Below, one piece after another: positions 1 through 64,000 of a stretch of 64,000 nt of DNA. The translations under genes and the position numbers were made by a program. The notes under the pieces are model-generated. The model saw only the letters and a list, made by a program, of their open reading frames with translations. It did not search any database and was not told the DNA's origin. Numbering within the stretch: the first letter of the stretch is position 1; each line of letters starts with the position of its first letter. Source of the DNA: Arthrobacter gengyunqii (GTDB lineage: Bacteria; Actinomycetota; Actinomycetes; Actinomycetales; Micrococcaceae); NCBI RefSeq assembly GCF_023022985.1, contig NZ_CP095461.1:3348001-3412000 (forward strand), read 5' to 3'.

Positions 1-949
1 GAACGCTTTCTTCAGCCTGGATACCCGCCTGCAGCTCGCGTCCGCGTTCCACCTCGGCGTCGAACTCCGCACCAAACAACAACGACACGTTTGCCAGCCA
101 GAGCCACAGCAGGAGAACGATCACACCACCGATGGCGCCGTAGGTTGCGTTGTAGTTGCCGAAGTTGGCCACGTAGAAGCTGAATCCCAGCGTGACGATC
201 CCCAGCACGATCAGCGCAATGAAAGCACCCATGCTCATCCAGCGGAACTTGGGCTGCTTCACGTTGGGCGTGGCGTAATACAGAATGGCGACAAGCAGCA
301 CGGCGAAGATCAACATCGCCGGCCATTTGGCGATGTTCCAGATCATGACGGCCTCCGAGCCGAGGCCAACAAAGTTGCCTATGGTCTCAGCGATCGGGCC
401 GCTGAGCACCAGCATCATCAGCAGCGCGGCAACCAGCAGGACCAGCACCAGGGTGACCAGGAGCTGGGTCGGCAGCAGCTTCCAGGCCGGCCGGCCCTCA
501 TCCACTTCGTAGATCCGGTTCATGGACCGGCCAAAGGCTTTGACATAGCCGGAGGCGGACCAGAGAGCGCCGACAATACCGATGATCAGGGCGAATCCTG
601 CACTGCTCGACGACGTCAGCTGGGTGATGGGCCCTTCCAGGACCTCCACGGCACTGGCCGGGGCGAACTCTCCGAGGAGCTCCAGCATGGCCTTGGTGGT
701 GCTTTCAGCCTGCCCCACCACGCCAAGGATGGACACCAGCGCCAACAGCGCCGGGAAAAGGGCAAGGACCGTGTAGTACGTCAGCGCTGCCGCGAGGTCG
801 GTGCACTGATCCTTGCTGAACTCGCGGATGGTTTTGCGGGCAATGTATTTCCAGTTGGGTTTCGTGACCTCGGCCGGGGTGTCCGGCTTGCTCGCGTCGT
901 CCGGGCTGGGAGCCGTTTGCGCCTTGTCCCCGGTGTCCTGCTGCGCCAT
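1..949 (-). CDS. YihY/BrkB family inner-membrane protein (3' end outside window)
   Basis: The reading frame starts at ATG 949 behind a strong AGGAGG and stays open to the left edge, so the C-terminus is missing. About 316 codons are visible. After a hydrophilic N-terminus of about 45 residues comes the family hallmark (KDQCTDLAAALTYYTVLALFP), followed by about six hydrophobic helices with glycine-rich loops. This matches the YihY/BrkB family, formerly misnamed ribonuclease BN. These are integral membrane proteins whose substrate is unsettled. No partner gene is visible. The start is well supported by the ribosome binding site. Confidence 0.88.
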   Translation of the reverse strand, partial: MAQQDTGDKAQTAPSPDDASKPDTPAEVTKPNWKYIARKTIREFSKDQCTDLAAALTYYTVLALFPALLALVSILGVVGQAESTTKAMLELLGEFAPASAVEVLEGPITQLTSSSSAGFALIIGIVGALWSASGYVKAFGRSMNRIYEVDEGRPAWKLLPTQLLVTLVLVLLVAALLMMLVLSGPIAETIGNFVGLGSEAVMIWNIAKWPAMLIFAVLLVAILYYATPNVKQPKFRWMSMGAFIALIVLGIVTLGFSFYVANFGNYNATYGAIGGVIVLLLWLWLANVSLLFGAEFDAEVERGRELQAGIQAEESV

Positions 950-1044
950 GAAGGCCTCCTGGATGCATTGAGTGGCAGATGGATTTATAAGTGAGCTTAC
1001 TACCAAGCGGCGCGGACAGGCTCGGCGGCAACCGGCCGAAGTTG

Positions 1045-1356
1045 TCAGAACTTTTTGTAGTAGTCCGTCAGCAGTGTCTCCTCGGCGGGGCTCAGTGCAC
1101 CGTCGGGATCAACCTCGGGCGAGTCATCCACCGCCTGCCGGCTGTAGTTCACGTAAATGTCGTCGTCGTCCCGGCGGGCTCCCGCCAAAGGAACAAAGTG
1201 CTGCCGGGTTTCGAAGAGTCCCAAGGCTACGGTGATCCACTCCGGCGCCCCTGTTGCCCGGTCCAGGTGCACCTGACCCACCAGCCCCAGGCGTTCACCG
1301 TCTTTGGCCCAGACGTTGGATCCCTGAAGTTCGTGGAGAACAAACTCATCTGCCAT
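1045..1356 (-). CDS. PRC-barrel domain protein
   Basis: This 103-residue soluble protein has a DG-x-x-LG-x-VG-x-V core near residues 19-28 and a PEWITVALGLF segment near 38-48. Together with the following FVPLAGA strand this is the PRC-barrel pattern. The acidic tail ends in AEETLLTDYYKKF. Many actinobacterial proteins join such a barrel to a C-terminal DUF2382; here the barrel stands alone. A DUF2382 region occurs separately at the right edge of the window. ATG 1356 is preceded by GAGGAA. The family is linked to stress responses or RNA metabolism, but no specific role can be assigned. Confidence 0.72.
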   Translation of the reverse strand: MADEFVLHELQGSNVWAKDGERLGLVGQVHLDRATGAPEWITVALGLFETRQHFVPLAGARRDDDDIYVNYSRQAVDDSPEVDPDGALSPAEETLLTDYYKKF

Positions 1357-1449
1357 AACCGTTCCTCTTTTCGTGTCCCGCAGGTGCGCAAGTTATCCCA
1401 GCAGGCCAGATAAGCGCCCGGCATGTCAACGGATGGCGGAGGAAAGATG

Positions 1450-2682
1450 TCAGCGGCTGCGGTCTCCCGGGTCCTCGGCAGAGTTTTCCCCGCGCTCCTC
1501 ATAGACCTCCTGCCCCGGCCCGGCGAAGGAGTGCCGGCGGTCCACGGCTTCGAGTGATCCGGTGAAGAACTGCGAGGTGCTGGTATCCGCCGGATCTCCT
1601 CCGGCCCGCGAACGGGGATTCCGGTGCACCTCCGGAGCCTTGGACTTCACTTCTTCCCACCGCTGGCGGGGCAGCGCACCGGGGTGCCATTCCTGCAGAT
1701 AAGTCACCATCGCTTCACGCACCAGGCAGCGCAGGTCAAACAGGGCTCCGCTGTCGGCGGCGCTGACCAAGATGCGCACCCGCACCAGCCCCTTGACTGC
1801 GTCGGTTATCTGCAGCACGCCGGTGCGGCCGTCCCAGAGATCGGTTTCCGCGAGGGTCTTTTTCAGGTGGGTGCGCAGATCTCCCACCGGTGCACGCCAA
1901 TCCAGGTCCAGTTCCACAGTGCCGAGGATCGCGGACTGCTTCCGGGTCCAGTTTTCGAACGGGGTGGTGGTGAAGTAGGTGGAGGGCAGGATCAGGCGCC
2001 GGTCATCCCAGAGGTGCACCACCACGTAGGTCATGGTGATTTCTTCGATGGTTCCCCACTGGGTTTCCACCACCACAACGTCATCCACCCGGATGGCGTC
2101 CGTGAAGGCGAGCTGCATGCCGGCAAACACATTGGTCAGCGTGCTCTGCACCGCAAGGCCGGCAACAATGGAAATCAAACCGGCGGAGGCAAGGATACCG
2201 GCGCCGAGCGCCCGCACCTCCGGAATGGTCAGCAGGACACAGGCCACGGCAATCGTGATGATGACGGCCACACCAACGCGCCGCCCAAGCATCACCTGCG
2301 TCTTCAGCCGCCGCATCCGGCGGTTGTCCTTGGTGTCGGTCTTGTACTTGCTCAGCAGCATCGCTTCGATGATGAGCAGGACAACAACGGCCAGCCAGGC
2401 CAGCGAGGCGATCAGGGCCAGGGTGAGGATATAGCTGACCGGTTCGAACCAGTCGAAGCCGGCAGCGGTGGCACCGAGGGCAATGCGAATGCCGATCAGG
2501 GACAGCACCAGCCGCAGCGGGTTTCGCCCGAGCGCAGTCACTTCGCGGATCCGCGGCACGCGCCGGAAGATCTTCGCGGTGGACTCACGCACTATCCGCG
2601 CCAGCACCAAGGCTGCCGCGACGGCGATCAGGAGGGCAAATAGGGGTTTGAGGCCAGCGGCCACCGAAAGCAGATCTTGCAT
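1450..2682 (-). CDS. MscS-family mechanosensitive ion channel
   Basis: A 410-residue membrane protein. Four or five hydrophobic helices fill the first 210 residues. The small Ala/Gly-rich pore helix region (GAGILASAGLISIVAGLA) follows, then the MscS beta domain (VDDVVVVETQWGTIEE ... RLILPSTYF). The last 90 residues are hydrophilic and probably cytoplasmic. The family opens under membrane tension to release solutes on osmotic downshock. The frame extends upstream to 2766, but that extension runs through the terminator-like hairpin at 2729-2763, so ATG 2682 is preferred. Confidence 0.88.
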   Translation of the reverse strand: MQDLLSVAAGLKPLFALLIAVAAALVLARIVRESTAKIFRRVPRIREVTALGRNPLRLVLSLIGIRIALGATAAGFDWFEPVSYILTLALIASLAWLAVVVLLIIEAMLLSKYKTDTKDNRRMRRLKTQVMLGRRVGVAVIITIAVACVLLTIPEVRALGAGILASAGLISIVAGLAVQSTLTNVFAGMQLAFTDAIRVDDVVVVETQWGTIEEITMTYVVVHLWDDRRLILPSTYFTTTPFENWTRKQSAILGTVELDLDWRAPVGDLRTHLKKTLAETDLWDGRTGVLQITDAVKGLVRVRILVSAADSGALFDLRCLVREAMVTYLQEWHPGALPRQRWEEVKSKAPEVHRNPRSRAGGDPADTSTSQFFTGSLEAVDRRHSFAGPGQEVYEERGENSAEDPGDRSR

Positions 2683-2728
2683 GTCCTCGATGGTGTCAGC
2701 ACCCCCGGGGGTGCTGTCCAATCGGATG

Positions 2729-2763
2729 TCAGGAGCATCCCGGCCCGGCCGGGATGCTCCTGA
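2729..2763 (-). terminator. Hairpin after the siderophore-binding protein gene
   Basis: A perfect 15-bp inverted repeat (TCAGGAGCATCCCGG and its complement) encloses a 5-nt loop, 9 nt beyond the stop codon of the lipoprotein gene. There is no clear U-tract, which is common for actinobacterial terminators. It separates this gene from the downstream channel gene. Confidence 0.7.
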
Positions 2764-2771
2764 CACCGCAA

Positions 2772-3821
2772 CTACTTGGCGGCGTCGGCCTTGGCGGCCG
2801 CATCGGCGATCATGGGCACCACATTGTCCAGGGCATACGGCACGCTCAGGACGTTGATGGCTGAGACGGAAAAGACGCGCTCAGCATCGGCGTCGGCAAT
2901 CAGGGCCCCGTTCTTCACAGCGGGAATCTGGCCCAGCAGCGGGTCGGCGGCAATGGAAGCAGCGGCTTCGTCATCAGCAACCCAGGTCACGAAGATGTCG
3001 GAATCCAGCTGATTGGCATCCTCATCGGCCCAGGGGACGTAAAAGGCGTCTGCCGGCGCCTTCTCGTCCACGATCGGCGCCTGGACCATGCCCAGCTCGG
3101 TCAGGAACTTGGGGCGGTTGTCCAGCGACGTGTACACGGAGGAGGCACCCTTGGCGAGGTTGCCGTAAATGAAGGACTTGCCTTCAAGCTCCGGGTACTT
3201 GGCTGCGGTGTCCTTGATGGACTGCTCAGTGTCCGCGACCAGCTGCTCCGCCTCGCCGCTGAGTCCCAGCGCCTCTCCGGTCATCGTGGCTGTTTCCTGC
3301 CACGAGGTGCCCCACGGAGCATCCGGGTAGGCGACGACGGGAGCGATCTTGGAGAGCTTGTCATAGTCCTCCTGCGTCAGGCCGGAGTACGCAGCGAGAA
3401 TCACGTCGGGGTCGGCCGCAGCTACGTCTTCGAAGTCGATGCCGTCCGTGTCCGAGTACAGTGCGGGAGCATTCTCAGACCCGATGGGTGCGTCCAGTTC
3501 TTCCAGCGCCTCGTCGATCCAGGGGGTGGTTCCCTGCTCGTTGCCGCCGTAGCTGATGGCCGGCATGACCACCGGCACCACACCAAGGGCCAGGGCGGTT
3601 TCCGCGTTTGACCACGCAACGGCAGCCACGCGCTCGGGAGCGGACTCTATGGTTGTTTCGCCGTAGACGTGCTCGATGGTGACCGGAAAGGAATCGGTTG
3701 CCGCTGCAGCGGAACTTCCGCCGTCTCCCGCTTCACCGGTGGCACCGGTTGAGCAGGCGGAAAGGGACAGAACGGCGACGGCGGCAACGGCCGCAGCGCG
3801 GCGCATCCGGGACAGGGCCAT
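2772..3821 (-). CDS. Iron-siderophore ABC transporter substrate-binding lipoprotein
   Basis: A 349-residue protein with a lipoprotein signal peptide: basic start, hydrophobic stretch, LSAC lipobox with Cys23. The mature part begins with a Gly/Ser/Ala linker. It then has the FecB/FepB-type fold: an early VTIEHVYGETTIESAPERVAAVAW segment, a DVILAAYSG strand and a late FSVSAINVLSVPYAL region. It should bind ferric siderophore at the outer face of the membrane for an ABC importer. No permease or ATPase lies nearby, so it is an orphan binding protein. An IdeR/DtxR-like box lies upstream, suggesting derepression under iron starvation. Confidence 0.9.
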   Translation of the reverse strand: MALSRMRRAAAVAAVAVLSLSACSTGATGEAGDGGSSAAAATDSFPVTIEHVYGETTIESAPERVAAVAWSNAETALALGVVPVVMPAISYGGNEQGTTPWIDEALEELDAPIGSENAPALYSDTDGIDFEDVAAADPDVILAAYSGLTQEDYDKLSKIAPVVAYPDAPWGTSWQETATMTGEALGLSGEAEQLVADTEQSIKDTAAKYPELEGKSFIYGNLAKGASSVYTSLDNRPKFLTELGMVQAPIVDEKAPADAFYVPWADEDANQLDSDIFVTWVADDEAAASIAADPLLGQIPAVKNGALIADADAERVFSVSAINVLSVPYALDNVVPMIADAAAKADAAK

Positions 3822-3857
3822 GGGGGCTCCTTGACTAAGGGGTTAATTTCTACAAAG

Positions 3858-3876
3858 TAAGGCTAACCTATCCTTA
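3858..3876 (-). promoter_or_regulatory. IdeR/DtxR-like iron box
   Basis: TAAGGCTAACCTATCCTTA lies 37 nt upstream of the siderophore-binding lipoprotein start. Read on the minus strand it matches 14 of 19 positions of the known DtxR/IdeR consensus TTAGGTTAGGCTAACCTAA. Its position and the iron-related gene make a functional iron-repressor site likely. Confidence 0.68.
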
Positions 3877-3928
3877 GCCCAATTACGCAACGTCTGTCTT
3901 GCGTAATACGCCCCACGTTATCCGTCGC

Positions 3929-4270
3929 TTATTCGGGTGCTTCTCCGGGGTGCAGGTAGATGCCATCGTCGCGCACTTCCACCCGATGCGCTTTGGCATT
4001 GACCATGGCCGGCAGGCACAGAGCCTCGCCGGTGCGCAGGCAGAACCGTGCAGAATGTATGGGGCATTCCACCTCGGTGTCTTCAATCCACCCTTCCGAC
4101 AACGACGCTTCCTCATGCGTACAGGTGTCATCCAGGGCGTAATAGCTTCCGTTGTCGCTGTGGAACACTGCAATGTCATCCGAGGTGCCGGCAACCTCGG
4201 CATCGACTTTCAACGCGGTTCCTTCATCAATCTCATCTGCGGCAGCAACGCGAATGCCCTCGCCCATCAT
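3929..4270 (-). CDS. Rieske [2Fe-2S] ferredoxin
   Basis: A 113-residue soluble protein with both Rieske cluster motifs: C50-T-H52 and C69-P-I-H72, separated by 16 residues. That spacing is typical of the ferredoxin component of ring-hydroxylating dioxygenases and related oxidoreductases. It would carry single electrons to an oxygenase or reductase, but no oxygenase large subunit is adjacent. The MarR gene lies 81 nt upstream on the same strand, so the two may be co-transcribed. Two adjacent ATG codons are possible starts; the first is used. Confidence 0.87.
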   Translation of the reverse strand: MMGEGIRVAAADEIDEGTALKVDAEVAGTSDDIAVFHSDNGSYYALDDTCTHEEASLSEGWIEDTEVECPIHSARFCLRTGEALCLPAMVNAKAHRVEVRDDGIYLHPGEAPE

Positions 4271-4351
4271 TTACCTCTTCCAGACCTCGGCCGTGACAAA
4301 GTGTCAACCTTCATCCACGTTACCCGGCACCCTGCGGTCCGTGCACAAAGG

Positions 4352-4786
4352 CTAGATCCGGGCCGAGGCTCCCGTGCGCCGAACCTCAAGCTCCCGGATC
4401 AGCCCGATAAGCTCCTGGCGCAGCTCCGGACGGATAGCGGCGCTGAACCCTGACCGCTCTATGTCGTCCGCGCGTCCCAGCATTTTGCGCCCGTGCTCGG
4501 AAATGCTGACCGCACGGCGCGAGCCGTTGGCTGCAAGGGGCACTTCACCCACCAGCCCCTGGCGGGACATTGTCACCAGCGACGTGCCCAGCGTTTGGGC
4601 TGTCACCCGCAGCCGCCGGGCCAGTTCCGCCCGCTTCATGGGCCCGTCGGTATCCAGCACCCTGAGCACGGTGACCCGCTCCTGTGTCAGGCCAATGCCC
4701 CTTAGCCGGTTGTCGATTTCCCGGCGCACCAGACGGGCCGCCGTGGACAGCAGCCGAACTGCCTCCCAATCCCCCTCGTTCTGCAT
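4352..4786 (-). CDS. MarR-family transcriptional regulator
   Basis: A 144-residue winged-helix protein with the MarR layout. An N-terminal dimerisation helix (AARLVRREIDNRL) is followed by the helix-turn-helix (MKRAELARRLRVTAQTLGTSLVTM) and a wing with basic residues (ANGSRRAVSISEHG). Such proteins usually repress adjacent or divergent genes and release DNA on binding small aromatic or lipid ligands. The acyl-CoA dehydrogenase gene at 5028 is divergent, and the Rieske gene is downstream. Either could be its target. Confidence 0.86.
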   Translation of the reverse strand: MQNEGDWEAVRLLSTAARLVRREIDNRLRGIGLTQERVTVLRVLDTDGPMKRAELARRLRVTAQTLGTSLVTMSRQGLVGEVPLAANGSRRAVSISEHGRKMLGRADDIERSGFSAAIRPELRQELIGLIRELEVRRTGASARI

Positions 4787-5027
4787 TTGCCTGCTTTCCT
4801 GTGCACATCTCCAGTTGGCATCAAAATAATCAGTGTGCTTACCATTTCAACGCCCCGGAGGGGGGTGTTGTCAACAATTCCTAAATTCGGGCGGGTCGGT
4901 GACGTCAAAACCGAGCGGCCTGAAACGTGGCACCCATGCACCCTTTCTGCCCGCTGCCGCCGCGCGTAGGCTATGCCGCACAGCCAACGGAGGTTGCCTG
5001 GAGCAGCCCGGAGTGAGGGGAAGTGCC

Positions 5028-7001
5028 ATGAGCACCAAGGACCTGCAGGATGCCCGCATCACCGGAAATGACGGCGTTCGGGAGGTCAAGGAGCGCGTTG
5101 TCACTGCCAAGGACGCCCGGGCGTTGGCCGAAGAGTCCCGCATTGCCGAGGATCGGCGTCCCGGGTTTGCCAAGGGCATTTACATGGGCAGCTATAACTT
5201 GGACCTCATTCGTCCCCAGCCGGCGGATCCCGAGGAAGCCATCCGCGAGAGAGACTTCCTGGACCGGCTGGAGGCTTTCTGCGGCACATTGGACGGGCAG
5301 GTCATTGAGACCACCGGCGTCATTCCCGATGAGTACCTGCGTGGCCTAACGGAGCTGGGGGTCTTCGGCATGAAGATTCCCCGCCGCTACTCCGGGCTGG
5401 GATTGTCGCTGCTCGCCTACGGCCGCGCCCTGATGCTGCTGGGGTCCGTGCACCCCAGCCTTGGCGCGCTGGTCTCGGCACACCTGTCGATCGGCGTACC
5501 GGAGCCGGTCAAGGTGTTCGGCACCGAGGAGCAAAAGGAGAAGTACCTGCCCCGCTGCGCGGCCGGCGCCATCTCCGCATTCCTGCTCACCGAGCCCGAC
5601 GTCGGCTCCGACCCGGCGCGGATGCGCGCCACCGCCGTGCCGTCCGACGACGGAAGCGAGTACGTCCTGGACGGAGTGAAGCTTTGGACCACCAACGGGG
5701 TCATAGCCGAACTGGTGGTGGTAATGGCCGCGGTGCCGCCGCACGGCACGGAAAAGGGCGGCATCAGCGCCTTCGTGGTGGAAATGGATACGCCGGGGAT
5801 CACGGTGGAAAACCGGAACAACTTCATGGGTCTGCGCGGCATTGAAAACGGCGTGACGAGGCTCCGCGGTGTGCGGGTACCCGCCGTCAACCGGCTGGGC
5901 CGGGAAGGCCAGGGCCTCAAGATTGCCCTAACCACTTTGAACACCGGACGCCTGTCCATCCCCGCCCTGTGCGCCGGTGCCGGAAAATGGTCGGTCAAGA
6001 TTGCCCGGGGGTGGACCGGAACCCGTGAGCAGTGGGGCCAGCCCATCGGGCAGCATGAGGCCGTGGCAAAGAAGGTGGCGTTCATCGCCGCGACCGCCTT
6101 CGCCCTGGAGAGCGTCTTCGAACTGTCTGCATCCCTGGCCGACGCCGGCACCAAGGACATTCGGATCGAAGCCGCGCTGGCCAAGTTGTGGTCGTCTGAG
6201 ATGGCCTACCGGATTGCCGATGACCTGGTGCAGATCCGGGGCGGGCGCGGTTTCGAGACGGCGGCCTCTCTGGCCGCGCGGGGTGAGCGGGCAGTTGCCG
6301 CCGAACAGCAGCTGCGGGATATGAGGATCAACCGGGTCTTCGAAGGCAGTACGGAGATCATGCACCTCCTGATCGCCCGCGACGCGGTTGATGCCCACCT
6401 GAAAGCAGCGGGTGACCTGGCGGTGGCGGATGCCTCGTTGGGCAGCAAGGCCAAGGCAGCCGTGAAAGCCAGCACGTTTTACGGCCGCTGGCTGCCCACG
6501 CTCGCCGCCGGAAAGGGATCCGTGCCCACCGCGTATGCGGAGTTCGGCCCCCTGTCGGTATACCTGCGGTACGCAGACCGTGCCTCGCGCCGGCTGGCCC
6601 GTTCCACGTTTTATGGAATGGCTCGGTGGCAGGCGGGACTGGAACACCATCAGGTGTTCCTGGGCCGGATAGTGGACATCGGCGCAGAACTGTTCGCCAT
6701 CTCCGCTGTGTGCATGCGGGCGGAAACCCTGCGCCGCAAAGATCCCCGGGCCGGTGCGGAGGCCTACGAGTTGGCGGCGGCCTTCTGCGCGCAGTCACGC
6801 GTGCGGACCGATACGCTCTTCGACGATCTGTGGCGCAACTCCGATGAAGAGGACCGCAAGCTGGCCAAGGGCGTGCTCGCCGGCCGCTATACCTGGCTGG
6901 AGGAAGGGGTGCTGGACCAGTCCGAAGGCACCGGCCCCTGGATCTCCGCGTCGGCAAACGGACCGGTTGCGGGTGAGAACCTGCACCGCCGATACCGCTG
7001 A
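5028..7001 (+). CDS. Long-form acyl-CoA dehydrogenase
   Basis: A 657-residue flavoprotein of the acyl-CoA dehydrogenase family. The dehydrogenase core covers roughly residues 50-450. It includes FLLTEPDVGSDPARM (FAD/substrate region), LWTTNG, and the late RVFEGSTEIMHLLIARDAV segment typical of the active-site end. About 200 extra C-terminal residues resemble the extension of VLCAD/ACAD9-type enzymes. It would catalyse the first, alpha-beta desaturation step of beta-oxidation. The frame is open upstream to 4833, but ATG 5028, preceded by GAGGGGAAG, starts the conserved protein. The MarR gene is divergent. Confidence 0.88.
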   Translation: MSTKDLQDARITGNDGVREVKERVVTAKDARALAEESRIAEDRRPGFAKGIYMGSYNLDLIRPQPADPEEAIRERDFLDRLEAFCGTLDGQVIETTGVIPDEYLRGLTELGVFGMKIPRRYSGLGLSLLAYGRALMLLGSVHPSLGALVSAHLSIGVPEPVKVFGTEEQKEKYLPRCAAGAISAFLLTEPDVGSDPARMRATAVPSDDGSEYVLDGVKLWTTNGVIAELVVVMAAVPPHGTEKGGISAFVVEMDTPGITVENRNNFMGLRGIENGVTRLRGVRVPAVNRLGREGQGLKIALTTLNTGRLSIPALCAGAGKWSVKIARGWTGTREQWGQPIGQHEAVAKKVAFIAATAFALESVFELSASLADAGTKDIRIEAALAKLWSSEMAYRIADDLVQIRGGRGFETAASLAARGERAVAAEQQLRDMRINRVFEGSTEIMHLLIARDAVDAHLKAAGDLAVADASLGSKAKAAVKASTFYGRWLPTLAAGKGSVPTAYAEFGPLSVYLRYADRASRRLARSTFYGMARWQAGLEHHQVFLGRIVDIGAELFAISAVCMRAETLRRKDPRAGAEAYELAAAFCAQSRVRTDTLFDDLWRNSDEEDRKLAKGVLAGRYTWLEEGVLDQSEGTGPWISASANGPVAGENLHRRYR

Positions 7002-7037
7002 TTCCTCCCAACCGGCAGCCTCAGCCACTGCTCCCCG

Positions 7038-7664
7038 TCAGCTGCCCATGGCAGCGCGGGCAATCACCACGTACCGGGCGGCCAGCTCTTCCGGGGACAG
7101 TTCACCGGCCGCGCGGTACCACTGGGCGACGCCGGTGCACATGGTGATGACGGCCCGTGCCGACTCCGCGGGAAAAGGCGTGGTGAACACACCGGCTGCA
7201 ACGCCGTCGTTCACCACGTCCGTCAGCAGCCCCTGCTGACGGTCACGGGCGGCGATGTGTGCTGCGCGGGCCTCATCCCGGAGGCTGCGGATTTCCGACG
7301 CCGCAATGAAAGCGTGCTCGCTGCGGTGGGCGTGAAAGAGCACCAGGCACTCGATGAGCAGACGGAAGCGCTCTTCCACCTCCGTGCCCGCGTCTTCCAT
7401 GGCCGCAACACTTCGCCGAAACAGGTCGGCCATGGCCTGCTGCGCGATGCCCTCCAGGAGTGCGTGCTTGGAGGGGTAATGGTGATAGATGCCGGGAACG
7501 GAGAGCCCTGCCCGGCCCGCAACCTCGCGGATGGTGGTGCCGTGATAGCCCTGGTCAACAAAACAGGCCAGGGCGGCGGCCAGCACCGGCGGCAGTTCCC
7601 GGCCGGAGTAATCCCGCCAATCCGTGTCCGCCGCGGTTGTCCGCGCTGCTGCTGATCCCTGCAT
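7038..7664 (-). CDS. TetR-family regulator of the adjacent SDR/ACAD operon
   Basis: A 208-residue regulator with an N-terminal TetR DNA-binding domain; the recognition helix region TTIREVAGRAGLSVPGIYHHYPSK is around residues 43-66. The C-terminal ligand domain is all-helical. The gene is divergent from the SDR/acyl-CoA dehydrogenase/phosphotransferase operon starting at 7806, the usual arrangement for a local repressor of fatty-acid or ketone catabolism. A palindrome ACCGATCGGT sits in the shared intergenic region. The ligand, likely an acyl-CoA, is a guess. Confidence 0.87.
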   Translation of the reverse strand: MQGSAAARTTAADTDWRDYSGRELPPVLAAALACFVDQGYHGTTIREVAGRAGLSVPGIYHHYPSKHALLEGIAQQAMADLFRRSVAAMEDAGTEVEERFRLLIECLVLFHAHRSEHAFIAASEIRSLRDEARAAHIAARDRQQGLLTDVVNDGVAAGVFTTPFPAESARAVITMCTGVAQWYRAAGELSPEELAARYVVIARAAMGS

Positions 7665-7749
7665 GCCGCTCCCCTGCCTGTCAGGCTTCCAATAGTGACC
7701 CTTGACACACCTATACCGCTACACCAGACTTAGCCTACCCGCGCACCAT

Positions 7750-7759
7750 ACCGATCGGT
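7750..7759. promoter_or_regulatory. Candidate TetR operator ACCGATCGGT
   Basis: A perfect 10-bp palindrome in the 141-bp space between the divergent TetR gene and the SDR operon, 46 nt before the SDR start. Position and symmetry suit a TetR-family operator. No second copy was noticed. Confidence 0.4.
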
Positions 7760-7805
7760 TGCTCGGTCCCTGCATCACGGTCCGCCGCACCACCTGAGGA
7801 GCTCC

Positions 7806-8588
7806 ATGGCAGAGAACAGCGTCCACGCCCGCCGGCTGGAAGGAAAGACGGCCATCGTCACAGGTGCCAGCCGCGGCATCGGGCTGGCGGTGGCCCGGCG
7901 GCTGGTGACGGAAGGGGCCCGCGTCTGCATCACGGCACGTAAACCCGGACCGCTGGCTGAGGCTGCGGCATCGTTCCCGGAAGGATCCGTTCTCGCCATT
8001 GCGGGCAAATCAGACGACGCCGAGCATCGAGCCGAGGTCCTGGACGCAGTGGCAGCAGAGTTCGGCCGCCTGGATATCTTGGTAAACAATGCCGGCATCA
8101 ATCCCGTTTATGGTCCGCTGATGGATCTGGAACCGGAGGCGGCCCGCAAGATCATCGAGGTCAACCTTTACGGCACACTCGGCTGGGTGCAGGCGGCGTA
8201 CCACCACGAGAAGCTTGATTTCGCCGGACGGGGCGGCTCCGTGATCAACCTGTCCTCGGTCAGCGCCCAAACACCGTCTCCGGGCATCAGCTTCTACGGA
8301 ATCAGCAAGGCTGCCATCGAACAGCTCACCCGCTCCCTGGCTGTGGAACTTGGCCCGGCCATCCGCGTCAACGCGCTGGCTCCCGCCGTCGTCAAGACGC
8401 AGTTTGCCCGCGCACTCTACGAGGGACGCGAAGAGCAGGTGGCCGCCGCGTATCCCCTCGGCCGGCTGGGCGCTCCTGAAGACGTCGCAGCCGCGGCCGC
8501 TTTCCTGGCCTCCGATGACGCTGCCTGGATCACCGGACAGATCCTCAATCTCGACGGCGGCCTGCTGGCTGCCGGCGGCAACGCATAA
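7806..8588 (+). CDS. SDR-family NAD(P)-dependent oxidoreductase
   Basis: A 260-residue classical short-chain dehydrogenase. It has the cofactor loop TGASRGIG (residues 19-26), NNAG (94-97) and the catalytic set S150, Y164, K168 in YGISK. The late region ITGQILNLDGGLL is typical of FabG-like members. It would oxidise a hydroxyacyl or other secondary alcohol, or run in reverse. It is first in a same-strand operon with an acyl-CoA dehydrogenase (20-nt gap) and a phosphotransferase. ATG 7806 follows GAGGAG. The exact substrate cannot be read from sequence. Confidence 0.9.
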   Translation: MAENSVHARRLEGKTAIVTGASRGIGLAVARRLVTEGARVCITARKPGPLAEAAASFPEGSVLAIAGKSDDAEHRAEVLDAVAAEFGRLDILVNNAGINPVYGPLMDLEPEAARKIIEVNLYGTLGWVQAAYHHEKLDFAGRGGSVINLSSVSAQTPSPGISFYGISKAAIEQLTRSLAVELGPAIRVNALAPAVVKTQFARALYEGREEQVAAAYPLGRLGAPEDVAAAAAFLASDDAAWITGQILNLDGGLLAAGGNA

Positions 8589-8608
8589 GTCACCAAAGGA
8601 CGAACCAG

Positions 8609-9874
8609 ATGAACACCCTTCCCCCCAACATCGAGGACCTGCGGCTGCGCACCCGGGACTTCATCCGTTCCGTTGTCATCCCGGCCGAGCCAGCCCCGGG
8701 CGAACGACTGTCGGAGGCTGAACGGAACCGGCTGCAGGCAGCAGCCAAGAGTGCCGGGGTGTTCGCACCGCATGTCGCGCCGGAATACGGCGGGCAGGGT
8801 GTTCCACTGCAGTTCTGGTCCCCCATTTTCCAGGAGGCGGGCTACTCACTGATCGGCCCCACGGTGCTCAACTGCCAGGCACCGGATGAGGGCAACATGC
8901 ACATGCTTGAACTCATCGGCACCCCTGCGCAGAAGGAGCAGTATCTGCGTCCCCTCGTCTCCGGTGCTGCGCGTTCCTGCTTTGGAATGACCGAGCCGCA
9001 TCCGGGCGCCGGATCGGATCCGGCCGCGCTGCGGACTTCTGCGGAGAAGGTCGACGGCGGCTGGGTCATCAACGGACACAAGCGGTTCACCAGCGGCGCC
9101 AACAACGCAGCGTTCTGCATTGCCATGGTGCGCACGCCGGCACTCGAGCCCACGGCCGACGGCACATTCCCAGCCGCTCCCGAGGGGGCCACCATGCTGC
9201 TGGTCGACATGGACACCCCGGGCGTGCGGATCGGTGAACAAATCTCCACCATGGACCGGGCCATCGGCGGAGGACACCCGCATCTGCACTTTGAAGATGT
9301 TTTTGTTCCGGACAGCGCCGTACTGGGCACCCCGGGACAAGGGTTCCGGTATGCCCAGGTCCGGCTGGGTCCGGCCCGGCTGACGCACTGCATGCGCTGG
9401 CTCGGACTGGCCCGGCGGGCCATGGACATTGCCCTGGACAGGACCAACACCCGCGAGATTTTCGGCTCCGCCATGCACGAACTCGGCATTGCCCAGGACA
9501 TGCTGGCGCTGAACGTGATGGACCTGGAAACGTCCGATGCGATCATCACTAAAACGGCCGCGCTGCTGCAGGCTGACGCGAAAGCCGGCTCGGCGCTCTC
9601 ATCGGTGGCCAAGGCACACACCTCCGAAGCCGTCTACCGGGTCATCGACCGCTCGCTGCAGCTATGCGGAGGCGACGGCGTTTCCGACCGGCTCCCGCTG
9701 GCGTCCTACCTCAACGAGGTGCGGGCCTTCCGCATCTATGACGGATCCAATGAAACACACAAGTGGGCCATCGCCCGCCGCGCCTCCGCTGCCCGACGGC
9801 GCGAGGTGGAAGCGGGGGCGCCGTTCCAGGCTTCCGTGGACCCTGCCGCATCCTACAGTTCCGCGGAGGGCTAG
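8609..9874 (+). CDS. Acyl-CoA dehydrogenase
   Basis: A 421-residue acyl-CoA dehydrogenase. It shows the CFGMTEPHPGAGSDPAALR flavin/substrate motif near residue 125, FTSGANNA, and the C-terminal RIYDGSNETHKWAIARR region. Combination with an SDR upstream and an ACAD11-like phosphotransferase 3 nt downstream resembles operons for degrading branched or 4-hydroxylated acyl chains. There, the phosphotransferase modifies the hydroxyl before dehydrogenation. That pathway assignment is inference from neighbours; the family itself is clear. Confidence 0.9.
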   Translation: MNTLPPNIEDLRLRTRDFIRSVVIPAEPAPGERLSEAERNRLQAAAKSAGVFAPHVAPEYGGQGVPLQFWSPIFQEAGYSLIGPTVLNCQAPDEGNMHMLELIGTPAQKEQYLRPLVSGAARSCFGMTEPHPGAGSDPAALRTSAEKVDGGWVINGHKRFTSGANNAAFCIAMVRTPALEPTADGTFPAAPEGATMLLVDMDTPGVRIGEQISTMDRAIGGGHPHLHFEDVFVPDSAVLGTPGQGFRYAQVRLGPARLTHCMRWLGLARRAMDIALDRTNTREIFGSAMHELGIAQDMLALNVMDLETSDAIITKTAALLQADAKAGSALSSVAKAHTSEAVYRVIDRSLQLCGGDGVSDRLPLASYLNEVRAFRIYDGSNETHKWAIARRASAARRREVEAGAPFQASVDPAASYSSAEG

Positions 9875-9877
9875 GAA

Positions 9878-10996
9878 ATGTCAATCAGCACAGTTTCCAT
9901 GCATTCCGTTCCGGACGGCAGCGAGGTGGTGTCCACCTCGGCCGAGGCCGCCGTGCTCCCTTCCCCGCCGCTTTTGATCCTGGACGCGGTCACCGAGTTC
10001 CTGGACACCCACAACCTCGGGTCCGGCCCGGTGTCATGGGCGCAGATCGGTGACGGGCAGTCCAACATCACCTACCGACTGGAGCGCGGCGGCGAGGTGT
10101 TTGTGCTCCGCCGCGGCCCGCGCCCGCCCCTGCCCCGGTCAACGCATGACATGGTCCGCGAAGCACGCATCCAGCAGCTTCTGCAGGACCGCGGCATTCC
10201 GGTCCCCGCTGTCCTCGCCGTGTGTGAGGACGAGTCGGTTCTGGGCGTGCCGTTCTACGTGATGACCTTCTTGGACGGGATGGTCATCACCAACGTCATC
10301 CCGGCTGCCCTGAGCTCAGCAGAACAGCGGCTGGCAACCAGCAACGCCGTCGTCGATACCCTGGTCAAGCTCCACGCGGTGGATGTGGCAACCGGTGATC
10401 TGGCGTCCTTCGGGCGTGCCGACGGCTACCTGCGCCGGCAGGTGGAACGTTTTTCCGCACTGTGGGACATCAACACCACCCGTTCCCTGCCGGACGTCGT
10501 CCTGCTGGGGAACTGGCTGGCCGACAATTTGCCCACCAGCCAGCAGGCTTCGGTGCTGCACGGGGATTACCGCCCCGGCAACCTGATGTTCCACCCCGGC
10601 GCTCCGGCACGGGTCACCGCCGTCCTGGACTGGGAGATGGCAGCGGTGGGCGATCCGCTCGCCGATCTCGGCTACCTCACCGCAACCTACGCCGAACCGG
10701 ACAGCCCGCCCAGCCCGCTGGAGCTGACCTCCGTCACGCGCAATCCGGGCTACCTGACGCGGGGGCAGCTGATCTCCCGTTACCAGGACCAAACCAGCCT
10801 GTCCCTGGACGCCCTCCCTTGGTACCAAGCGCTGGCGCTATGGAAAGCCTCTATCTTCTGCGAAGCGATCTACACCAGATGGCTCAAGGGAGAGCGGCCC
10901 AATGACACCCTGTTTGCGCCGTCGCTCGACGCCGGCGTTCCGCAGCTGCTGGACCAGGCACGCGTGTTTGCGGGCCTGTCCCCCGCCCCGCGGTAG
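9878..10996 (+). CDS. ACAD11-like phosphotransferase (APH fold)
   Basis: A 372-residue kinase-like protein of the aminoglycoside-phosphotransferase superfamily. The catalytic loop HGDYRPGNLMFHPG (near residue 228) and metal-binding VLDWEMA are both present, preceded by an N-lobe with FVLRRGPRPP. Its place immediately after an acyl-CoA dehydrogenase mirrors the two domains of animal ACAD11/ACAD10, where the kinase domain acts on 4-hydroxyacyl-CoA. It is therefore more likely a metabolic kinase than an antibiotic resistance enzyme. The start could be either of the two early ATG codons. Confidence 0.84.
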   Translation: MSISTVSMHSVPDGSEVVSTSAEAAVLPSPPLLILDAVTEFLDTHNLGSGPVSWAQIGDGQSNITYRLERGGEVFVLRRGPRPPLPRSTHDMVREARIQQLLQDRGIPVPAVLAVCEDESVLGVPFYVMTFLDGMVITNVIPAALSSAEQRLATSNAVVDTLVKLHAVDVATGDLASFGRADGYLRRQVERFSALWDINTTRSLPDVVLLGNWLADNLPTSQQASVLHGDYRPGNLMFHPGAPARVTAVLDWEMAAVGDPLADLGYLTATYAEPDSPPSPLELTSVTRNPGYLTRGQLISRYQDQTSLSLDALPWYQALALWKASIFCEAIYTRWLKGERPNDTLFAPSLDAGVPQLLDQARVFAGLSPAPR

Positions 10997-11007
10997 GAAA
11001 GTGCCGG

Positions 11008-12042
11008 CTACGGCACGATGACGGCGCGGCCCAGGATCTGGTTGTTCCTGAGTTTTTCGTAGGCCTTGGGAGCGTCTTCCAGGGAGAACACTTCGGTGTG
11101 CACATTGATGCCGCTGGACCGCGCCAGATCGAAGACTTCAATGAGTTCCGGCCGGGTGCCCCAATACGGCGAGCGGATGGACGCCTCCCAGGCCCCTGCC
11201 ATGAGGCCCACCGGGAGCACCCCTGCGCCCACTCCTACCAGCACCTGGTCCCCCTGCGGCCGGATCATGGCCTGGCCCAAATCCATGGTGGCCTGGTTGG
11301 CGACAAAGTCGAACACCACGTTGGCGCCTTCGCCGTGGGTCAGGTCCCGCACCAGCGCCACCGTTCCCTGCTCGGACGGGAAGGTGTAGTGGGCTCCCAC
11401 CTCCGAGGCGAGGTTCAGCTTGTCCTCACTGATGTCCAGGGCAACCACCGTGGCCGGGGTCATCGCGCGCAGCAACTGGACAGCCACGTGCCCCAAACCG
11501 CCCACGCCAATGACCACACAGGTGGCACCGGCATGAAGTTTGTCCAGTGACCCTTTGATCGCGTGATACGGCGTCAGCCCGGCATCCGTCAGCGAAACGT
11601 TCTTCACCGGATCAAGGTCGCCGAGCGGAACCAGATGCCGCGGACTGTCCACGATCATGTATTCCGCCATGGCTCCGGGAGCGCCCAGTCCCGGCGGAGC
11701 AATGCCGTAGCCAGCGGCGTTGGTGCAGTAATTCTCGCTGCCTTTGGAACACTCGTAGCACTGGCCGCAGCCCCATGGTCCGTAGACGGCCACCGATGTT
11801 CCGAGTTCCAGGTGCTCCACGCCGTCGCCCAGCTTGTCCACTATGCCGGCACCTTCATGGCCCAGCGTCTGCGGCCGTCCGTAGACATACTGGTCATCGG
11901 GCAGGCTCATGATGAACTCATCTGAATGGCAGACACCCGCAGCGGTCACCTTGATCCGGACCTGGCCCGGACCGGGCTCGGGAGTGTCGATTTCGACGAC
12001 CTCGGGTGGAGAGCCGATGGTGCGGTATTGAAGGGCTTTCAC
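11008..12042 (-). CDS. Zinc-dependent NAD(P) alcohol dehydrogenase
   Basis: A 344-residue medium-chain dehydrogenase. It has the catalytic zinc ligand region GVCHSDEF, the GHEGAGIV motif, the four-cysteine structural zinc site (CGQCYECSKGSENYC) and a Rossmann GVGGLGHVAVQLL. GTG 12042 is the best start: AAGGAG lies 6 nt upstream and the protein then begins MKALQYRTIG, as usual for the family. The frame extends to 12141 without family similarity. It oxidises primary or secondary alcohols. It converges with the phosphotransferase gene 11 nt away. Confidence 0.9.
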   Translation of the reverse strand: MKALQYRTIGSPPEVVEIDTPEPGPGQVRIKVTAAGVCHSDEFIMSLPDDQYVYGRPQTLGHEGAGIVDKLGDGVEHLELGTSVAVYGPWGCGQCYECSKGSENYCTNAAGYGIAPPGLGAPGAMAEYMIVDSPRHLVPLGDLDPVKNVSLTDAGLTPYHAIKGSLDKLHAGATCVVIGVGGLGHVAVQLLRAMTPATVVALDISEDKLNLASEVGAHYTFPSEQGTVALVRDLTHGEGANVVFDFVANQATMDLGQAMIRPQGDQVLVGVGAGVLPVGLMAGAWEASIRSPYWGTRPELIEVFDLARSSGINVHTEVFSLEDAPKAYEKLRNNQILGRAVIVP

Positions 12043-12140
12043 GTCTTGCTCCTTGTCCCCGCACGACGGCGGATGGCTGCCGGTGCGGAACGGTGAGTGG
12101 ATGTGTCCCCCATAGTGGCATTCCTCCCCCTGCCAAAACA

Positions 12141-12164
12141 CCCCGCCGCCCCGTGACGGCGGGG
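12141..12164 (-). terminator. Intrinsic terminator of the OFA transporter operon
   Basis: The 8-bp arms CCCCGCCG/CGGCGGGG enclose an 8-nt loop. On the minus strand TGTTTT follows. It lies 23 nt after the stop codon of the small MFS partner gene, so it should end that operon. Confidence 0.6.
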
Positions 12165-12187
12165 ACGGGACGGAACTTCCGCCCGGG

Positions 12188-12295
12188 TCAGCCGAAGAGG
12201 GCGGAGGCGCGGGACAGAGTCTGGAAGACTCCGTAGGCCAACGGCACGCCCACGAGCAGCCAGCTCACGGCGATGCGGATACCTGTCTTACTCAT
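12188..12295 (-). CDS. MFS transporter small subunit (35 aa)
   Basis: A 35-residue single-helix membrane peptide with a basic start (MSKTGIRIAV), a hydrophobic core (SWLLVGVPLAYGVFQTL) and an SRASALFG tail. This fits the tiny proteins encoded directly after oxalate/formate-type MFS transporters and known as MFS transporter small subunits. The ATG overlaps the TGA stop of the transporter gene as ATGA, so translation should be coupled and subunits made in step. It is easily missed because of its size. Confidence 0.82.
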   Translation of the reverse strand: MSKTGIRIAVSWLLVGVPLAYGVFQTLSRASALFG

Positions 12296-13707
12296 TTGTA
12301 ATCCTCTTCCAGTTCCGTGGCGTCCGATTTGTCTTTGACTCCGGATTTCTGGTGCTTGGCCGGTTCATGGTGCTTGGAGTCGACCGGGCGCACCATGAGG
12401 TTGGCAATGAAGCCGATCACCAGCAGGGCCACCATGGTCAGCAGTGCGGGCTGGTAGGCCGCGGCGTTCAGTTCCCCCGGTGTCCCCTGGGCATCCAGGA
12501 AGGAGTTCACGATCAGTGGGCCCGCGATGCCTGCGGCGGACCAGGCCGTCAGCAGCCGCCCGTGGATGGCACCCACCTGGAAGGTCCCGAACAGGTCCCG
12601 CAGGTAGGCCGGAACCGTGGCAAAGCCACCGCCGTAGAAGGAAAGGATCACAAAGGCCAGGAGGACGTACAGGATGGTTGACGTGTTCCCGAACAAGGCG
12701 AGCATCAGGTACAGCACGGCTCCTGCGCCCAGATAGACCATGTAGATGCGTTTCCGCCCAATCACGTCGGATGTGGCGGACCAGACAAAGCGCCCGCCCA
12801 TGTTGCCGATGGACAGCAGGCCCACAAAGCCACCGGCGACCGCCGCGCTCACCAGGGAAACGCCGTCGGGCTGGCGGAAGAAGTCCTGGATCATCGGCGC
12901 AGCCTGTTCCAGGATGCCGATTCCGGCGGTGACGTTGCAGAAAAGGACAATCCAGACCAGCCAGAATTGCCGCGTCTTGATGGCGTTCGCCGCTGACACG
13001 TGGGCAGTGGTGACCAGGGCCTTGGACGCCACGGTTTTCGGGTCGAACCCTTCCGGCACCCACCCGTCCGCAGGCACCCGGATGGTGAATGCCCCGTAGA
13101 GCATATAGACGAGATAGATCGCGGCCAGGGTCAGGAAAAGCTTGCCGACGGCGTCGCCAGCGTCCGCTCCGGGAGTTCCGAAGTCGGGATCATAGAAAGT
13201 CAGCAGTGCAGAGGAGAGCGGGCTGGCGATGAGGGCTCCGCCGCCGAATCCCATGATGGCCATCCCGGTGGCCAGGCCCGGACGGTCGGGGAACCATTTG
13301 ATCAGGGTGGAGACCGGAGAAATGTAGCCGATGCCCAGGCCGATGCCGCCGATGAAGCCGTAACCGAGGTAAAGCAGCCAGAGCTGGTTGGTGAAGATGC
13401 CGAGCGCGCCCACCAGGAAGCCTCCGACCCAGAAGACGGCCGAGACGAACATGGCCTTGCGCGGCCCGTTCCGGTCGACCCAGGTCCCCATGACTGCGGC
13501 GGACAGGCCCAGCATCACAATCGCGACCGAGAAGATGATGCCGATCTGGGTCAGGCTGGCGTCGAAATGCTCCACGAGCGCGTTCTTGTAGACACTCGTG
13601 GCATACACCTGGCCGATGCACAGATGGACGGCCAGCGCCGCGGGAGGTATGAGCCACCGGTTGAATCCCGGCGGGGCGATGGTGTGTTCACGGTCGAGCC
13701 AGCTCAT
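12292..13707 (-). CDS. OFA-family MFS transporter
   Basis: A 471-residue twelve-helix transporter. It has the MFS signature between helices 2 and 3 (GTWVDRNGPRKAMFVSA) and the conserved IGYISPVSTLIKWFPDRPGLATGMAIMGFGGGALI stretch found in oxalate:formate antiporter family members. A long cytoplasmic loop follows helix 6, and the C-terminus is charged (KHHEPAKHQK...EEDYK). It probably moves a small mono- or dicarboxylate. ATG 13707 follows GGGAG; the upstream 41 codons of open frame lack family features. It is coupled by ATGA to a small partner gene. Confidence 0.9.
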   Translation of the reverse strand: MSWLDREHTIAPPGFNRWLIPPAALAVHLCIGQVYATSVYKNALVEHFDASLTQIGIIFSVAIVMLGLSAAVMGTWVDRNGPRKAMFVSAVFWVGGFLVGALGIFTNQLWLLYLGYGFIGGIGLGIGYISPVSTLIKWFPDRPGLATGMAIMGFGGGALIASPLSSALLTFYDPDFGTPGADAGDAVGKLFLTLAAIYLVYMLYGAFTIRVPADGWVPEGFDPKTVASKALVTTAHVSAANAIKTRQFWLVWIVLFCNVTAGIGILEQAAPMIQDFFRQPDGVSLVSAAVAGGFVGLLSIGNMGGRFVWSATSDVIGRKRIYMVYLGAGAVLYLMLALFGNTSTILYVLLAFVILSFYGGGFATVPAYLRDLFGTFQVGAIHGRLLTAWSAAGIAGPLIVNSFLDAQGTPGELNAAAYQPALLTMVALLVIGFIANLMVRPVDSKHHEPAKHQKSGVKDKSDATELEEDYK

Positions 13708-14035
13708 CCATAACTCCCTTGTAATGCTGAAGCACGTGCATAACTGTGTGCCAGCCAGCATTCCCCATGTCGATCCAAGGGAGCAGGCGACACGCCGCGG
13801 ATACTTATCCGACCGGGCCAAGAACCGCAACCTACTCGTCAGTAAGTTTTTTCCCCAAATCCCTTGCTTTGTTACCGGACAGTAAGTTAGATGTAACAGA
13901 CATCACACTTGTGTCGGGGGAATTCGTCATCAGAGCAGAGGCGCTTTCGGTCCGGCACGACCGAAAGCGGGAGCCCACAGGCACCCCTCGCTGCCCTCCG
14001 GTTATCGGACCGGCTTATGACACGAAGGAATTTCA
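13708..14035. other. Divergent intergenic region, 328 bp
   Basis: No gene is seen between the MFS transporter and the giant heptad-repeat gene. The region is AT-richer in its middle and carries two copies of CAGTAAGTT exactly 40 bp apart (13840 and 13880). An 11-bp hairpin (13942-13969, CGCTTTCGGTC arms) lies in the presumed leader of the repeat gene. GAAGGA lies just before ATG 14036. The repeats may be operators for a shared regulator. Confidence 0.5.
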
Positions 14036-16915
14036 ATGACGAGTTCTCCGTCCGGACGGGTCAGTCCCCGGCCGCACACACTTCTGACAGCTCTTCTGGC
14101 CTTGTTCCTCATCCTCCTTCTGGCCTTCTTTGTGCTGTTCTCCAGCAAGGTTGCAGCGGGGGCAACCCAGCTCAGTGAAGGTGCCGTGCGCGCCTCCACC
14201 GGTGCCGGAGATTTGAAAGAGGGAGCAGCAAAAGCCCAGACAGGTGCTGACAAGGTTGCCGCCGGCAGCGAGAAGGTCGACGCCGGTGCCAACACCCTGG
14301 CGAAGGGCATCGCCAACGCGAAGACCGGGGCTACGTCGTTGAAGGACGGCGCCGTATCCCTCGACGAAGGCGCGGTGAAGCTTCAGACCGGTGCTATTTC
14401 CGCTGCTGAAGGCGCGTTGAAGATCGCCACCGGAGCAGGCACGGCCAATGCCGGGGCGGGACAGCTCGCCAACGGCGGCATCCAGCTCCGCGACGGCGCA
14501 GTTCGTGCCTCCGACGGCGCGCAGCAGCTTGCCGCCGGCTCGGGGGAACTGAACAAGGGTGCGTTGACCGCTGCTGACGGTGCCGGCTCGATTAACGCCG
14601 GTGCGGCAAAGCTCAACGACGGCGGAATCGCGCTTCGCAACGGCGCCGGACAGATTGTGGGCGGAGCCAAGGCGCTGAACGACGGCGGTAACAAGCTCCG
14701 CGACGGCGCCGAGGCAGCCAATACGGGAGCGGGACAGCTGGCCACCGGCGCAAAGGATCTCAATGCGGGGGCTCTTGCAGCCAAGGACGGTGCCGACCAG
14801 CTGACCGCGGGGGCCGGAAATGCCAAAGACGGAGCCGACAAGGTCTCCGCCGGTGCTGGCGCCATCGCGGACGGCGCATCGGGACTCAACAAAGGCAGCG
14901 TCGAGCTGGAAATCGGGGCAGAGGAAGTGAACACCGGAGCCCAGGAACTGGCTGCCGGAACCACGACCTTGAACACCGGGGCAAAGACGGCCAAGGACGG
15001 CGCCGCTGGTCTGGCCGAGGGTGCCGTCCAGGTCAATGCAGGTGTTTCCAAGCTGGCCAAGGGTGCAGGTGATCTCCGGGTTGGCGCAGTGACCCTTTAT
15101 GAAGGAACCGGAGCTGCAGTTCAGGGCACCAAGGATCTCGTGGCTGGCGCCGATCGGGTAAATGCCGGAGCTTCTGCTCTCGGGGACGGGGTCGACAGCG
15201 CCGCAGCAGGTTCAACCGAGCTGGCAGCGGGCGCCCGGAACCTCTCCAACGGCATCAATGCCCTGGTCAACGGCGGACCTCTGCTGCGGGATGGCGCTGC
15301 GGAACTCGCAGCCGGGATTCCCCTGGTCAATGACGGTGCAGCCCGCCTGACATCCACCGCAGACACAGTGGCAGGCGGCGCGTCCAGCGCGTCCGCTGCG
15401 GCAGCAAAGATGGTGGCCCAGCTGCAGCAGCTGCAGCAGGATGCACCGTCGCTGACCGAGGCTCAGCTGGCTGACCGCCTGGCTGCCGTCACGGCACAGG
15501 CGCAGGGAACCAAAGCCGGCGTCGACGGCATCGCCGCAGGTGCCACCGACTTCAGCAATGCCTACAACACCCAGCTCAAGGACGGGCTGGAGCAGGTTCG
15601 TGCCGGCGCCGTGGATGCGGGTGCAGGCGCAGCGGCCGTGGCTGCCGGAGTCCCCGGCGTACGGGACGGCGGAATGCAGGTTGCCGCCGGAGCTGAGGCG
15701 CTCAACAGCGGCATTATCAACATCAAGGCCGGTTTCGACGGCCAGGGCACGGCAGAGGAGCCGGGCCTGCGCAAGGGCGCCAAGGGCGTGGCAGACGGTG
15801 CCGCAGCTCTTGCCTCCGGTTCCCTGCAGCTGCAGGGCGGGGCTCAGCAGGTTGTCGACGGAGTCGGTGCCCTTGAAACCGGCATCGCGGAACTGGCCGC
15901 AGGAACCGGCGCTTTGGAGGCAGGATCCGCAGATCTGGCTGACGGCAACGCCCAACTGGCCGCCGGTGCCGAACAGCTGGACACCGGCGCCAAGAGCCTC
16001 GCCGCCGGAACACCCTCACTGTTCGCCGGTGCAGGAAAACTCGCAGCAGGTGCAGAAGAGCTGAACGCCGGCGCAACTAACCTCAACAAGGGAGCATCAG
16101 ACCTCTCCACCGGACTTGCCACGCTGCGCAGCGGAGCAGGAAGCCTGGCCGCCGGCAACGGGACCATCGCTGACGGGGCGGGCAAGTTGAACGCCGGCGC
16201 AACCGCTCTGGCCACGGGCACAAAGGCTCTGGAGACAGGCGCCGCCCAGCTGGCCACCGGCGCGGGAGTGCTCACCACGGGCGCTGAAACGCTTTACGCC
16301 GGAACCGGGGAACTCTCCACCGGTCTGGGTACGCTTCGTGCAGGCGCCGACACTCTGGCAGCAGGCAACGGTGCTATTGCAGAGGGCGCCAACAAGCTCA
16401 ATGCCGGTGCATCCGAGCTGGCCGCCAAGACACCGGAACTGGTTGCCGGTGCAGACAAGCTCGCCACCGGCGCGCAGACACTCTCCACCGGTCTGGGCAC
16501 CCTTGAGACCGGCGCAGTCACGCTCTCGGAAGGAAACGACAAACTGGCCACCGGGGCAACCACCCTGGCGGAAGGCACGAGCAAGCTGGTCTCCGGCAGC
16601 GGCTCGCTCGCAGACGGCACCGTCAAGCTTGATGAGGGCGGCAAGACGCTCACCGCCGGAACGGGTGACCTGAAGACCGGCGCCGCCGAGCTGGCCGAAG
16701 GCAACACCAAGCTGGCGGAGGGCACCACAACCCTCGCCGACGGCAACGGGGAAATCTCCGAAGGTGCTGACACGATGCGGGCCAGCACCACGGCCATGAC
16801 TCCCGGTCAAATCGTTACTTCCCCGATGGTCCTGGCAGTGCTCATCCCGCTGCTTCTGCTCCTGATTCCGGCGATCATGCTGGTTGCCGGCCGCTCACGC
16901 GAGTCACAGCACTAG
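14036..16915 (+). CDS. Giant xxxLxxG heptad-repeat membrane-anchored protein (959 aa)
   Basis: Residues 1-13 are polar and basic, 14-36 form a membrane segment, and 920-948 form another before a basic tail. Between them are 112 seven-residue repeats of the form G-A-x-x-L-x-x: 57 without interruption (residues 42-440), 7 (517-565) and 48 (581-916). Two breaks interrupt the array: a Gln/Ala-rich stretch (441-516) and a short insert (566-580). This heptad is known from YhgE/Pip-type and some MmpL-associated proteins, but here it makes up almost the whole protein and no YhgE domain is visible. Most likely the repeat domain lies outside the membrane, tethered at both ends. Function is unknown. A strong terminator follows, so it is probably monocistronic. 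Confidence 0.85.
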   Translation: MTSSPSGRVSPRPHTLLTALLALFLILLLAFFVLFSSKVAAGATQLSEGAVRASTGAGDLKEGAAKAQTGADKVAAGSEKVDAGANTLAKGIANAKTGATSLKDGAVSLDEGAVKLQTGAISAAEGALKIATGAGTANAGAGQLANGGIQLRDGAVRASDGAQQLAAGSGELNKGALTAADGAGSINAGAAKLNDGGIALRNGAGQIVGGAKALNDGGNKLRDGAEAANTGAGQLATGAKDLNAGALAAKDGADQLTAGAGNAKDGADKVSAGAGAIADGASGLNKGSVELEIGAEEVNTGAQELAAGTTTLNTGAKTAKDGAAGLAEGAVQVNAGVSKLAKGAGDLRVGAVTLYEGTGAAVQGTKDLVAGADRVNAGASALGDGVDSAAAGSTELAAGARNLSNGINALVNGGPLLRDGAAELAAGIPLVNDGAARLTSTADTVAGGASSASAAAAKMVAQLQQLQQDAPSLTEAQLADRLAAVTAQAQGTKAGVDGIAAGATDFSNAYNTQLKDGLEQVRAGAVDAGAGAAAVAAGVPGVRDGGMQVAAGAEALNSGIINIKAGFDGQGTAEEPGLRKGAKGVADGAAALASGSLQLQGGAQQVVDGVGALETGIAELAAGTGALEAGSADLADGNAQLAAGAEQLDTGAKSLAAGTPSLFAGAGKLAAGAEELNAGATNLNKGASDLSTGLATLRSGAGSLAAGNGTIADGAGKLNAGATALATGTKALETGAAQLATGAGVLTTGAETLYAGTGELSTGLGTLRAGADTLAAGNGAIAEGANKLNAGASELAAKTPELVAGADKLATGAQTLSTGLGTLETGAVTLSEGNDKLATGATTLAEGTSKLVSGSGSLADGTVKLDEGGKTLTAGTGDLKTGAAELAEGNTKLAEGTTTLADGNGEISEGADTMRASTTAMTPGQIVTSPMVLAVLIPLLLLLIPAIMLVAGRSRESQH

Positions 16916-16936
16916 AAGCACAAGCACTTCCCTCCG

Positions 16937-16977
16937 AAAGGGCGGAGCCGCATAAGCGGCTCCGCCCTTTCTTTTTG
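16937..16977 (+). terminator. Strong intrinsic terminator
   Basis: The 15-bp arms AAAGGGCGGAGCCGC and complement enclose the loop ATAA and are followed by CTTTTTG. It lies 22 nt after the heptad-repeat gene. Its 5' A-tract may let it also act on the convergent IclR gene. Confidence 0.88.
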
Positions 16978-17004
16978 CACAACCCCTGCAGCGGGCGCAG
17001 CGGG

Positions 17005-17772
17005 TCAACCGTGGCTCTGGCCGTTGAACTCCTGGGAAATGGATGCAGCGGCAGACCGCAGCAGGGGAACCGCTCGTTTGGCAAAACCTGCATCCACCCG
17101 GGAAATGGGTCCGGAAACGGAAACGGCAGTCGGGGTGGGAGCATCCGGCACCGCAATGGCAAAGCAGCGCACCCCCAGCTCCTGTTCCTGCTCATCGATG
17201 GCATATCCGCGCTTACGGATCCGCTGCAGTTCGGCCAGCAACTCGTCAACGGTCCCGATGGTCTTGTCGGTGGGGGTCGGCATCCCGCTGCGGGCAACTA
17301 TGTCTCGCACTCTGTCATCCGGCAGTTGCGCCAGGATCGCTTTGCCGACGCCGGTGGCATGGGGATGCACCCGGCGCCCCACCTCGGTGAACATCCGCAT
17401 CGAATGCGGGGACGGGACCTGCGCCAGATAAACCACCATGTCCGAATCCAGCACCGCGATGTTGGCGGTCTCTCCAAGTTCATCGACGAGCGTCTTGAGC
17501 TGGGGCAGGGCAAGGGATCCCAGTTGTTTGACGGCCCCCTCCCCCAGCGGGATGAGGCGCGGGCCCAGGGTATAGCGCCGGTTGGGCAGCTGCCGGGCAT
17601 ATCCGAGGGACACCAGGGTGCGGAGCAGCCGGTGGATAGTGGGAAGCGGCAGATCGGTCGAAGCAGCGAGTTCGCTGAGCGTTACGGCACCGCCGGCATC
17701 AGTAATGATTTCCAGCAGTTCAAAAACGCGTTCGACTGACTGCACGCCGGAACCGGCGGCCTTTCCGGCCAT
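17005..17772 (-). CDS. IclR-family transcriptional regulator
   Basis: A 255-residue regulator. The N-terminal winged helix (VERVFELLEIITDAGGAVTLSELAASTDLPLPTIHRLLRTL) is followed by the IclR effector domain, with VHPHATGVGKAILA and the RGYAIDEQEQELGVRCFAIAV region that lines the ligand site. ATG 17772 is preceded by GGAAGG at good distance; an in-frame TTG five codons upstream overlaps that site and is unlikely. IclR proteins usually control aromatic, glyoxylate or sugar-acid catabolism. Its target here is not evident. Confidence 0.9.
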   Translation of the reverse strand: MAGKAAGSGVQSVERVFELLEIITDAGGAVTLSELAASTDLPLPTIHRLLRTLVSLGYARQLPNRRYTLGPRLIPLGEGAVKQLGSLALPQLKTLVDELGETANIAVLDSDMVVYLAQVPSPHSMRMFTEVGRRVHPHATGVGKAILAQLPDDRVRDIVARSGMPTPTDKTIGTVDELLAELQRIRKRGYAIDEQEQELGVRCFAIAVPDAPTPTAVSVSGPISRVDAGFAKRAVPLLRSAAASISQEFNGQSHG

Positions 17773-17838
17773 GAGTTTTCCTTCCAAGAATTTCCTGCAA
17801 ACTTTATCGCATGGCGGAAATTATCTTTTACGGAGGGG

Positions 17839-18459
17839 CTAGTGCCCAAGGCGCGGGCCCATGACGGCGGTTCCGAAGGGGATTGGCCGCAGGCGCAGGT
17901 GGAACGTGCCGTTGTTCAAGGTTTCCGATTCAAGGACCCGGAAACCCGAAGGAACAGTCCCCTCGTCGAAGAGACGCTTTCCCGCCCCCACCACCACGGG
18001 AAAGATGAGCAACCGGAATTCGTCCACCATTCCGGCGTCGTGCAGTGACCTGGCCAGCTGGTGACTGCCGTGAACCTGGATTTCACCCCGCCCCGCCCTC
18101 AACGTCTCGATGGCTTCCAACGGATCCCCCGTCAGCACGTGCGTGTTGTGCCAGGTCGGGTCAGCTTCGGTGGAGGAAACGAGATACTTCGGAAGGTGAT
18201 TGAGGGCGTAGGCGACGGCGTCATCCCGATCAGGTGCCGGCTCCCAAAAGGGCCGCAACATGTCATAGGTGGACCGGCCGAAGAGCAGCGAGTCCGCCCT
18301 TGCAAACCAGCTGGTGACAATCTGCCCAATGCCGGCATCGTCCGCAAGAGGCGCCAGCCAGCCACCGCGTTCAAAGTGTCCCGACCGGTCCTCGTCGGCG
18401 GACCCAGGTCCCTGCATCACACCGTCCAAGCTGACGAAGACGTTGACAGAGAGTGTCAT
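17839..18459 (-). CDS. Dihydrofolate-reductase-like (RibD C-terminal domain) protein
   Basis: A 206-residue protein of the RibD-C/DHFR-like fold. It begins with VFVSLDGVMQGPG, has LLFGRSTYDML near residue 60, a central GEIQVHGSHQLARSLHDAGMVDEFRLLIFPVVVGAGKRLF stretch, and a final strand FHLRL. Such stand-alone proteins are NADPH-dependent reductases of unknown substrate, common in soil actinobacteria. The gene lies 66 nt after the IclR start on the same strand, but no operon is clear. Confidence 0.88.
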   Translation of the reverse strand: MTLSVNVFVSLDGVMQGPGSADEDRSGHFERGGWLAPLADDAGIGQIVTSWFARADSLLFGRSTYDMLRPFWEPAPDRDDAVAYALNHLPKYLVSSTEADPTWHNTHVLTGDPLEAIETLRAGRGEIQVHGSHQLARSLHDAGMVDEFRLLIFPVVVGAGKRLFDEGTVPSGFRVLESETLNNGTFHLRLRPIPFGTAVMGPRLGH

Positions 18460-18526
18460 GCAGGCAAATTTACGCCGATGGAGGGCCCGCCGATATTGTC
18501 AGGGGCCTTTTGCCGCTCCCGGAACC

Positions 18527-19075
18527 CTAGGCCCAGATATGTGGAGCAGGTCGACGGGTGCTGGGCAGCGCCCCGTCGGCCCGCCACTGCCGAACCCATT
18601 CAGGCAAGACCAGGTCCGAGGGAGGCAGGACCCCCGCGGCTTTGAAGATGTCTTCATTACTGACCGGGCCCTTCTTGGACACGAAGCGCGCGGCGATGTA
18701 CGCACGGGCGTAGATTTCGCCGTCGGCCACCATCCGCTGCTCGATGTAGCTGGCGCGGTCATCGAACCCGATGACCTTGGTTTCGATCGTGTACCGCTGG
18801 CCCAGCTGCAGGGATTTGCGGAAACTGATTGTTTCATTGCCCACCACCGGGCTCCAGCCGTTGCGCCGCATGCTGTCCCAGAAACCGCTGCGGACCATGA
18901 GGTCGAAGCGGCCAAGGTCCATCAGCGAAAGGTACATCCCGTTGTTCAGGTGCATGGCGATGTCGATGTCGGTCGGGAGCACCCGCATCGGAAGCGAGGA
19001 CGAGTCAAAAAAGCCCAGTTTCGGGCGCCTGCGGGAACGGAACAGGACGAGGAGGGTGCGAAGGAGAAGGTGCAT
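18527..19075 (-). CDS. Hotdog-fold acyl-CoA thioesterase
   Basis: A 182-residue protein with a short hydrophobic N-terminus and the thioesterase signature TDIDIAMHLNNGMYLSLMDLGRFDLM near residues 35-60. The DxxxHxNN pattern is typical of 4-hydroxybenzoyl-CoA/THEM6-like thioesterases. It probably hydrolyses acyl-CoA or a related thioester. The gene is divergent from a DUF2945 gene. An operator-like palindrome TTACTGGTCAGTAA lies 11 nt upstream of its ATG. Confidence 0.83.
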   Translation of the reverse strand: MHLLLRTLLVLFRSRRRPKLGFFDSSSLPMRVLPTDIDIAMHLNNGMYLSLMDLGRFDLMVRSGFWDSMRRNGWSPVVGNETISFRKSLQLGQRYTIETKVIGFDDRASYIEQRMVADGEIYARAYIAARFVSKKGPVSNEDIFKAAGVLPPSDLVLPEWVRQWRADGALPSTRRPAPHIWA

Positions 19076-19085
19076 GAACGCTATA

Positions 19086-19099
19086 TTACTGGTCAGTAA
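19086..19099. promoter_or_regulatory. Operator-like palindrome TTACTGGTCAGTAA
   Basis: Arms TTACTG/CAGTAA are separated by GT. It lies between the divergent thioesterase and DUF2945 genes, directly upstream of the thioesterase start. It shares ACTGGTC with the catabolic-region motif and CAGTAASTTAG with the intergenic region at 13.8 kb, but matches neither fully. Confidence 0.42.
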
Positions 19100-19150
19100 C
19101 TTAGTGGGCTACCCGTTACAGCAAGTGGAGCCGCTGCTAGAACTGGGCTC

Positions 19151-19384
19151 ATGACTGATTCACCGGCTGCAGGGCCGCGCTACGCCGTTGGCGACCATGT
19201 TCGATGGAACTTCCAGGGATCAGATGTCTTGGGTATGGTCACTGAAATCCACACCGCTGACTTTGAGTTTATGGGCAGGGTGCGCGTCTGCTCCGAGGAT
19301 GAACCGCAGTACAAGGTCCGCAGCGACTCCTCGCAGCGCCACGCGGTGCACAAGGGCGCAGCCCTCCGTCCGGCGAAGGACTAA
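19151..19384 (+). CDS. DUF2945 (HVA1/Tudor-like) small protein
   Basis: A 77-residue soluble protein: YAVGDHVRWNFQGSDVLGMVTEIHTADFEFMGRVRVCSEDEPQYKVRSD, ending in AVHKGAALRPAKD. This is the pattern of the small DUF2945 beta-barrel family: a GDxVxW start, then G-x-V-T and QYxVRSD, ending in HKGxAL. Molecular function is not established. It is divergent from the thioesterase gene. No strong ribosome binding site is seen before ATG 19151, so a leaderless start is possible. Confidence 0.8.
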   Translation: MTDSPAAGPRYAVGDHVRWNFQGSDVLGMVTEIHTADFEFMGRVRVCSEDEPQYKVRSDSSQRHAVHKGAALRPAKD

Positions 19385-19516
19385 ACCCTGCGCCCGGCGG
19401 GTCCGGGTCTTCGTTACGGCCTGCAGGCTCAACACTCGCTTTTCAGTTGTCGCCCGGCAATACCCCGCCCGAACCAGGCTGTCCGTCAGCAAACAGGTAC
19501 ATCCCCCTTCCGTCAA

Positions 19517-19720
19517 TGCCGCCACAGCCAAGCCCACAGGAACCCGCCGCTTGCGCAGCAGGGTCAGAGCCGCACCAAAACCGAGCTCGGCAATGCACGA
19601 AAGCAGCACAACGTCGTCGTCCACCGGAACCGCCTCCGGCACCTGGACCCGGAACCCCTCCGGGCCCACGCGGTATCCGCTGCGCTCCTCCCACTTCGGT
19701 GACACACATGCTTGCGCAGC
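19517..19720 (-). pseudogene. DoxX-like gene remnant
   Basis: On the minus strand a clear 45-codon stretch (FRVQVPEAVP ... LLRKRRVPVG) aligns with residues 46-90 of the intact DoxX-like protein at 44202-44660 (FQAQVPDWVP ... LLRKRRVPAG), with one residue missing. Similarity extends to the DNA level. The family start and the C-terminal membrane segments are lost, and sequence after the match shifts frame. It abuts the left edge of the catabolic region and has the same orientation as the intact copy on the right edge. Confidence 0.68.
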
Positions 19721-19760
19721 CCTCGGCGGTTCAGTCCGGACGAAGAATGTGCAAGACTGC

Positions 19761-19775
19761 ACTGGTACGTACAGT
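19761..19775 (+). promoter_or_regulatory. Catabolic-region operator, site A
   Basis: ACTGGTACGTACAGT lies 38 nt before the monooxygenase start. It is one of five near-identical 15-mers in the 19-39 kb region. Its right half TACAGT and the overlapping TATAGT could be a -10 element, so repressor binding would block the promoter. Confidence 0.7.
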
Positions 19776-19813
19776 ATAGTTCTTTTATTACGTCACCCAC
19801 GAGAGGTATACCG

Positions 19814-21001
19814 ATGTCGACGACGACAACGACCGCCCCCACAGCAAGCGAGCTCATAGCCCGCGCGGAAAAGCTGGTCCCGCTGTTGCGGGAGCGCGCA
19901 TCCGCGGCCGAGAACGTCCGACGGCAGCCCGATGAGACCATCGAGGATTTCAGTTCAGCCGGATTCTTCACGGCGATGGTCCCCGCCGAACACGGTGGCT
20001 CTGCACTGGGCCTCAGCGAGTTCGCCGACCTCGTCCGTGTCCTCTCGCGGGGCGATGCCTCCGCCGGCTGGATCGCCGCATTCCTCATCTCGCACTCGAC
20101 CCTCCTCTACCGCTACGGCGTGGAGGCACAGGATGAGTTCTTCGCGGACAAGCCGTACGGACTCACCGTCGCAGCTGCGGGCCCACCCGGAGCCGCAACC
20201 CCGGTGGAGGGCGGGTATACCGTCTCCGGCACCTGGCGCTTCGGCTCCGGTGTTCTCCACGCCGAGTGGGCCGCGCTCAATGCAATGTCCCCCGATGGCC
20301 CTCTCAGCGTTGTGGTGCCCGTCAGTGAGACCGAGATCGTCGACACCTGGCACGTCCCCGGAATGAAGGCCACGGGCTCCAACGACATCAAGGTGGAGGG
20401 ACTCTTTGTTCCGCGCCATCGCGCGGTTTCCTTCCCCGTGTACTCGTCCGAGCACAACGAGGGTGCGGCCCTGACTGAATACCCGCTCATCGGCTACCCC
20501 ATGAACCGCACGCTCAACCTCATCCATTCCGCCGTCGCCATCGGCACCGCCGACGCCGCCCTTGAGCTCTTCGCGGACGGGATCGGCAAGCGGGTCCGGA
20601 TGCAGACCCGGCAGAAGCAGATCGACGAGCCGATCACCCGCCAGACCTACGGCAAGGCATGGGACCTCGTCCAGGTCGCGGGTCTCCAGCTGCACGACGC
20701 GCTTGCGCACACCGACCGGGTTTACGGCAGGGAATCGGCCGGTCCCGCAACGCTCGCAGATCGTGCCCGCATCAATCTGGGGCTGACTGGATCCGGTCAG
20801 AAAGCTTTCCAGGCCGTCGACCTCGTGGTGCGGGCAGCCGGTGCCTCCATCTTCCGCACCGGGGACCCCCTGGAACGGATCGTCCGGGACACGCAGGTTA
20901 TGCGCAATCACGCCGCCGTCGACTTCGAGACCATGGCATCGGTCGCAGGCGGCGCGCTGCTCGGCGTTGGTATCGGCGACTACGCCGAGCCCATGTTCTA
21001 A
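19814..21001 (+). CDS. HsaA/HpaB-like flavin-dependent monooxygenase, type I copy 1
   Basis: A 395-residue protein with an acyl-CoA dehydrogenase fold but with group D monooxygenase features: PLLRERA near the start, VLSRGDASAGWIAAFLISHS near residue 80, SGTWRFGSG, VPGMKATGSND and the C-terminal GASIFRTGDPLERIVRDTQVMRNHA. Relatives use FADH2 supplied by a separate reductase to hydroxylate phenols, polycycles or indoles. The ATG follows GAGAGG. It is followed 41 nt later by an NTF2-like gene. The same gene pair is repeated at 28730-30614, with a monooxygenase of identical length. Substrate unknown. Confidence 0.86.
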   Translation: MSTTTTTAPTASELIARAEKLVPLLRERASAAENVRRQPDETIEDFSSAGFFTAMVPAEHGGSALGLSEFADLVRVLSRGDASAGWIAAFLISHSTLLYRYGVEAQDEFFADKPYGLTVAAAGPPGAATPVEGGYTVSGTWRFGSGVLHAEWAALNAMSPDGPLSVVVPVSETEIVDTWHVPGMKATGSNDIKVEGLFVPRHRAVSFPVYSSEHNEGAALTEYPLIGYPMNRTLNLIHSAVAIGTADAALELFADGIGKRVRMQTRQKQIDEPITRQTYGKAWDLVQVAGLQLHDALAHTDRVYGRESAGPATLADRARINLGLTGSGQKAFQAVDLVVRAAGASIFRTGDPLERIVRDTQVMRNHAAVDFETMASVAGGALLGVGIGDYAEPMF

Positions 21002-21042
21002 GTCGCTCCGACTGCCCACCACCTACTGAAAAGGAAGACCGC

Positions 21043-21696
21043 ATGACCGACATTGCTGCACTTGAACGCCGGATTTCCCGCACCGAGGCCTACATCGAGA
21101 TCTCGAACATCATGGGAAGGATTGAGTTCCTCCACTCCGCCTATGCAAACGAACCGATTGTGCCGTACTTCAGCACCCGGCCCGACACCGTAATCGAACT
21201 CCCGTTCGGCCGCTACACCGGTTCCGACGCCGCGCAGCGCTGCTTCGTCGGCGCTCTCGACGAAGGCCTGCCGCCGCGCGATCTCAGCGGTGAGTACGTT
21301 GAGCACCTCCTGTCCACGCCCGTCATCGAGGTTGCCGATGACCTCGAAACGGCGAAGGCCGCCTGGATCACGCCGGGCGCCGAGGCGCACCACCTCGGAT
21401 GGGTCGAGGGCAATCCCCTGCACGGGTTCTGGTACTGGGGCCGTTACCACCTGGTCTTCCGCAAGGAGGAGGGCGCCTGGAAGATCTGGAAGTACCGGAA
21501 CTCCCTCACGTTTGTTGCCGACTACTACAAGAGCTTCACGGACGGCAGCCTCCCCCGTCCCCCCGCCCCGATCGGCAACGGTGGACCGGACAGCGCTCCG
21601 CGATTCCAGGTCGAGTACACCCCGTCGTGGGATCCCAAGGAACTCGTGCACGCGCCCGAGCCCTATGCCACGTTCGTCGATGAGGACGAGTTCTAA
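21043..21696 (+). CDS. NTF2/SnoaL-like protein, copy 1
   Basis: A 217-residue protein with an NTF2-like domain: N-terminal helix, MGRIEFLHSAYANE, then the strand block AAWITPGAEAHHLGWVEGNPLHGFWYWGRYHLVFRKEEGAWKIWKYRNSLTF. The proline-rich C-terminal part is outside the fold. Such proteins act as small isomerases, lyases or dehydratases, or as partners of oxygenases. It is clearly paralogous to the protein at 28730, and both follow a type I monooxygenase gene. AAGGAAG precedes the ATG. Function is inferred only from fold and context. Confidence 0.8.
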   Translation: MTDIAALERRISRTEAYIEISNIMGRIEFLHSAYANEPIVPYFSTRPDTVIELPFGRYTGSDAAQRCFVGALDEGLPPRDLSGEYVEHLLSTPVIEVADDLETAKAAWITPGAEAHHLGWVEGNPLHGFWYWGRYHLVFRKEEGAWKIWKYRNSLTFVADYYKSFTDGSLPRPPAPIGNGGPDSAPRFQVEYTPSWDPKELVHAPEPYATFVDEDEF

Positions 21697-21723
21697 GCAC
21701 TCAGGAACAAAGCACGCAGGGAC

Positions 21724-21768
21724 AACGGAAAGCGGCCGGGTGATCGAATCACCCGGCCGCTTTCCGTT
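21724..21768. terminator. Bidirectional terminator
   Basis: Perfect 21-bp arms with a 3-nt loop lie between two convergent genes; the arms begin AACGGAAAGCGGCCGGG and the loop is CGA. The stem starts and ends in A/T-rich sequence, so it can stop transcription from both sides. Confidence 0.85.
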
Positions 21769-21775
21769 CTGCCGA

Positions 21776-22996
21776 TCAGCTAAGGCGTTCCAGCACGATC
21801 GCCATTCCCTGCCCGCCGCCCACGCACAGCGTGGCCATGCCAAGCGTCTTGTCCTCGGTCGACAGCCCGTTGATCAGTGTGCCGATGAGGCGGGTGCCTG
21901 TCGCACCGAACGGATGCCCGATGGCAATTGCCCCGCCGTGCGTGTTGAGCTGACGGTCCACATCAATCCCGAGCTCCCGTGCGGAAGCCACAACCTGGAC
22001 GGCGAATGCCTCGTTTATTTCGATGAGGTCGAGGTCAGGGATAGTCAGGCCGGCCCGACGCAGCGCCCGCCGCGACGATTCCACGGGCCCGAGCCCCATG
22101 ATCTCCGGCGACAGACCCGAGACAGCGGTCGAGACGATGCGCGCCAGTGGCTGCAGACCGTGCACCTTCGCGTACCGTCCGGAGACGACCACTGCGGCGG
22201 ATGCACCGTCGTTCAGCGGACAGGCGTTGCCTGCCGTGACCGTTCCGACGGGCGAGAACACGGGCTTGAGTTCGGCCAGTGCCTCCGCCGTGGTCCCCGG
22301 GCGGAGCGAATCGTCCTGGTCGAAGACCGATCCGTCCGGCCGTACCACGGGCACGATTTCACGCGCCAGGTAGCCGCTGGCCTGCGCTTCGGCCGCCAGA
22401 CGCTGCGAGCGCGCGGCAAAGGCGTCCTGTTCCGCGCGGCTGACTCCGGTCAGCCGCGCCACGTACTCCGCCGTGTGGCCCATTTGGATATAGGCGTCGG
22501 GCATTGCACCCTCGGCACGTGGGTCATGCCACGGCTCCCCCGACAGCATCGCCTGCGCGGTGCGTTCGGCGGCGGCGTCGAACGCGGCGTTGCCGGCCCC
22601 GGCCGGCGGGGCGGCGTGTGATGTCGACTCGGTGCCTCCGACGAGGAACGCGTCTCCCTCACCGGCCTTGATGGCGTGGAAGGCCATCCGGGTGGTTTGG
22701 ATCGAGGAGGCACAGAAGCGGTTCACAGTGGTGCCCGGCAGCGTGTCGTAGTTGAGCAGCGTCGCCACGACGCGGGCCATGTTGAAACCCTGCTCACCGT
22801 CAGGGGCCGCCGTGCCGAGCATCAGGTCGTCGACGTCGTCGATGGACAATCCTGGTACACGGTCGATGACGCCGGCGAAGACCTGGCGGGCCAGTTCATC
22901 GCCGCGCACATCTGCGAGGCCGCCCTTACGGGCGCGTCCGATGGCTGTACGGGCAACGGAGACAATGACGGCGTCATTGTCGGTGAGCATGGTCAT
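21776..22996 (-). CDS. Thiolase (acetyl-CoA acetyltransferase family)
   Basis: A 406-residue degradative thiolase. The acyl-accepting cysteine is C95 in NRFCASS, the histidine lies in GGAIAIGHPFGATG and the second cysteine in LCVGGGQGMA. It cleaves 3-ketoacyl-CoA with CoA. It is last in a tightly packed operon: its ATG overlaps the stop of the FAD monooxygenase as ATGA. With acetoacetyl-CoA synthetase two genes upstream, acetoacetyl-CoA is the most likely substrate, giving two acetyl-CoA. Confidence 0.92.
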   Translation of the reverse strand: MTMLTDNDAVIVSVARTAIGRARKGGLADVRGDELARQVFAGVIDRVPGLSIDDVDDLMLGTAAPDGEQGFNMARVVATLLNYDTLPGTTVNRFCASSIQTTRMAFHAIKAGEGDAFLVGGTESTSHAAPPAGAGNAAFDAAAERTAQAMLSGEPWHDPRAEGAMPDAYIQMGHTAEYVARLTGVSRAEQDAFAARSQRLAAEAQASGYLAREIVPVVRPDGSVFDQDDSLRPGTTAEALAELKPVFSPVGTVTAGNACPLNDGASAAVVVSGRYAKVHGLQPLARIVSTAVSGLSPEIMGLGPVESSRRALRRAGLTIPDLDLIEINEAFAVQVVASARELGIDVDRQLNTHGGAIAIGHPFGATGTRLIGTLINGLSTEDKTLGMATLCVGGGQGMAIVLERLS

Positions 22997-24570
22997 GCGG
23001 ATTCCCCCAGCTGGGTTGTTTCAAGGGCGGCCATGAGGTTAATGGCGTCGTCGACGGTCTTTGCGGAGGCGAACCCGTGGAAATCCGGACGGTAGATGAC
23101 GGCCACCGCCGAGTCGAAGACCTCCCCGTACCGACCGTCGACGTCGCTGCCGCTGTGGCGGTTGCGGGCCGCGGTATCGGCGGGCATGACCTCGATGACC
23201 TTGCAGGGGAATCCGGCGGGCCTGGCCGCGCGGATACGCTCCGCATCGTCCTCGCTCACCACGCGCCCGTCGACGAAGGCCACGAACTCACCCCAGGTAA
23301 TCCGGTCTGCGGCCGTCTCGCTGCCGTCGAGGCCGCGCAGCCGTCCCTGCACGCCGATTCGGCCGGCGACCGGATCGGACCCGGGCGCACCTCCGGGGAA
23401 GAAGCCCGGACCGAGGATCTCCGGGGGCATGGGAGGAAGGGCATTCCACGGGAACGGCCCGGCGCTGAGGAAGTGGGTGTCGCGCTCGGCGACCTTGGCG
23501 GGGTCGGTCTCGCAGATCATCCGCCCAAGTTCCAGCGACATCATCAGCGCATGCTGGACGTGTGCACCCCGCTCGCTCCCGTAAGTGTCGAGCAGGCCAA
23601 GCGGCGTGACTCCGCTCAGCACGTGGTCAATCTTCCACACGAGGTTCGCAGCATCCCGGACACCCGACACCATGCCGCGGCCGAAGAAGGGCGGCATCTG
23701 GTGCGCGGCATCGCCGGCGACGAAGACGCGCCCGCGGCTCCATTCGGTGACGCACCGCGCGTGGAACGTGTACATCGCCAGGCGCTCAAGATCCGCGTTC
23801 CCGGGGTTTACCCCCCAAGGCTCGACGAGTTCCCAGGCGTTGCCGGTGCTTGTGAATGCCGCAGCGTCCTCCCCCGGCATCAGCATGAATTCGAAGCGGC
23901 GGCGGCCCGGACCGCCTGAGACAACAGACGTGGGACGCAGCGGGTCGCAGATCTGGCCGTTCTCGGGTGTCCAAGCACGCTCGGCCATCTGGAGATCCAT
24001 CACCAGCCAGTCCGAGCTGAAGTCCAGATCAGTCATTGTCAGCCCGGCGAGTTCCCGCACGGCTGAGTTGGCGCCGTCGCATCCCACCACGAATGTTGCC
24101 CGGACCGTGGTCTTGCCGTCAGGTCCGTCAATGAACGCCGACACCCCCTCAGCGTCCTGGTCAAACCCGGTCAGAGCGGTCCCCCAGCGAATCTCGAGCC
24201 CTTCGGCCGCCTCCTGGTGCCTGCGCAGCGCGGCTTCGAGGTCCGGCTGGGCGAACATCGTGGATTCCGGCCAGCCCTGAGGCCCGTCAAGGGGTGCGGG
24301 GAAGGTCAGCAGCAGCTTCCGATCGGCAGTCAGCCAGTCATAGCTCAGGGCAGGCTCACTGAAGGTGGCCTGCTCCTCGGCGTCCAGGCCCACTCCGGCC
24401 AGGAAGCGGTTTACATCCGGATCGTAGTGGACGGCCCGGGGCAGAGAATACGGCTCGCGGTGCTGCTCAACGGCCAGCACCCGGTACCCGCGCTGTGCAA
24501 GGTAGAGCGAGGTCAGTTGCCCAACCACACCCTGCCCCACCACAAGCACATCGACATCGTTGTCGCTCAT
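22993..24570 (-). CDS. FAD-dependent aromatic monooxygenase (MhpA/PheA-like)
   Basis: A 525-residue group A flavoprotein hydroxylase. It has the N-terminal dinucleotide motif VVGQGVVGQLTSLYLAQRGY, the middle DG motif VVGCDGANSAVRELAG and the second FAD motif VFVAGDAAHQMPPFFGRGM. The C-terminal 120 residues form the thioredoxin-like tail seen in MhpA/PheA members. It should hydroxylate a phenolic ring using NAD(P)H and O2. It is ATGA-coupled both to acetoacetyl-CoA synthetase upstream and thiolase downstream, tying it to the same pathway. Confidence 0.9.
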   Translation of the reverse strand: MSDNDVDVLVVGQGVVGQLTSLYLAQRGYRVLAVEQHREPYSLPRAVHYDPDVNRFLAGVGLDAEEQATFSEPALSYDWLTADRKLLLTFPAPLDGPQGWPESTMFAQPDLEAALRRHQEAAEGLEIRWGTALTGFDQDAEGVSAFIDGPDGKTTVRATFVVGCDGANSAVRELAGLTMTDLDFSSDWLVMDLQMAERAWTPENGQICDPLRPTSVVSGGPGRRRFEFMLMPGEDAAAFTSTGNAWELVEPWGVNPGNADLERLAMYTFHARCVTEWSRGRVFVAGDAAHQMPPFFGRGMVSGVRDAANLVWKIDHVLSGVTPLGLLDTYGSERGAHVQHALMMSLELGRMICETDPAKVAERDTHFLSAGPFPWNALPPMPPEILGPGFFPGGAPGSDPVAGRIGVQGRLRGLDGSETAADRITWGEFVAFVDGRVVSEDDAERIRAARPAGFPCKVIEVMPADTAARNRHSGSDVDGRYGEVFDSAVAVIYRPDFHGFASAKTVDDAINLMAALETTQLGESA

Positions 24571-26522
24571 TTGGCTTTGATTCCATTCTCTTCGTTGAAC
24601 ACCCGGGCCCGCTGGACGAACCAGTCGACCGTCTCCGGGTTCTGCAGCGATCCGCGGTTGACCGCCTTGGCCTGGTCATGCCCCAGGAACACCTTTTTCA
24701 GGGGCACCTCGATCCGCTTACCGGAGTACGTGACGGGGATGCCCGGCGCAGCTTCGATTGCGTCGGGAACGTGCCGCGCCGTCGCCCGGGAACGGATGGC
24801 GGTACGGATCCGCGCCACCAGGTCGTCGCTGAGTTCGACGCCGTCGGCCAGTTCGACGAACAGCGGCATCCAGTACCGCCCGCCCGGCATTTCGATCCCC
24901 AGAACGACGCCGTTGTGCACCTCGTCCAGGGTCTGCAGCGCGGCATAGATCTCCGCGCTGCCCAGCCGCACGCCGTCGCGGTTGAGCGTCGCGTCGGATC
25001 TTCCATGCACCACCACGCCCCCGCGCGGGGTGCGGCTGATCCAGTCGCCGTGCGTCCAGACGGCGGGATCGGCCTCGAAGTACGCTGCGCGGTACTTGGC
25101 GCCATCCTCATCACCCCAGAAGCGGACGGGCATCGACGGCATCGGCCCGGTCAGCACGAGCTCGCCCACTTCGTCGTCGGCCGCCTCCCGGCCGTCCTCG
25201 GCGCGGACCTGGACGGGAGTTCCTAGCGTCGGACCCTGCAGTTCGCCGAGGTGCACGCGCTGCCAGGGGTTGCCTCCGATGAAACCGCTGCAGATATCGG
25301 TGCCGCCGGAATCACTCGAGAGATGAACATCGGCCTTGACCGCCGCGTGGACCCAGCGCCAGGTCGAGGGGGCGAGAACCGATCCCGTTGACATGATCGT
25401 GTCCAGGCCGGAGAGGTCGTATCGGTCCCCCGGACGCAGACCGGACTTCTCCACCAGGGCAAGATATGCAGCGCCGGTCGCGAGCATCGTCGCCTGCGTC
25501 TCCGCGACGAGGGCGAACTGTCGGTCAGCATCCGGCCACATGGACGCACCGGGGAAGGTAACCACTGACGCCCCGACGCTGAGCGTGTTCGGAAGGGTGT
25601 TCCACACCATCCAGGAGGTGTTCGCTGCGGTGAAGTAGCGATCGCCCGGACCGAGGTCGAACTGCAGCCCGATTCCCTTGGCGGATTCGAGCAGCATTCC
25701 GCCGTGTCCGTGCACGATTCCCTTCGGGACGCCGGTGGTTCCGGAGGAGAAGAGAACCCACAAGGGGTGGTCGAACGGGAGACGCCGGTAGTCCGCAGGT
25801 GCAGACGGCAAGGCATCGAGGTCGTCGAGGTACACGACGTCGGTCACCGTGGGCAGCGCGGAACCGACCGAGTCCACCAGAGGCCGGGAGTCGACCGCAC
25901 GGCCCTTGAACGTGTAACCGGAGAAACCCAGCAGCACGCGGGGCTCCAGGGGCGCCAGCCTGTCGACGATGGCAGGTTTGGCGAAGTCGGGGGAGCACAC
26001 CGACCAGATGGCGCCGAGGGATGCGGCCGCGAGCATCGCAGCGATCGCCTCGGGGATGTTCGGAAAGACACCCGCGACGACGTCGCCCTGCCCGACGCCG
26101 AGGCCGCGCAGGCGGGCGGCGAGGGCGGCGACACGATCACGCAGGCCGGCCCAGGTCCACTCGCTGCGCCCGTCCTCGGACAATCCGACGATCGCTACCT
26201 CGTCCGGCCGTGCATCCGCATGCCGCAGGACGTTCTCGGCATAGTTCAGCCGGGCCTCCGGGTACCAGACCGCACCGGGCATGCGGCGCTCCGAAAGGGC
26301 AGGTCCCACCAGCCCGTCACCAACCAGGCCCGCATGCTCACGTACGAGATCCCAGAAGGCCCCGGGCTCCTCGACCGACCACCGCCAGAAGGCAGGGTAG
26401 TCATCGAGGAGCACGCCGTGGCGTTCGAGGGCCAGCTCACGGAGGGCCCACAGTTGCGTGTTCCGGATGCTTTCCTCGGTGGGCGCCCAGGTGACTTCGG
26501 GCGCCTCAGACGTCTGAGTCAC
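24567..26522 (-). CDS. Acetoacetyl-CoA synthetase
   Basis: A 651-residue acyl-adenylating enzyme, the usual length for acetoacetyl-CoA synthetases. It has the phosphate loop FSSGTTGVPKGIVHGHGG, a DTIMSTGSVL segment and the C-terminal catalytic lysine region TYSGKRIEVPLKK. An N-terminal WAPTEESI...FWRWSVEEPGAFWDLV segment is typical of this subgroup. It converts acetoacetate, CoA and ATP to acetoacetyl-CoA. It sits between an FAH-family hydrolase, which can release acetoacetate, and a thiolase, overlapping each neighbour by 4 nt. Confidence 0.9.
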   Translation of the reverse strand: MTQTSEAPEVTWAPTEESIRNTQLWALRELALERHGVLLDDYPAFWRWSVEEPGAFWDLVREHAGLVGDGLVGPALSERRMPGAVWYPEARLNYAENVLRHADARPDEVAIVGLSEDGRSEWTWAGLRDRVAALAARLRGLGVGQGDVVAGVFPNIPEAIAAMLAAASLGAIWSVCSPDFAKPAIVDRLAPLEPRVLLGFSGYTFKGRAVDSRPLVDSVGSALPTVTDVVYLDDLDALPSAPADYRRLPFDHPLWVLFSSGTTGVPKGIVHGHGGMLLESAKGIGLQFDLGPGDRYFTAANTSWMVWNTLPNTLSVGASVVTFPGASMWPDADRQFALVAETQATMLATGAAYLALVEKSGLRPGDRYDLSGLDTIMSTGSVLAPSTWRWVHAAVKADVHLSSDSGGTDICSGFIGGNPWQRVHLGELQGPTLGTPVQVRAEDGREAADDEVGELVLTGPMPSMPVRFWGDEDGAKYRAAYFEADPAVWTHGDWISRTPRGGVVVHGRSDATLNRDGVRLGSAEIYAALQTLDEVHNGVVLGIEMPGGRYWMPLFVELADGVELSDDLVARIRTAIRSRATARHVPDAIEAAPGIPVTYSGKRIEVPLKKVFLGHDQAKAVNRGSLQNPETVDWFVQRARVFNEENGIKAK

Positions 26523-27370
26523 GACGCCGCGGTGAACTCGTTCGTGAACGAGCCGAAGCCGTCGAGGGTGCTGGTGAGGCGATAGCCCGGCCGCATCAGG
26601 ATCCCCCGCGAGAGTCCCACGCCCGCAGGCGTGCCCGTGAAGATGATGTCCCCGGGCAGCAGCGTCACGATCTGCGAGAGCCGGTGGATGCTCTCGTCAA
26701 TCGGAAAGAACAGCTGATCCGTGTCGCCGTCCTGAAGGGTGATCGTCTCTTCGCCCGGGCGCTCGAGCACCGCGTGGAACGAGATGGAGTCACGGTTCGG
26801 GAATTCGTCCGGTGTGACCACGTACGGTCCAAACGGTCCGAAATTCGGGAACGATTTGCCCATCGAGAACTGCGGCACGGGGGGACGGCGCTGTACCGTG
26901 CGCTCCGAGTAATCCTGGCCGACGGCGATGCCGGCCACGTGCTGCCACGCATCGGCCTTCCCGATCCGGTGACCTTCCTTACCGATAACCACGACAATCT
27001 CGGTTTCGTAATCGACGTCGTCGCTCGGTAGTTCGACCTGCACGTTGGGCGCTGCGAGGCTGGAGCGGAACTTCGTGAAAACAATCAGCTCCTCGGGTGC
27101 CGGGATGTTGGCCTCGGCGGCGTGGTCCTTGTAGTTCACGCCGATGGCAAGCACCTGCGGTGGCCTCGGGACCGGGATGCCGAGATCAGCCGACTCGAAG
27201 GGCGCACCAGCAGGCAGGGTGGCCTCGGCCGCCCAGGCGGAGAAGTCGCTCCAGCGCTCGTAGACATCCATCGGGTCAGGGCCGAAAGCACCGTCGGAGG
27301 CTTTGGCTATGTCGACTGCTCCCCCCTCGGTCACGAGGGAGGCACGGCCGTTCAGGTTGGCAATACGCAT
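26519..27370 (-). CDS. Fumarylacetoacetate hydrolase family protein
   Basis: A 283-residue FAH-family hydrolase. It has VLAIGVNYKDHAAEA, the metal-binding acidic pair in DYETEIVVVIGKEG, GIAVGQDYSER, FSMGKSFPNFGPFGPYVV, and the C-terminal LLPGDIIFTGTPAGVG. The family hydrolyses C-C bonds of acylpyruvates and fumarylacetoacetate after aromatic ring cleavage. It lies 3 nt after the VOC dioxygenase-like gene and overlaps acetoacetyl-CoA synthetase by ATGA. Acetoacetate release is therefore a reasonable prediction, though the true substrate may be an analogue. Confidence 0.9.
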   Translation of the reverse strand: MRIANLNGRASLVTEGGAVDIAKASDGAFGPDPMDVYERWSDFSAWAAEATLPAGAPFESADLGIPVPRPPQVLAIGVNYKDHAAEANIPAPEELIVFTKFRSSLAAPNVQVELPSDDVDYETEIVVVIGKEGHRIGKADAWQHVAGIAVGQDYSERTVQRRPPVPQFSMGKSFPNFGPFGPYVVTPDEFPNRDSISFHAVLERPGEETITLQDGDTDQLFFPIDESIHRLSQIVTLLPGDIIFTGTPAGVGLSRGILMRPGYRLTSTLDGFGSFTNEFTAAS

Positions 27371-27373
27371 GTG

Positions 27374-28063
27374 TCAGGCCTCCGCAGCGATCGGGAAGGG
27401 AACTCCGCGCAGCAGCTCGGGATTCGCCGCGATCTTCTCAGCCCAGCGGTCAGGGAAGGACGGGTTGGGAACCTCGACGGCGGGACGGAACTCGCCGGCA
27501 TACGCGCGGCGGTGGATTTCGTCGTGGTCCATCCCCGCCTCGCGTGCGGCAACCAGCTTGTCCGGGTCGAACTGCGGCCCGAGCTGGTCCTCTGCGAACT
27601 CGCGTGAGGCCCACATCCACTCGCTCGACTTGCCCCAGTCGTGGAAGTTGTCCACCTGGATTTCGATTCCGTTCCCGTCCGGGTCGGCGTAGTACATGGA
27701 CATCGTCATGCCGTGATCCATGTTGAAGGCGGGAAGAATTCCCTGGTCCCGCAGGCGGACGTAGTTGTCCAGCCACGAGTCGAAGTCGGGGTACTCGAAC
27801 GCCGTGTGGTGAATTCCGGCTGAGTGGGGTTTATCCACCGGCGGGACCGTGCCGGGGATCCGGAGAAGCGCGATGCGGTGGTTCGCCTCATCGTTGACCA
27901 GCCATGCGGCGTTTTCCGAGTAGAAGATCGGCTGCAAACCGCAGACCGCCTCGTAGAATTTCACCATGGGGTCGATCTCCATGGTCATGAAGGTCGCGTG
28001 GTGGAGCTTCGGGGCGCGGATGGGCCGCGGTTTCGGCGTGGTGGCGTAGACGGACTGGGACAT
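27374..28063 (-). CDS. VOC-family extradiol dioxygenase-like protein
   Basis: A 229-residue vicinal-oxygen-chelate protein. Likely metal ligands are in LHH (21-22), GIHH (85-86) and GNGIEI (E134). The spacing matches one VOC barrel with the usual two beta-alpha-beta modules. The last 85 residues are an extra tail. It may be an extradiol ring-cleavage dioxygenase or a related metal lyase/isomerase. It is first of a five-gene operon with FAH, acetoacetyl-CoA synthetase, FAD monooxygenase and thiolase. Two adjacent ATG codons exist; 28063 has better spacing to AAGGA. Confidence 0.84.
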   Translation of the reverse strand: MSQSVYATTPKPRPIRAPKLHHATFMTMEIDPMVKFYEAVCGLQPIFYSENAAWLVNDEANHRIALLRIPGTVPPVDKPHSAGIHHTAFEYPDFDSWLDNYVRLRDQGILPAFNMDHGMTMSMYYADPDGNGIEIQVDNFHDWGKSSEWMWASREFAEDQLGPQFDPDKLVAAREAGMDHDEIHRRAYAGEFRPAVEVPNPSFPDRWAEKIAANPELLRGVPFPIAAEA

Positions 28064-28110
28064 CATTGTTCCTTTACTCGGCGGCTGCGCCGCAGCCGAT
28101 TCTTCAATTG

Positions 28111-28151
28111 TTCTAAACCGGTCAGTTTTTGTTCTGGACCGGCAGGTTTTC
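28111..28151. promoter_or_regulatory. Tandem 20-bp operator-like repeats before the VOC operon
   Basis: GTTCTAAACCGGTCAGTTTT and GTTCTGGACCGGCAGGTTTT (15 of 20 positions identical) start 21 bp apart, two helical turns. They lie in the 101-bp gap before the VOC gene. A small GC-rich palindrome (28083-28099) sits between them and the start codon. The spacing suggests side-by-side binding of a regulator. Confidence 0.45.
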
Positions 28152-28164
28152 TGTGGGGACGGCC

Positions 28165-28695
28165 TCAGGCCGCCGGCTCCACAGGGGTGAAATGACCGAA
28201 CCGGCGGTGCTGATAGACGAGGCCGGCAACGTCGAAGCTGTCTGCAGCCTCGACGAGGCCCGTCACGATCGTGTGATCGCCCGCCCGCACCTGGTCTACG
28301 ACCCGGCAGGCAGCCCATGAGGCGATGCCGGCGATGCGCGGCAATCCCTGATCCATCACCCAATCCACGCCGGCGAACCGATCGAGCCCACGCTTGGCGA
28401 AGGTCGAGGCGGTCCCCGCCTGGTCGAAGGCGAGGACGTTGAGACCGAACCGCCCGGATTGCGCGATCAACTCGAGCAGGTCTGAGTCGTGTTGAAGCGA
28501 CACCAGGACCATGGGCGGATCGAGCGACAACGATGCGAACGCACTGACTGTTGTCCCGTGCGGGACATCAAGAGTGGTCGTCACGATGGAGACGGGCGTG
28601 GCGACGGCCCCCATAGCTGCGCGGAACGCCTGCGGATCAACTACAACTTCTGCGTGCGTATCCACCGGTACCTCCTCAAAGAGATTCATATTCAT
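28165..28695 (-). CDS. Flavin reductase (HpaC/HsaB-like)
   Basis: A 176-residue flavin reductase-like protein. The FMN-binding split barrel is seen as FRAAMGAVATPVSIVTT, HGTTVSAFASLSLDPPMVLVSL and the late GDHTIVTGLVEAA segment. It should use NADH to reduce FAD or FMN for the two-component monooxygenases nearby. It is the only such reductase in the region, so it may serve all four. Operator site B directly abuts the first ATG. The second ATG (28689), 6 nt after a TACAGT -10-like hexamer, could be a leaderless start. Confidence 0.88.
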   Translation of the reverse strand: MNMNLFEEVPVDTHAEVVVDPQAFRAAMGAVATPVSIVTTTLDVPHGTTVSAFASLSLDPPMVLVSLQHDSDLLELIAQSGRFGLNVLAFDQAGTASTFAKRGLDRFAGVDWVMDQGLPRIAGIASWAACRVVDQVRAGDHTIVTGLVEAADSFDVAGLVYQHRRFGHFTPVEPAA

Positions 28696-28710
28696 ACTGT
28701 ACGGTGTAGT
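28696..28710 (-). promoter_or_regulatory. Catabolic-region operator, site B
   Basis: On the minus strand ACTACACCGTACAGT, 12 of 15 matches to ACTGGTCSGTACAGT. It abuts the flavin reductase start, so binding would block its promoter. It is the weakest of the five sites. Confidence 0.55.
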
Positions 28711-28729
28711 TCATTTTCCTGCAATGGTT

Positions 28730-29386
28730 TTATTCGGGCGTGCCGGGGAACGTGTCATACGGCTCCGGGGCGAGCGAGAGTTCCCGGGGGTCCCAGACAG
28801 GCGAGTACGGCACCTGCCCGCGGGGCGGGGCATCCGGTCCGTTCTCGCCGGCAGGCGGCAGCGGCGGAGGGCTCAGCTGCGCCGTTGTATCGGTGAAACT
28901 GGCACTGTAGTCCGTGATGAAGGTGGCCGAGAGCCTGAAATGCCAGAGTTTCCAGGCATCGCCTTCACGAATGAAGTCCGCCGAGTAACGCCCCCAGTAC
29001 CAGAGCCCGCGCAGCGGGTTGCCTTCAACCCACCCGAGGTGATGTGCCTCGGCGCCGGGTGAGATCCACGCCGCCCGGGCAGTGCGCCCGTCGCGGGCGA
29101 CTTCCACCACCGGCGTCGTGAGTAGGTGCTCGGCGTACTCGCCGGCCAGATCGCGGGCAGGAGCCTTCGCGGGTGGTGGTGCCCACGCCCTGCGGGCGGC
29201 GTCCGGCCCGGTGAACGTACCGAACGGCATCTCCACGACCAGATCCTCCCGGTCCGCGAACAACGGCGGAATCAGGTCGTCCCGATAAGCCGAGTGGTAG
29301 AACGCATAACGCCCCATGAGGTTTTCGATTTCGTGAACGGCTTCGAGGCGTTCCAGACGGTGAGCGATCTCTGCAAGTTCGGACAT
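28730..29386 (-). CDS. NTF2/SnoaL-like protein, copy 2
   Basis: A 218-residue NTF2-like protein. The block AAWISPGAEAHHLGWVEGNPLRGLWYWGRY is nearly the same as in the protein at 21043, and the N-terminal MGRYAFYHSAYRDD and proline-rich tail also correspond. Its gene lies 40 nt after a type I monooxygenase gene, repeating the order at 19.8-21.7 kb. The second of two adjacent ATGs is used because of the AAAGGG spacing. Role unknown; a partner or follow-on enzyme of the monooxygenase is likely. Confidence 0.8.
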   Translation of the reverse strand: MSELAEIAHRLERLEAVHEIENLMGRYAFYHSAYRDDLIPPLFADREDLVVEMPFGTFTGPDAARRAWAPPPAKAPARDLAGEYAEHLLTTPVVEVARDGRTARAAWISPGAEAHHLGWVEGNPLRGLWYWGRYSADFIREGDAWKLWHFRLSATFITDYSASFTDTTAQLSPPPLPPAGENGPDAPPRGQVPYSPVWDPRELSLAPEPYDTFPGTPE

Positions 29387-29426
29387 CATGCCCTTTCGTG
29401 ACGGAGGGATGGAGTGGCGATATGGA

Positions 29427-30614
29427 TCAGAACAGGGGTTCCACGAAATCGCCGAGCCCCTGTCCGAGGAGGACACCCCCGGCAACGGCACTCATGGTCA
29501 TGAAGTCGGCCGATGCGTGATTGCGAATGACCTGCACATCCCTGCAGATGCGCTCCAGCGGGTCCCCCGTGCGGAAAATGGAAGCCCCCGACGAGCGCAC
29601 CACAAGGTCCACGGCAGCGAAGGCCTTGGTCCCTGCGCCGGTGAGGCCCAGATTGATCACGGCGCGGTTCTCCAGGCTGGCCTCCTTCGAGTGTTCAGGT
29701 CCGTAGATGGCGGCCGTCATTTCGAGTGCGTCCCTCATCTGCAGCTCTGCGACGTGCAGCAGGTCCCAGGCGTGGGCGTAGGCCGATCGCACCAGCGGGT
29801 CATCCACGATTCGCTGCCCCGTCTGCATGCGGACACGCTTGCCCGCGTTCGTGCGGAACAGCTCCAGGGCCGCGTCCGCGGTGCCGAGCGCAACGGCGGC
29901 CTGGATGACGGGCAGGATGCGGTTGACGGGGTACGCCGCGAGCGGGTAGCCGGGGTGCAGGGCAGCAGCCCGCTCCGAGTCGGCGGAGAACAGGCCGAAC
30001 TCGATCGTCCTGTACTCGGGAACGAAGAGGTCCTGCGCCATGACATCGTTGCTGCCGGTGCCCTTCATGCCGGGGACCTGCCATGTGTCGATGATCGTCA
30101 CGTCCTCCATGGGTACTGCCACCGAGAGCGGTCCCGCAGGAGTGACCACGCTGACCATCACCCATTGCGCGTGCATCACGGCGGAGGCGAAGCGCCACCG
30201 ACCGCTGATCAGGTAACCGCCCTCGGTTTCCACCGCTGTTCCGGGAGGGGTGGCTGCCGCCGCTGCCAGCGCGTACTTACCGCCCTGGAAGAAGTCGGCC
30301 TGCGCCTGTGCCCCGTAACGGGCGAGCAGGAGATTGTGGGACATGAGGAACGCGCCGACCCACCCGGCCGAGGCGTCGCCCCGGGACAGGGTCCGGACGA
30401 TGTCAACGAACTCGATGAGATCGATCTGGGAGCCGCCCAAAGTGGCCGGGAGCATCGCGCTGAACAGGCCAGCCTTCTCGAAGTCGGAGATTGTTTCGTC
30501 CGGGAGGCGGCGAAGCTCCTCGGTCTCGGCAGCGCGTTCCCTCAGCAGGGGCACAAGTGCTTCGGCATTCGACAGGAGTTCAGAGGGAAGGGGGGCGGTG
30601 AGCAACTGGGGCAT
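29427..30614 (-). CDS. HsaA/HpaB-like flavin-dependent monooxygenase, type I copy 2
   Basis: A 395-residue protein with the same features as the copy at 19814: PLLRERA, TLSRGDASAGWVGAFLMSHN, SGRWRFASAV, VPGMKGTGSND and GASIFRTGDPLERICRDVQVIRNHA. It is a two-component, FADH2-using oxygenase by family. The order monooxygenase, NTF2-like, flavin reductase on this strand suggests a working unit. ATG 30614 follows AAAGG; an in-frame ATG at 30644 is less likely. Confidence 0.86.
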   Translation of the reverse strand: MPQLLTAPLPSELLSNAEALVPLLRERAAETEELRRLPDETISDFEKAGLFSAMLPATLGGSQIDLIEFVDIVRTLSRGDASAGWVGAFLMSHNLLLARYGAQAQADFFQGGKYALAAAAATPPGTAVETEGGYLISGRWRFASAVMHAQWVMVSVVTPAGPLSVAVPMEDVTIIDTWQVPGMKGTGSNDVMAQDLFVPEYRTIEFGLFSADSERAAALHPGYPLAAYPVNRILPVIQAAVALGTADAALELFRTNAGKRVRMQTGQRIVDDPLVRSAYAHAWDLLHVAELQMRDALEMTAAIYGPEHSKEASLENRAVINLGLTGAGTKAFAAVDLVVRSSGASIFRTGDPLERICRDVQVIRNHASADFMTMSAVAGGVLLGQGLGDFVEPLF

Positions 30615-30683
30615 GACGGGAACCTTTTCTTGGTGACGGGACATGGACGACGGCGCGGTGAAGGGTACTGCTCGAGAATGGGT

Positions 30684-32039
30684 CTACGGCCGCGGCGGGG
30701 CACCGGGCGGGGGCGGCGCCGGGGAGCTGAGGGCTGCCATCATCGGGAACGGCGCGAGCCCGAACAGGTCCCGGCCGTTGATCTCGGCCATCGGATCGAT
30801 CCGGAAGGCCCCATGCGTCGCCAGGACGTGAATCTCCCGCACCGCGCGCTGGAGCGGGTTCGAGAGCGCAACCGCCGACGATCCCAGAGCGAGGAGGAGT
30901 CCGTCCACCGTTTGAAGGCACTGGTGGATCAGGTGGACGAGATCCATCGTGATCTCGGGTTCTTCCGACGGCAGATAGTCCTCCCCCGCGAGCGCCCGCC
31001 GATCGGCCTCGTCCATGTGCCTGGCGAGGACCGCGTCCGCCGCATTGATGACCGCACGCGCTTTGCCGGCGACCATCTGGATCGAAGCCATTTCCGACAT
31101 GGTCGCGTAGGGCAGATTGAACGGGGCACGCTTCGCGGCCTGCGCCAGGAACGAGTCAAGCGCCCCCTGCGCGATCCCGACGGCCAACGCGGCGAACGCG
31201 CCGCTGCTGCCGATCATCATCCCGAACGCGCCGTGCTTGAAACCCAACCCCGAATAGGCGCCGCGAAGGGCATCACTCATACGCGGAAGGTCAGCGGTGT
31301 GGACGACGCGGTAGTCGGGAACAAAGATCTCCTCATCGGCCCGGACACTGTTCGAGTTCGTCGCTTGAAGCCCCATGACGTGCCAGTCGTCCACGATCGC
31401 GTACTGATCTCGGGACAGGACCCCCATTGCACGTCGCCGCTCGCCGCTTGCCGGGTCGTCGTACTCGAACCCTACCGAGCCCCAGGCAGCGTGCTTGCTG
31501 CCGCTGCCGAACGACCACTTTCCCTTCACCTGATAGCCGCCGGCGACCTTGCGGCCGTCGCCGACTTTCGGAGCGAAGACGGTTGCACCGAACACAAGCG
31601 GACCGACCCATTCGTCGATTCCCGCAAATACTTCGTCGCGGACCCTCGCATCGAATCCCAGGATGTTCCGGGCAGCGCTCGAAACAATCACCAACCAGCC
31701 GGCTGCCGCATCGCCCTGACCGAGTGTTCGCACCACCTCCGCCGTATCGCGGGCACCGAATGCGTAGCCGCCCAGCTCCGTGGGGATGGTGACCCTGAAG
31801 GCACCGACGCGGTTCACGGCCTCAAGCGTGGCAGGAGTGAGTTCACCGAGCGCTTCCCCCTCGGCTGCCTGTTCGCGCAGCAGCGGCAGGAGCTGGACAA
31901 TCTCGTCCCGCATTCGGCGGCCCTCATCACTCAGGTACGGCGATTCGGGAAACTTCGCCCTGATGGCTGGAAGCCCGTCCGGCAGGATCGGCTCTTTGGC
32001 GGGGACGCCGGCAGGCGGCATTGTGTGTGATGTTGTCAT
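30684..32039 (-). CDS. Flavin-dependent monooxygenase, type II copy 1
   Basis: A 451-residue acyl-CoA dehydrogenase-fold protein of the monooxygenase branch. It has an extended N-terminus, RVGAFRVTIPTELGGYAFGARDTAEVVRTLGQGDAAAGW, GKWSFGSGSKHAAW, DDWHVMGLQATNSNSV and the C-terminal SSAVALSNPLQRAVREIHVLATHGAF. It is closer to the protein at 34489 than to the type I pair. The C-terminus is proline-rich (APPPPGAPPRP). ATG 32039 is the first start that leaves a family-like protein; the longer open frame upstream runs into the neighbouring NTF2-like gene. Confidence 0.84.
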   Translation of the reverse strand: MTTSHTMPPAGVPAKEPILPDGLPAIRAKFPESPYLSDEGRRMRDEIVQLLPLLREQAAEGEALGELTPATLEAVNRVGAFRVTIPTELGGYAFGARDTAEVVRTLGQGDAAAGWLVIVSSAARNILGFDARVRDEVFAGIDEWVGPLVFGATVFAPKVGDGRKVAGGYQVKGKWSFGSGSKHAAWGSVGFEYDDPASGERRRAMGVLSRDQYAIVDDWHVMGLQATNSNSVRADEEIFVPDYRVVHTADLPRMSDALRGAYSGLGFKHGAFGMMIGSSGAFAALAVGIAQGALDSFLAQAAKRAPFNLPYATMSEMASIQMVAGKARAVINAADAVLARHMDEADRRALAGEDYLPSEEPEITMDLVHLIHQCLQTVDGLLLALGSSAVALSNPLQRAVREIHVLATHGAFRIDPMAEINGRDLFGLAPFPMMAALSSPAPPPPGAPPRP

Positions 32040-32136
32040 GGAGGGATCAGTTCTCTTCCTTGAGGTTTCCGTGATCAGACGTGCCGGCGTCCACCGCAGC
32101 AGTTCCGTCAGCATCGGTGTGACGTTTCGCCAACGG

Positions 32137-32658
32137 TCAGTCGCCCAGCGGGTTCTGGCCGGGGACCGCCTTGCGGAAGGTGCTCCAGTGCTCGGCGAGT
32201 TTGCCGTTGTGCACGCGGAACACAGTGAGGATGTTCCACTCGTACGTCCCTCCCGGGACAACGGGATCCGGCACGACCTCGCGCATCATGAGGCAGGCGA
32301 CCTCACCGTCGAGAATGACACCCACCACGGGCGGCGGAACAACGCCGGTGGCCGGGACGTGGCGGAAGTGCTCGATGAGGTTTTCGAGCCCGTTGCCGGG
32401 CGCGTTCGGATCGTGCTGGACATAGTCTTCGGCGGCGTACCTGGTCATCACCTCGACAACCTGCTCCTGCACCTTGCCGTCACGGACCATGCGGGCCATG
32501 TCGGCTTCGAACTCGATGAGCAGCCGCTTGACCGCGGTGCGCTCAGGCGAAGAATCGGCGGCGACCGCAGACTTGAACTCCTCGTTATCGAGCCAGTTCT
32601 GATAGATCGCGGGATCGCTGATCTCAGCGATCCCATTGATGATGGCGAATCCAGGCAT
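32137..32658 (-). CDS. NTF2-like protein, SnoaL type
   Basis: A 173-residue NTF2-like protein of a different subgroup from the two longer ones: YAAEDYVQHDPNAPGNGLENLIEHF, the central CLMMREVVPDPVVPGGTYEWNILTVFRVHNGKLAEHWSTFR. The HNGKLAEHW motif is typical of SnoaL-like polyketide cyclase/isomerase relatives. ATG 32658 follows GAGAGG. A perfect 9-bp inverted repeat lies in the promoter region. It probably shares a transcript with the type II monooxygenase 97 nt downstream. Confidence 0.82.
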   Translation of the reverse strand: MPGFAIINGIAEISDPAIYQNWLDNEEFKSAVAADSSPERTAVKRLLIEFEADMARMVRDGKVQEQVVEVMTRYAAEDYVQHDPNAPGNGLENLIEHFRHVPATGVVPPPVVGVILDGEVACLMMREVVPDPVVPGGTYEWNILTVFRVHNGKLAEHWSTFRKAVPGQNPLGD

Positions 32659-32991
32659 GATGCGGGTCCTCTCTGCGGCTGTCGACGTCGCGCCGCGAGT
32701 GGGCGACATTATCGAAACGTCAGCGTTTCGATCAGCTCGAGCGTCACACTACTGCCGCTCCACACGGAGCGCAACCCCCATCACCTTTCGCAGCCCGTTC
32801 CTGACGCAGGATGTGGGCGTGGAGACCCGCACAACTCGGGGGGGGTGGGAGTGGTGGGATCCGGACGGTGAAGGCATCGCCGAGTTCGGGGGCGCTGTGG
32901 GTTCGAAGATGCCCACGGATATGTGGAAGCACGGTTGAAAAACGCACACCTCCGGCAGGCGTGGGCGACGCCGGGGCGGGAGTGTGAAGTA
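32659..32991. other. Intergenic region, 333 bp
   Basis: No gene is seen between the NTF2-like start and the TetR stop. The part nearest the NTF2-like gene holds the inverted repeat at 32711-32732. The rest has short open frames on both strands with no family resemblance, plus a G-run (GGGGGGGTGGG near 32837). Nothing else stands out. Confidence 0.5.
32711..32732. promoter_or_regulatory. Perfect inverted repeat, likely TetR operator
   Basis: ATCGAAACG and CGTTTCGAT flank TCAG, 53 nt before the NTF2-like start. The symmetry and position suit an operator, most simply for the TetR gene just upstream at 32992. It differs from the five-site motif, implying a second regulator. Confidence 0.58.
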
Positions 32992-33588
32992 TCAGCGGTG
33001 CGAGAGCACCGGGACCAGAATCGTGTCGACGAAGCCGACCAGGTACTCGCGGTCCGGAAACGTTCCTTCAGCCAGGTGTTTGGCGAGCGGGATGGACAGG
33101 AACACATGATGGCAATAGCGCCGGACGGACGCGTCGACGGAGATTTCCCGCCGTGCGACGGCGCGGTCGATGGCCCGGTCGAGCGGGGAACCTGCAGGAG
33201 CCGAGAGCTGCTCACGCATCGTTTCCGCGAGCGCCTCGTCGCGCATCGATGCGTGGGCGAGGGCCGCGAGGAGAGTCATCTCCGACTCGGCCACCTGGGC
33301 GATCTGCTCCATGACGGCGACCAGGTCGCCGCGCAGCGTGCCGGTGTCGAGATCGGACGGCTCCGCCAGCTGGGCGTGCGAACGCAGGGCGGCCATGACC
33401 AGCCCCGGCTTGCCGTGCCACTGACGATAAATCGTCGCCGTGCTGCATCTGGCGCGTTTCGCCACGGCGGGCATGGCCAGGCCCTCATAACCGACCTCCT
33501 CGAGGAGGCCCAGGGTCTCGGCGAGGATCTCTGCCTCGCGGTGCGGCGAGAGCCGGCTGTGCCGCGGCCGTTCAGCGGGACTATTCAC
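32992..33588 (-). CDS. TetR-family regulator
   Basis: A 198-residue regulator. The N-terminal HTH is seen as REAEILAETLGLLEEVGYEGLAMPAVAKRARCSTATIYRQWHGK; the C-terminal helical domain carries SVRRYCHHVFLSIPLAKHL. It lies upstream of the NTF2-like/type II monooxygenase genes on the same strand. The inverted repeat at 32711 is its best candidate target. It is distinct in sequence from the TetR protein at 33614. Confidence 0.87.
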   Translation of the reverse strand: MNSPAERPRHSRLSPHREAEILAETLGLLEEVGYEGLAMPAVAKRARCSTATIYRQWHGKPGLVMAALRSHAQLAEPSDLDTGTLRGDLVAVMEQIAQVAESEMTLLAALAHASMRDEALAETMREQLSAPAGSPLDRAIDRAVARREISVDASVRRYCHHVFLSIPLAKHLAEGTFPDREYLVGFVDTILVPVLSHR

Positions 33589-33613
33589 CGTGGCAGCCTT
33601 TCTCCGGGCATCC

Positions 33614-34312
33614 TCAGCCCAGCGCCGGGCCCCAGGGGTAGTCGTAGTCGGGTTTCAGCACCAAGTCCTGCTCCCCCGCAATTGGACGCAGCCCGCGCAG
33701 GAAGACGCGCACAATGTAGCCCACATGAGCTTCGAGCAGCTCGCCGGAGACGGCGAAGTCCGAGATCAGTGCGTCGAACTCGATGCCGGAAACCGTCATC
33801 CGCAGGAGCATTGAGGCGTGTGCCTCCGGCCGATCCACTTCGAAGCCGTGCTCGGAGCCATAGGCAACGAGCAGCTGGGCGATGATGCTGATGATGTCCG
33901 AGACATCAGGCATCGCAAGGGTAGTGATAACCGACTGAATCTCGCGCCGACGGTTGTGCTCAGCGATCAGCACACGGAAGTAGGCGATCGCCTGCGCGCC
34001 CGTGCCAGCCTTGCTCGCCGCAACCAGCGCGTCGACCAGCCGATCCTCAGCGGACCCCTCCGCTGATCCTTCGCGCTGCCGAAGCCCACGCAACCGCTCC
34101 CCGAGCTCCATGCTGCCGTGCTGCAGAACAGCCTTGAAGAGCTCGAGCTTGTCCTCGTAATACGCGTAGACCGTCGTCTTGGACACTCCGGCCCGAGCAG
34201 CCACCGCATCCATGGACGTGCCGTCATACCCGTTGACCAGCAACAGTTCGACAGCGGCATCGAGCACCGCGTCGCGCTTGCTGCGCCCGCCGCTTCGTTT
34301 TGCCCGTGGCAT
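33614..34312 (-). CDS. TetR-family regulator, candidate master repressor of the catabolic region
   Basis: A 232-residue regulator with a basic N-terminus (PRAKRSGGRSKRD) and HTH GTSMDAVAARAGVSKTTVYAYYEDK. The C-terminal domain matches the TetR_C types with a VISDFAVSGELLEAHVGYIVRVFLRGL helix. It is divergent from the type II monooxygenase at 34489, and two copies of the regional 15-mer lie in the shared intergenic space, one facing each gene. This makes it the best candidate for the protein binding all five sites, including its own promoter. ATG 34312 follows GAGGAG. Confidence 0.87.
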   Translation of the reverse strand: MPRAKRSGGRSKRDAVLDAAVELLLVNGYDGTSMDAVAARAGVSKTTVYAYYEDKLELFKAVLQHGSMELGERLRGLRQREGSAEGSAEDRLVDALVAASKAGTGAQAIAYFRVLIAEHNRRREIQSVITTLAMPDVSDIISIIAQLLVAYGSEHGFEVDRPEAHASMLLRMTVSGIEFDALISDFAVSGELLEAHVGYIVRVFLRGLRPIAGEQDLVLKPDYDYPWGPALG

Positions 34313-34324
34313 CCGGCTCTCCTC

Positions 34325-34362
34325 ATGTTTCCGCTCCGGCTGAAATGTTTCCGCTCCGGCTG
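34325..34362. repeat. Tandem repeat of an 18-mer in the TetR leader
   Basis: ATGTTTCCGCTCCGGCTG occurs twice with a period of 20 bp, directly upstream of the TetR ribosome binding site. It may be a recent slippage duplication. Confidence 0.75.
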
Positions 34363-34402
34363 GATTCACGCCCGCCAGGTGCCGATAATCCCCATCCTAT
34401 GC

Positions 34403-34417
34403 GCTGGACCGACCAGT
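34403..34417 (-). promoter_or_regulatory. Catabolic-region operator, site D
   Basis: Minus-strand ACTGGTCGGTCCAGC, 13 of 15 matches to ACTGGTCSGTACAGT. It faces the TetR gene at 33614, 91 nt before its start, and would mediate autoregulation. Confidence 0.6.
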
Positions 34418-34446
34418 ACGGAAAGTTTCGATGGACAAACTCTCAA

Positions 34447-34461
34447 ACTGGTCCGTACAGT
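34447..34461 (+). promoter_or_regulatory. Catabolic-region operator, site C
   Basis: ACTGGTCCGTACAGT lies 27 nt before the type II monooxygenase start. The overlapping TACAAT could serve as a -10 hexamer. It is 17 of 20 identical to site A over the extended motif. Confidence 0.7.
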
Positions 34462-34488
34462 ACAATCCAGCCGACAGACGGAGATGAC

Positions 34489-35820
34489 ATGACTGACACG
34501 ATCCCCCAGCCGCCCAACGAACTGAGCCAGGGCCTCCCCCCAGGACCTCCGCCGGAGCGCTCGAGCCCCCTGGATGCGCCGGCCTCAAGATATCTCACCG
34601 CTGAGGGGAAGCGGCTCGCAGCCGGGGTACGCGCCCTCCAGCACCGCATTCGGGAGCTCGCCCCTGAGTCTGAACGCCGTGGCCGGCTCAGCACAGAGAT
34701 TGTCGAGGCCTTCACCGAACTTGGCCTCTACCGCGCCTGCGCCCCCATTGAGTACGGCGGCTACGCTCTGGGCGCTCGTGACATTGCGGAGATCGCGAGG
34801 GCGCTTGGACGAGGTGACGCCGCGGCAAGTTGGACCTTTTTTGTCGGCACCAGCCTTCGGATGGTCAGCACCTTCCCCAAACCCTTGGTGGACGAGCTCT
34901 ACAGCCGCCAGCAGGGCCACGTAGGCCCGCTGGCCGCCGGGGGGTCCACATTCGCTGCCGTGACAGGCAAGGCGACCAGGACGGAAGGAGGGTGGAACGT
35001 CGAGGGTAAGTGGACCTATGTATCGGGAAACCATGACGCCGCCTGGCTCTTCGGCGGCGCCGCATGGGTCGACGGAAACCGCAGCGGCCATGCGCTCTTC
35101 ATGATGGATCCGGCCGATATCCAGCCGCTCGATGACTGGCACGTGGCCGGAATGATGGCGTCCGACTCCAACTCCATCATCACCACCGCGCCGATGTTCG
35201 TCCCCGATCATCGCTTCATCGACATGGCAGAGCTCCCGGTGCACATGGACAGCGCGGCTGGACGGTTCGCGGGCCTTGCCTATGAGGCGAAGACGCGGGC
35301 ATCCATGATGACCGCCACTGTATTGAACATGGCCACCCTGGTCGGAATGGCAGAGGGCGCCCTCGAGGTATTCCAGCAGCTCGCACCCAAGCGAAAGCCG
35401 TTCAGCCCGCCGTATGACACGATCGCCGAGATGGCATCGAGCCAGGTGGCAGCCGGCAAGGCAAAGGCGCTCATCGGTGTTGCGAGCGCGACCGTGCTCC
35501 AGTATGCGGACGAGATCGACCATCTGGCGGTTCGCGGCGAAGACTACACCGGGGACGAGGAAGCACAGGGCTGTACTGACCTCGCCTTCGCCGGACAGCT
35601 TGCAAAGGACGCGATCGACCTCCTGCTGCGTATCCTGGGCTCGTCGGGCATGTCGCTGTCCAGCCCGCTCCAGCGTTACTCGCGCGACGCCGGCGTCATA
35701 CTCTCCCACGGCGCAATGCGCCTGGAATCGCTTGCGGAGATCAGTGGCCGACGCCTCCTCGGACAGCCCCCGTTCAAGATGTTCGCCGGCGGCCTGCAGG
35801 ACAAGAGTGCACAGAAGTAA
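34489..35820 (+). CDS. Flavin-dependent monooxygenase, type II copy 2
   Basis: A 443-residue acyl-CoA dehydrogenase-fold monooxygenase paralogous to the protein at 30684: APIEYGGYALGARDIAEIARALGRGDAAASW, GKWTYVSGNHDAAW, DDWHVAGMMASDSNSI, and SSGMSLSSPLQRYSRDAGVILSHGAM. Family members accept reduced flavin from a partner reductase. It is transcribed away from the TetR gene under operator site C and stands alone before a terminator. GGAG precedes ATG 34489; the frame open further upstream crosses the operators and is not coding. Confidence 0.85.
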   Translation: MTDTIPQPPNELSQGLPPGPPPERSSPLDAPASRYLTAEGKRLAAGVRALQHRIRELAPESERRGRLSTEIVEAFTELGLYRACAPIEYGGYALGARDIAEIARALGRGDAAASWTFFVGTSLRMVSTFPKPLVDELYSRQQGHVGPLAAGGSTFAAVTGKATRTEGGWNVEGKWTYVSGNHDAAWLFGGAAWVDGNRSGHALFMMDPADIQPLDDWHVAGMMASDSNSIITTAPMFVPDHRFIDMAELPVHMDSAAGRFAGLAYEAKTRASMMTATVLNMATLVGMAEGALEVFQQLAPKRKPFSPPYDTIAEMASSQVAAGKAKALIGVASATVLQYADEIDHLAVRGEDYTGDEEAQGCTDLAFAGQLAKDAIDLLLRILGSSGMSLSSPLQRYSRDAGVILSHGAMRLESLAEISGRRLLGQPPFKMFAGGLQDKSAQK

Positions 35821-35837
35821 CCGGCACAACAAATGAT

Positions 35838-35871
35838 GATCTCGGGTGGAGCTTTCGCTCCACCCGAGATC
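35838..35871. terminator. Bidirectional terminator
   Basis: 15-bp arms GATCTCGGGTGGAGC with loop TTTC lie between the convergent monooxygenase and ABC ATPase genes. There is no long T-tract on either side. Confidence 0.75.
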
Positions 35872-35895
35872 GCCCGGCCTCCCGCTGTGTACCGC

Positions 35896-36672
35896 TCAGG
35901 ACTCCAGGACGCCCTCTTGGACGGAGGCTCCCGTGATCCACCCGATGACGCTTTCCTTGTCGACTGCGCGTGTCGCGATATCTGCCACCTTGCGCCCGCG
36001 GTTGAGGACCAGGGTGCGATCGGACACGGCGAAGGCGAGGGGAAGGTTATGCGTGACTACGACGATCGAGGTGCCGCGCGCAGCGAGGGCCGTAATGAGT
36101 TCCTCGACGAGTTCGGTCTGCTCGTGTCCAAGCGCGGCCGTCGGCTCATCCATGAGGAGGATGCCCTGCTCGGGCAAGCGGGCGCTTGCCCGAGCAATCG
36201 CGATTACCTGGCGCTGTCCACCGGAAAGCATCTCCACGGGGCGGGTCACCGGCGCCGTCCGGATGCCCAACTCGTCGAGTTCGCGCTCCGATTCACGCCG
36301 CATCGCCTTGTGGTCGAGAAAACCGAACCACCCGAGAGGCCCGCGCATGAGCTGCTCCCGCCCCAGGGTAAGGTTCCCGGCGATGTCCATCGCCTCCACC
36401 AGGGCGAGATCCTGGTACACCATCTGGACACCGGCGCCGGAAGCATCCCTCGGCGACTTGAAATCCACCGGACGCCCGTGCACGAGGATCTGCCCCGAAC
36501 TGGGGCTATGGGCGCCCGACATGACCTTTAGCAGCGTCGACTTGCCGGCACCGTTATCGCCCAGCAGCGCAACCACCTCGCCTGGACGGACGGTCAGGGA
36601 CACCCGCTCCAGAGCGCGGGCATATCCGTAGTGGACAGAGATGTCCTTCAGTTCCAGTGCGGCGTCGCTCAT
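35896..36672 (-). CDS. Sugar-type ABC importer ATPase (single domain)
   Basis: A 258-residue ATPase: Walker A GDNGAGKST (residues 39-47), signature LSGGQRQ, Walker B ILLMDEPTAALG, switch His in VVTHN. It belongs to the CUT2/RbsA-like group, but carries one nucleotide domain instead of the two seen in RbsA, so it must dimerise. Its ATG overlaps the permease stop as ATGA. The three genes (binding protein, permease, ATPase) form one import operon under operator site E. Confidence 0.9.
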   Translation of the reverse strand: MSDAALELKDISVHYGYARALERVSLTVRPGEVVALLGDNGAGKSTLLKVMSGAHSPSSGQILVHGRPVDFKSPRDASGAGVQMVYQDLALVEAMDIAGNLTLGREQLMRGPLGWFGFLDHKAMRRESERELDELGIRTAPVTRPVEMLSGGQRQVIAIARASARLPEQGILLMDEPTAALGHEQTELVEELITALAARGTSIVVVTHNLPLAFAVSDRTLVLNRGRKVADIATRAVDKESVIGWITGASVQEGVLES

Positions 36673-37715
36673 CGTGTCCCTCTTTTCGCGCCGTCGTCGC
36701 CGCTGGCGAGAAGGAGCTTTGACGTTGTGTTTGTCGTCCACATGTTGAGGCCGAGACCGCCGACCAGCAGCACACCCGTCACCACCGAAGACCAGTCCGC
36801 CGGCACCTTCGCCAGCAGCAGTCCGGCAGAGATCGTCGCCACCACGATCACACCGAGCCCGACTCGGGGGAGACTCCCCCGCCCGCCGACGAACGGCACC
36901 CCGGCAAGCGCAACAGCTGTCATCGCGGTGAAGACGGTGCCCACGCTGGCGCTAGGGACAGCGGTCGTGATGTAAGCCGCGGTCACGATTCCCCCGAGGG
37001 CTGCGCACAGACCCGAGATCGCGAAGCCAAGGATGCGGTACCAGTTAACCGCGATGCCGACGCGTCGGGCCGCCTCGGCGCTGCCGCCGACGGCCAGCAG
37101 CCGCGTCCCCCCGCGGGTGAACTTGAGGAACACCGTGAGGATGACGAAGAGGACCACCGCTATGTAAACCGGTGCGGGAATGCCGAAGTACGTCCGCGTC
37201 CCCATGAACACCAGCTGGGTGAGCCCCGAGATGTTGTAGCTGCCGGCGATCAGGAGCGACGCTCCGCTGAGCACGCTGAGCATGGCGATGGTGACGATGA
37301 GGGGGTTGAACCCCCGAAGTACGACGACGGCGTTGACGACACCCACCAGGAGCCCCATCAGCAAGCCGCACATGATCGCCAGCCCCACCGGCAACCCCTC
37401 CTGAAGGAGGCGTCCGGTGACGACACCGGCCAGCGCGGCCGTGCCAGGCACCGAGAGGTCCAGCACGCCCGTCATGATCCCGACGGCGACACCCGCGGCG
37501 AAGATGCTCGCGATTGCTGCCGCGTTCAAGATCGAGATACCGGTGGGGAGGGTGAGGAAGTACGGTGCCCCCCAGAACGCGAAGACGATGACGATCGCGA
37601 TGAAGAGCGCAAGGAGGCCCTGGTCACGGATCAGGAGCAGCCCGCGGATCTTCCACGGCAGGGCGTTGTTCGGTGAGATCTGACTCACCGTTTCAGCCCG
37701 GGTAACCAGCGCCAT
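36669..37715 (-). CDS. ABC importer permease (RbsC-like)
   Basis: A 348-residue membrane protein of the BPD_transp_2 family with about nine hydrophobic helices. Family landmarks are the GVLDLSVPGTAALAGVVTGRLL stretch and FTRGGTRLLAVGGSAEAARRVGIAVNWYRI loop that contacts the ATPase. One permease gene suggests a homodimeric pore. It starts 1 nt after the stop of the binding-protein gene. Presence in the catabolic region and the shared operator suggest it imports the substrate of that pathway. Confidence 0.9.
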   Translation of the reverse strand: MALVTRAETVSQISPNNALPWKIRGLLLIRDQGLLALFIAIVIVFAFWGAPYFLTLPTGISILNAAAIASIFAAGVAVGIMTGVLDLSVPGTAALAGVVTGRLLQEGLPVGLAIMCGLLMGLLVGVVNAVVVLRGFNPLIVTIAMLSVLSGASLLIAGSYNISGLTQLVFMGTRTYFGIPAPVYIAVVLFVILTVFLKFTRGGTRLLAVGGSAEAARRVGIAVNWYRILGFAISGLCAALGGIVTAAYITTAVPSASVGTVFTAMTAVALAGVPFVGGRGSLPRVGLGVIVVATISAGLLLAKVPADWSSVVTGVLLVGGLGLNMWTTNTTSKLLLASGDDGAKRGTR

Positions 37716-37716
37716 A

Positions 37717-38688
37717 TTAGTTACCGCCCGTAGCCTTCACCGGAGTCTCGATGATCCCACCCAGGGAGGTGGGGTCGGAGATCATACGGATAAGGTCTGC
37801 TCCGGCCTCGCCAACGGCACTGGAGTAGTCCCAGCTGACGACAGAGGTAATGTCCCCGGCCTCCAGTGCGGCCACGGCCGCGTCTCCGCCGCCGCCGGCC
37901 ACGATGCAGGCCGGAGTCTTGTTGGCTGCCTTGAAGGCACCCGCCGCGCCCAGCGCGGTCTCGTCGCTCGCGGCAATGATGACGTTCGCATCAGGGTTGG
38001 CGATGAGCAGCTGCGAGACGGTGGTCTGTGCACTCGCAATGTCCGCGGCCTCGCCGGTCGCGGCGATGGGGACGTCCGGGGCTCCGGCTGCAAAGGAGTC
38101 CTCGATGGCACCGATGACCTGCTCCGTGCCGCCCGCGGCATCAGGCGGCATCAGGAACAGCGCCTCGCGTCCTTCACCGTCAACGGCGCATTTCGCTGCA
38201 GTGTCACCGATCATGGTCCCGTACTTCAAGAAGTCCGGCTCGTCGAATGCGATCCCCGGCTGAGGACCCTCCAATCCGACCGACATGGGTGGACCCTCCA
38301 CGACTGCGGGGATCTTCGCCGCCTGCAGCGTCGCGAGGCTTTGAGCGGCGGTTTCAGGCGCCACGGGCATGATCCACGCGCCCACGATGCTGTGCGTGTC
38401 GATGGCCTGCTGGATCTGCTGGGCCTGCTTCACCGCGTCGAAGTTCGCGTCCTGGATGGTGACGGTGTACCCCTCACCCTCGAAGTACTCGACCACGCCG
38501 TCGGCCAGCGCCGCGACGACGTCGATCTGGGAGGACGGCGTGAAGAAGGCGATTTCTCCCTTCGACTCCGCGCCGGCGGAACCGGCGGGCTTGGAAACTG
38601 CCTCCCCGGATGCGGCACATCCGGGGAGGGTCAACAGGCTCGCCGCGAGTGCGGCGCCTGCGACTGTGAGGGCGCGAGTATTCTTCAT
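37717..38688 (-). CDS. Periplasmic-binding-protein-1-like ABC substrate-binding lipoprotein
   Basis: A 323-residue lipoprotein with signal peptide and lipobox LPGC (Cys24). The mature protein has the ribose-binding-protein type fold: GEIAFFTPSSQIDVVAALADGV, IVGAWIMPVAPETAAQSLATLQAAKIPAVVEG, ANVIIAASDETALGAAGAFKAA. It delivers ligand to the adjacent permease. AAGGAG precedes ATG 38688. Most members bind sugars, but some bind other polar or aromatic compounds; here an aromatic or glycosidic ligand is possible. Operator site E lies 65 nt upstream. Confidence 0.9.
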   Translation of the reverse strand: MKNTRALTVAGAALAASLLTLPGCAASGEAVSKPAGSAGAESKGEIAFFTPSSQIDVVAALADGVVEYFEGEGYTVTIQDANFDAVKQAQQIQQAIDTHSIVGAWIMPVAPETAAQSLATLQAAKIPAVVEGPPMSVGLEGPQPGIAFDEPDFLKYGTMIGDTAAKCAVDGEGREALFLMPPDAAGGTEQVIGAIEDSFAAGAPDVPIAATGEAADIASAQTTVSQLLIANPDANVIIAASDETALGAAGAFKAANKTPACIVAGGGGDAAVAALEAGDITSVVSWDYSSAVGEAGADLIRMISDPTSLGGIIETPVKATGGN

Positions 38689-38752
38689 TGAAACTCCTTG
38701 AGCAGGGGGGCAGCATTGCCAGCGAAAGACACCAGACGTTGGCGGTTTCTGC

Positions 38753-38767
38753 ACTGTACCGACCAGT
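38753..38767 (-). promoter_or_regulatory. Catabolic-region operator, site E
   Basis: Minus-strand ACTGGTCGGTACAGT, a full match to the consensus. It lies upstream of the ABC importer operon and includes a TACAGT -10-like hexamer on the coding strand. Confidence 0.7.
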
Positions 38768-38843
38768 AGACAAATGCGCAACACCCCCCTGCACGGACCT
38801 GGCCCGGCACGGGGCGGGCAGCCGCCGGATGACGCGGGCGGAC

Positions 38844-39329
38844 TCAGTCGACGCCGCTGGCAATCCGTCGCACGAGAGCGGAAAGCGCCGCAAGGTCGGC
38901 GGTTGAAAGCGCCGCGAACGCGGACCCCTCCGCGATTCGGGCAGCCTCCCTTGCTCGCCCGTACAGCGCACGGCCAGCTTCAGTGGCGACGACGACGTTC
39001 ACCCGCCGGTCGCCCGGATCCACCTCGCGGCGCACCCATTTGCGAGACTCCAGCCGGTCAATGATCGAGACGACCTGGCTGGGGTCCAGTTTGAAGAAGG
39101 TGGAAAGCTCTCGCTGCGTGGGGCGGGCATCCTCCGCCGCGAGTGCGAGCACCGAGTAGGACCGCACCTTCAGCCCGAACTCGGCGAGAGCAGCGTTGGC
39201 ATTCAGGAGCGAGGTGGCATGTGCCCGCGCCATCAAGAATGCGAGGTCACCGGCGATCACGGTGCCCCAGAGGCGGCTGAGCTCTCTTGATGAACCCATG
39301 ACCTCCGTCGGGGAAGGTGGTTTCGACAT
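38844..39329 (-). CDS. MarR-family regulator, copy 1
   Basis: A 161-residue MarR protein: ANAALAEFGLKVRSYSVLALAAEDARPTQRELSTFFKLDPSQVVSIIDRLESRKWVRREVDPGDRRVNVVVATEAG. It equals in length and closely resembles the MarR protein at 54106. Both stand divergent from an SDR gene (intact here, decayed there) and face the same operator-like sequence. It likely represses the SDR/amidohydrolase/acyl-CoA dehydrogenase/MaoC operon until a pathway acyl-CoA or aromatic acid appears. Confidence 0.9.
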   Translation of the reverse strand: MSKPPSPTEVMGSSRELSRLWGTVIAGDLAFLMARAHATSLLNANAALAEFGLKVRSYSVLALAAEDARPTQRELSTFFKLDPSQVVSIIDRLESRKWVRREVDPGDRRVNVVVATEAGRALYGRAREAARIAEGSAFAALSTADLAALSALVRRIASGVD

Positions 39330-39365
39330 GGCACCATGCTAAACGGTTCCGTGACAATACAAATG

Positions 39366-39383
39366 ATTGACATATTCAACTAT
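39366..39383. promoter_or_regulatory. MarR operator candidate, copy 1
   Basis: ATTGACATATTCAACTAT lies between the divergent MarR and SDR genes. The same sequence with one change (TTGACATCTTCAACTAT on the minus strand) lies between the MarR and SDR remnant at 54060-54077. The core TTGACATNTTCAA is an imperfect palindrome. Confidence 0.65.
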
Positions 39384-39424
39384 TTGGGTTTTTATGAGAA
39401 CCACTTCACGATAGGGAGAAAACC

Positions 39425-40360
39425 ATGAGCCTCGAAGGCAAAGTCGCCATCGTTACCGGATCGGGTCGCGGCCTCGGCCTCGCCTATGCGCAGGAACTCG
39501 CCCGCCAGGGCGCATCAGTTGTCATAAACGACGTGGACAGTGCCATCGCAGCGGACGCCGTCGCCTCGATTGAGGCGACAGGCGGCAAGGCCATCGCGGT
39601 TGTTGCCCCGGTCGGATCCACCGAGACCGCCAAACTTCTCGTCGCCGCCGCGGTGGAGAGGTTCGGCCGGCTCGACATCCTGGTCACCAACGCCGGCGTC
39701 CTGCGCGACACCGTGCTCTGGAAGATGACTGATGAGGACTTCGACCTCGTTATCAACGTACATCTCCGCGGCACCTTCACCTGTGTGCGGGAAGCAGCCG
39801 CCTACATGCGTGAGAACAGCATCGCCGGCCGCATAATCTGCATCGGCTCCCCCACCGGACAGCGCGGCAACTTTGGCCAGACCAATTACGCGGCGGCCAA
39901 GGCCGGCATCGTGGGCATGGTGCGGACGTGGGCGCTTGAGCTCAGGAAGGCCGGCATCACTGCCAACACGGTCGTTCCCGTAGCGGCCACCGCGATGACG
40001 GCGACGGTGCCCTACTTCGCCGCTGCCGTTGCGGCGGACGAGAAGGACGAAGCCATGCCTCCGTTCTTCCGCCACGACCTCGGTTTCGGCACCGCCGCTG
40101 ACGTCGCCGGCACCATCGCCTTCCTCGCCTCGGATGAGGCCGCGAACATCACCGGTCAGGTCATCGGCGTGGGCGGTGACCGCCTGCAGGTGTGGTCGCA
40201 CCCGGAGCCCGTCGTCACCGAGTATCAGGACGGCGGCTGGACCTACGATGCTCTTGCCGCGCGGGGACCCGGCCTCATCGCTGACAATCTGCAGAGCATT
40301 GGCGAAAAGTTCCCGCCGCTGCCCGAAGAACTCCGGCCAGCTGCAGCTCCGACCGCCTAA
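39425..40360 (+). CDS. SDR-family oxidoreductase (hydroxyacyl-CoA dehydrogenase-like)
   Basis: A 311-residue classical [11 protein letters not shown] (residues 11-18), VTNAG, catalytic Tyr/Lys in NYAAAKAG, and DVAGTIAFLASDEAANITGQVIGVGGDRLQVW. An extra 50-residue C-terminal tail follows. The GSGRGLG form and tail resemble SDRs that act on acyl-CoA or alicyclic intermediates. It heads an operon with an amidohydrolase, acyl-CoA dehydrogenase and MaoC hydratase, which together can perform beta-oxidation-like steps. A decayed homologue is at 53836-53979. Confidence 0.9.
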   Translation: MSLEGKVAIVTGSGRGLGLAYAQELARQGASVVINDVDSAIAADAVASIEATGGKAIAVVAPVGSTETAKLLVAAAVERFGRLDILVTNAGVLRDTVLWKMTDEDFDLVINVHLRGTFTCVREAAAYMRENSIAGRIICIGSPTGQRGNFGQTNYAAAKAGIVGMVRTWALELRKAGITANTVVPVAATAMTATVPYFAAAVAADEKDEAMPPFFRHDLGFGTAADVAGTIAFLASDEAANITGQVIGVGGDRLQVWSHPEPVVTEYQDGGWTYDALAARGPGLIADNLQSIGEKFPPLPEELRPAAAPTA

Positions 40361-40395
40361 CCGCGGTTCCACACTTCCCGCGCAAGAGAGCCGAC

Positions 40396-41289
40396 ATGAC
40401 CCGATACGAACCTGCCATCGATGTTGACGCGATCACCGCTATCGACATGCACGTCCACATAGAAGTGGGCGCGCACGGGCACCCTTCCCTGCCCGCCGAC
40501 CTCTCCGAAGCTGCATCGAAATACTTCGCCACGGACGGCCCGAGGCCCGACCTCGATTCGGTTGCGGACTACTACCGCGAGCGCCGGATGGCTGCTGTCG
40601 TCTTCACTGTCGACGTGACAACCTCGCTGGGCCACCAGCCCATTCGAAGTGAGGACATCGCCGAGGGCGCAGCACGCAACAACGACGTGCTCATCCCTTT
40701 CGGTTCCGTAGACCCGTTGCGCGGTGCAGCCGCAGTGGAACACGCACGCCGGCTCATCGAGGATCAGGGCGTGCGCGGCTTTAAGTTCCACCCGACCCTG
40801 CAGAACTTTGACCCGAGCGACACGGCATACTTCCCCTTATACGAAATGCTCCAGGAGGCCGGCGTCATTGCCTTGTTCCACACGGGGCAGACCGGCATAG
40901 GCGCCGGATTGCCGGGCGGACGCGGCCTGCGCCTGGGACTTTCGAACCCAATGCTGCTTGATGTGGTGGCAGCCGAGCACCCCGAGCTCCAGATCATCAT
41001 GGCCCACCCCTCTGTGCCCTGGCAGGACGAAGCGATCTCGGTTGCAACACACAAGCACAACACGTGGATCGATCTCTCGGGCTGGAGCCCGAAGTACTTT
41101 CCGCCAGAGCTCGTGCGAGCGGCGAACTCGACATTGAAGCGGCGTGTGCTGTTCGGCTCCGACTTTCCCATGATCACCCCCGACCGCTGGCTCCGCGACG
41201 TGGAACAGGCCCCCTTCAAGCCGGAGGTACTCCCCGGGATCATGAAAGACAACGCGGTGCGCCTGCTGGGCCTCGGAGGAACAGCATGA
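40396..41289 (+). CDS. Amidohydrolase family 2 (ACMSD-like) enzyme
   Basis: A 297-residue metal-dependent TIM-barrel protein. Metal ligands are visible in DMHVHIE near the N-terminus, FHTG, MAHP and GSDFP near the C-terminus, the pattern of the ACMSD/gamma-resorcylate decarboxylase/4-oxalomesaconate hydratase group. It could decarboxylate or hydrate a carboxylic intermediate from ring cleavage. It overlaps the next gene by ATGA and lies 35 nt after the SDR gene. The collapsed copy of the operon at 53.6-54.0 kb has no trace of it. Confidence 0.88.
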   Translation: MTRYEPAIDVDAITAIDMHVHIEVGAHGHPSLPADLSEAASKYFATDGPRPDLDSVADYYRERRMAAVVFTVDVTTSLGHQPIRSEDIAEGAARNNDVLIPFGSVDPLRGAAAVEHARRLIEDQGVRGFKFHPTLQNFDPSDTAYFPLYEMLQEAGVIALFHTGQTGIGAGLPGGRGLRLGLSNPMLLDVVAAEHPELQIIMAHPSVPWQDEAISVATHKHNTWIDLSGWSPKYFPPELVRAANSTLKRRVLFGSDFPMITPDRWLRDVEQAPFKPEVLPGIMKDNAVRLLGLGGTA

Positions 41290-42470
41290 CCCTCACGGCA
41301 TCCGCGATCGGAATAGACCCCTACGGCTTCGCCGAGACACATCTGAGTGGGGCGGCGCGGGCCGCCCTCGCCGAACTCGCGGGCATCCTTGATCGTGAGG
41401 TGCGTCCCCTGATGGCAGACGCATGGGAGACCGCGACGATGCCCGACGGCGTGCTCGATGCCCTGACACCCCTGAATCTGATGGAGCCGAAGGACGTCCC
41501 GGATCACGAGGCACGCTCGTCGATGTTCGCCGGCTTTCGCAACTACGTACTCGCGCGCACAGACGTCTCCGTCGCCACCTTGTACAACGCACAGTCCGGA
41601 CTGTTCCGCACCGCCTGCGCCCTCGGCGGGGCGCCCGAGCAGGCGGCGAATCTCGATCCGGAGATCCGCTCGTTCACGCTGAAGGGCGTGTTCGCCCTCA
41701 CCGAGCCGGATCACGGTTCCGATATCGCTGGCGGCATGGCAACGACCGCACGGCGTGACGGCGCGCATTGGGTTTTGGACGGCGCTAAGCGCTGGATCGG
41801 TGGCGCGTCGTCGGCCGATGTGTTTGCTGTCTTCGCCCGGGATACCGCCGACGGGCAGGTCAAGGCCTTCATCGTGCCTCGGGATGCGCCCGGCGTTGCG
41901 CTGAGCCCCATCTCGGGCAAGATCGCCCTGCGGCCAATGCAGAACGCGGTTATTACTCTGACCGGTGTGCGTGTTTCCGAGTCCAACCGGTTGCAAGGCG
42001 TCAATTCGTGGCGCGATGTTTCCCGGATTCTCCGCGCCATGCGCTCGGATGTCGCTTGGATCGCCGCTGGCCTGCAGGCCGGTGCGCTTGAAGCCACGCT
42101 CGACTACGTGCGCAAGCGCGAGCAATTCGGAAAGCCGATTGGAGGCTTCCAACTCATTCAGGAAAAGCTTGCCCGCATGCTTGGCAACACAGTTGCCTCG
42201 CTCGCAATGGTCGTACAGCTCTCCGCCCGCCAGGATGCCGGCGACTTCAGCGACGAGAACTCCGCGCTGGCCAAGATGTGGACCTCGCTGCACGCGCGCG
42301 AGACCGTCGCCCTGGCGCGCGAAATCCTCGGCGGCAACGGGATCCTCCTTGAACACGACGTCGCACGGTTCTTCGCTGACGCGGAAGCCGTCTACTCGTA
42401 CGAAGGAACGCACGAGATCAACTCCCTCATCGTCGGACGAGCCCTCACCGGCCAGTCCGCTTTCGCCTGA
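41286..42470 (+). CDS. Acyl-CoA dehydrogenase (glutaryl-CoA dehydrogenase-like)
   Basis: A 394-residue acyl-CoA dehydrogenase: FALTEPDHGSDIAGGM, KRWIGGASSADVFAVFARD, YVRKREQFGKPIGGFQLIQEKLA, AREILGGNGILLEHDVARFFADAEAVYSYEGTHEINSLIVGRALTG. The SYEGTHEIN region carries the catalytic base position of glutaryl-CoA dehydrogenase-like members. Start ATG 41286 overlaps the amidohydrolase stop. It would desaturate, possibly with decarboxylation, a pathway acyl-CoA. Its C-terminal part is duplicated as a pseudogene at 53601. Confidence 0.92.
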   Translation: MTLTASAIGIDPYGFAETHLSGAARAALAELAGILDREVRPLMADAWETATMPDGVLDALTPLNLMEPKDVPDHEARSSMFAGFRNYVLARTDVSVATLYNAQSGLFRTACALGGAPEQAANLDPEIRSFTLKGVFALTEPDHGSDIAGGMATTARRDGAHWVLDGAKRWIGGASSADVFAVFARDTADGQVKAFIVPRDAPGVALSPISGKIALRPMQNAVITLTGVRVSESNRLQGVNSWRDVSRILRAMRSDVAWIAAGLQAGALEATLDYVRKREQFGKPIGGFQLIQEKLARMLGNTVASLAMVVQLSARQDAGDFSDENSALAKMWTSLHARETVALAREILGGNGILLEHDVARFFADAEAVYSYEGTHEINSLIVGRALTGQSAFA

Positions 42471-42494
42471 CCCCCTAGCAAAAGGACCAACACC

Positions 42495-42947
42495 ATGACA
42501 ACAACCACCGCCTATTCCGACCTGCCCGACCTCGTGGGCTCCGACCTCGGCTTCACTGACTGGCGGACGATAACGCAGGAGCAGGTCAACACCTTTGCGG
42601 ACGCCACCGACGACCACCAGTGGATCCACACCGACCCCGAGCGTGCCAAGGACGGCCCCTTCGGCGCGCCCATCGCGCACGGGTTCCTCACCCTCTCCCT
42701 GCTCATTCCGATGTGGGAGTCGCTGCTTACTGTCGACGGCGTCTCCACGAAGGTCAATTACGGACTCGACAAAGTGCGCTTCGTCTCCCCCGTTAAGGTG
42801 GGCGCACGCATCCGGATGACCGCGGCCATCGCCGGGGTGACCGAAGTCGCCGGCGGCTACCAGCTCACCGTCGATGTCACGATTGAGATCGAGGGAGGCG
42901 CTAAGCCCGCGGTCGTCGCGCGTAGCCTGCAGCGCTTCTACGCCTGA
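42495..42947 (+). CDS. MaoC-family enoyl-CoA hydratase, copy 1
   Basis: A 150-residue hotdog-fold hydratase. The hydratase-2 motif appears as DATDDHQWIHTDPERAKDGPFGAPIAHGF, with likely catalytic Asp40 and His45. It adds water across trans-2-enoyl-CoA, giving the R-hydroxyacyl-CoA. It ends the MarR-controlled operon. A protein of identical length and very similar sequence is encoded at 53118. Confidence 0.92.
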   Translation: MTTTTAYSDLPDLVGSDLGFTDWRTITQEQVNTFADATDDHQWIHTDPERAKDGPFGAPIAHGFLTLSLLIPMWESLLTVDGVSTKVNYGLDKVRFVSPVKVGARIRMTAAIAGVTEVAGGYQLTVDVTIEIEGGAKPAVVARSLQRFYA

Positions 42948-43011
42948 GCCAGCCCCATATTCGACCGGTGGTGCGTTGCCGGAGCACGCGAAGGCTTCGG
43001 CTCCGGCTGGA

Positions 43012-43164
43012 TCATCGAGGAATCCAGCCGGGGGCTTCTTTGGCTTGGTTGCACGCTTCGCACAGTCCCTGCAGGTTGTCTGCGGCGCTGGGTCCGCCCT
43101 GGTGGAAGGGCCGAATGTGGTCGATGTTCCGGATCGGTGCTCCGCACCACGGTATCCGGCAGAC
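43012..43164 (-). pseudogene. HNH endonuclease (DUF222-type) C-terminal remnant
   Basis: On the minus strand the frame reads VCRIPWCGAPIRNIDH, then IRPFHQGGPSAADNLQGL and CEACNQAKEAPGW: a complete HNH core with two CxxC-type pairs. Stop codons lie immediately on both sides (TAG before, TGA after), and there is no upstream DUF222 domain. It is thus a fragment of one of the multicopy HNH genes typical of Micrococcaceae. It lies between the right end of the catabolic region and the membrane-protein gene. Confidence 0.82.
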
Positions 43165-43195
43165 CTACGGATGCTCAGTGCCCAAGCGCCTTCCG

Positions 43196-43744
43196 TCAGC
43201 CTTCATGCACGTCCCGCGTCCGGTTCGCCTTCCGGTAGCCGTGCACCCCGCCGATGATGGCCCCGGCTCCGCCGATCATGCCGCCGACCACAGCTCCCTG
43301 CGCCATCCCGCCAAAGAATCCTTCACCGGGGGTCACGTCAAACTGCGGCGGGCTGATCAGCGGCTGGCCCGCGAACACGGTGTAGGCCATGGCCGCAAAT
43401 GTAACCACCATGCCCACGCCAAAGACCGCGATGCCCAACATCGTGGACAGGGCCCCGGCATTTTCCGCGAGCTTCTGCGGATTCACGCCGCGCCGCTTCG
43501 CGTACCAAAGCGCGGCGAGAGACGGAAGCATCGTCGTTAGCACCAACAGCGTCACGGGCAGCAGGAACAGCCCAAATACTGCGGCGATGAAGGCACCCAC
43601 GAGGCCCGCATAAAGTCCGATCGTCAACCCGAAAGCATTCGACTCCATGAAGACGGACCGTTCCCGTTCGTCGCCGTAGGCGGGACTGTCCAGGTCCATG
43701 ATTCGTTCGGCGGCTCGGTCGAGCCTGTTCGGCTTGCGTGTCAT
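43196..43744 (-). CDS. Four-helix membrane protein paired with an HTH regulator
   Basis: A 182-residue membrane protein: charged N-terminus, then hydrophobic segments at about 42-62, 64-84, 105-128 and 150-172. The last is glycine-rich (GAVVGGMIGGAGAIIGGVHG). No known catalytic motif is seen. The ATG overlaps the stop of the small HTH gene as ATGA, so the two are translated together. Small HTH regulators of this type often pair with a membrane protein of unknown role. Confidence 0.78.
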   Translation of the reverse strand: MTRKPNRLDRAAERIMDLDSPAYGDERERSVFMESNAFGLTIGLYAGLVGAFIAAVFGLFLLPVTLLVLTTMLPSLAALWYAKRRGVNPQKLAENAGALSTMLGIAVFGVGMVVTFAAMAYTVFAGQPLISPPQFDVTPGEGFFGGMAQGAVVGGMIGGAGAIIGGVHGYRKANRTRDVHEG

Positions 43745-43968
43745 TTCCGGTCTCCCGCCTCGTCGGTGAACAGTTCCTCGACGGTCCCGCCCAAGGCACG
43801 GGCAATCTTCAGGGCCAGATACACCGACGGGGCGTAGTCGCCCTGCTCGACGGCGATAATCGTCTGCCGGCTCACCCCCACCAGCTCGGACAGCTCTGCC
43901 TGGGTCATGCGCTGCTGCTTCCGGCGCTCCCGCACCGGACTCGCAAAGTCAGCCTTTCGAGGAACCAT
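43741..43968 (-). CDS. Small Xre-type HTH regulator (YozG-like)
   Basis: A 75-residue protein that is little more than one helix-turn-helix: RERRKQQRMTQAELSELVGVSRQTIIAVEQGDYAPSVYLALKIARALGGTVEELF. The start ATG lies 6 nt after a TAACAT hexamer, which in turn is 18 nt after TTGACT on the minus strand. The transcript may therefore be leaderless. A long palindrome covers this promoter, suggesting autorepression. It is coupled by ATGA to the membrane-protein gene. Confidence 0.88.
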   Translation of the reverse strand: MVPRKADFASPVRERRKQQRMTQAELSELVGVSRQTIIAVEQGDYAPSVYLALKIARALGGTVEELFTDEAGDRK

Positions 43969-43981
43969 ACGGCAATGTTAG

Positions 43982-44010
43982 GGATCCTTGACATTTAAAG
44001 TCAAGGATCC
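43982..44010 (-). promoter_or_regulatory. 29-bp palindrome over the HTH promoter
   Basis: GGATCCTTGAC and GTCAAGGATCC (perfect 11-bp arms) flank ATTTAAA, 14 nt before the HTH start. The minus-strand -35 TTGACT is in one arm. This is a likely operator for the HTH protein itself. Confidence 0.75.
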
Positions 44011-44058
44011 GAGACATTTTCTCGCCGCGCGGAAGTCGTCCCACGTGAGCCCGCACTG

Positions 44059-44164
44059 ATTTCCCTCCGCTTTGGGAAACGGCGACCGTTTTGGGAAATC
44101 GCTGCCGGTTTAAAGCGGCAGCGATTTCCCAAAGTGGCCGGAAATTCCCAAACCGGAGGGAAAT
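44059..44164. repeat. 106-bp imperfect hairpin with TTTGGGAAA motifs
   Basis: Two 49-nt arms flank the 8-nt loop GTTTAAAG. The outer (ATTTCCCTCCG) and inner (TTTGGGAAATCGCTGCCG) parts are perfectly complementary; the centre is mismatched. TTTGGGAA or its complement appears four times. It lies 37 nt after the DoxX stop, so it could terminate that transcript. Its size and modular layout also suit a REP- or MITE-like element. Confidence 0.72.
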
Positions 44165-44201
44165 GGATGGGGGCCGGGACCCTGCCCCCATGCCCCCGCA
44201 G

Positions 44202-44660
44202 CTACTTCTTCGCCGCAGCCCGCAACGCCTTCCACGCACCCGTGGACCACAGCGCCCAGATCACCAGCAGGGGCTGGAAGAACAGCCGGCCCAGACGCTT
44301 GCCGTCCGTATCCAGGCCAAAAGCATCAGTGTGCGTGACGTACTGGGAAATGTTGCCGGGGAAAATCGCCACAAAGAACGCCGCCGCGGCCCATCCCGCC
44401 GGCACCCGTCGCTTGCGGAGCAGGATCAGAGCGGCACCGAGGCTGATCTCCGCCACCCCGGAAAGCAGCACGACGGCGTCGTTATCCAGCGGAACCCAGT
44501 CCGGAACCTGCGCCTGAAACTCTGAACGGGCAAAGGTCAGGTGCGACGTTCCGGCGAACGCCAGGAACGCGCCCAGGGCGATCGCGCCCAGTCGGCGGGG
44601 CTTCGACGTCGGCGGGGCAGGTTGGGCCGCAGCCGCGGCAAGGCGTGAAACGAGAGACAT
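44202..44660 (-). CDS. DoxX-like membrane protein
   Basis: A 152-residue protein with four hydrophobic segments. It has the DoxX pattern: GTSHLTFARSEFQAQVPDWVP, then LSGVAEISLGAALILLRKRRVPAG and FPGNISQYVTHTDAFGL. Function of the family is poorly defined (membrane redox or quinone-linked roles have been proposed). It lies 10 nt after the M20 peptidase gene on the same strand and is probably co-transcribed. A decayed relative is at 19517. Confidence 0.87.
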   Translation of the reverse strand: MSLVSRLAAAAAQPAPPTSKPRRLGAIALGAFLAFAGTSHLTFARSEFQAQVPDWVPLDNDAVVLLSGVAEISLGAALILLRKRRVPAGWAAAAFFVAIFPGNISQYVTHTDAFGLDTDGKRLGRLFFQPLLVIWALWSTGAWKALRAAAKK

Positions 44661-44670
44661 GCGGGCAAGC

Positions 44671-45846
44671 CTACGTCAGGCGGTTGTACGCCAGCTGGGC
44701 AAGTGCTGCGGCCTGGTCGCCCAGCACGGAGTCGTCAAAGAGCACCCGCGGTGAATGGTTCCAGGCGACGGTTGCTGGATCCACCGACGGCGGTGTGGCG
44801 CCAAGGAACAGGAAGGTCCCGGGGATTTCGTCCAGCACCAGGGAGAAATCCTCGGACCCCATCAGCGGATCACGGGATTCCAGCACCCGGTCTTCACCAA
44901 ACAGTGCCCGCAGATCGGTCAGTGCCTCGCGGGTCCGGCCGGCATCGTTGCGGGTGACCGGATAGCGGACGGTGAAATCGACGTCGACACTGCAGCCGTG
45001 CGCAGCCGCAATCCCTTCGGCGAGCGCCTTCGACTCAACGATCACCCGGTCCAGCGACTCCTCGGACAGGGTGCGCACGGATGCCCCGAGCTTAGCCGTA
45101 TCAGGAATGACGTTGATGGCTTCCCCGGCCTCCAGCTGGGTGACGGTCAGGACAATCGGGTCAAACACCGAGAACCGGCGGGTGGACATGGTCTGCAGCG
45201 CAGAAGCGATTTCGGTGAGGGCGGGAACAGGGTCGACGGCGGTCTGCGGCTGGGAGCTGTGGCCGCCGGAGCCCTTCACAGTAATCCGCAGCTCGTTGGC
45301 TCCGGCCATCAGGGTGCCGGCCTTGGTGCGGAAAACCCCCAGCGGACCGGGACGCACATGGATTCCGTAGGCGGCAACGGGACGTTCCCCGGCGGCGTCG
45401 AGCACGCCCTCGTCGATCATCAGGCTGGCTCCGTTGTGGCCTTCTTCGCCGGGCTGGAACATAAAGATGACGCTCCCGGCGAGATCCTGTTGCTGAGCGC
45501 ACAGCAGCTTTGCAGCACCCACCAGCCCGGCCACATGGAGATCGTGCCCGCAGGCGTGCATGTTTCCGTTGGTCGAGGCGTAGTCCAGATCTGTCAGTTC
45601 GGTCACCGGCAGGGCATCCATGTCCCCACGCAGCAGGACGGCCGGCCCCGGGTCGGCGCCGCGGAGCACAGCGACAACAGATGACGCCTTCAGCCCGACC
45701 GTGATTTCCAGGTCAAGGCCCTCCAGCGCCGCAAGGATCCGCTCCTGGGTCCGCGGGAGATCGAGACCGGTTTCGGGATCCTGGTGGAGTTCGCGCCGCA
45801 GCGCCACAAGTTCCGGGAGGATTGCCTGTACTTCAGAAACAAACAT
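44671..45846 (-). CDS. M20-family amidohydrolase/peptidase
   Basis: A 391-residue metallohydrolase of the hippurate hydrolase/IAA-amino acid hydrolase type. Metal-binding motifs are MHACGHDLH and FQPGEEGHNGA. The dimerisation domain insert (VKGSGGHSSQPQTAVDPVPAL) is complete and the closing MGSEDFS is present. It hydrolyses N-acyl amino acids, releasing the amino acid and an acid. AGGA precedes ATG 45846. Confidence 0.92.
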   Translation of the reverse strand: MFVSEVQAILPELVALRRELHQDPETGLDLPRTQERILAALEGLDLEITVGLKASSVVAVLRGADPGPAVLLRGDMDALPVTELTDLDYASTNGNMHACGHDLHVAGLVGAAKLLCAQQQDLAGSVIFMFQPGEEGHNGASLMIDEGVLDAAGERPVAAYGIHVRPGPLGVFRTKAGTLMAGANELRITVKGSGGHSSQPQTAVDPVPALTEIASALQTMSTRRFSVFDPIVLTVTQLEAGEAINVIPDTAKLGASVRTLSEESLDRVIVESKALAEGIAAAHGCSVDVDFTVRYPVTRNDAGRTREALTDLRALFGEDRVLESRDPLMGSEDFSLVLDEIPGTFLFLGATPPSVDPATVAWNHSPRVLFDDSVLGDQAAALAQLAYNRLT

Positions 45847-46064
45847 GCATTGAGTCCTGTCATCCGCGCTGATGCCCGGCCGCAGCAGCGGCAGGTGTTA
45901 CTAAGGAGTAAACCATTCCTGTTGCCCCCGGCACAGCCGCGGCGGCGCTTTGGGACAGTCCCTGAAGCAACCGAACGGGACATGACCCCGCGGAAGTTTT
46001 CCACAGCGGCAGCATGACAAAAGGCCGGCCCCGCCCAGCTCCGGCAGCCATGACGTCCCACCCC

Positions 46065-46070
46065 TAGACT
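46065..46070 (+). promoter_or_regulatory. Candidate -10 of the histidine kinase gene (leaderless)
   Basis: TAGACT fits the actinobacterial TANNNT -10 pattern and ends 7 nt before ATG 46078. No ribosome binding site precedes the start, which suggests a leaderless transcript. Confidence 0.4.
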
Positions 46071-46077
46071 GGGGTCC

Positions 46078-47472
46078 ATGATCGACAGCGCAACCAGAGC
46101 CGAGACCGCCCCGGCCCACAGCACAGGGTGGATCCGGGACCGGCTGCGGAAGAAGAACGACGACGACTGGGAACGTCCGGCACCCACGCGTGACCAGGTG
46201 CGGCGGGACATCATCGGAACCGCCGCGGTCATCCTGGTCGCCGCCATTGCACTCGAAACCAGCCGCGGCTTCGGCGCCGCGGGCGGCGAAGACCGACCGA
46301 TCTGGCTGCAGCACCTGGTGCTCGCGCTGATGGTGGCGCCGCTGGCCCTGCGCCGGCGCTTCCCGATCACCGTGCTCCTGGTGTCCTCGGTGCTGTTCTT
46401 CCTCCTGAGCACGTACATGCCGGCCATCAGCACCCAGCTCGCTTTCCAGGCCGCGTATTTTGCCTCCATCTACTCCGGCGTGGCCTGGGCGCGGGACCGG
46501 CGGCTGCTTCGGCTTGCGCTGGTGGCGGTGGTCGCGGCAATGGCGCTGTGGCTGATCCTCGGCTTCACCGTGTCCAATTTCTACGACTCCTTTGTGGAAA
46601 GCCTTAACGAGAGCGCCACGGAAGACGATGACACCTACCGCGGCATCCTGCCTCCGCTGGCCTCCTACGCCTTTTACTCATTCCTGATCAATGCAGCCTT
46701 CTTCGGCGGAGCCATCCTCTTCGGCCTCACCTCCTGGCGCAGCGCGCACCAGCGCGAACGGCTCGCCGAACAGGCAGACCAGCTGCGCACCCAGTCGGCG
46801 GAACTCGCGCACCAGGCGGTGGTGAACGAACGGCTGCGGATCGCCCGCGAACTGCACGACGTCGTCGCGCACCACATCGCGGTCATCGGCGTCCATGCCG
46901 GAGCGGCACGGCGCGTGATGGAGAAGAAGCCGGAAACCGCGGCGGGAGCCCTGCAGACCATCGAAGACTCGAGCCGTGAGGCGGTGGAGGAAATGCGCTC
47001 CCTGCTGGGCGTGCTGCGGGCCAGCGACGAGGCGGATCCCGCCGGCGACGGCGCCCGGCGCAGCCCCGAACCGGGCCTTGCGGACCTTGAAACGCTGGTG
47101 GCCGAGCACCGGGCCAACGGACTGCGGGTGACCTTTACCCGCGTCGAAGACATCCCGGGTGCGCTGGACACCGTCGCGGCTCCGCTGGCGCTGTCCGTCT
47201 ACCGCACCGTCCAGGAGTCCCTGGCCAACGTGTGCCGGCACTCCACCGCCGGTTCCGCCGTCGTGGCGCTGCGCACCGGTTCCTCCGACGGCGTGCGCTG
47301 GCTTGAAGTGGAGACGGTCGACGACGGCGGCCCCCGGCCGGGCAGCCGGGCCGGGTCCGGGTTCGGGCTGCGGGGAATCCGCGAGCGGGCGGCCCTGCAC
47401 GGCGGTACGGCCGACATCGGGCCGCGCGCCGGCGGCGGCTGGCGGGTCCGCGTCCGCTTCACGCAGCGCTGA
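46078..47472 (+). CDS. NarL-type sensor histidine kinase
   Basis: A 464-residue sensor. Six or so membrane helices fill residues 45-220, a short coiled linker follows, and the HisKA_3 domain has the phosphoacceptor H260 in ERLRIARELHDVVAHH. The ATPase domain ends in GFGLRGIRERAALHGG. With no large sensing domain outside the membrane, it probably senses membrane state or a small hydrophobic signal. It is co-transcribed with the response regulator; a NatAB-like ABC exporter follows and may be its target. Confidence 0.92.
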   Translation: MIDSATRAETAPAHSTGWIRDRLRKKNDDDWERPAPTRDQVRRDIIGTAAVILVAAIALETSRGFGAAGGEDRPIWLQHLVLALMVAPLALRRRFPITVLLVSSVLFFLLSTYMPAISTQLAFQAAYFASIYSGVAWARDRRLLRLALVAVVAAMALWLILGFTVSNFYDSFVESLNESATEDDDTYRGILPPLASYAFYSFLINAAFFGGAILFGLTSWRSAHQRERLAEQADQLRTQSAELAHQAVVNERLRIARELHDVVAHHIAVIGVHAGAARRVMEKKPETAAGALQTIEDSSREAVEEMRSLLGVLRASDEADPAGDGARRSPEPGLADLETLVAEHRANGLRVTFTRVEDIPGALDTVAAPLALSVYRTVQESLANVCRHSTAGSAVVALRTGSSDGVRWLEVETVDDGGPRPGSRAGSGFGLRGIRERAALHGGTADIGPRAGGGWRVRVRFTQR

Positions 47473-47525
47473 TGCCTCCCGGCATGACAGATCCCGCTAA
47501 GACTATTGCTGAGATGAAGGACGAC

Positions 47526-48260
47526 ATGAACCCCATTCGCGTACTGCTGGCCGATGACCAGGCCCTGGTTCGGGCGGGCTTTGCCATGATGCTCTCCGTC
47601 GAGGACGAGATGGAGGTGGTGGGGCAGGTGGCCAACGGCGCCGAAGCAGTGGATTTCGCCGCGGCTAACCCGGTGGACGTCATTCTGATGGACGTGCAGA
47701 TGCCGGTGCTGGACGGAATCCGCGCCACAGAGCAGGTGGTGCAGGCCGGCACCGCCAAGGTCATCATCCTGACCACCTTCGAACGCGACGACTACCTCTT
47801 TGACGCCATCCGTGCCGGTGCGAGTGGTTTCCTGCTGAAGAACGCGGACCCGGATGACCTCGTGGCGGCAGTGCACGCCGTCGCCTGCGGCCACGCCCTG
47901 CTGGCGCCGGAAGTCACCATCCGCGTTATCGAACGTTTCGCCCGCTCGCTCGACGCCGAGTCAGCAGCCACTGCCGCCGGAACGCCGGCTCCTGCCCCGG
48001 CAACCGCCGCCCAGAAGCTCCTCGCCTCCCTGACCGCCCGCGAGCGCGAAGTCCTGGTCCAGGTTGCCGCCGGCCGAAGCAACGCCGAAATTGCCCGCGA
48101 AATGTTCCTGGCCGAAGCCACGGTCAAAACCCACATCTCCAACCTGCTCGCCAAGATCCAGGTCCGCGACCGGGTGCAGGCGGTGGTGTTCGCCTATGAA
48201 AGCGGACTCATCCTTCCGGGGGAGAACCCCTCGGATTCCGCTGCCCGCCACTGCCCCTAA
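47526..48260 (+). CDS. LuxR/NarL-type response regulator
   Basis: Receiver domain with phosphoacceptor Asp56 in VILMDVQMP and the conserved Lys in FLLKNADP. A 30-residue Ala/Pro linker leads to the LuxR HTH domain LTAREREVLVQVAAGRSNAEIAREMFLAEATVKTHISNLLAKI. The frame is open back to an ATG at 47472 that overlaps the kinase stop. ATG 47526 is preferred because AAGGA lies 4 nt before it and the protein then starts MNPIRVLLADDQ. It pairs with the kinase directly upstream. Confidence 0.92.
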   Translation: MNPIRVLLADDQALVRAGFAMMLSVEDEMEVVGQVANGAEAVDFAAANPVDVILMDVQMPVLDGIRATEQVVQAGTAKVIILTTFERDDYLFDAIRAGASGFLLKNADPDDLVAAVHAVACGHALLAPEVTIRVIERFARSLDAESAATAAGTPAPAPATAAQKLLASLTAREREVLVQVAAGRSNAEIAREMFLAEATVKTHISNLLAKIQVRDRVQAVVFAYESGLILPGENPSDSAARHCP

Positions 48261-48371
48261 CCCAGCAACGGTTCACCCGCACGGCCGATCCGCCGCCTTC
48301 CCGCGGCACCTAGGGTTGAAGGAGAAGATTTCCTCACAATGCCCGGCACGGCCGGGAAAGGAGCAGCCACC

Positions 48372-49256
48372 ATGCTGCAGGTTTCCAACCTGTCCCGAAA
48401 ATTTGGGGACAAATTGGCGGTGGATGACGTCAGCTTTGATGTTCCGTCCGGCCAGATGACCGGTTTTGTGGGCGCCAACGGTGCCGGCAAAACCACCACC
48501 ATGCGGATGATCATGGGGGTGCTGAGCGCAACCTCCGGTGAGGTGCTGCTCGACGGCGCTCCCCTGACTGCCGAGGCCCGGTCAACTTTCGGGTACATGC
48601 CCGAGGAACGCGGCCTCTACCCCAAGCAGCCAATCCTGGACCAGCTGATCTACCTTGGCCAGCTGCACCGGATGACCCAGGCCGACGCCCGAAAGGGCGC
48701 CCTGGACCTGCTGGATCGGTTCGGACTCGGCGGACGCACCAAGGACAAGCTGGAGTCCCTGTCCCTGGGCAACCAGCAGCGGGTGCAGATCGCGGCGTCC
48801 CTGCTGCACAAGCCAAATGTGCTGATCCTGGACGAGCCGTTCTCCGGCTTGGATCCGGTGGCCGTGGACTCCATGGTGGATCTGCTGCGCGAACGCACCT
48901 CCGCCGGAGTTCCGGTTCTTTTCTCCAGCCATCAGCTGGACCTGGTGGACCGGCTCTGCGACAGCATGGTGGTCCTGCAGCAGGGCAAGGTGATTGCCTC
49001 AGGCACGGGCGATGACCTGCGTGCCCGGGCCGTCAACCGGCACCGCATTACAGTTTCTCCGGATGCCGGCTGGGTGCGGGACGAGCCGGGGGTGCGCGTC
49101 CTGGACGTTGCCGGCCCCACCGCCGTCCTGGAGTTCGACGACGACGGGGCCCGGCAGCGCCTGCTCGCCACTGCACTCACCCGCGGCTCCGTGGAGGAGT
49201 TCGCCCCCATCCGTCCGTCCCTAAGCGAAATCTACCGTGAGGTGACCGCAGTATGA
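48372..49256 (+). CDS. ABC exporter ATPase (NatA-like)
   Basis: A 294-residue ATPase: Walker A GANGAGKTT (34-42), signature variant LSLGNQQR, Walker B VLILDEPFSGLDP, and switch His in SSHQLD. The LSLGNQQR form and the YMPEERGLYPKQP segment are typical of NatA/YhaQ-type exporters. AAAGGAG precedes ATG 48372. It overlaps the permease gene by ATGA. The complex exports sodium, a drug or a peptide; the substrate is not determinable here. Confidence 0.91.
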   Translation: MLQVSNLSRKFGDKLAVDDVSFDVPSGQMTGFVGANGAGKTTTMRMIMGVLSATSGEVLLDGAPLTAEARSTFGYMPEERGLYPKQPILDQLIYLGQLHRMTQADARKGALDLLDRFGLGGRTKDKLESLSLGNQQRVQIAASLLHKPNVLILDEPFSGLDPVAVDSMVDLLRERTSAGVPVLFSSHQLDLVDRLCDSMVVLQQGKVIASGTGDDLRARAVNRHRITVSPDAGWVRDEPGVRVLDVAGPTAVLEFDDDGARQRLLATALTRGSVEEFAPIRPSLSEIYREVTAV

Positions 49257-50464
49257 GCACCACAACCCGTCCAACGCCGCCGTGGGCGATCGTCACCCTC
49301 CGCGAGGTCATGGTCAAGGCCCGCGACCGCAGCTACCTGATCTCCACTCTGGTCACGCTGGTGCTGATTGTGGGCACCGTGGTCTTCAACGCCTACATGA
49401 GCACCCGTGCGGATGAATACACCGTGGCCGTGACCAACTCGAATTCCGACATCACCGTGACCGTCCCGGAGGGGCAAACCATCGTTGAAGCCGCCGATGA
49501 AGCCAGCCGGGCCGACGGCGGCACCACGCGCTTCAAGGCTGTGGAAGCCTCCAGCCCGGACGATGCCAAGGAACTGGTCCGTTCCGGGGAGGCCGACGCC
49601 GCACTCCTGGTGGGCTACGACGGCTGGACACTGACCGGCAACGAAGAACTCGACAGCGGACTGCAGCAGGGCATCGCCGATGGCCTGACGGCCCATGCCC
49701 TGGAAATCAACGCGAGTCAGGCCGGGACCACGCCCGAAGCCCTGCTGGCCGGCAGCGAGTTCCAGACCGCCCTGCTGAACGGCAGCGCCGAGAACCAGTT
49801 TGTCGCCCAGTTCACGGGATTCGTGTTCGGGTTCCTCTTCTACATGGCCGCGATCATCTTCGGCATGGCCATTGCCACCTCGGTCTTGGAAGAGAAGCAG
49901 AACCGGGTGGTGGAAATCCTGGCCACGGCCATTCCGATCCGTCAGCTGCTCTACGGCAAGGTGGCCGGCAACACCGTCCTGGCCATGATCCAACTGGCCC
50001 TGTACGCCGGGGCCGCCCTGCTGGCCCTGAACTTCACCGACACCGCGGACCTGGCCGGGACCATCATTCCTGCCTCGGGCTGGTTCCTGGTCTTCTTCCT
50101 GGTCGGCTTCCTGATCCTTGCCTCCCTCTGGGCCATGATCGGTTCCATGGCTTCGCGGTCCGAGGATCTGAACAACAGCTCCGGGCCGGTGCTCACGGTG
50201 ATCATCGTGGCCCTCTTTGCCGGTCTGTTCGCCAAGGGCCAGCTGCTGGTCGCGGCATCCTACATCCCCGTGATCTCCACCGTGGCGATGCCGGTGCGGA
50301 TGCTCAGCTCCGATGTGCCGCTGTGGGAGACCTTCCTGTCACTGGCCATCGCCCTGGCCGCGGCCTACGCCCTGCTGCGCTTCGGCGAGAAGATCTACCG
50401 CCGGGCCGTGATGCAGAGCGGCGGCGCGCTGACCCTGCGTAAGGCGATGAAGCTGGAGTCCTAG
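49253..50464 (+). CDS. ABC-2 type permease (NatB-like)
   Basis: A 403-residue membrane protein with one N-terminal helix (SYLISTLVTLVLIVGTVVF), a soluble extracytoplasmic domain of about 150 residues, and six C-terminal helices. The family segment FYMAAIIFGMAIATSVLEEKQNRVVEILATAIPIRQLLYGKVAGN is present. It pairs with the ATPase directly upstream. The stop codon shares CTAG with the convergent acyl-CoA ligase gene. Confidence 0.92.
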   Translation: MSTTTRPTPPWAIVTLREVMVKARDRSYLISTLVTLVLIVGTVVFNAYMSTRADEYTVAVTNSNSDITVTVPEGQTIVEAADEASRADGGTTRFKAVEASSPDDAKELVRSGEADAALLVGYDGWTLTGNEELDSGLQQGIADGLTAHALEINASQAGTTPEALLAGSEFQTALLNGSAENQFVAQFTGFVFGFLFYMAAIIFGMAIATSVLEEKQNRVVEILATAIPIRQLLYGKVAGNTVLAMIQLALYAGAALLALNFTDTADLAGTIIPASGWFLVFFLVGFLILASLWAMIGSMASRSEDLNNSSGPVLTVIIVALFAGLFAKGQLLVAASYIPVISTVAMPVRMLSSDVPLWETFLSLAIALAAAYALLRFGEKIYRRAVMQSGGALTLRKAMKLES

Positions 50465-52035
50465 TCCGAATACCGCCGCCGCAGTTCCGCCTTGCGGATC
50501 TTTCCGCTGGCGGTGCGCGGCAGATCCGAAACCATCAGCACGGTGCGCGGCACTTTGTACCGGGCCAGACGGCCGAAGAGGTGTTCCTGCACCTCTTCGG
50601 CCGTCAGTGCGTAACCCTCCCGAACGGTGATGACGGCCCGCGGCACTTCTCCCCATCGAGAATCCGGAACACCGATGACGGCGACGGCACCGACAGCCTC
50701 AAGCTCCGCGATGGCCTGCTCCACCTCCGCGGGGTAGATGTTCTCGCCGCCGGAAATGATCATGTCCTTCAGCCGGTCGGAGATGAAGAGGAAACCGTCG
50801 TCGTCGAAATGGCCCATGTCTCCGGAGCGGAACCAGGCCCCGTCCGCATAAGCGTCCGCAGTGGCGTCCGGCCGGTTCCAGTAGGAGCGGATGACGTTCG
50901 GTCCGGCAATCTGGATCTCCCCCACTTCACCGGCGCCGAGCACCTGCCCGTCCGGCCCGCTGACCCGGACATCGGTGAAGAAGTGCGGTAATCCGGCGGA
51001 ACCGGCTTTCTCCCGCGATCGGGCGGCCGGAAGCGCGGTGGCACCCGGAGCCGTTTCGGTCATCCCGTAGCCGTTGGAAAAGGACAGGCCGCGCGCCTCA
51101 TAGGCCTCCAGCACACGCATGGGAACTGCCGAGCCGCCGCAGGTGATGGTGGTCAGCGAGGTGAGGTCCCGCTTGTCCCAGTCCGGATGTTCACACAGCA
51201 TCTGGAAGGTGGTGGGGACACCGCTGATGTACGTGGCCGCGTACTGTTCGATCGCAGCCAGCGTACGGCCCGGTTCGAACCGGGATTCAAGCACCACTGT
51301 TCCGCCCTTCAGGAGCACCGGCAGCACGCCCATGTCCAGGGAGGCCACATGGAACATCGGGGAGATCATCAGCGCCACTTCCGTCATGGACACGTCATAG
51401 TCCACCAGCACGTTGTAGCAGTTCCACGCGAGATTGGAGTGAGTCAGCAGGGCACCCTTCGGCTGGCCGGTGGTCCCGGAGGTGTACAGGATCATCGCCC
51501 CGTCCTCCAGCCCCACCGGCACGTCCAGCCGCTCCGGCGGCGCCGCGGCGATCACGGAGTCAAAATCCAGCACGGTGTCGAAGTCCAGCGCGGGGACCGT
51601 GCCCGGCCCCGCAGCGGTTCCCTCCTCCGGCTCTGATCCGTCCGCAACTTCCAGCCGCAGCTCGACCGCCGTTCCGCCCGAACCTCTGCGGGCCAGCGGG
51701 GCCAGCGCACCCGTGTGCACCAGCACCGCGGCACCTGAGTCCTCCAGCGCAAACCGGATTTCCGGCGGAGCAAGCCGGGTGTTCAGCGGCACGAATACCG
51801 CCCCCAGCGTTCCGGCGGCGAAAAACGTTTCCAGGAAGGCCGGGTGGTTGTCTCCGAGAAACGCCACTCGGCTGCCGTGCCGTACCCCGCGGCTGCGCAG
51901 GGCGTTCGCCAGCCGGTTGATCCGCTCATTGAGCTCCGTGTAACCGATGCTCCGGTCCTGGAACACCAGGGCGGTCCGGCCGGCGGACTTCAGGTGCCGG
52001 CGGTAGATCCATGAGCCCACCCCGTGGTTTTCCAT
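50461..52035 (-). CDS. Acyl-CoA synthetase (AMP-binding, fatty-acid type)
   Basis: A 524-residue adenylating ligase: phosphate loop LYTSGTTGQPKGALLTHSN, GYGMTETAPG, the hinge FLFISDRLKDMIISGGENIYPAEVE, and the C-terminal catalytic lysine in RTASGKIRKAEL. It activates a carboxylic acid as the CoA thioester. It lies 5 nt before the end of an NMT1-like binding-protein gene on the same strand, so the two may form an uptake and activation pair. Its stop overlaps the convergent permease stop. Confidence 0.91.
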   Translation of the reverse strand: MENHGVGSWIYRRHLKSAGRTALVFQDRSIGYTELNERINRLANALRSRGVRHGSRVAFLGDNHPAFLETFFAAGTLGAVFVPLNTRLAPPEIRFALEDSGAAVLVHTGALAPLARRGSGGTAVELRLEVADGSEPEEGTAAGPGTVPALDFDTVLDFDSVIAAAPPERLDVPVGLEDGAMILYTSGTTGQPKGALLTHSNLAWNCYNVLVDYDVSMTEVALMISPMFHVASLDMGVLPVLLKGGTVVLESRFEPGRTLAAIEQYAATYISGVPTTFQMLCEHPDWDKRDLTSLTTITCGGSAVPMRVLEAYEARGLSFSNGYGMTETAPGATALPAARSREKAGSAGLPHFFTDVRVSGPDGQVLGAGEVGEIQIAGPNVIRSYWNRPDATADAYADGAWFRSGDMGHFDDDGFLFISDRLKDMIISGGENIYPAEVEQAIAELEAVGAVAVIGVPDSRWGEVPRAVITVREGYALTAEEVQEHLFGRLARYKVPRTVLMVSDLPRTASGKIRKAELRRRYSD

Positions 52036-52040
52036 GGCGC

Positions 52041-53054
52041 TTACTGCACCGTCATGGCGGCGATGTCCGGTTCCTTCGCCACGAATTCGTACTTCAGCAT
52101 CAGCTCACCCATGGAAGAGAGCTCATCGGACCGGAGTTTGCCGTCGAATTCCTCCATGTTCATCTTTTCCGCCACCGCGATGTCCATGCCCATGAAGGCT
52201 GGCAGGGTAGCCCGGACGTCGTCGATGTTGGCCTCTGCCTGCTCCAGTGTTTCCGTGACGGCGTCCTGGAACGCAGTGACGATCTCCGGATTCTCCTGCG
52301 CGTAGTTGCCGGAGGTGAAGGTGACCATGGTCGGCATCCCGGGAACGGCCTCCTGGTTGGGATAGCCCACCAGGACGTTTTCGGGGTTGGCCAGGGCGCG
52401 ACTCAGGAAAGGCTCGGGCAGCCACACTGCGTCAGTGTTGCCCAGCTCCAGCTGTGCTTCCATGTCCGGAAAGGGCATCTCATTGAATTTGATGCCTTTC
52501 GGATCAGCGCCGGCCAGCGAGGCGCTTTCCATGATGGTGAGGTCGCCCTGGGTATTGACCGCGTTCACGGAAGTGGTTTTGCCTTCCAGGTCCGCAAAGG
52601 AAGCAATACCCGAGTCCTTGCGGACCACCACGCCGTTGATGTCATTGCCCTCGGCCTTCGAATTCGAATAGCCGGAAACAATCTTCATGTCCAGGCCCTT
52701 GTCCTTGGCCACCATGACCGAGAGCGGGTTGCCCACGGCAAAATTCATGCTTCCAGTGGACACGGCCGGCAGCATGGCGGCGCCGCCGGTGCCGGTCTGC
52801 AGTTCAATGTCCAGGCCGTGCTCCTCGAAGATGCCTTCATCAATGCCGTACTGCATGGCGGAGGACGGCGCGATGGACAGCACCCCCACCACCACCTTCT
52901 GCAGTTCGGCGCCGCCGGAGTTCTCGGCGGCCGAGGGCGATGACTCCGCTTCGTCTCCGGATAGCGAGCCGGAGCCGCAGCCGGCCAGGGCAAGTGTCAG
53001 CAGCACCCCGCCTGCCGCCGCTGTGGAGAGCTTCCTGATGATGTTGTTCCTCAT
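52041..53054 (-). CDS. NMT1/SsuA-like ABC substrate-binding lipoprotein (orphan)
   Basis: A 337-residue lipoprotein with lipobox LAGC (Cys26). The mature protein matches nitrate/sulfonate/taurine-type binding proteins: VVVGVLSIAPSSAMQYGIDEGIFEEHGLDIELQTGTGGAAMLPAVSTGSMNFAVGNPLSVM. It ends with an AKEPDIAAMTV stretch. No permease or ATPase lies nearby. Context (acyl-CoA ligase, MaoC, acyl-CoA dehydrogenase remnant) suggests an organic acid ligand. ATG 53054 follows GAGG. Confidence 0.88.
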   Translation of the reverse strand: MRNNIIRKLSTAAAGGVLLTLALAGCGSGSLSGDEAESSPSAAENSGGAELQKVVVGVLSIAPSSAMQYGIDEGIFEEHGLDIELQTGTGGAAMLPAVSTGSMNFAVGNPLSVMVAKDKGLDMKIVSGYSNSKAEGNDINGVVVRKDSGIASFADLEGKTTSVNAVNTQGDLTIMESASLAGADPKGIKFNEMPFPDMEAQLELGNTDAVWLPEPFLSRALANPENVLVGYPNQEAVPGMPTMVTFTSGNYAQENPEIVTAFQDAVTETLEQAEANIDDVRATLPAFMGMDIAVAEKMNMEEFDGKLRSDELSSMGELMLKYEFVAKEPDIAAMTVQ

Positions 53055-53117
53055 AGCCTGCCTCTTCCTTGAGGGAGAAAACGGTGCCCGAACCATGGCC
53101 GGCCGGGCGGGGGTTGC

Positions 53118-53570
53118 TTATGCGTAAAAGCGGTAGAGGGAATGCGCGACGACGGCGGGCTTGGTTTCGCCGTCGGCCTCAATCACCTGGTCCACACCGA
53201 TCTGAAAGCCGCCGGAGATCTCGGTGACCTCGGTGACCTGCGCCTTCATCCGGATTTTGGCGCCTACCCGGACCGGAGAGACGAAACGGACTTTGTCCAG
53301 GCCGTAGTTGACCTTCGTTTCCGCGCCGGTGACCTCCAGAAGGTCGCTCCAGAAAGGAATGGCCAGGGACACGGTCAGGAAACCGTGGGCGATGGGGGCG
53401 CGGAAAGGCCCGTTCGCTGCCCTTTCCGGATCAACATGGATCCACTGGTGATCATCGGTGGCGTCCGCAAAGGTGTTGATCTGTTCCTGGGTGACTTCCC
53501 GGTATCCGGTCCAGCCCAGGTCCCGGCCGGCGAGTCCGGGCAGTTCTCCGAGGGAAACGGTGGTGGTCAT
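53118..53570 (-). CDS. MaoC-family enoyl-CoA hydratase, copy 2
   Basis: A 150-residue hydratase with DATDDHQWIHVDPERAANGPFRAPIAHGF, likely catalytic Asp40 and His45. It has the same length and very similar sequence to the protein at 42495. It is the intact survivor of a second copy of the MarR/SDR/ACAD/MaoC locus. Its frame shows no damage, so it may still be made. Confidence 0.91.
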   Translation of the reverse strand: MTTTVSLGELPGLAGRDLGWTGYREVTQEQINTFADATDDHQWIHVDPERAANGPFRAPIAHGFLTVSLAIPFWSDLLEVTGAETKVNYGLDKVRFVSPVRVGAKIRMKAQVTEVTEISGGFQIGVDQVIEADGETKPAVVAHSLYRFYA

Positions 53571-53600
53571 GGGTTCTCCTTAGGCTGGGGTGCAGGTGGG

Positions 53601-53846
53601 TCAAACGAAAGCGGCGGTGCCCGTCAGCGCCCGTCCAACCATCAGGGCGTTGATGTCATGGGTGCCCTCGTAGGAATAGATGGCTTCGGCATCGGCATGG
53701 AAACGCGCGACGTCATTTTCCAGCACGATGCCGTTGCCGCCCGCCGTTTCCCGGGCCAGCGCCGCTGGGCCAGCCGGACCACCATGCCCAGGGACGCCGT
53801 GACATTGGCCGGCATACTGGCGAGTTTCTGCTGGGTCAACTGGCCA
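53601..53846 (-). pseudogene. Acyl-CoA dehydrogenase 3' remnant
   Basis: The minus strand first reads [24 protein letters not shown], matching residues near 290-315 of the intact enzyme at 41286. After loss of about 25 codons, it continues in another frame as [41 protein letters not shown]. The first 290 codons are absent. The start of the match is joined directly to the SDR remnant. This is a deletion-fused pseudogene. Confidence 0.9.
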
Positions 53847-53979
53847 CCGCTTCATCCGCGACCGATTGGTCGACGTCGACCACAACGGATGCTCCTTACC
53901 GGGCCAGCTCAAGGGCGTAGGCCAGTCCCAAACCGCGTCCGCTTCCGGTGACAATGGCAGATTTTCCCGCGAGTGACAT
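53836..53979 (-). pseudogene. SDR 5' remnant with in-frame stop
   Basis: From ATG 53979 the frame reads [27 protein letters not shown] and then TAA at codon 28. The intact SDR at 39425 has [28 protein letters not shown] at this point. After the stop the match continues (GASVV, frameshift, [13 protein letters not shown]) and ends where the acyl-CoA dehydrogenase remnant begins. About 260 SDR codons and any amidohydrolase gene have been lost. The ribosome binding site AAGGAG is still present. Confidence 0.9.
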
Positions 53980-54059
53980 CCAAGCTCCTTTGCTCCGACC
54001 GCACGTCCCGCAGCAGCACTGCGGCGGGAAATCCCCGCGGTTCGTCAATGACAACTTAG

Positions 54060-54077
54060 ATAGTTGAAGATGTCAAC
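54060..54077. promoter_or_regulatory. MarR operator candidate, copy 2
   Basis: ATAGTTGAAGATGTCAAC lies between the SDR remnant and the MarR gene. Read on the other strand it is TTGACATCTTCAACTAT, differing by one base from the sequence at 39366. It supports common control of the two loci or recent duplication. Confidence 0.65.
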
Positions 54078-54105
54078 AGTATGTTTTTTGGCGTAGTCTG
54101 TCCGC

Positions 54106-54591
54106 ATGAGAGCAGCGCAGCAAGAGTCCCCGCCGGAATCAACCGAAGGCATTCGACGGCTGTACTCCACCGATCTGGCCAATGAGACGGAATTCCTGGC
54201 TGCCCGGGCCCGGTCCTTGGGGTCGGCGCGGGCCAACGCCGCCCTGGCGGCGCTGGACCTGAAGGTCCGTTCCTATTCCGTGCTGTCTCTTGCCTGCAGC
54301 GGCATGCAGCCGTCGCAGCGCGAACTCGCGGAGTTCCTCGCGCTGGATCCCAGTCAGATTGTGGCCCTCGTGGACCAGCTGGAGCGCCGCGGCGCGGTGG
54401 TCCGGATGGCCGATCCCCGGGACCGCCGCTCCAACATCATTGCCGCCACCGACGCCGGGCACCGCCTCTTCACGGAGGCCGCCCGGTTGGTCGACAGCGC
54501 CAGCAACGAGTCCCTCAAGACGCTGACACCCGGGGAACGGGACCAATTGCGCAACCTGCTGCGCCGCATCGCCCTTCCGCCGGAGGACTAG
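54106..54591 (+). CDS. MarR-family regulator, copy 2
   Basis: A 161-residue MarR protein: ANAALAALDLKVRSYSVLSLACSGMQPSQRELAEFLALDPSQIVALVDQLERRGAVVRMADPRDRRSNIIAATDAG. It is a close paralogue of the protein at 38844 and has the same length. The gene is intact although the SDR and acyl-CoA dehydrogenase genes it faced have decayed. It may still control the MaoC gene at 53118, or act on the operator of the intact locus. Confidence 0.9.
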   Translation: MRAAQQESPPESTEGIRRLYSTDLANETEFLAARARSLGSARANAALAALDLKVRSYSVLSLACSGMQPSQRELAEFLALDPSQIVALVDQLERRGAVVRMADPRDRRSNIIAATDAGHRLFTEAARLVDSASNESLKTLTPGERDQLRNLLRRIALPPED

Positions 54592-54640
54592 CTTCCTGCG
54601 GAAGGGCGCAGCGGCGCAGCTATCCGGCGGGCAGCGGGCG

Positions 54641-56794
54641 TCAGATGGCGTCCTTCATCAGGTCCGCGAGCGAGGTGAAGCGAGAGTTGGCGGGCAGGTC
54701 ATCGAGCAGGATGGCGGTGCCGTCCGGGCCGCAGAGCGGAATGCGCCAGTTCGGATACTCGTTCCCGGTGCCGGGCTGGTTTTGCGTGCGCCGCTCCCCC
54801 ACTGCGTCAGCCAGCGCGACGCCGATGAGCACCGACGGCGTCTGCAGAATGAAGGAGTGCAGCGCCTCCACCGTCTGCTGGACGTTGTCCGTGCCGCCTG
54901 CCCCTTCCGGCAACAGGTCACGGCTGCGGACCAGCGCCAGGACGGACTCCTGGGCTGCGGCATCGGCCGCCCGCTCCTCCTCCACCGGACGGTTCAAAAG
55001 CCCCAGCGAGTCCCTCAGGTCCACATGCTCTCCGGCCAGATAGCCGGCGGTGGGCGGCAGATCATGGGTGTTGACCGAGGTCAGGGCTCCCTGCCGGTAT
55101 TCCTCCGGCGGGCGGGGGCCGGAAGGGGTGTGCTCAAACCACAGGATGGAGGTGCCCAGCACGCCGCGTTCGGCGAGGTATTCCTGCACCCAGGGCTCAA
55201 ACACCCCAAGATCCTCGCCGATTACCACAGCGCCGGCCCGCTGCGCTTCCAGCACCAGGATTCCGATCAGCGCCTCGTGGTCGAAGTGCACGTAAGCGCC
55301 GTCGCCCGGGCCCGAGCCCTGCGGAATCCACCAGAGCCGGAACAGGCCCAGGATGTGATCGACACGTATGCCGCCCGCATGGCGCAGGATGGTGCGCAGC
55401 ATGTCCCGGTAGGGAAGGTAGCCGGCATCCGCGAGCCGCTGCGGATGCCAGGGCGGCTGGCTCCAGTCCTGGCCCTGCTGGTTGAACATGTCCGGCGGGG
55501 CACCCACTGATACGCCGGGGGCCAGCACCGGGCGAAGCATCCACGCATCAGCTCCGGCCGGGTGCACGCCCACCGCCAAGTCATGCACAATGCCGATCTC
55601 CATGCCGGCGCTGCGGGCGGCTGCCTGCGCGTTTTCGAGCTGCTGGTCGCAGATCCACTGCAGCCAGGTGTGGAACTGTTCCCGCCCGGCGTACTCCTGC
55701 CGGTGTTCCTGAACCCAGGCGCTGTCCGGACCGGTGATCTGCTGCCACCGGGGATCATCCGCCGGCAGCTTCTCAGACAGGGCGCACCAGAGGGCGAAAT
55801 CCGAAAGTCCCGCGCCTTCCGCCGCGCAGAACCGGTCGAACTGCTGTTGCCGCGCGAAGCTCCGGGGCACCGAAAAGACGAGTTCCAGCGCGGCGAGCTT
55901 GGCGGCATACGTGGCGTCGCGGTCCAGCTTCTGATCAGAGCGGTTGGCCGCAGCGAGGGAATGCGCTGCAGCCTCAACCTTGGCGCGGTCTTCGCCGTGC
56001 AGATAGCCGTACTCCGGAATGTCCTCCACCCGGATGTAGAGCGGATTGAAGAATCGCCGCGTGGTGGGCAGATACGGCGAGGGTTCCACCGGCGGAGCCG
56101 GTTCCGCCGCATGCAGCGGATTGGTCAGGAGGAAGCCGGCACCGTGGCTGCCCCCGGAGAGCGCCGCAAGATCCGCCAGATCACCCAGATCTCCGATACC
56201 CCAGGACCGGGAGGACCGTACCGAGTAGAGCTGCGCCATGAGTCCCCAGGCCCGACGGCGGTCCAAGCCCTCCGTCGTTGTCAGGCGTTCCGGGGTGACC
56301 ACAAGAACGGTCTCGCCCTGCCGCTCACCCGCACGCACTTCGATCCGGTGCCATCCCAGCGGCAGGCCGGCCGGCAGCGGTACCAGCGTGCGGCCGGTGA
56401 GGACCCCGTCGACGTCCAGTTCTTCACCGGGCAACGCCGGCCAATCCAACTCCCGCCGGCCGCCGTCCTCCAGCACAATCCACGCATCTGCCCTCATCCC
56501 CGCGGGCAGGTGTACGGCCACGGCTGTGCTGCGGTGTTCGCGCACGACGACGGAGCCCGGCAGCATTCGGCGCCATGGCTGCAGGCGTGCCTCCGCCAGT
56601 GACTCCGCCTGGGCTTGAGGTGTAGCCGTCGCCACGCCCAGAGCTTCCAGCACCCTGCTTAGGGTCTCGTTGGAAACCTCACGGCGGGTTCCGTCCCAGC
56701 CGTTGAAGGTGGTGGCCACGTGGTGATGTTCGGCGAGCCCCCGCAGGAGCTCGGTGTTTCCATCCGGTTCGCCTGTGAAATTCGCTTCAGTCAT
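54641..56794 (-). CDS. malQ: 4-alpha-glucanotransferase (MalQ)
   Basis: A 717-residue GH77 enzyme. Signature segments are RVDHILGLFRLWWIPQG (nucleophile region), VVIGEDLGVFEPWVQEYL (acid/base region) and VNTHDLPPTAGYLAGEHV. A 160-residue N-terminal extension is typical of actinobacterial MalQ. It transfers maltosyl/oligosaccharide units between 1,4-glucans in maltodextrin or glycogen metabolism. ATG 56794 lies 7 nt after TAGATT, a TANNNT -10, so a leaderless transcript is likely; an in-frame TTG at 56803 is the alternative start. Confidence 0.94.
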   Translation of the reverse strand: MTEANFTGEPDGNTELLRGLAEHHHVATTFNGWDGTRREVSNETLSRVLEALGVATATPQAQAESLAEARLQPWRRMLPGSVVVREHRSTAVAVHLPAGMRADAWIVLEDGGRRELDWPALPGEELDVDGVLTGRTLVPLPAGLPLGWHRIEVRAGERQGETVLVVTPERLTTTEGLDRRRAWGLMAQLYSVRSSRSWGIGDLGDLADLAALSGGSHGAGFLLTNPLHAAEPAPPVEPSPYLPTTRRFFNPLYIRVEDIPEYGYLHGEDRAKVEAAAHSLAAANRSDQKLDRDATYAAKLAALELVFSVPRSFARQQQFDRFCAAEGAGLSDFALWCALSEKLPADDPRWQQITGPDSAWVQEHRQEYAGREQFHTWLQWICDQQLENAQAAARSAGMEIGIVHDLAVGVHPAGADAWMLRPVLAPGVSVGAPPDMFNQQGQDWSQPPWHPQRLADAGYLPYRDMLRTILRHAGGIRVDHILGLFRLWWIPQGSGPGDGAYVHFDHEALIGILVLEAQRAGAVVIGEDLGVFEPWVQEYLAERGVLGTSILWFEHTPSGPRPPEEYRQGALTSVNTHDLPPTAGYLAGEHVDLRDSLGLLNRPVEEERAADAAAQESVLALVRSRDLLPEGAGGTDNVQQTVEALHSFILQTPSVLIGVALADAVGERRTQNQPGTGNEYPNWRIPLCGPDGTAILLDDLPANSRFTSLADLMKDAI

Positions 56795-56852
56795 GTCAGC
56801 CAATCTAGGTGCACCGGGCTGCCTTCGCCCAGTTGGGCGGGATCAGTTATCC

Positions 56853-57194
56853 TCAGCTGCGTTTTTCGGTGAGCCGCCAGCCGTCCTGATAATCGGGATG
56901 GTCCTGGTAAGCAGCTGCCATGGATGCCAGCGCCAGTGTTGTCCACTCCAGCTCATCGGCGAAGAGCTTGCCCTGGCCGTCCGGGTCCAGGAGCATGCGC
57001 GCCAGGGCATTGCGCCGGGCACCGCCGATGATGTCGATCAGCATGAGCTTGGCTTCGCACTCGCGCAGCAGCCGCTCCTCATACCAGCGGTCAGAAGGGG
57101 TAACGCCCCTCGCGGTCAGGAGTTTCCGGGACTCCGCGGCGTCGTCCTGGAAGCGTGTCAGCAGGAAATCCACGATGTCCATATCCATGTCCAT
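56853..57194 (-). CDS. DUF6221 family protein
   Basis: A 113-residue protein: DFLLTRFQDDAAESRKLL, a central RLLRECEAKLMLIDII helix, and the C-terminal LASMAAAYQDHPDYQDGWRL. This pattern (short N-terminal helix, RxLREVEAKRxI, ending in the YxDHPDYxxxW box) is the DUF6221 family, common in actinobacteria and their phages. Function is unknown. Several Met codons at the start (MDMDMD) make the exact start uncertain by a few residues. Confidence 0.78.
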   Translation of the reverse strand: MDMDMDIVDFLLTRFQDDAAESRKLLTARGVTPSDRWYEERLLRECEAKLMLIDIIGGARRNALARMLLDPDGQGKLFADELEWTTLALASMAAAYQDHPDYQDGWRLTEKRS

Positions 57195-57310
57195 GATCGT
57201 ACGCGGGGCAAAACTAGCCGTCAGGGGCGGGCGCCCAAAACTCCATGCCAGAGCGGGAATATTTCCAAAAGCCGCTGGGTTGACATAACTAGTATCGAGA
57301 AAGAGAGCCC

Positions 57311-57550
57311 GTGCCAGCCGTCAGCACACCGCAGCATTCCTCAACCACACGCGCCAAGCGCGTACGAAACATTCGCTCCATCCACCGCGGAGACCACGTG
57401 GAAGTCCGCAGCGGAGAACAGGTTTACTACCGCGGAGAAGTCCGCGAAACCGCGCCCGGCTTGGGTACCGTCTGGATCCGCACCGACGATGAAGGAATCC
57501 GTACCGCCATCAGCGTTGAGGACTTCACCATCTGGAAGGTCCCCGCGTAA
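57311..57550 (+). CDS. Small basic beta-rich protein, unknown function
   Basis: A 79-residue protein with a GTG start after AAAGAGAG. A basic, Ser/Thr-rich first 25 residues lead to IHRGDHVEVRSGEQVYYRGEVRETAPGLGTVWIRTDDEGIRTAISVEDFTIW. The GDxVEV...G.V...GxVWIRTDxG pattern suggests a small SH3/Tudor-like barrel. No family name is claimed. Its codon usage is typical of the window. It stands alone between divergent and convergent neighbours. Confidence 0.66.
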   Translation: MPAVSTPQHSSTTRAKRVRNIRSIHRGDHVEVRSGEQVYYRGEVRETAPGLGTVWIRTDDEGIRTAISVEDFTIWKVPA

Positions 57551-57568
57551 CCGGAGATATCTGCCCGG

Positions 57569-58327
57569 CTAGCGGTCCATAATCGCTCCGGCGCTGATAT
57601 TCAACGTAGCTGCAGTCATGCTTCGGGCCTTGTCCGAAGCGGCGAAAGCGGCGGCGTTGCCCACCTCCTCCAAGGTTGCTGCGCGCTGCAGCAGAGTGGC
57701 CCCGACGATGCTGTTCGCAACGTCCTCCCTCCCTTCCATTTCCGGAGGAAGGGACTCGGGGATGCCGCCGCTGCGCAGCGTGACAACCCTGATTCCGTGT
57801 GGCCCCAGTTCCACTGCGAGCTGGCGCCGCATGGCTTCCATGGCCTCGAAGGCAGTGATTAGCCCGCCGAGCCAGAGGCCCGGCGAGGGGTTTCCGGAAC
57901 CCCCGAAAACCAGGATCACACCCGAGCGCTGCTGCATCATGTGCCGGGCAGCGGCGCGCGAGGTCAGAAACATGGTCTGCACGGCGGTGGACACCGGCCG
58001 CAGGTAGTCCTCCACATGCATTTCCACCATCGGTTTGCCCTGCACGTCGCCGTGCTCGATCACGTTCATGGAGATGTCCAAGCTTCCGGCTGTTGACGCA
58101 ACATCATTGGCGTGCTCATCCACCGCGTGCCCATTGGTCGCGTCAAGCACCGCCGTTTCCACCAATCCTCCGTTTGCCCGGATGTCCCGGGCCACCCGCT
58201 CCAAGGGCTCAGGGTGCACGCCTGCCAGGAAAACACGCGCCCCTTCCCGTGCGAAGGCCCGGGCCACCGCTCCCCCGATTGATCCGCCTCCTCCGTAGAT
58301 CACGGCATTCTTCTCATTGAGCAGCAT
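57569..58327 (-). CDS. SDR-like protein lacking the YxxxK catalytic pair
   Basis: A 252-residue Rossmann protein: cofactor loop YGGGGSIGGAVARAFAREGARVF at the N-terminus and a C-terminus like FabG relatives (AAFAASDKARSMTAATLNISAGAIMD). Counting back from LAVELGPHGIRV, the Tyr and Lys positions of YxxxK are Leu156 and Phe160, and NNAG is replaced by MNVIEHG. It may bind nucleotide without classical catalysis, or use other residues. Confidence 0.85.
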   Translation of the reverse strand: MLLNEKNAVIYGGGGSIGGAVARAFAREGARVFLAGVHPEPLERVARDIRANGGLVETAVLDATNGHAVDEHANDVASTAGSLDISMNVIEHGDVQGKPMVEMHVEDYLRPVSTAVQTMFLTSRAAARHMMQQRSGVILVFGGSGNPSPGLWLGGLITAFEAMEAMRRQLAVELGPHGIRVVTLRSGGIPESLPPEMEGREDVANSIVGATLLQRAATLEEVGNAAAFAASDKARSMTAATLNISAGAIMDR

Positions 58328-58401
58328 GGGAACCTCTTGCGTTAGCGGGGCATCTTCGGTAGCTGTGGCTGTCCATCATGGCACTGGAGTCCGGGCATGC
58401 A

Positions 58402-58430
58402 CAGGGGCCCGGAGTGTTGCCGGGCCCCTG
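58402..58430. terminator. Hairpin between the small basic protein and SDR genes
   Basis: 11-bp arms CAGGGGCCCGG/CCGGGCCCCTG with loop AGTGTTG, 31 nt after the stop of the 58462 gene. There is no U-tract. Probably terminates that gene. Confidence 0.6.
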
Positions 58431-58461
58431 CGCGCATTAGCGGGTTACTCTTTCGCCGCTG

Positions 58462-58728
58462 CTACCAGCGGACTTTTTTCTCCCTCCGGCCCTGTTTCCC
58501 GAAGCTGTGCGTGGGCTTGTGATCCTTGCCCAGGCTTTGCCATCCGGGAAGGGCAGCCTCGGCTTCCGCGCCGGGAGCCGTCATTGCCCCGGCTTCGGCG
58601 CCGAGCTTGGCTGCCGCAGCCGGAGCAATGTTCACTGAAGACGTCAGCGGCGGCTCGGACGCGGCTGGAGGAAAGGGGGCCACAAGCCCCGACAATGGAA
58701 GGGACGGGTTCTTTTTGGATGATGCCAT
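58462..58728 (-). CDS. Small basic protein, unknown function
   Basis: An 88-residue protein: start MASSKKNPSLPL, an Ala/Pro-rich middle, and a strongly basic C-terminus GKDHKPTHSFGKQGRREKKVRW. GGAG lies 7 nt before ATG 58728, and codon use is like neighbouring genes, so it is likely real. It has no membrane segment or recognisable domain. The basic tail suggests binding to nucleic acid or ribosomes; this is only inference. Confidence 0.6.
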   Translation of the reverse strand: MASSKKNPSLPLSGLVAPFPPAASEPPLTSSVNIAPAAAAKLGAEAGAMTAPGAEAEAALPGWQSLGKDHKPTHSFGKQGRREKKVRW

Positions 58729-58923
58729 GGTTGATCTCCGGACTTTTTGAGTACCGGCCGGGAACTGCGCTGATGATGGCCGTCCTGCGCTGAGGAGCAT
58801 GGACCGCCTACCCGGGCGATACGGGCGAATAGGGGTCAGCGATAAGAGCGGGCGCTCGGGGCCGGTAATCCGGCCCGGAAGGGCGCTACTCGTAAATCAG
58901 TTCCATGGGCATAAGTTAACAAG

Positions 58924-58960
58924 AAAAGACGGCACCGGGATAGACCCGGTGCCGTCTTTT
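58924..58960. terminator. Bidirectional terminator after putA
   Basis: 16-bp arms AAAAGACGGCACCGGG with loop ATAGA. T-rich sequence follows on both strands. It lies 20 nt after the putA stop and also faces the intergenic space to the left. Confidence 0.88.
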
Positions 58961-58979
58961 TCGTTGCTGTTGGTTCGAA

Positions 58980-61900
58980 CTAGATCAAGGCATCCGACAG
59001 GTGGTTCGGCGTTCCAAAGCGGTGCGCGGTGATGCTCACGGCCTGCTCATGCAGGAACGGCAGGAGTTCAACGCGTCCGGCCTCGGTTACCGGATTCGCG
59101 TAGACGGCCACATCCGGCCGGCCGCCCAGGGCGGTGGCCAGCGCCGAGGCGCCGGAACCGATCAACCGGATGCGGGTCCCGTGTGCTGCAGGGTCAAAGG
59201 CCGCAGCGGAAGCCAGCCATTCGGCGTCGTTCTCTTCCGCTACGGGGATTCCCTGTTCCGTCAGGACGGTCCGCAGCACCAGCGGCAGTTCGACGCCGGT
59301 GGAGACCCGAAGCGCAGATCCGGCCAGCAGACCGGCAGCGGCTACGCGCACCAAGGCGTCGAGGGGCTCGTTTTCGGACAGCCGAATGGTGACCGGCAGG
59401 GGCCGGTAGCGGAACACGTTGCGTTCCGCGCTCAGTGCTGACACGTCCTTGGCAGTGCCGAATTCCTCGGCCCACGCCGCGGCGTCGCTGCTCAGCGCAC
59501 GCTGCAGGAAGTCGGTGTCAGCAGCGAAGCTGGAAGAAGAAGCCGCGGCCAGAAGCTTTGCGGCGCCCTGGTGCCGGACCGGGGCTCCGGTGCCGGAGGC
59601 CTGCGCGGGCTCCCACTGCCCCAGACCCATGAGGTAGTTGGGGCCGCCGGCCTTGGTTCCGGCGCCCACTGCGGACTTCTTCCAGCCGCCGAAGGGCTGG
59701 CGCTGGACGATGGCGCCGGTGATGCCGCGGTTGATGTAGAGGTTGCCCGCGGAGATGTTCTCCAGCCAGAGATCCATTTCCGCCGGATCCAGTGAATGCA
59801 GGCCGGAGGTCAGCCCGTAGTCGATCTGGTTCTGCAGGGCGATGGCCTCTTCGAGGGTGTCTGCGGTCATGACACCGAGGATGGGACCGAAGTACTCGGT
59901 GAGGTGGTATTCGGAACCGGGACGGACACCGGTGCGCACGCCGGGGCTCCAGAGCCGGCCTGAGTCATCGAGCTGCTTCGGTTCAATCAGCCAGGACTCG
60001 CCTTCGCCGAGCACGGTCAGTCCGCGCAGCAGCTTGCCTTCGGCAGGTTCAATAATCGGGCCCATCTGCGTCACGGCGTCCACGGGGTAGCCCACCTTGA
60101 GTGACTGGACGGCGTCCACCAATTGGTTGCGGAAGCGCGGGGACTTGGCCACCGAGCCCACCAGGATCACCAGGGAAGCCGCCGAGCACTTCTGACCGGC
60201 GTGGCCGAAGGCCGAGGAGACCACGTCGCGGGCGGCCAGGTCAAAGTCGGCGCTGGGCGTGACGATGATGGCGTTCTTGCCCGAGGTTTCCGCCAGCAGG
60301 GGCAGATCCTCGCGGAAGGAGCGGAACAGTTCGGCGGTTTCGTAGCCGCCGGTGAGGATAACCCGGTCAACGAACGGATCCGAGATGAGCTGGCGCCCGA
60401 GTTCACGCTCGCCCAGCTGCACCATCTGCAGGACGTCGCGGGGAACGCCGGCTTCCCAGAGCGCCTCCACCATGACGGCGCCGCTGCGCGCGGACTGGCG
60501 GGCGGGCTTGATGATCACGGAGGAACCGGCGGCCAGGGCAGCCAGGGTGGATCCGGCCGGAATGGCCACCGGGAAGTTCCACGGCGGGGTGACAACGGTG
60601 AGCCGCGCCGGGATGAAGCGGGCGCCGTCGACATTCTCCAGATCCTTGGCACGCTCGGCGTAGTAGTGCGCAAAGTCGATGGCTTCCGAAACTTCGGGAT
60701 CCGACTGGTCCAGGGTCTTGCCGGTTTCACTGGCCATGACTTCCATCAGGTCCGCGCGGTGGTCCTCGAGGACGGCACCGGCGCGGTGCAGGATCTCGGC
60801 ACGGTCGGCGCCGCTGAGGGCAGCCCAGCTTTCGCTGGCCGAGACCGCGGTTTCGATGACGGCGGAAAGCGCCTCTTCGTTGGCCACCTGTGCATCGGCC
60901 ACGGCCGCCTTGCCGAGGGGGGAATCCTCGACGCGGGTCAGGATGGAGCGGCCCCAGGCCTGATTGGCGGGCAGCGACGGATCGGTGTCCGGGGTGTTGA
61001 TGAAGTCCTGGTTCGCCGCATCTGCGCCGCCGGACACTGCCGGACGGGGCTTGCTGCGGTCCTGCGTGCGGTTCGGCACGGGAACCCGGTCATCCAAATC
61101 CGCCAGGGACGTCAGGAACCGCAGCTTTTCGCGTTCAAAGAGGGCCTCGTTCTCGCTGAGCTCGAAGACGGCCGACATGAAGTTCTCGGAGCTGGCGCCC
61201 TCTTCGAGACGGCGGATCAGGTAAGCGATGGCGACGTCGAACTCCGCCGGGTGCACCACCGGCGTGTACAAGAGAAGCGATCCGACGTCGCGCTTGACCA
61301 CCTCGGCCTGGCCGGTGGCCATGCCCAGCAGCATCTCGAAGTCGATGCCTTCGGTCACGCCGCGCTGCTTGGCCAGCAGCCAGGCGAACGCGACGTCGAA
61401 CAGGTTGTGGCCGGCAACGCCGATGCGCACGTTGGCGACGCGCTCGGGCTGCAGGGCGTAGTTGATGACGCGCTTGTAGTTGGTGTCCGTTTCCGCCTTG
61501 GTGCCGCAGGTGGCCAGCGGCCAGTCGTGGAGGGAGGATTCCACCTGTTCCATGGGCAGGTTGGCGCCCTTGACGACGCGGACCTTGATGGGAGCGCCGC
61601 CGTTGGCCCGGCGGGCTGCTGCGAACTCCTGCAGCCGCATCATGGCGGAGAGGGCGTCGGGGAGGTAGGCCTGCAGCACAATGCCGGCTTCCAGATCCAG
61701 GAACTCCGGCATGGACAGGAGCTTGGTGAAGACCGCCATGGTCATCTCCAGGTCCTTGTATTCCTCCATGTCCAGGTTGATGAACTTCTTCTGGGCTGAG
61801 GAAGCGGCCCGGCGGTAGAGCGGGGTGAGGCTTTCCACCACGTGGTCCACGGCCTCATCGAAGGCCCAGTGCGAGTGCGGGGAAACGGTGGAGGACACCT

Positions 61901-62456
61901 TGATGGAGACGTAGTCGACGTCGTCGCGCGACAGGAGCTCGTGGGTGCCTTCGAGGCGGCGGGCGGCTTCGCGTTCGCCGAGCACGGCTTCGCCCAGGAG
62001 GTTCATGTTGAGCCGGACGCTGTCCTTGCGGATGCCGGCAATCGCCTTGCCGAGGCGTGCGTCGGTGGCGTCCACGATCAGGTGGCCGACCATGCGGCGC
62101 AGCACCCTGCGGGCCACGGGGATGACAACCTGCGGCAGCACTGGCGCCATCACTCCGCCAAGGCGTACGGCTGAGCGCATGTACCAGGGCAGGAAGCCGG
62201 GCACCCCGGGGGCCAGGGCGGCAAGGTTGCGGCCGGCCACGCGCAGGTCTTCGGGACGGATGACACCGTCGACAAATCCCACGGTGAAGTCCAGTCCGGC
62301 CGGGTCCTTCAGCACACCGGCAAGCTGTGCGGCCGAGACGTCCACCGGGACGGTTGCAGCTTCGGCGAGCCAGCGGCGGACCAGGGCCACGGCTTCTTCC
62401 GCCAGGGCCTGGGGGGTGTCCGATCCCGCGGTGGTTTCGGTGACGGTGTTGCTCAT
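58980..62456 (-). CDS. putA: Bifunctional proline dehydrogenase / glutamate semialdehyde dehydrogenase
   Basis: A 1158-residue two-domain enzyme. The FAD-dependent proline dehydrogenase barrel covers about residues 120-440, with KVRVVKGAN and the substrate region YLIRRLEEG. The NAD-dependent aldehyde dehydrogenase domain covers about 500-980, with TPPWNFP, Glu723 in AETSGKN and catalytic Cys757 in GHAGQKCSAA. A 150-residue C-terminal region follows. It oxidises proline to glutamate, channelling the semialdehyde between sites. No DNA-binding N-terminus is present, so regulation is by another protein, likely the divergent LysR regulator. Confidence 0.96.
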   Translation of the reverse strand: MSNTVTETTAGSDTPQALAEEAVALVRRWLAEAATVPVDVSAAQLAGVLKDPAGLDFTVGFVDGVIRPEDLRVAGRNLAALAPGVPGFLPWYMRSAVRLGGVMAPVLPQVVIPVARRVLRRMVGHLIVDATDARLGKAIAGIRKDSVRLNMNLLGEAVLGEREAARRLEGTHELLSRDDVDYVSIKVSSTVSPHSHWAFDEAVDHVVESLTPLYRRAASSAQKKFINLDMEEYKDLEMTMAVFTKLLSMPEFLDLEAGIVLQAYLPDALSAMMRLQEFAAARRANGGAPIKVRVVKGANLPMEQVESSLHDWPLATCGTKAETDTNYKRVINYALQPERVANVRIGVAGHNLFDVAFAWLLAKQRGVTEGIDFEMLLGMATGQAEVVKRDVGSLLLYTPVVHPAEFDVAIAYLIRRLEEGASSENFMSAVFELSENEALFEREKLRFLTSLADLDDRVPVPNRTQDRSKPRPAVSGGADAANQDFINTPDTDPSLPANQAWGRSILTRVEDSPLGKAAVADAQVANEEALSAVIETAVSASESWAALSGADRAEILHRAGAVLEDHRADLMEVMASETGKTLDQSDPEVSEAIDFAHYYAERAKDLENVDGARFIPARLTVVTPPWNFPVAIPAGSTLAALAAGSSVIIKPARQSARSGAVMVEALWEAGVPRDVLQMVQLGERELGRQLISDPFVDRVILTGGYETAELFRSFREDLPLLAETSGKNAIIVTPSADFDLAARDVVSSAFGHAGQKCSAASLVILVGSVAKSPRFRNQLVDAVQSLKVGYPVDAVTQMGPIIEPAEGKLLRGLTVLGEGESWLIEPKQLDDSGRLWSPGVRTGVRPGSEYHLTEYFGPILGVMTADTLEEAIALQNQIDYGLTSGLHSLDPAEMDLWLENISAGNLYINRGITGAIVQRQPFGGWKKSAVGAGTKAGGPNYLMGLGQWEPAQASGTGAPVRHQGAAKLLAAASSSSFAADTDFLQRALSSDAAAWAEEFGTAKDVSALSAERNVFRYRPLPVTIRLSENEPLDALVRVAAAGLLAGSALRVSTGVELPLVLRTVLTEQGIPVAEENDAEWLASAAAFDPAAHGTRIRLIGSGASALATALGGRPDVAVYANPVTEAGRVELLPFLHEQAVSITAHRFGTPNHLSDALI

Positions 62457-62551
62457 GCGGGCAGCTCATTTCAACGTGCAACTGATAGGTATTCCTCTAA
62501 GTATCCGCACTATTTCCCGTTAGGCAAAGGTGGGTTTTCTTACCGATATAG

Positions 62552-62566
62552 GTTAGATTTACTAAC
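62552..62566. promoter_or_regulatory. Candidate LysR operator between putA and its regulator
   Basis: GTTAGATTTACTAAC has arms GTTAG/CTAAC around ATTTA in the 133-bp divergent intergenic space, 24 nt before the LysR start. The 15-bp interrupted palindrome with a T-rich centre is typical of LysR sites. Confidence 0.55.
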
Positions 62567-62589
62567 GAATCCAGAAGGAGGAAGTCACC

Positions 62590-63489
62590 GTGCTCGACGT
62601 TCGCCGAATGATCCTTCTTCGGGAGGTGAAAGTCCGCGGAACCCTGGCCGCAGTGGCCGAAGCACTGGGCCTCAGCCCGTCCGCTGTGTCGCAGCAGCTG
62701 GGCCAGCTGGAGAAGTCCGTGGGGGTGGAACTGCTGCGGAAAACCGGGCGCGGCGTACAGCTGACCCCGCAGGCGGAGATCCTGGTGACGCACGCCTCCG
62801 ACATCCTTGAGTCGCTGGAACGGGCCGAAGCGGACCTGGCTTCGTCGCTCACCTCAGTGACCGGGTCAATCCGGATAGCGGTGTTCCAATCGGCCGCCTT
62901 GGCGCTCCTGCCCGATGCCCTGCGCATCCTGCGCCGCGAGCACCCCGAACTGCGGGTGGAAATGGTCCAGCGGGAGCCCGAAACGGCCCTCTATGAAACG
63001 TGGGCACGGGACTTCGACCTGGTGATTGCCGAGCAGTATCCCGGCCATGCCGCCGTCCGGCATGCCGAACTGGACCGGGTGCACCTCACCTCCGATGCCA
63101 TCCGCCTCGCCGTGCCGCACGAGGGCCTTCCTCCGGTTGCGTCGCTGGCGGACACCGCTGACCTGCCGTGGGTGATGGAGCCGCGGGGCGCCGCCTCCCG
63201 ACACTGGGCGGAACAGATTTGCCGGCGTGCCGGATTCGAACCGGATGTCCGTTTTGAAACAGCTGATCTGCAGGCGCAAATCCGGCTGATCGCGTCCGGA
63301 AACGCCGTGGCCCTGATGCCCGATCTGGTGTGGACCGGCCGCGTTCCCAGCGTTCAGCTGCTGGAGCTGGAAGGCAAGCCTCGCCGAAGCATCTTCACGT
63401 CGGTGCGGCGTGCCGGTGCCAACCGGCCGGCTGTCCTGGCCTGCCGGGAGGTGCTTGAGCGGACCGCCATGCAGGTGGCGGCAGCCTAA
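62590..63489 (+). CDS. LysR-family regulator, likely of putA
   Basis: A 299-residue regulator: N-terminal winged helix (LREVKVRGTLAAVAEALGLSPSAVSQQLGQLEKSVGVELLRKTGRGVQLTPQAE) and a C-terminal effector-binding domain (SIRIAVFQSAALALLPDALRIL). GTG 62590 is the start, with AAGGAGG upstream. It is divergent from putA, the usual place for the activator of proline use. Confidence 0.9.
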   Translation: MLDVRRMILLREVKVRGTLAAVAEALGLSPSAVSQQLGQLEKSVGVELLRKTGRGVQLTPQAEILVTHASDILESLERAEADLASSLTSVTGSIRIAVFQSAALALLPDALRILRREHPELRVEMVQREPETALYETWARDFDLVIAEQYPGHAAVRHAELDRVHLTSDAIRLAVPHEGLPPVASLADTADLPWVMEPRGAASRHWAEQICRRAGFEPDVRFETADLQAQIRLIASGNAVALMPDLVWTGRVPSVQLLELEGKPRRSIFTSVRRAGANRPAVLACREVLERTAMQVAAA

Positions 63490-63508
63490 GGGAGCCCTTC
63501 AACGCCGT

Positions 63509-63538
63509 GCGGGGTCCCGGCAACTGCCGGGACCCCGC
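63509..63538. terminator. Bidirectional terminator
   Basis: 14-bp arms GCGGGGTCCCGGCA/TGCCGGGACCCCGC around AC, between the convergent LysR and DUF2382 genes. Effective loop is four bases. Confidence 0.75.
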
Positions 63539-63554
63539 CTTCAAACGCTTCGAG

Positions 63555-64000
63555 CTACCTTCCGCTGCCGCTTCCCGAGCTGCCGCTGGAGCCGCTGTCC
63601 CCCGACGTGCCGCCGGAGTGCCCGGAACCGCCGCGGGAATCCGTGCCGGAGCTTCGGCGAATACCGCCGTCCGTCTCAGTTTCGATCTGCTCCTTGCGGA
63701 CTTCCTCCGACACACTTTCCGTGCCAGTGACGGTTTCCGTGTCCATCCGGACACGTTCCACCGGCACCGTCTTCTTGCTGACGACCGGTTCCTCGGCGTG
63801 GAGCGTCACTTCATGCTCTTCCTCGCTGAGGTCCGCTCCGGCCATGGCGGAGTCGGCGTTGGCATCCGTGATCGGCTCCGTCTCAATCCGGACCTCTTCA
63901 TGGCTGACCGGAACCTCGGTGGTGACGGTCTCCGTGACGATGTACTTCCGCAGGCGCGCCTTGCCGGCCTCACGCGACCGGGTGCCCACGTCAAGCCGCT
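63555..64000 (-). CDS. DUF2382 domain protein (5' end outside window)
   Basis: The frame is open to the right edge, so the N-terminus is missing. The visible 148 residues begin in REAGKARLRKYIVTETVTTEVPVSHEEVRIE, followed by the second DUF2382 strand block VVSKKTVPVERVRMDTETVTG, and end in a Gly/Ser-rich tail (SGHSGGTSGDSGSSGSSGSG). DUF2382 usually follows a PRC-barrel, so that domain is expected outside the window. A GTG at 63989 is in frame but lies inside the conserved domain and is not the start. The family is linked to stress responses; function is not established. Confidence 0.85.
   Translation of the reverse strand, partial: RLDVGTRSREAGKARLRKYIVTETVTTEVPVSHEEVRIETEPITDANADSAMAGADLSEEEHEVTLHAEEPVVSKKTVPVERVRMDTETVTGTESVSEEVRKEQIETETDGGIRRSSGTDSRGGSGHSGGTSGDSGSSGSSGSGSGR

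Follow-up and report, generated by a model that had tools for sequence, protein, structure and literature searches.

Predicted operators of a candidate TetR-family repressor across a putative aromatic catabolic gene cluster in Arthrobacter gengyunqii

Pfam and NCBIfam scans of the open reading frames in the window (the whole stretch of DNA analysed, 64,000 nucleotides) revealed four HsaA-like oxygenase components (MO1 to MO4), a flavin reductase and an MhpA-like hydroxylase, together with VOC dioxygenase-like, FAH-type hydrolase, acetoacetate-CoA ligase, thiolase and SnoaL-like proteins and an importer. Judging from these protein families, the cluster of this soil bacterium likely oxidizes an aromatic compound and cleaves its ring, ultimately yielding acetoacetate and acetyl-CoA. 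MO1, an HsaA-like oxygenase component of a two-component flavin monooxygenase (19814..21001, plus strand), is followed by a presumed transcription unit on the minus strand (20998..28695), which comprises the genes for the flavin reductase, the VOC dioxygenase-like protein, the FAH-type hydrolase, the acetoacetate-CoA ligase, the MhpA-like hydroxylase and the thiolase as well as an unknown gene. The flavin reductase probably starts at GTG 28665 rather than at ATG 28695, because a Shine-Dalgarno-like GAGGAGG was seen in the site alignment. None of the four oxygenases reaches the HsaA equivalog cut-off of NCBIfam NF045629 (450 bits), all being far below it with 217.9 (MO1), 224.9 (MO2), 150.1 (MO3) and 123 bits (MO4).

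Further along the minus strand lie two adjacent TetR-family genes, which we call TetR1 (33614..34312) and TetR2 (32992..33588). The TetR_N domain of TetR1 was matched with an E value of 4.1e-15 (PF00440, 55.7 bits against a cut-off of 24), placing the protein in the TetR family, and TetR2 was likewise assigned by the Pfam scan. Downstream of TetR2, genes for a SnoaL-like protein, MO3, MO2 and a second SnoaL-like protein (28730..32709, minus strand) form the rest of this unit, their co-transcription with TetR2 being presumed from gene order and strand. Three relatives (G007, G023 and G039) carry between MO2 and MO3 a transporter gene that is absent from the window (30645-30683), with a frame of about 550 residues that matches Pfam MFS_1 in the G007 copy, and a gap of similar size was seen at this place in G011. 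Divergent from TetR1, the plus strand encodes MO4 (34489..35820) and a 232-residue protein (35833..36531) for which the Pfam scan gave no family; relatives of the latter occur in the distant loci L080, L082, L088, L099 and L132, each time with a permease gene nearby. The importer genes on the minus strand specify a permease (36669..37715, BPD_transp_2) and, from ATG 38688, a substrate-binding protein (37717..38688, Peripla_BP_4) that shares 69-95% identity with its counterparts in seven relatives. The open reading frames scanned around the importer (36669-38688) included no recognisable ABC ATPase, and this component may be encoded elsewhere.

A sequence-only reading of this DNA had pointed to five copies of an operator-like 15-mer, each upstream of a pathway gene or operon, and had proposed that they define a regulon. 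All five were confirmed at the positions given there, and each precedes one of the five presumed transcription units that span the cluster. Predicted operator A (19761..19775, plus strand) matches the pattern without mismatch and overlaps the likely MO1 promoter; B (28696..28710, minus) stands before the flavin reductase unit; C (34403..34417, minus) precedes TetR1, where autoregulation is presumed; D (34447..34461, plus) lies at the likely MO4 promoter; and E (38753..38767, minus) is found before the importer genes. Read in the direction of the gene, the sites consist of an ACTGGT-like half (ACTACA in B) followed by a TACAGT-like half, giving the imperfect working palindrome ACTGKWCNGWMCAGT.

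When up to three mismatches to ACTGGTMSGTACAGT were allowed, the window contained 12 matches; 100 shuffled sequences averaged 1.92 and did not exceed 5. A genome-wide scan, which the sequence-only reading had suggested as a check, bore out the exact form alone: the complete genome (3.69 Mb) contains three copies of ACTGGTNSGTACAGT without mismatch, each of them inside the window (sites A, D and E), whereas at up to two mismatches the 24 genomic matches are at background level, the reversed control giving 36. The weaker sites B, which differs from ACTGGTNSGTACAGT by more than two mismatches, and C therefore do not stand out in such a scan and needed other evidence; they were accepted because they are conserved in the genus and were picked by an independent matrix. 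The degenerate form ACTGNNCNGNNCAGT was found at seven places in the genome, D and E among them, against one for its control. Outside the cluster, these searches of the organism's own genome gave background or weak places alone; the proposed regulon is supported within the cluster.

The matrix, a symmetric one of 25 bp, was built from 39 sites in 17 non-Arthrobacter loci (described below) without any sequence from the window. Its five best places in the 64-kb window are exactly the five sites, with scores of 26.4 (B), 25.8 (A), 25.2 (D), 23.5 (E) and 17.7 (C), and the next independent place, overlaps of the five aside, scores 9.6. In 40 Markov windows the best score averaged 8.9 and did not exceed 16.4, so that C, the weakest of the five, is barely above the chance ceiling, yet it is kept in seven of eight genomes. 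The place that scores 9.6, at 28112, was rejected, since this stretch is present in the window's genome and missing from seven relatives. A sixth pattern match at 24611-24625 was not counted either: it lies inside the acetoacetate-CoA ligase coding gene and outside the 14 best matrix places, although it is present at two mismatches in all eight genomes.

Comparison with the cluster in seven Arthrobacter relatives, making eight genomes with that of the window, supported the operator reading, as the imperfect palindrome is kept throughout, with site C retained in six of the seven relatives. The 15 letters of site A are unchanged in seven genomes, and in G023 the site is a one-mismatch palindrome; the core of B is identical in all eight; C is recognisable in seven and degenerate or lost in G023; D is present in all eight with some letters changed; and the core of E is identical in seven, with a variant in G023. 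MO1 itself was found in G007, G011 and G023 with 95, 95 and 78% identity, respectively, and the site stands in front of it in all three. In ungapped alignments, invariant core columns numbered 15 of 15 for A (five genomes), B (eight genomes) and E (seven genomes, G023 left out) and 12 of 15 for C (seven genomes) and D (eight genomes), against 32 (A), 24 (B), 25 (C), 4 (D) and 32 (E) of 50 flanking columns, where the ungapped counts are lowered by indels. The flanks of A and E are themselves fairly conserved (32 of 50 each), which counts against the repressor model. Exact ACTGKWCNGWMCAGT occurs in eight of 29 genomes from the genus, seven of which carry the cluster, and is missing from the other 21, among them G023, which has the cluster with variant sites only. 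The exact match in G013 was taken as unrelated: it stands before an aldehyde dehydrogenase gene, inside a longer palindrome around ACTGGTCAGACCAGT (L069, 1498-1521).

The suggestion that TACAGT serves as a -10 element holds for A, B, D and E and fails for the site at 34403 (C), which lacks this hexamer. The last six letters of A, B, D and E in the gene direction are TACAGT in the compared genomes, the one exception seen being TTCAGT at site A of G023. At D (34447), TGGACA is located 17 or 18 bases upstream of TACAGT in seven of eight genomes, and TTGCGC lies 17 bases upstream at both the reductase promoter (B) and the importer promoter (E) in six of eight; nearly all -35 candidates other than TGGACA match just two or three of the six consensus letters. 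Around the 39 distant sites, TTGAC was found 19 times at -32 to -5 relative to the centre, where random stretches of the same loci gave a mean of 1.09 and a maximum of 5 in 300 draws. By sequence alone, palindromic operators overlap the promoters that they would regulate, weakly so at C. Such a position on core promoter elements fits a repressor, and because TACAGT occupies the -10 position at four of the five sites, occlusion of the promoter is the likely mode of repression.

Which protein would read these sites was then a matter of the two TetR genes. The sequence-only reading had named TetR1 on the ground that two sites flank the divergent promoters of TetR1 and MO4. This reason is not sufficient, as TetR2 begins 25 bp after the end of TetR1 and proximity alone cannot name the binder; the choice of TetR1 over TetR2 instead relies on the co-occurrence of the motif with TetR1 homologues, which supports the named protein. 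A scan of a genome collection (84,980 species) for relatives of TetR1 gave 51 loci, including ones from Pseudolysinimonas, Nonomuraea, Streptomyces, Herbiconiux, Trebonia, Agrobacterium vitis and an Acidobacteria MAG. Such genes are rare: TetR1-profile matches at E 1e-30 were found in two of 297 genomes of an order sample and one of 396 genomes of a phylum sample, the window's genome counted in each, and none of 72,556 plasmid records had a match at E 1e-20. The distant set consists of 17 non-Arthrobacter loci (292.8 kb, after removal of L084 and L085, which come from the species of L083), and 28 weaker loci (484.5 kb), among them L103 with 31% identity and no site, served as controls. In the 17 loci, which were found through TetR1 so that the comparison is conditioned on it, 12, 39 and 66 sites were detected at up to 0, 1 and 2 mismatches, as opposed to 0, 2 and 15 in the controls; 60 permuted palindromes gave a mean of 0.00 in the same 17 loci without mismatch and 0.23 (maximum 4) at up to one. 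In 12 of the 17 loci, versus three of the 28 controls, the TetR1 homologue is preceded by a site no more than 300 bp away, and 15 of the 17 contain HsaA-like monooxygenase genes. Among 24 short loci centred on weak TetR1 matches in the genus and the order, two have a site. Operator and regulator gene thus co-occur across genomes, and the motif is found with TetR1-family genes in Streptomyces, Nonomuraea, Agrobacterium vitis and the Acidobacteria MAG.

The association is incomplete. In five of the 17 loci the 300 bp preceding the TetR1 homologue contain no site, and in three none occurs within 1.5 kb. In L080 from Pseudolysinimonas, the closest relative outside the genus, the TetR1 promoter is without a site, and this locus carries a second TetR1-like gene. 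L132, a homologue with 34% identity that is not among the 17, likewise has no site at its TetR promoter when two mismatches are allowed, but has one, at one mismatch, near the gene for the 232-residue protein. The three controls with an upstream site (L108, L109 and L111) are all TetR genes of Mesorhizobium whose DNA-binding ends are similar, and related palindromes were seen upstream of these genes near 9880-9940; the Mesorhizobium protein is possibly a sister regulator with a related specificity.

The alternative that the sites are read by TetR2 (32992-33588), acting by itself or in a heterodimer with TetR1, draws on its position directly after TetR1 and on its retention in all seven Arthrobacter relatives examined and in Pseudolysinimonas L080. 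Against it, a match to TetR2 at E 1e-12 was found in just one of the 17 distant loci (short contigs in some cases), and most of the loci in which it has homologues elsewhere are not accompanied by the motif. With the TetR1 loci trimmed to about the width of the TetR2 loci, a site at up to two mismatches was found within 1.5 kb in 14 of 17 TetR1-homologue loci versus one of 23 TetR2-homologue loci, leaving 22 of the latter without the motif, and at up to one mismatch in 11 of 17 versus none of 23; the TetR2 loci come from 13 other genomes, 21 of the 23 belong to one genus (g95), and the homologues in them are distant (E 1e-31 to 1e-42). L131 is likewise without the motif. We therefore regard a role of TetR2 as the reader as improbable. 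A palindrome by itself does not name its reader, and another regulator, near or far, might be considered, for example the product of the MarR gene beside site E (38844-39329); this gene did not turn up in the stretches analysed from six of the seven relatives that keep the sites, whereas the motif accompanies homologues of TetR1 even in other phyla, which makes such a reader very improbable. That the 15-mers are chance matches or mere promoter sequence without a dedicated regulator is scarcely credible, for although TACAGT resembles a -10 element and genome matches at two mismatches are at background, the matrix built elsewhere picks exactly the five sites, and the palindrome, which takes in both halves of the site, is retained in distantly related genera.

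Beyond the 15 bp by which they were selected, the distant sites carry another repeat (T 0.71 at -10, G 0.77 at -9). These outer repeats, with half-sites in 5-bp phase, are clear in site A and partial in the other sites, and they hint at a 25-bp operator made of four half-sites, raising the possibility that two dimers occupy each extended site. In the QacR type of TetR operator, two dimers sit on one extended site. A broader proposal, which we put forward tentatively and would not bet on, is that TetR1 belongs to a widespread, undescribed lineage whose members bind as two dimers to ACTGNACTGTACSGTACAGTNCAGT (25 bp, four half-sites in 5-bp phase) and control HsaA-like monooxygenase clusters in several phyla.

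Taken together, the sites, their conservation, their promoter-like placement and their association with TetR1-type genes lead us to conclude that the 15-mers are, with high probability, operators of TetR1, through which the repressor would occlude five promoters until released by an inducer from the pathway; TetR1 binding, repression, induction and the boundaries of the operons are the parts of this model that we infer. Without inducer, a TetR1 dimer, or perhaps two on the extended 25-bp site, would cover the core promoters of all five units and block RNA polymerase, the right half of the operator being the likely -10 element itself in four of them. A substrate or intermediate of the pathway would then bind TetR1 and release it from all sites at once, switching on uptake through site E, the four HsaA-like monooxygenases and the flavin reductase through sites A, B, C and D, and the lower pathway through site B, while site C would provide autoregulation of TetR1.

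TetR1 and its sites very likely represent a new regulator-operator pair with control of a familiar kind, which leaves the general picture of TetR control unchanged. An operator and its probable reader can now be named for a group of uncharacterised catabolic clusters, and the pair offers a route to the members of the regulon, the borders of the pathway and, by induction tests, the substrate. Once the inducer is known, TetR1 could also become a part for biosensors.

No account of the operator sequence or of the cluster was found among the matches listed from the open-licence papers searched. Among the matches listed, the closest solved sequence to TetR1 is PDB 8wrf ("Probable transcriptional regulator"; TetR1 residues 11-207, E 4.2e-14), while most of the PDB matches are confined to the N-terminal part. 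"Repressor of mexJK operon" is the name given at the source to some TetR1 relatives, which also have the Pfam domain PF14246; in contrast, TetR1 itself gave no PF14246 match at E 1e-3, and it adjoins catabolic genes, with no efflux pump recognised among the window's open reading frames scanned. The presence of HsaA-like monooxygenases and a flavin reductase near a TetR-family gene recalls the KstR/HsaA steroid regulon, from which the cluster differs in that all of its oxygenases fall far short of the HsaA cut-off. It is TetR2, not TetR1, that weakly matches KstR structures (E 2.5e-4), KstR being absent for TetR1 among the 60 of 112 PDB matches listed, and the KstR operator is a different palindrome from the cluster sites. 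The arrangement that matches best among the systems we came across is that of MbdR from Azoarcus sp. CIB, whose structure (4uds) is also among the sequence matches of TetR1, over residues 10-65 only (E 6.7e-6). In the published account, MbdR is a TetR-family repressor of the 3-methylbenzoate pathway, which is anaerobic, and binds several palindromic operators placed over -10 or -35 elements or start sites, its own promoter included, with 3-methylbenzoyl-CoA as the inducer (PMC4424350). The two systems share a TetR-family gene within an aromatic cluster and palindromic operators over the promoters of the cluster, which are predicted in our case, and they differ in the operator itself, ATACN10GTAT for MbdR as opposed to the palindrome given above for TetR1.
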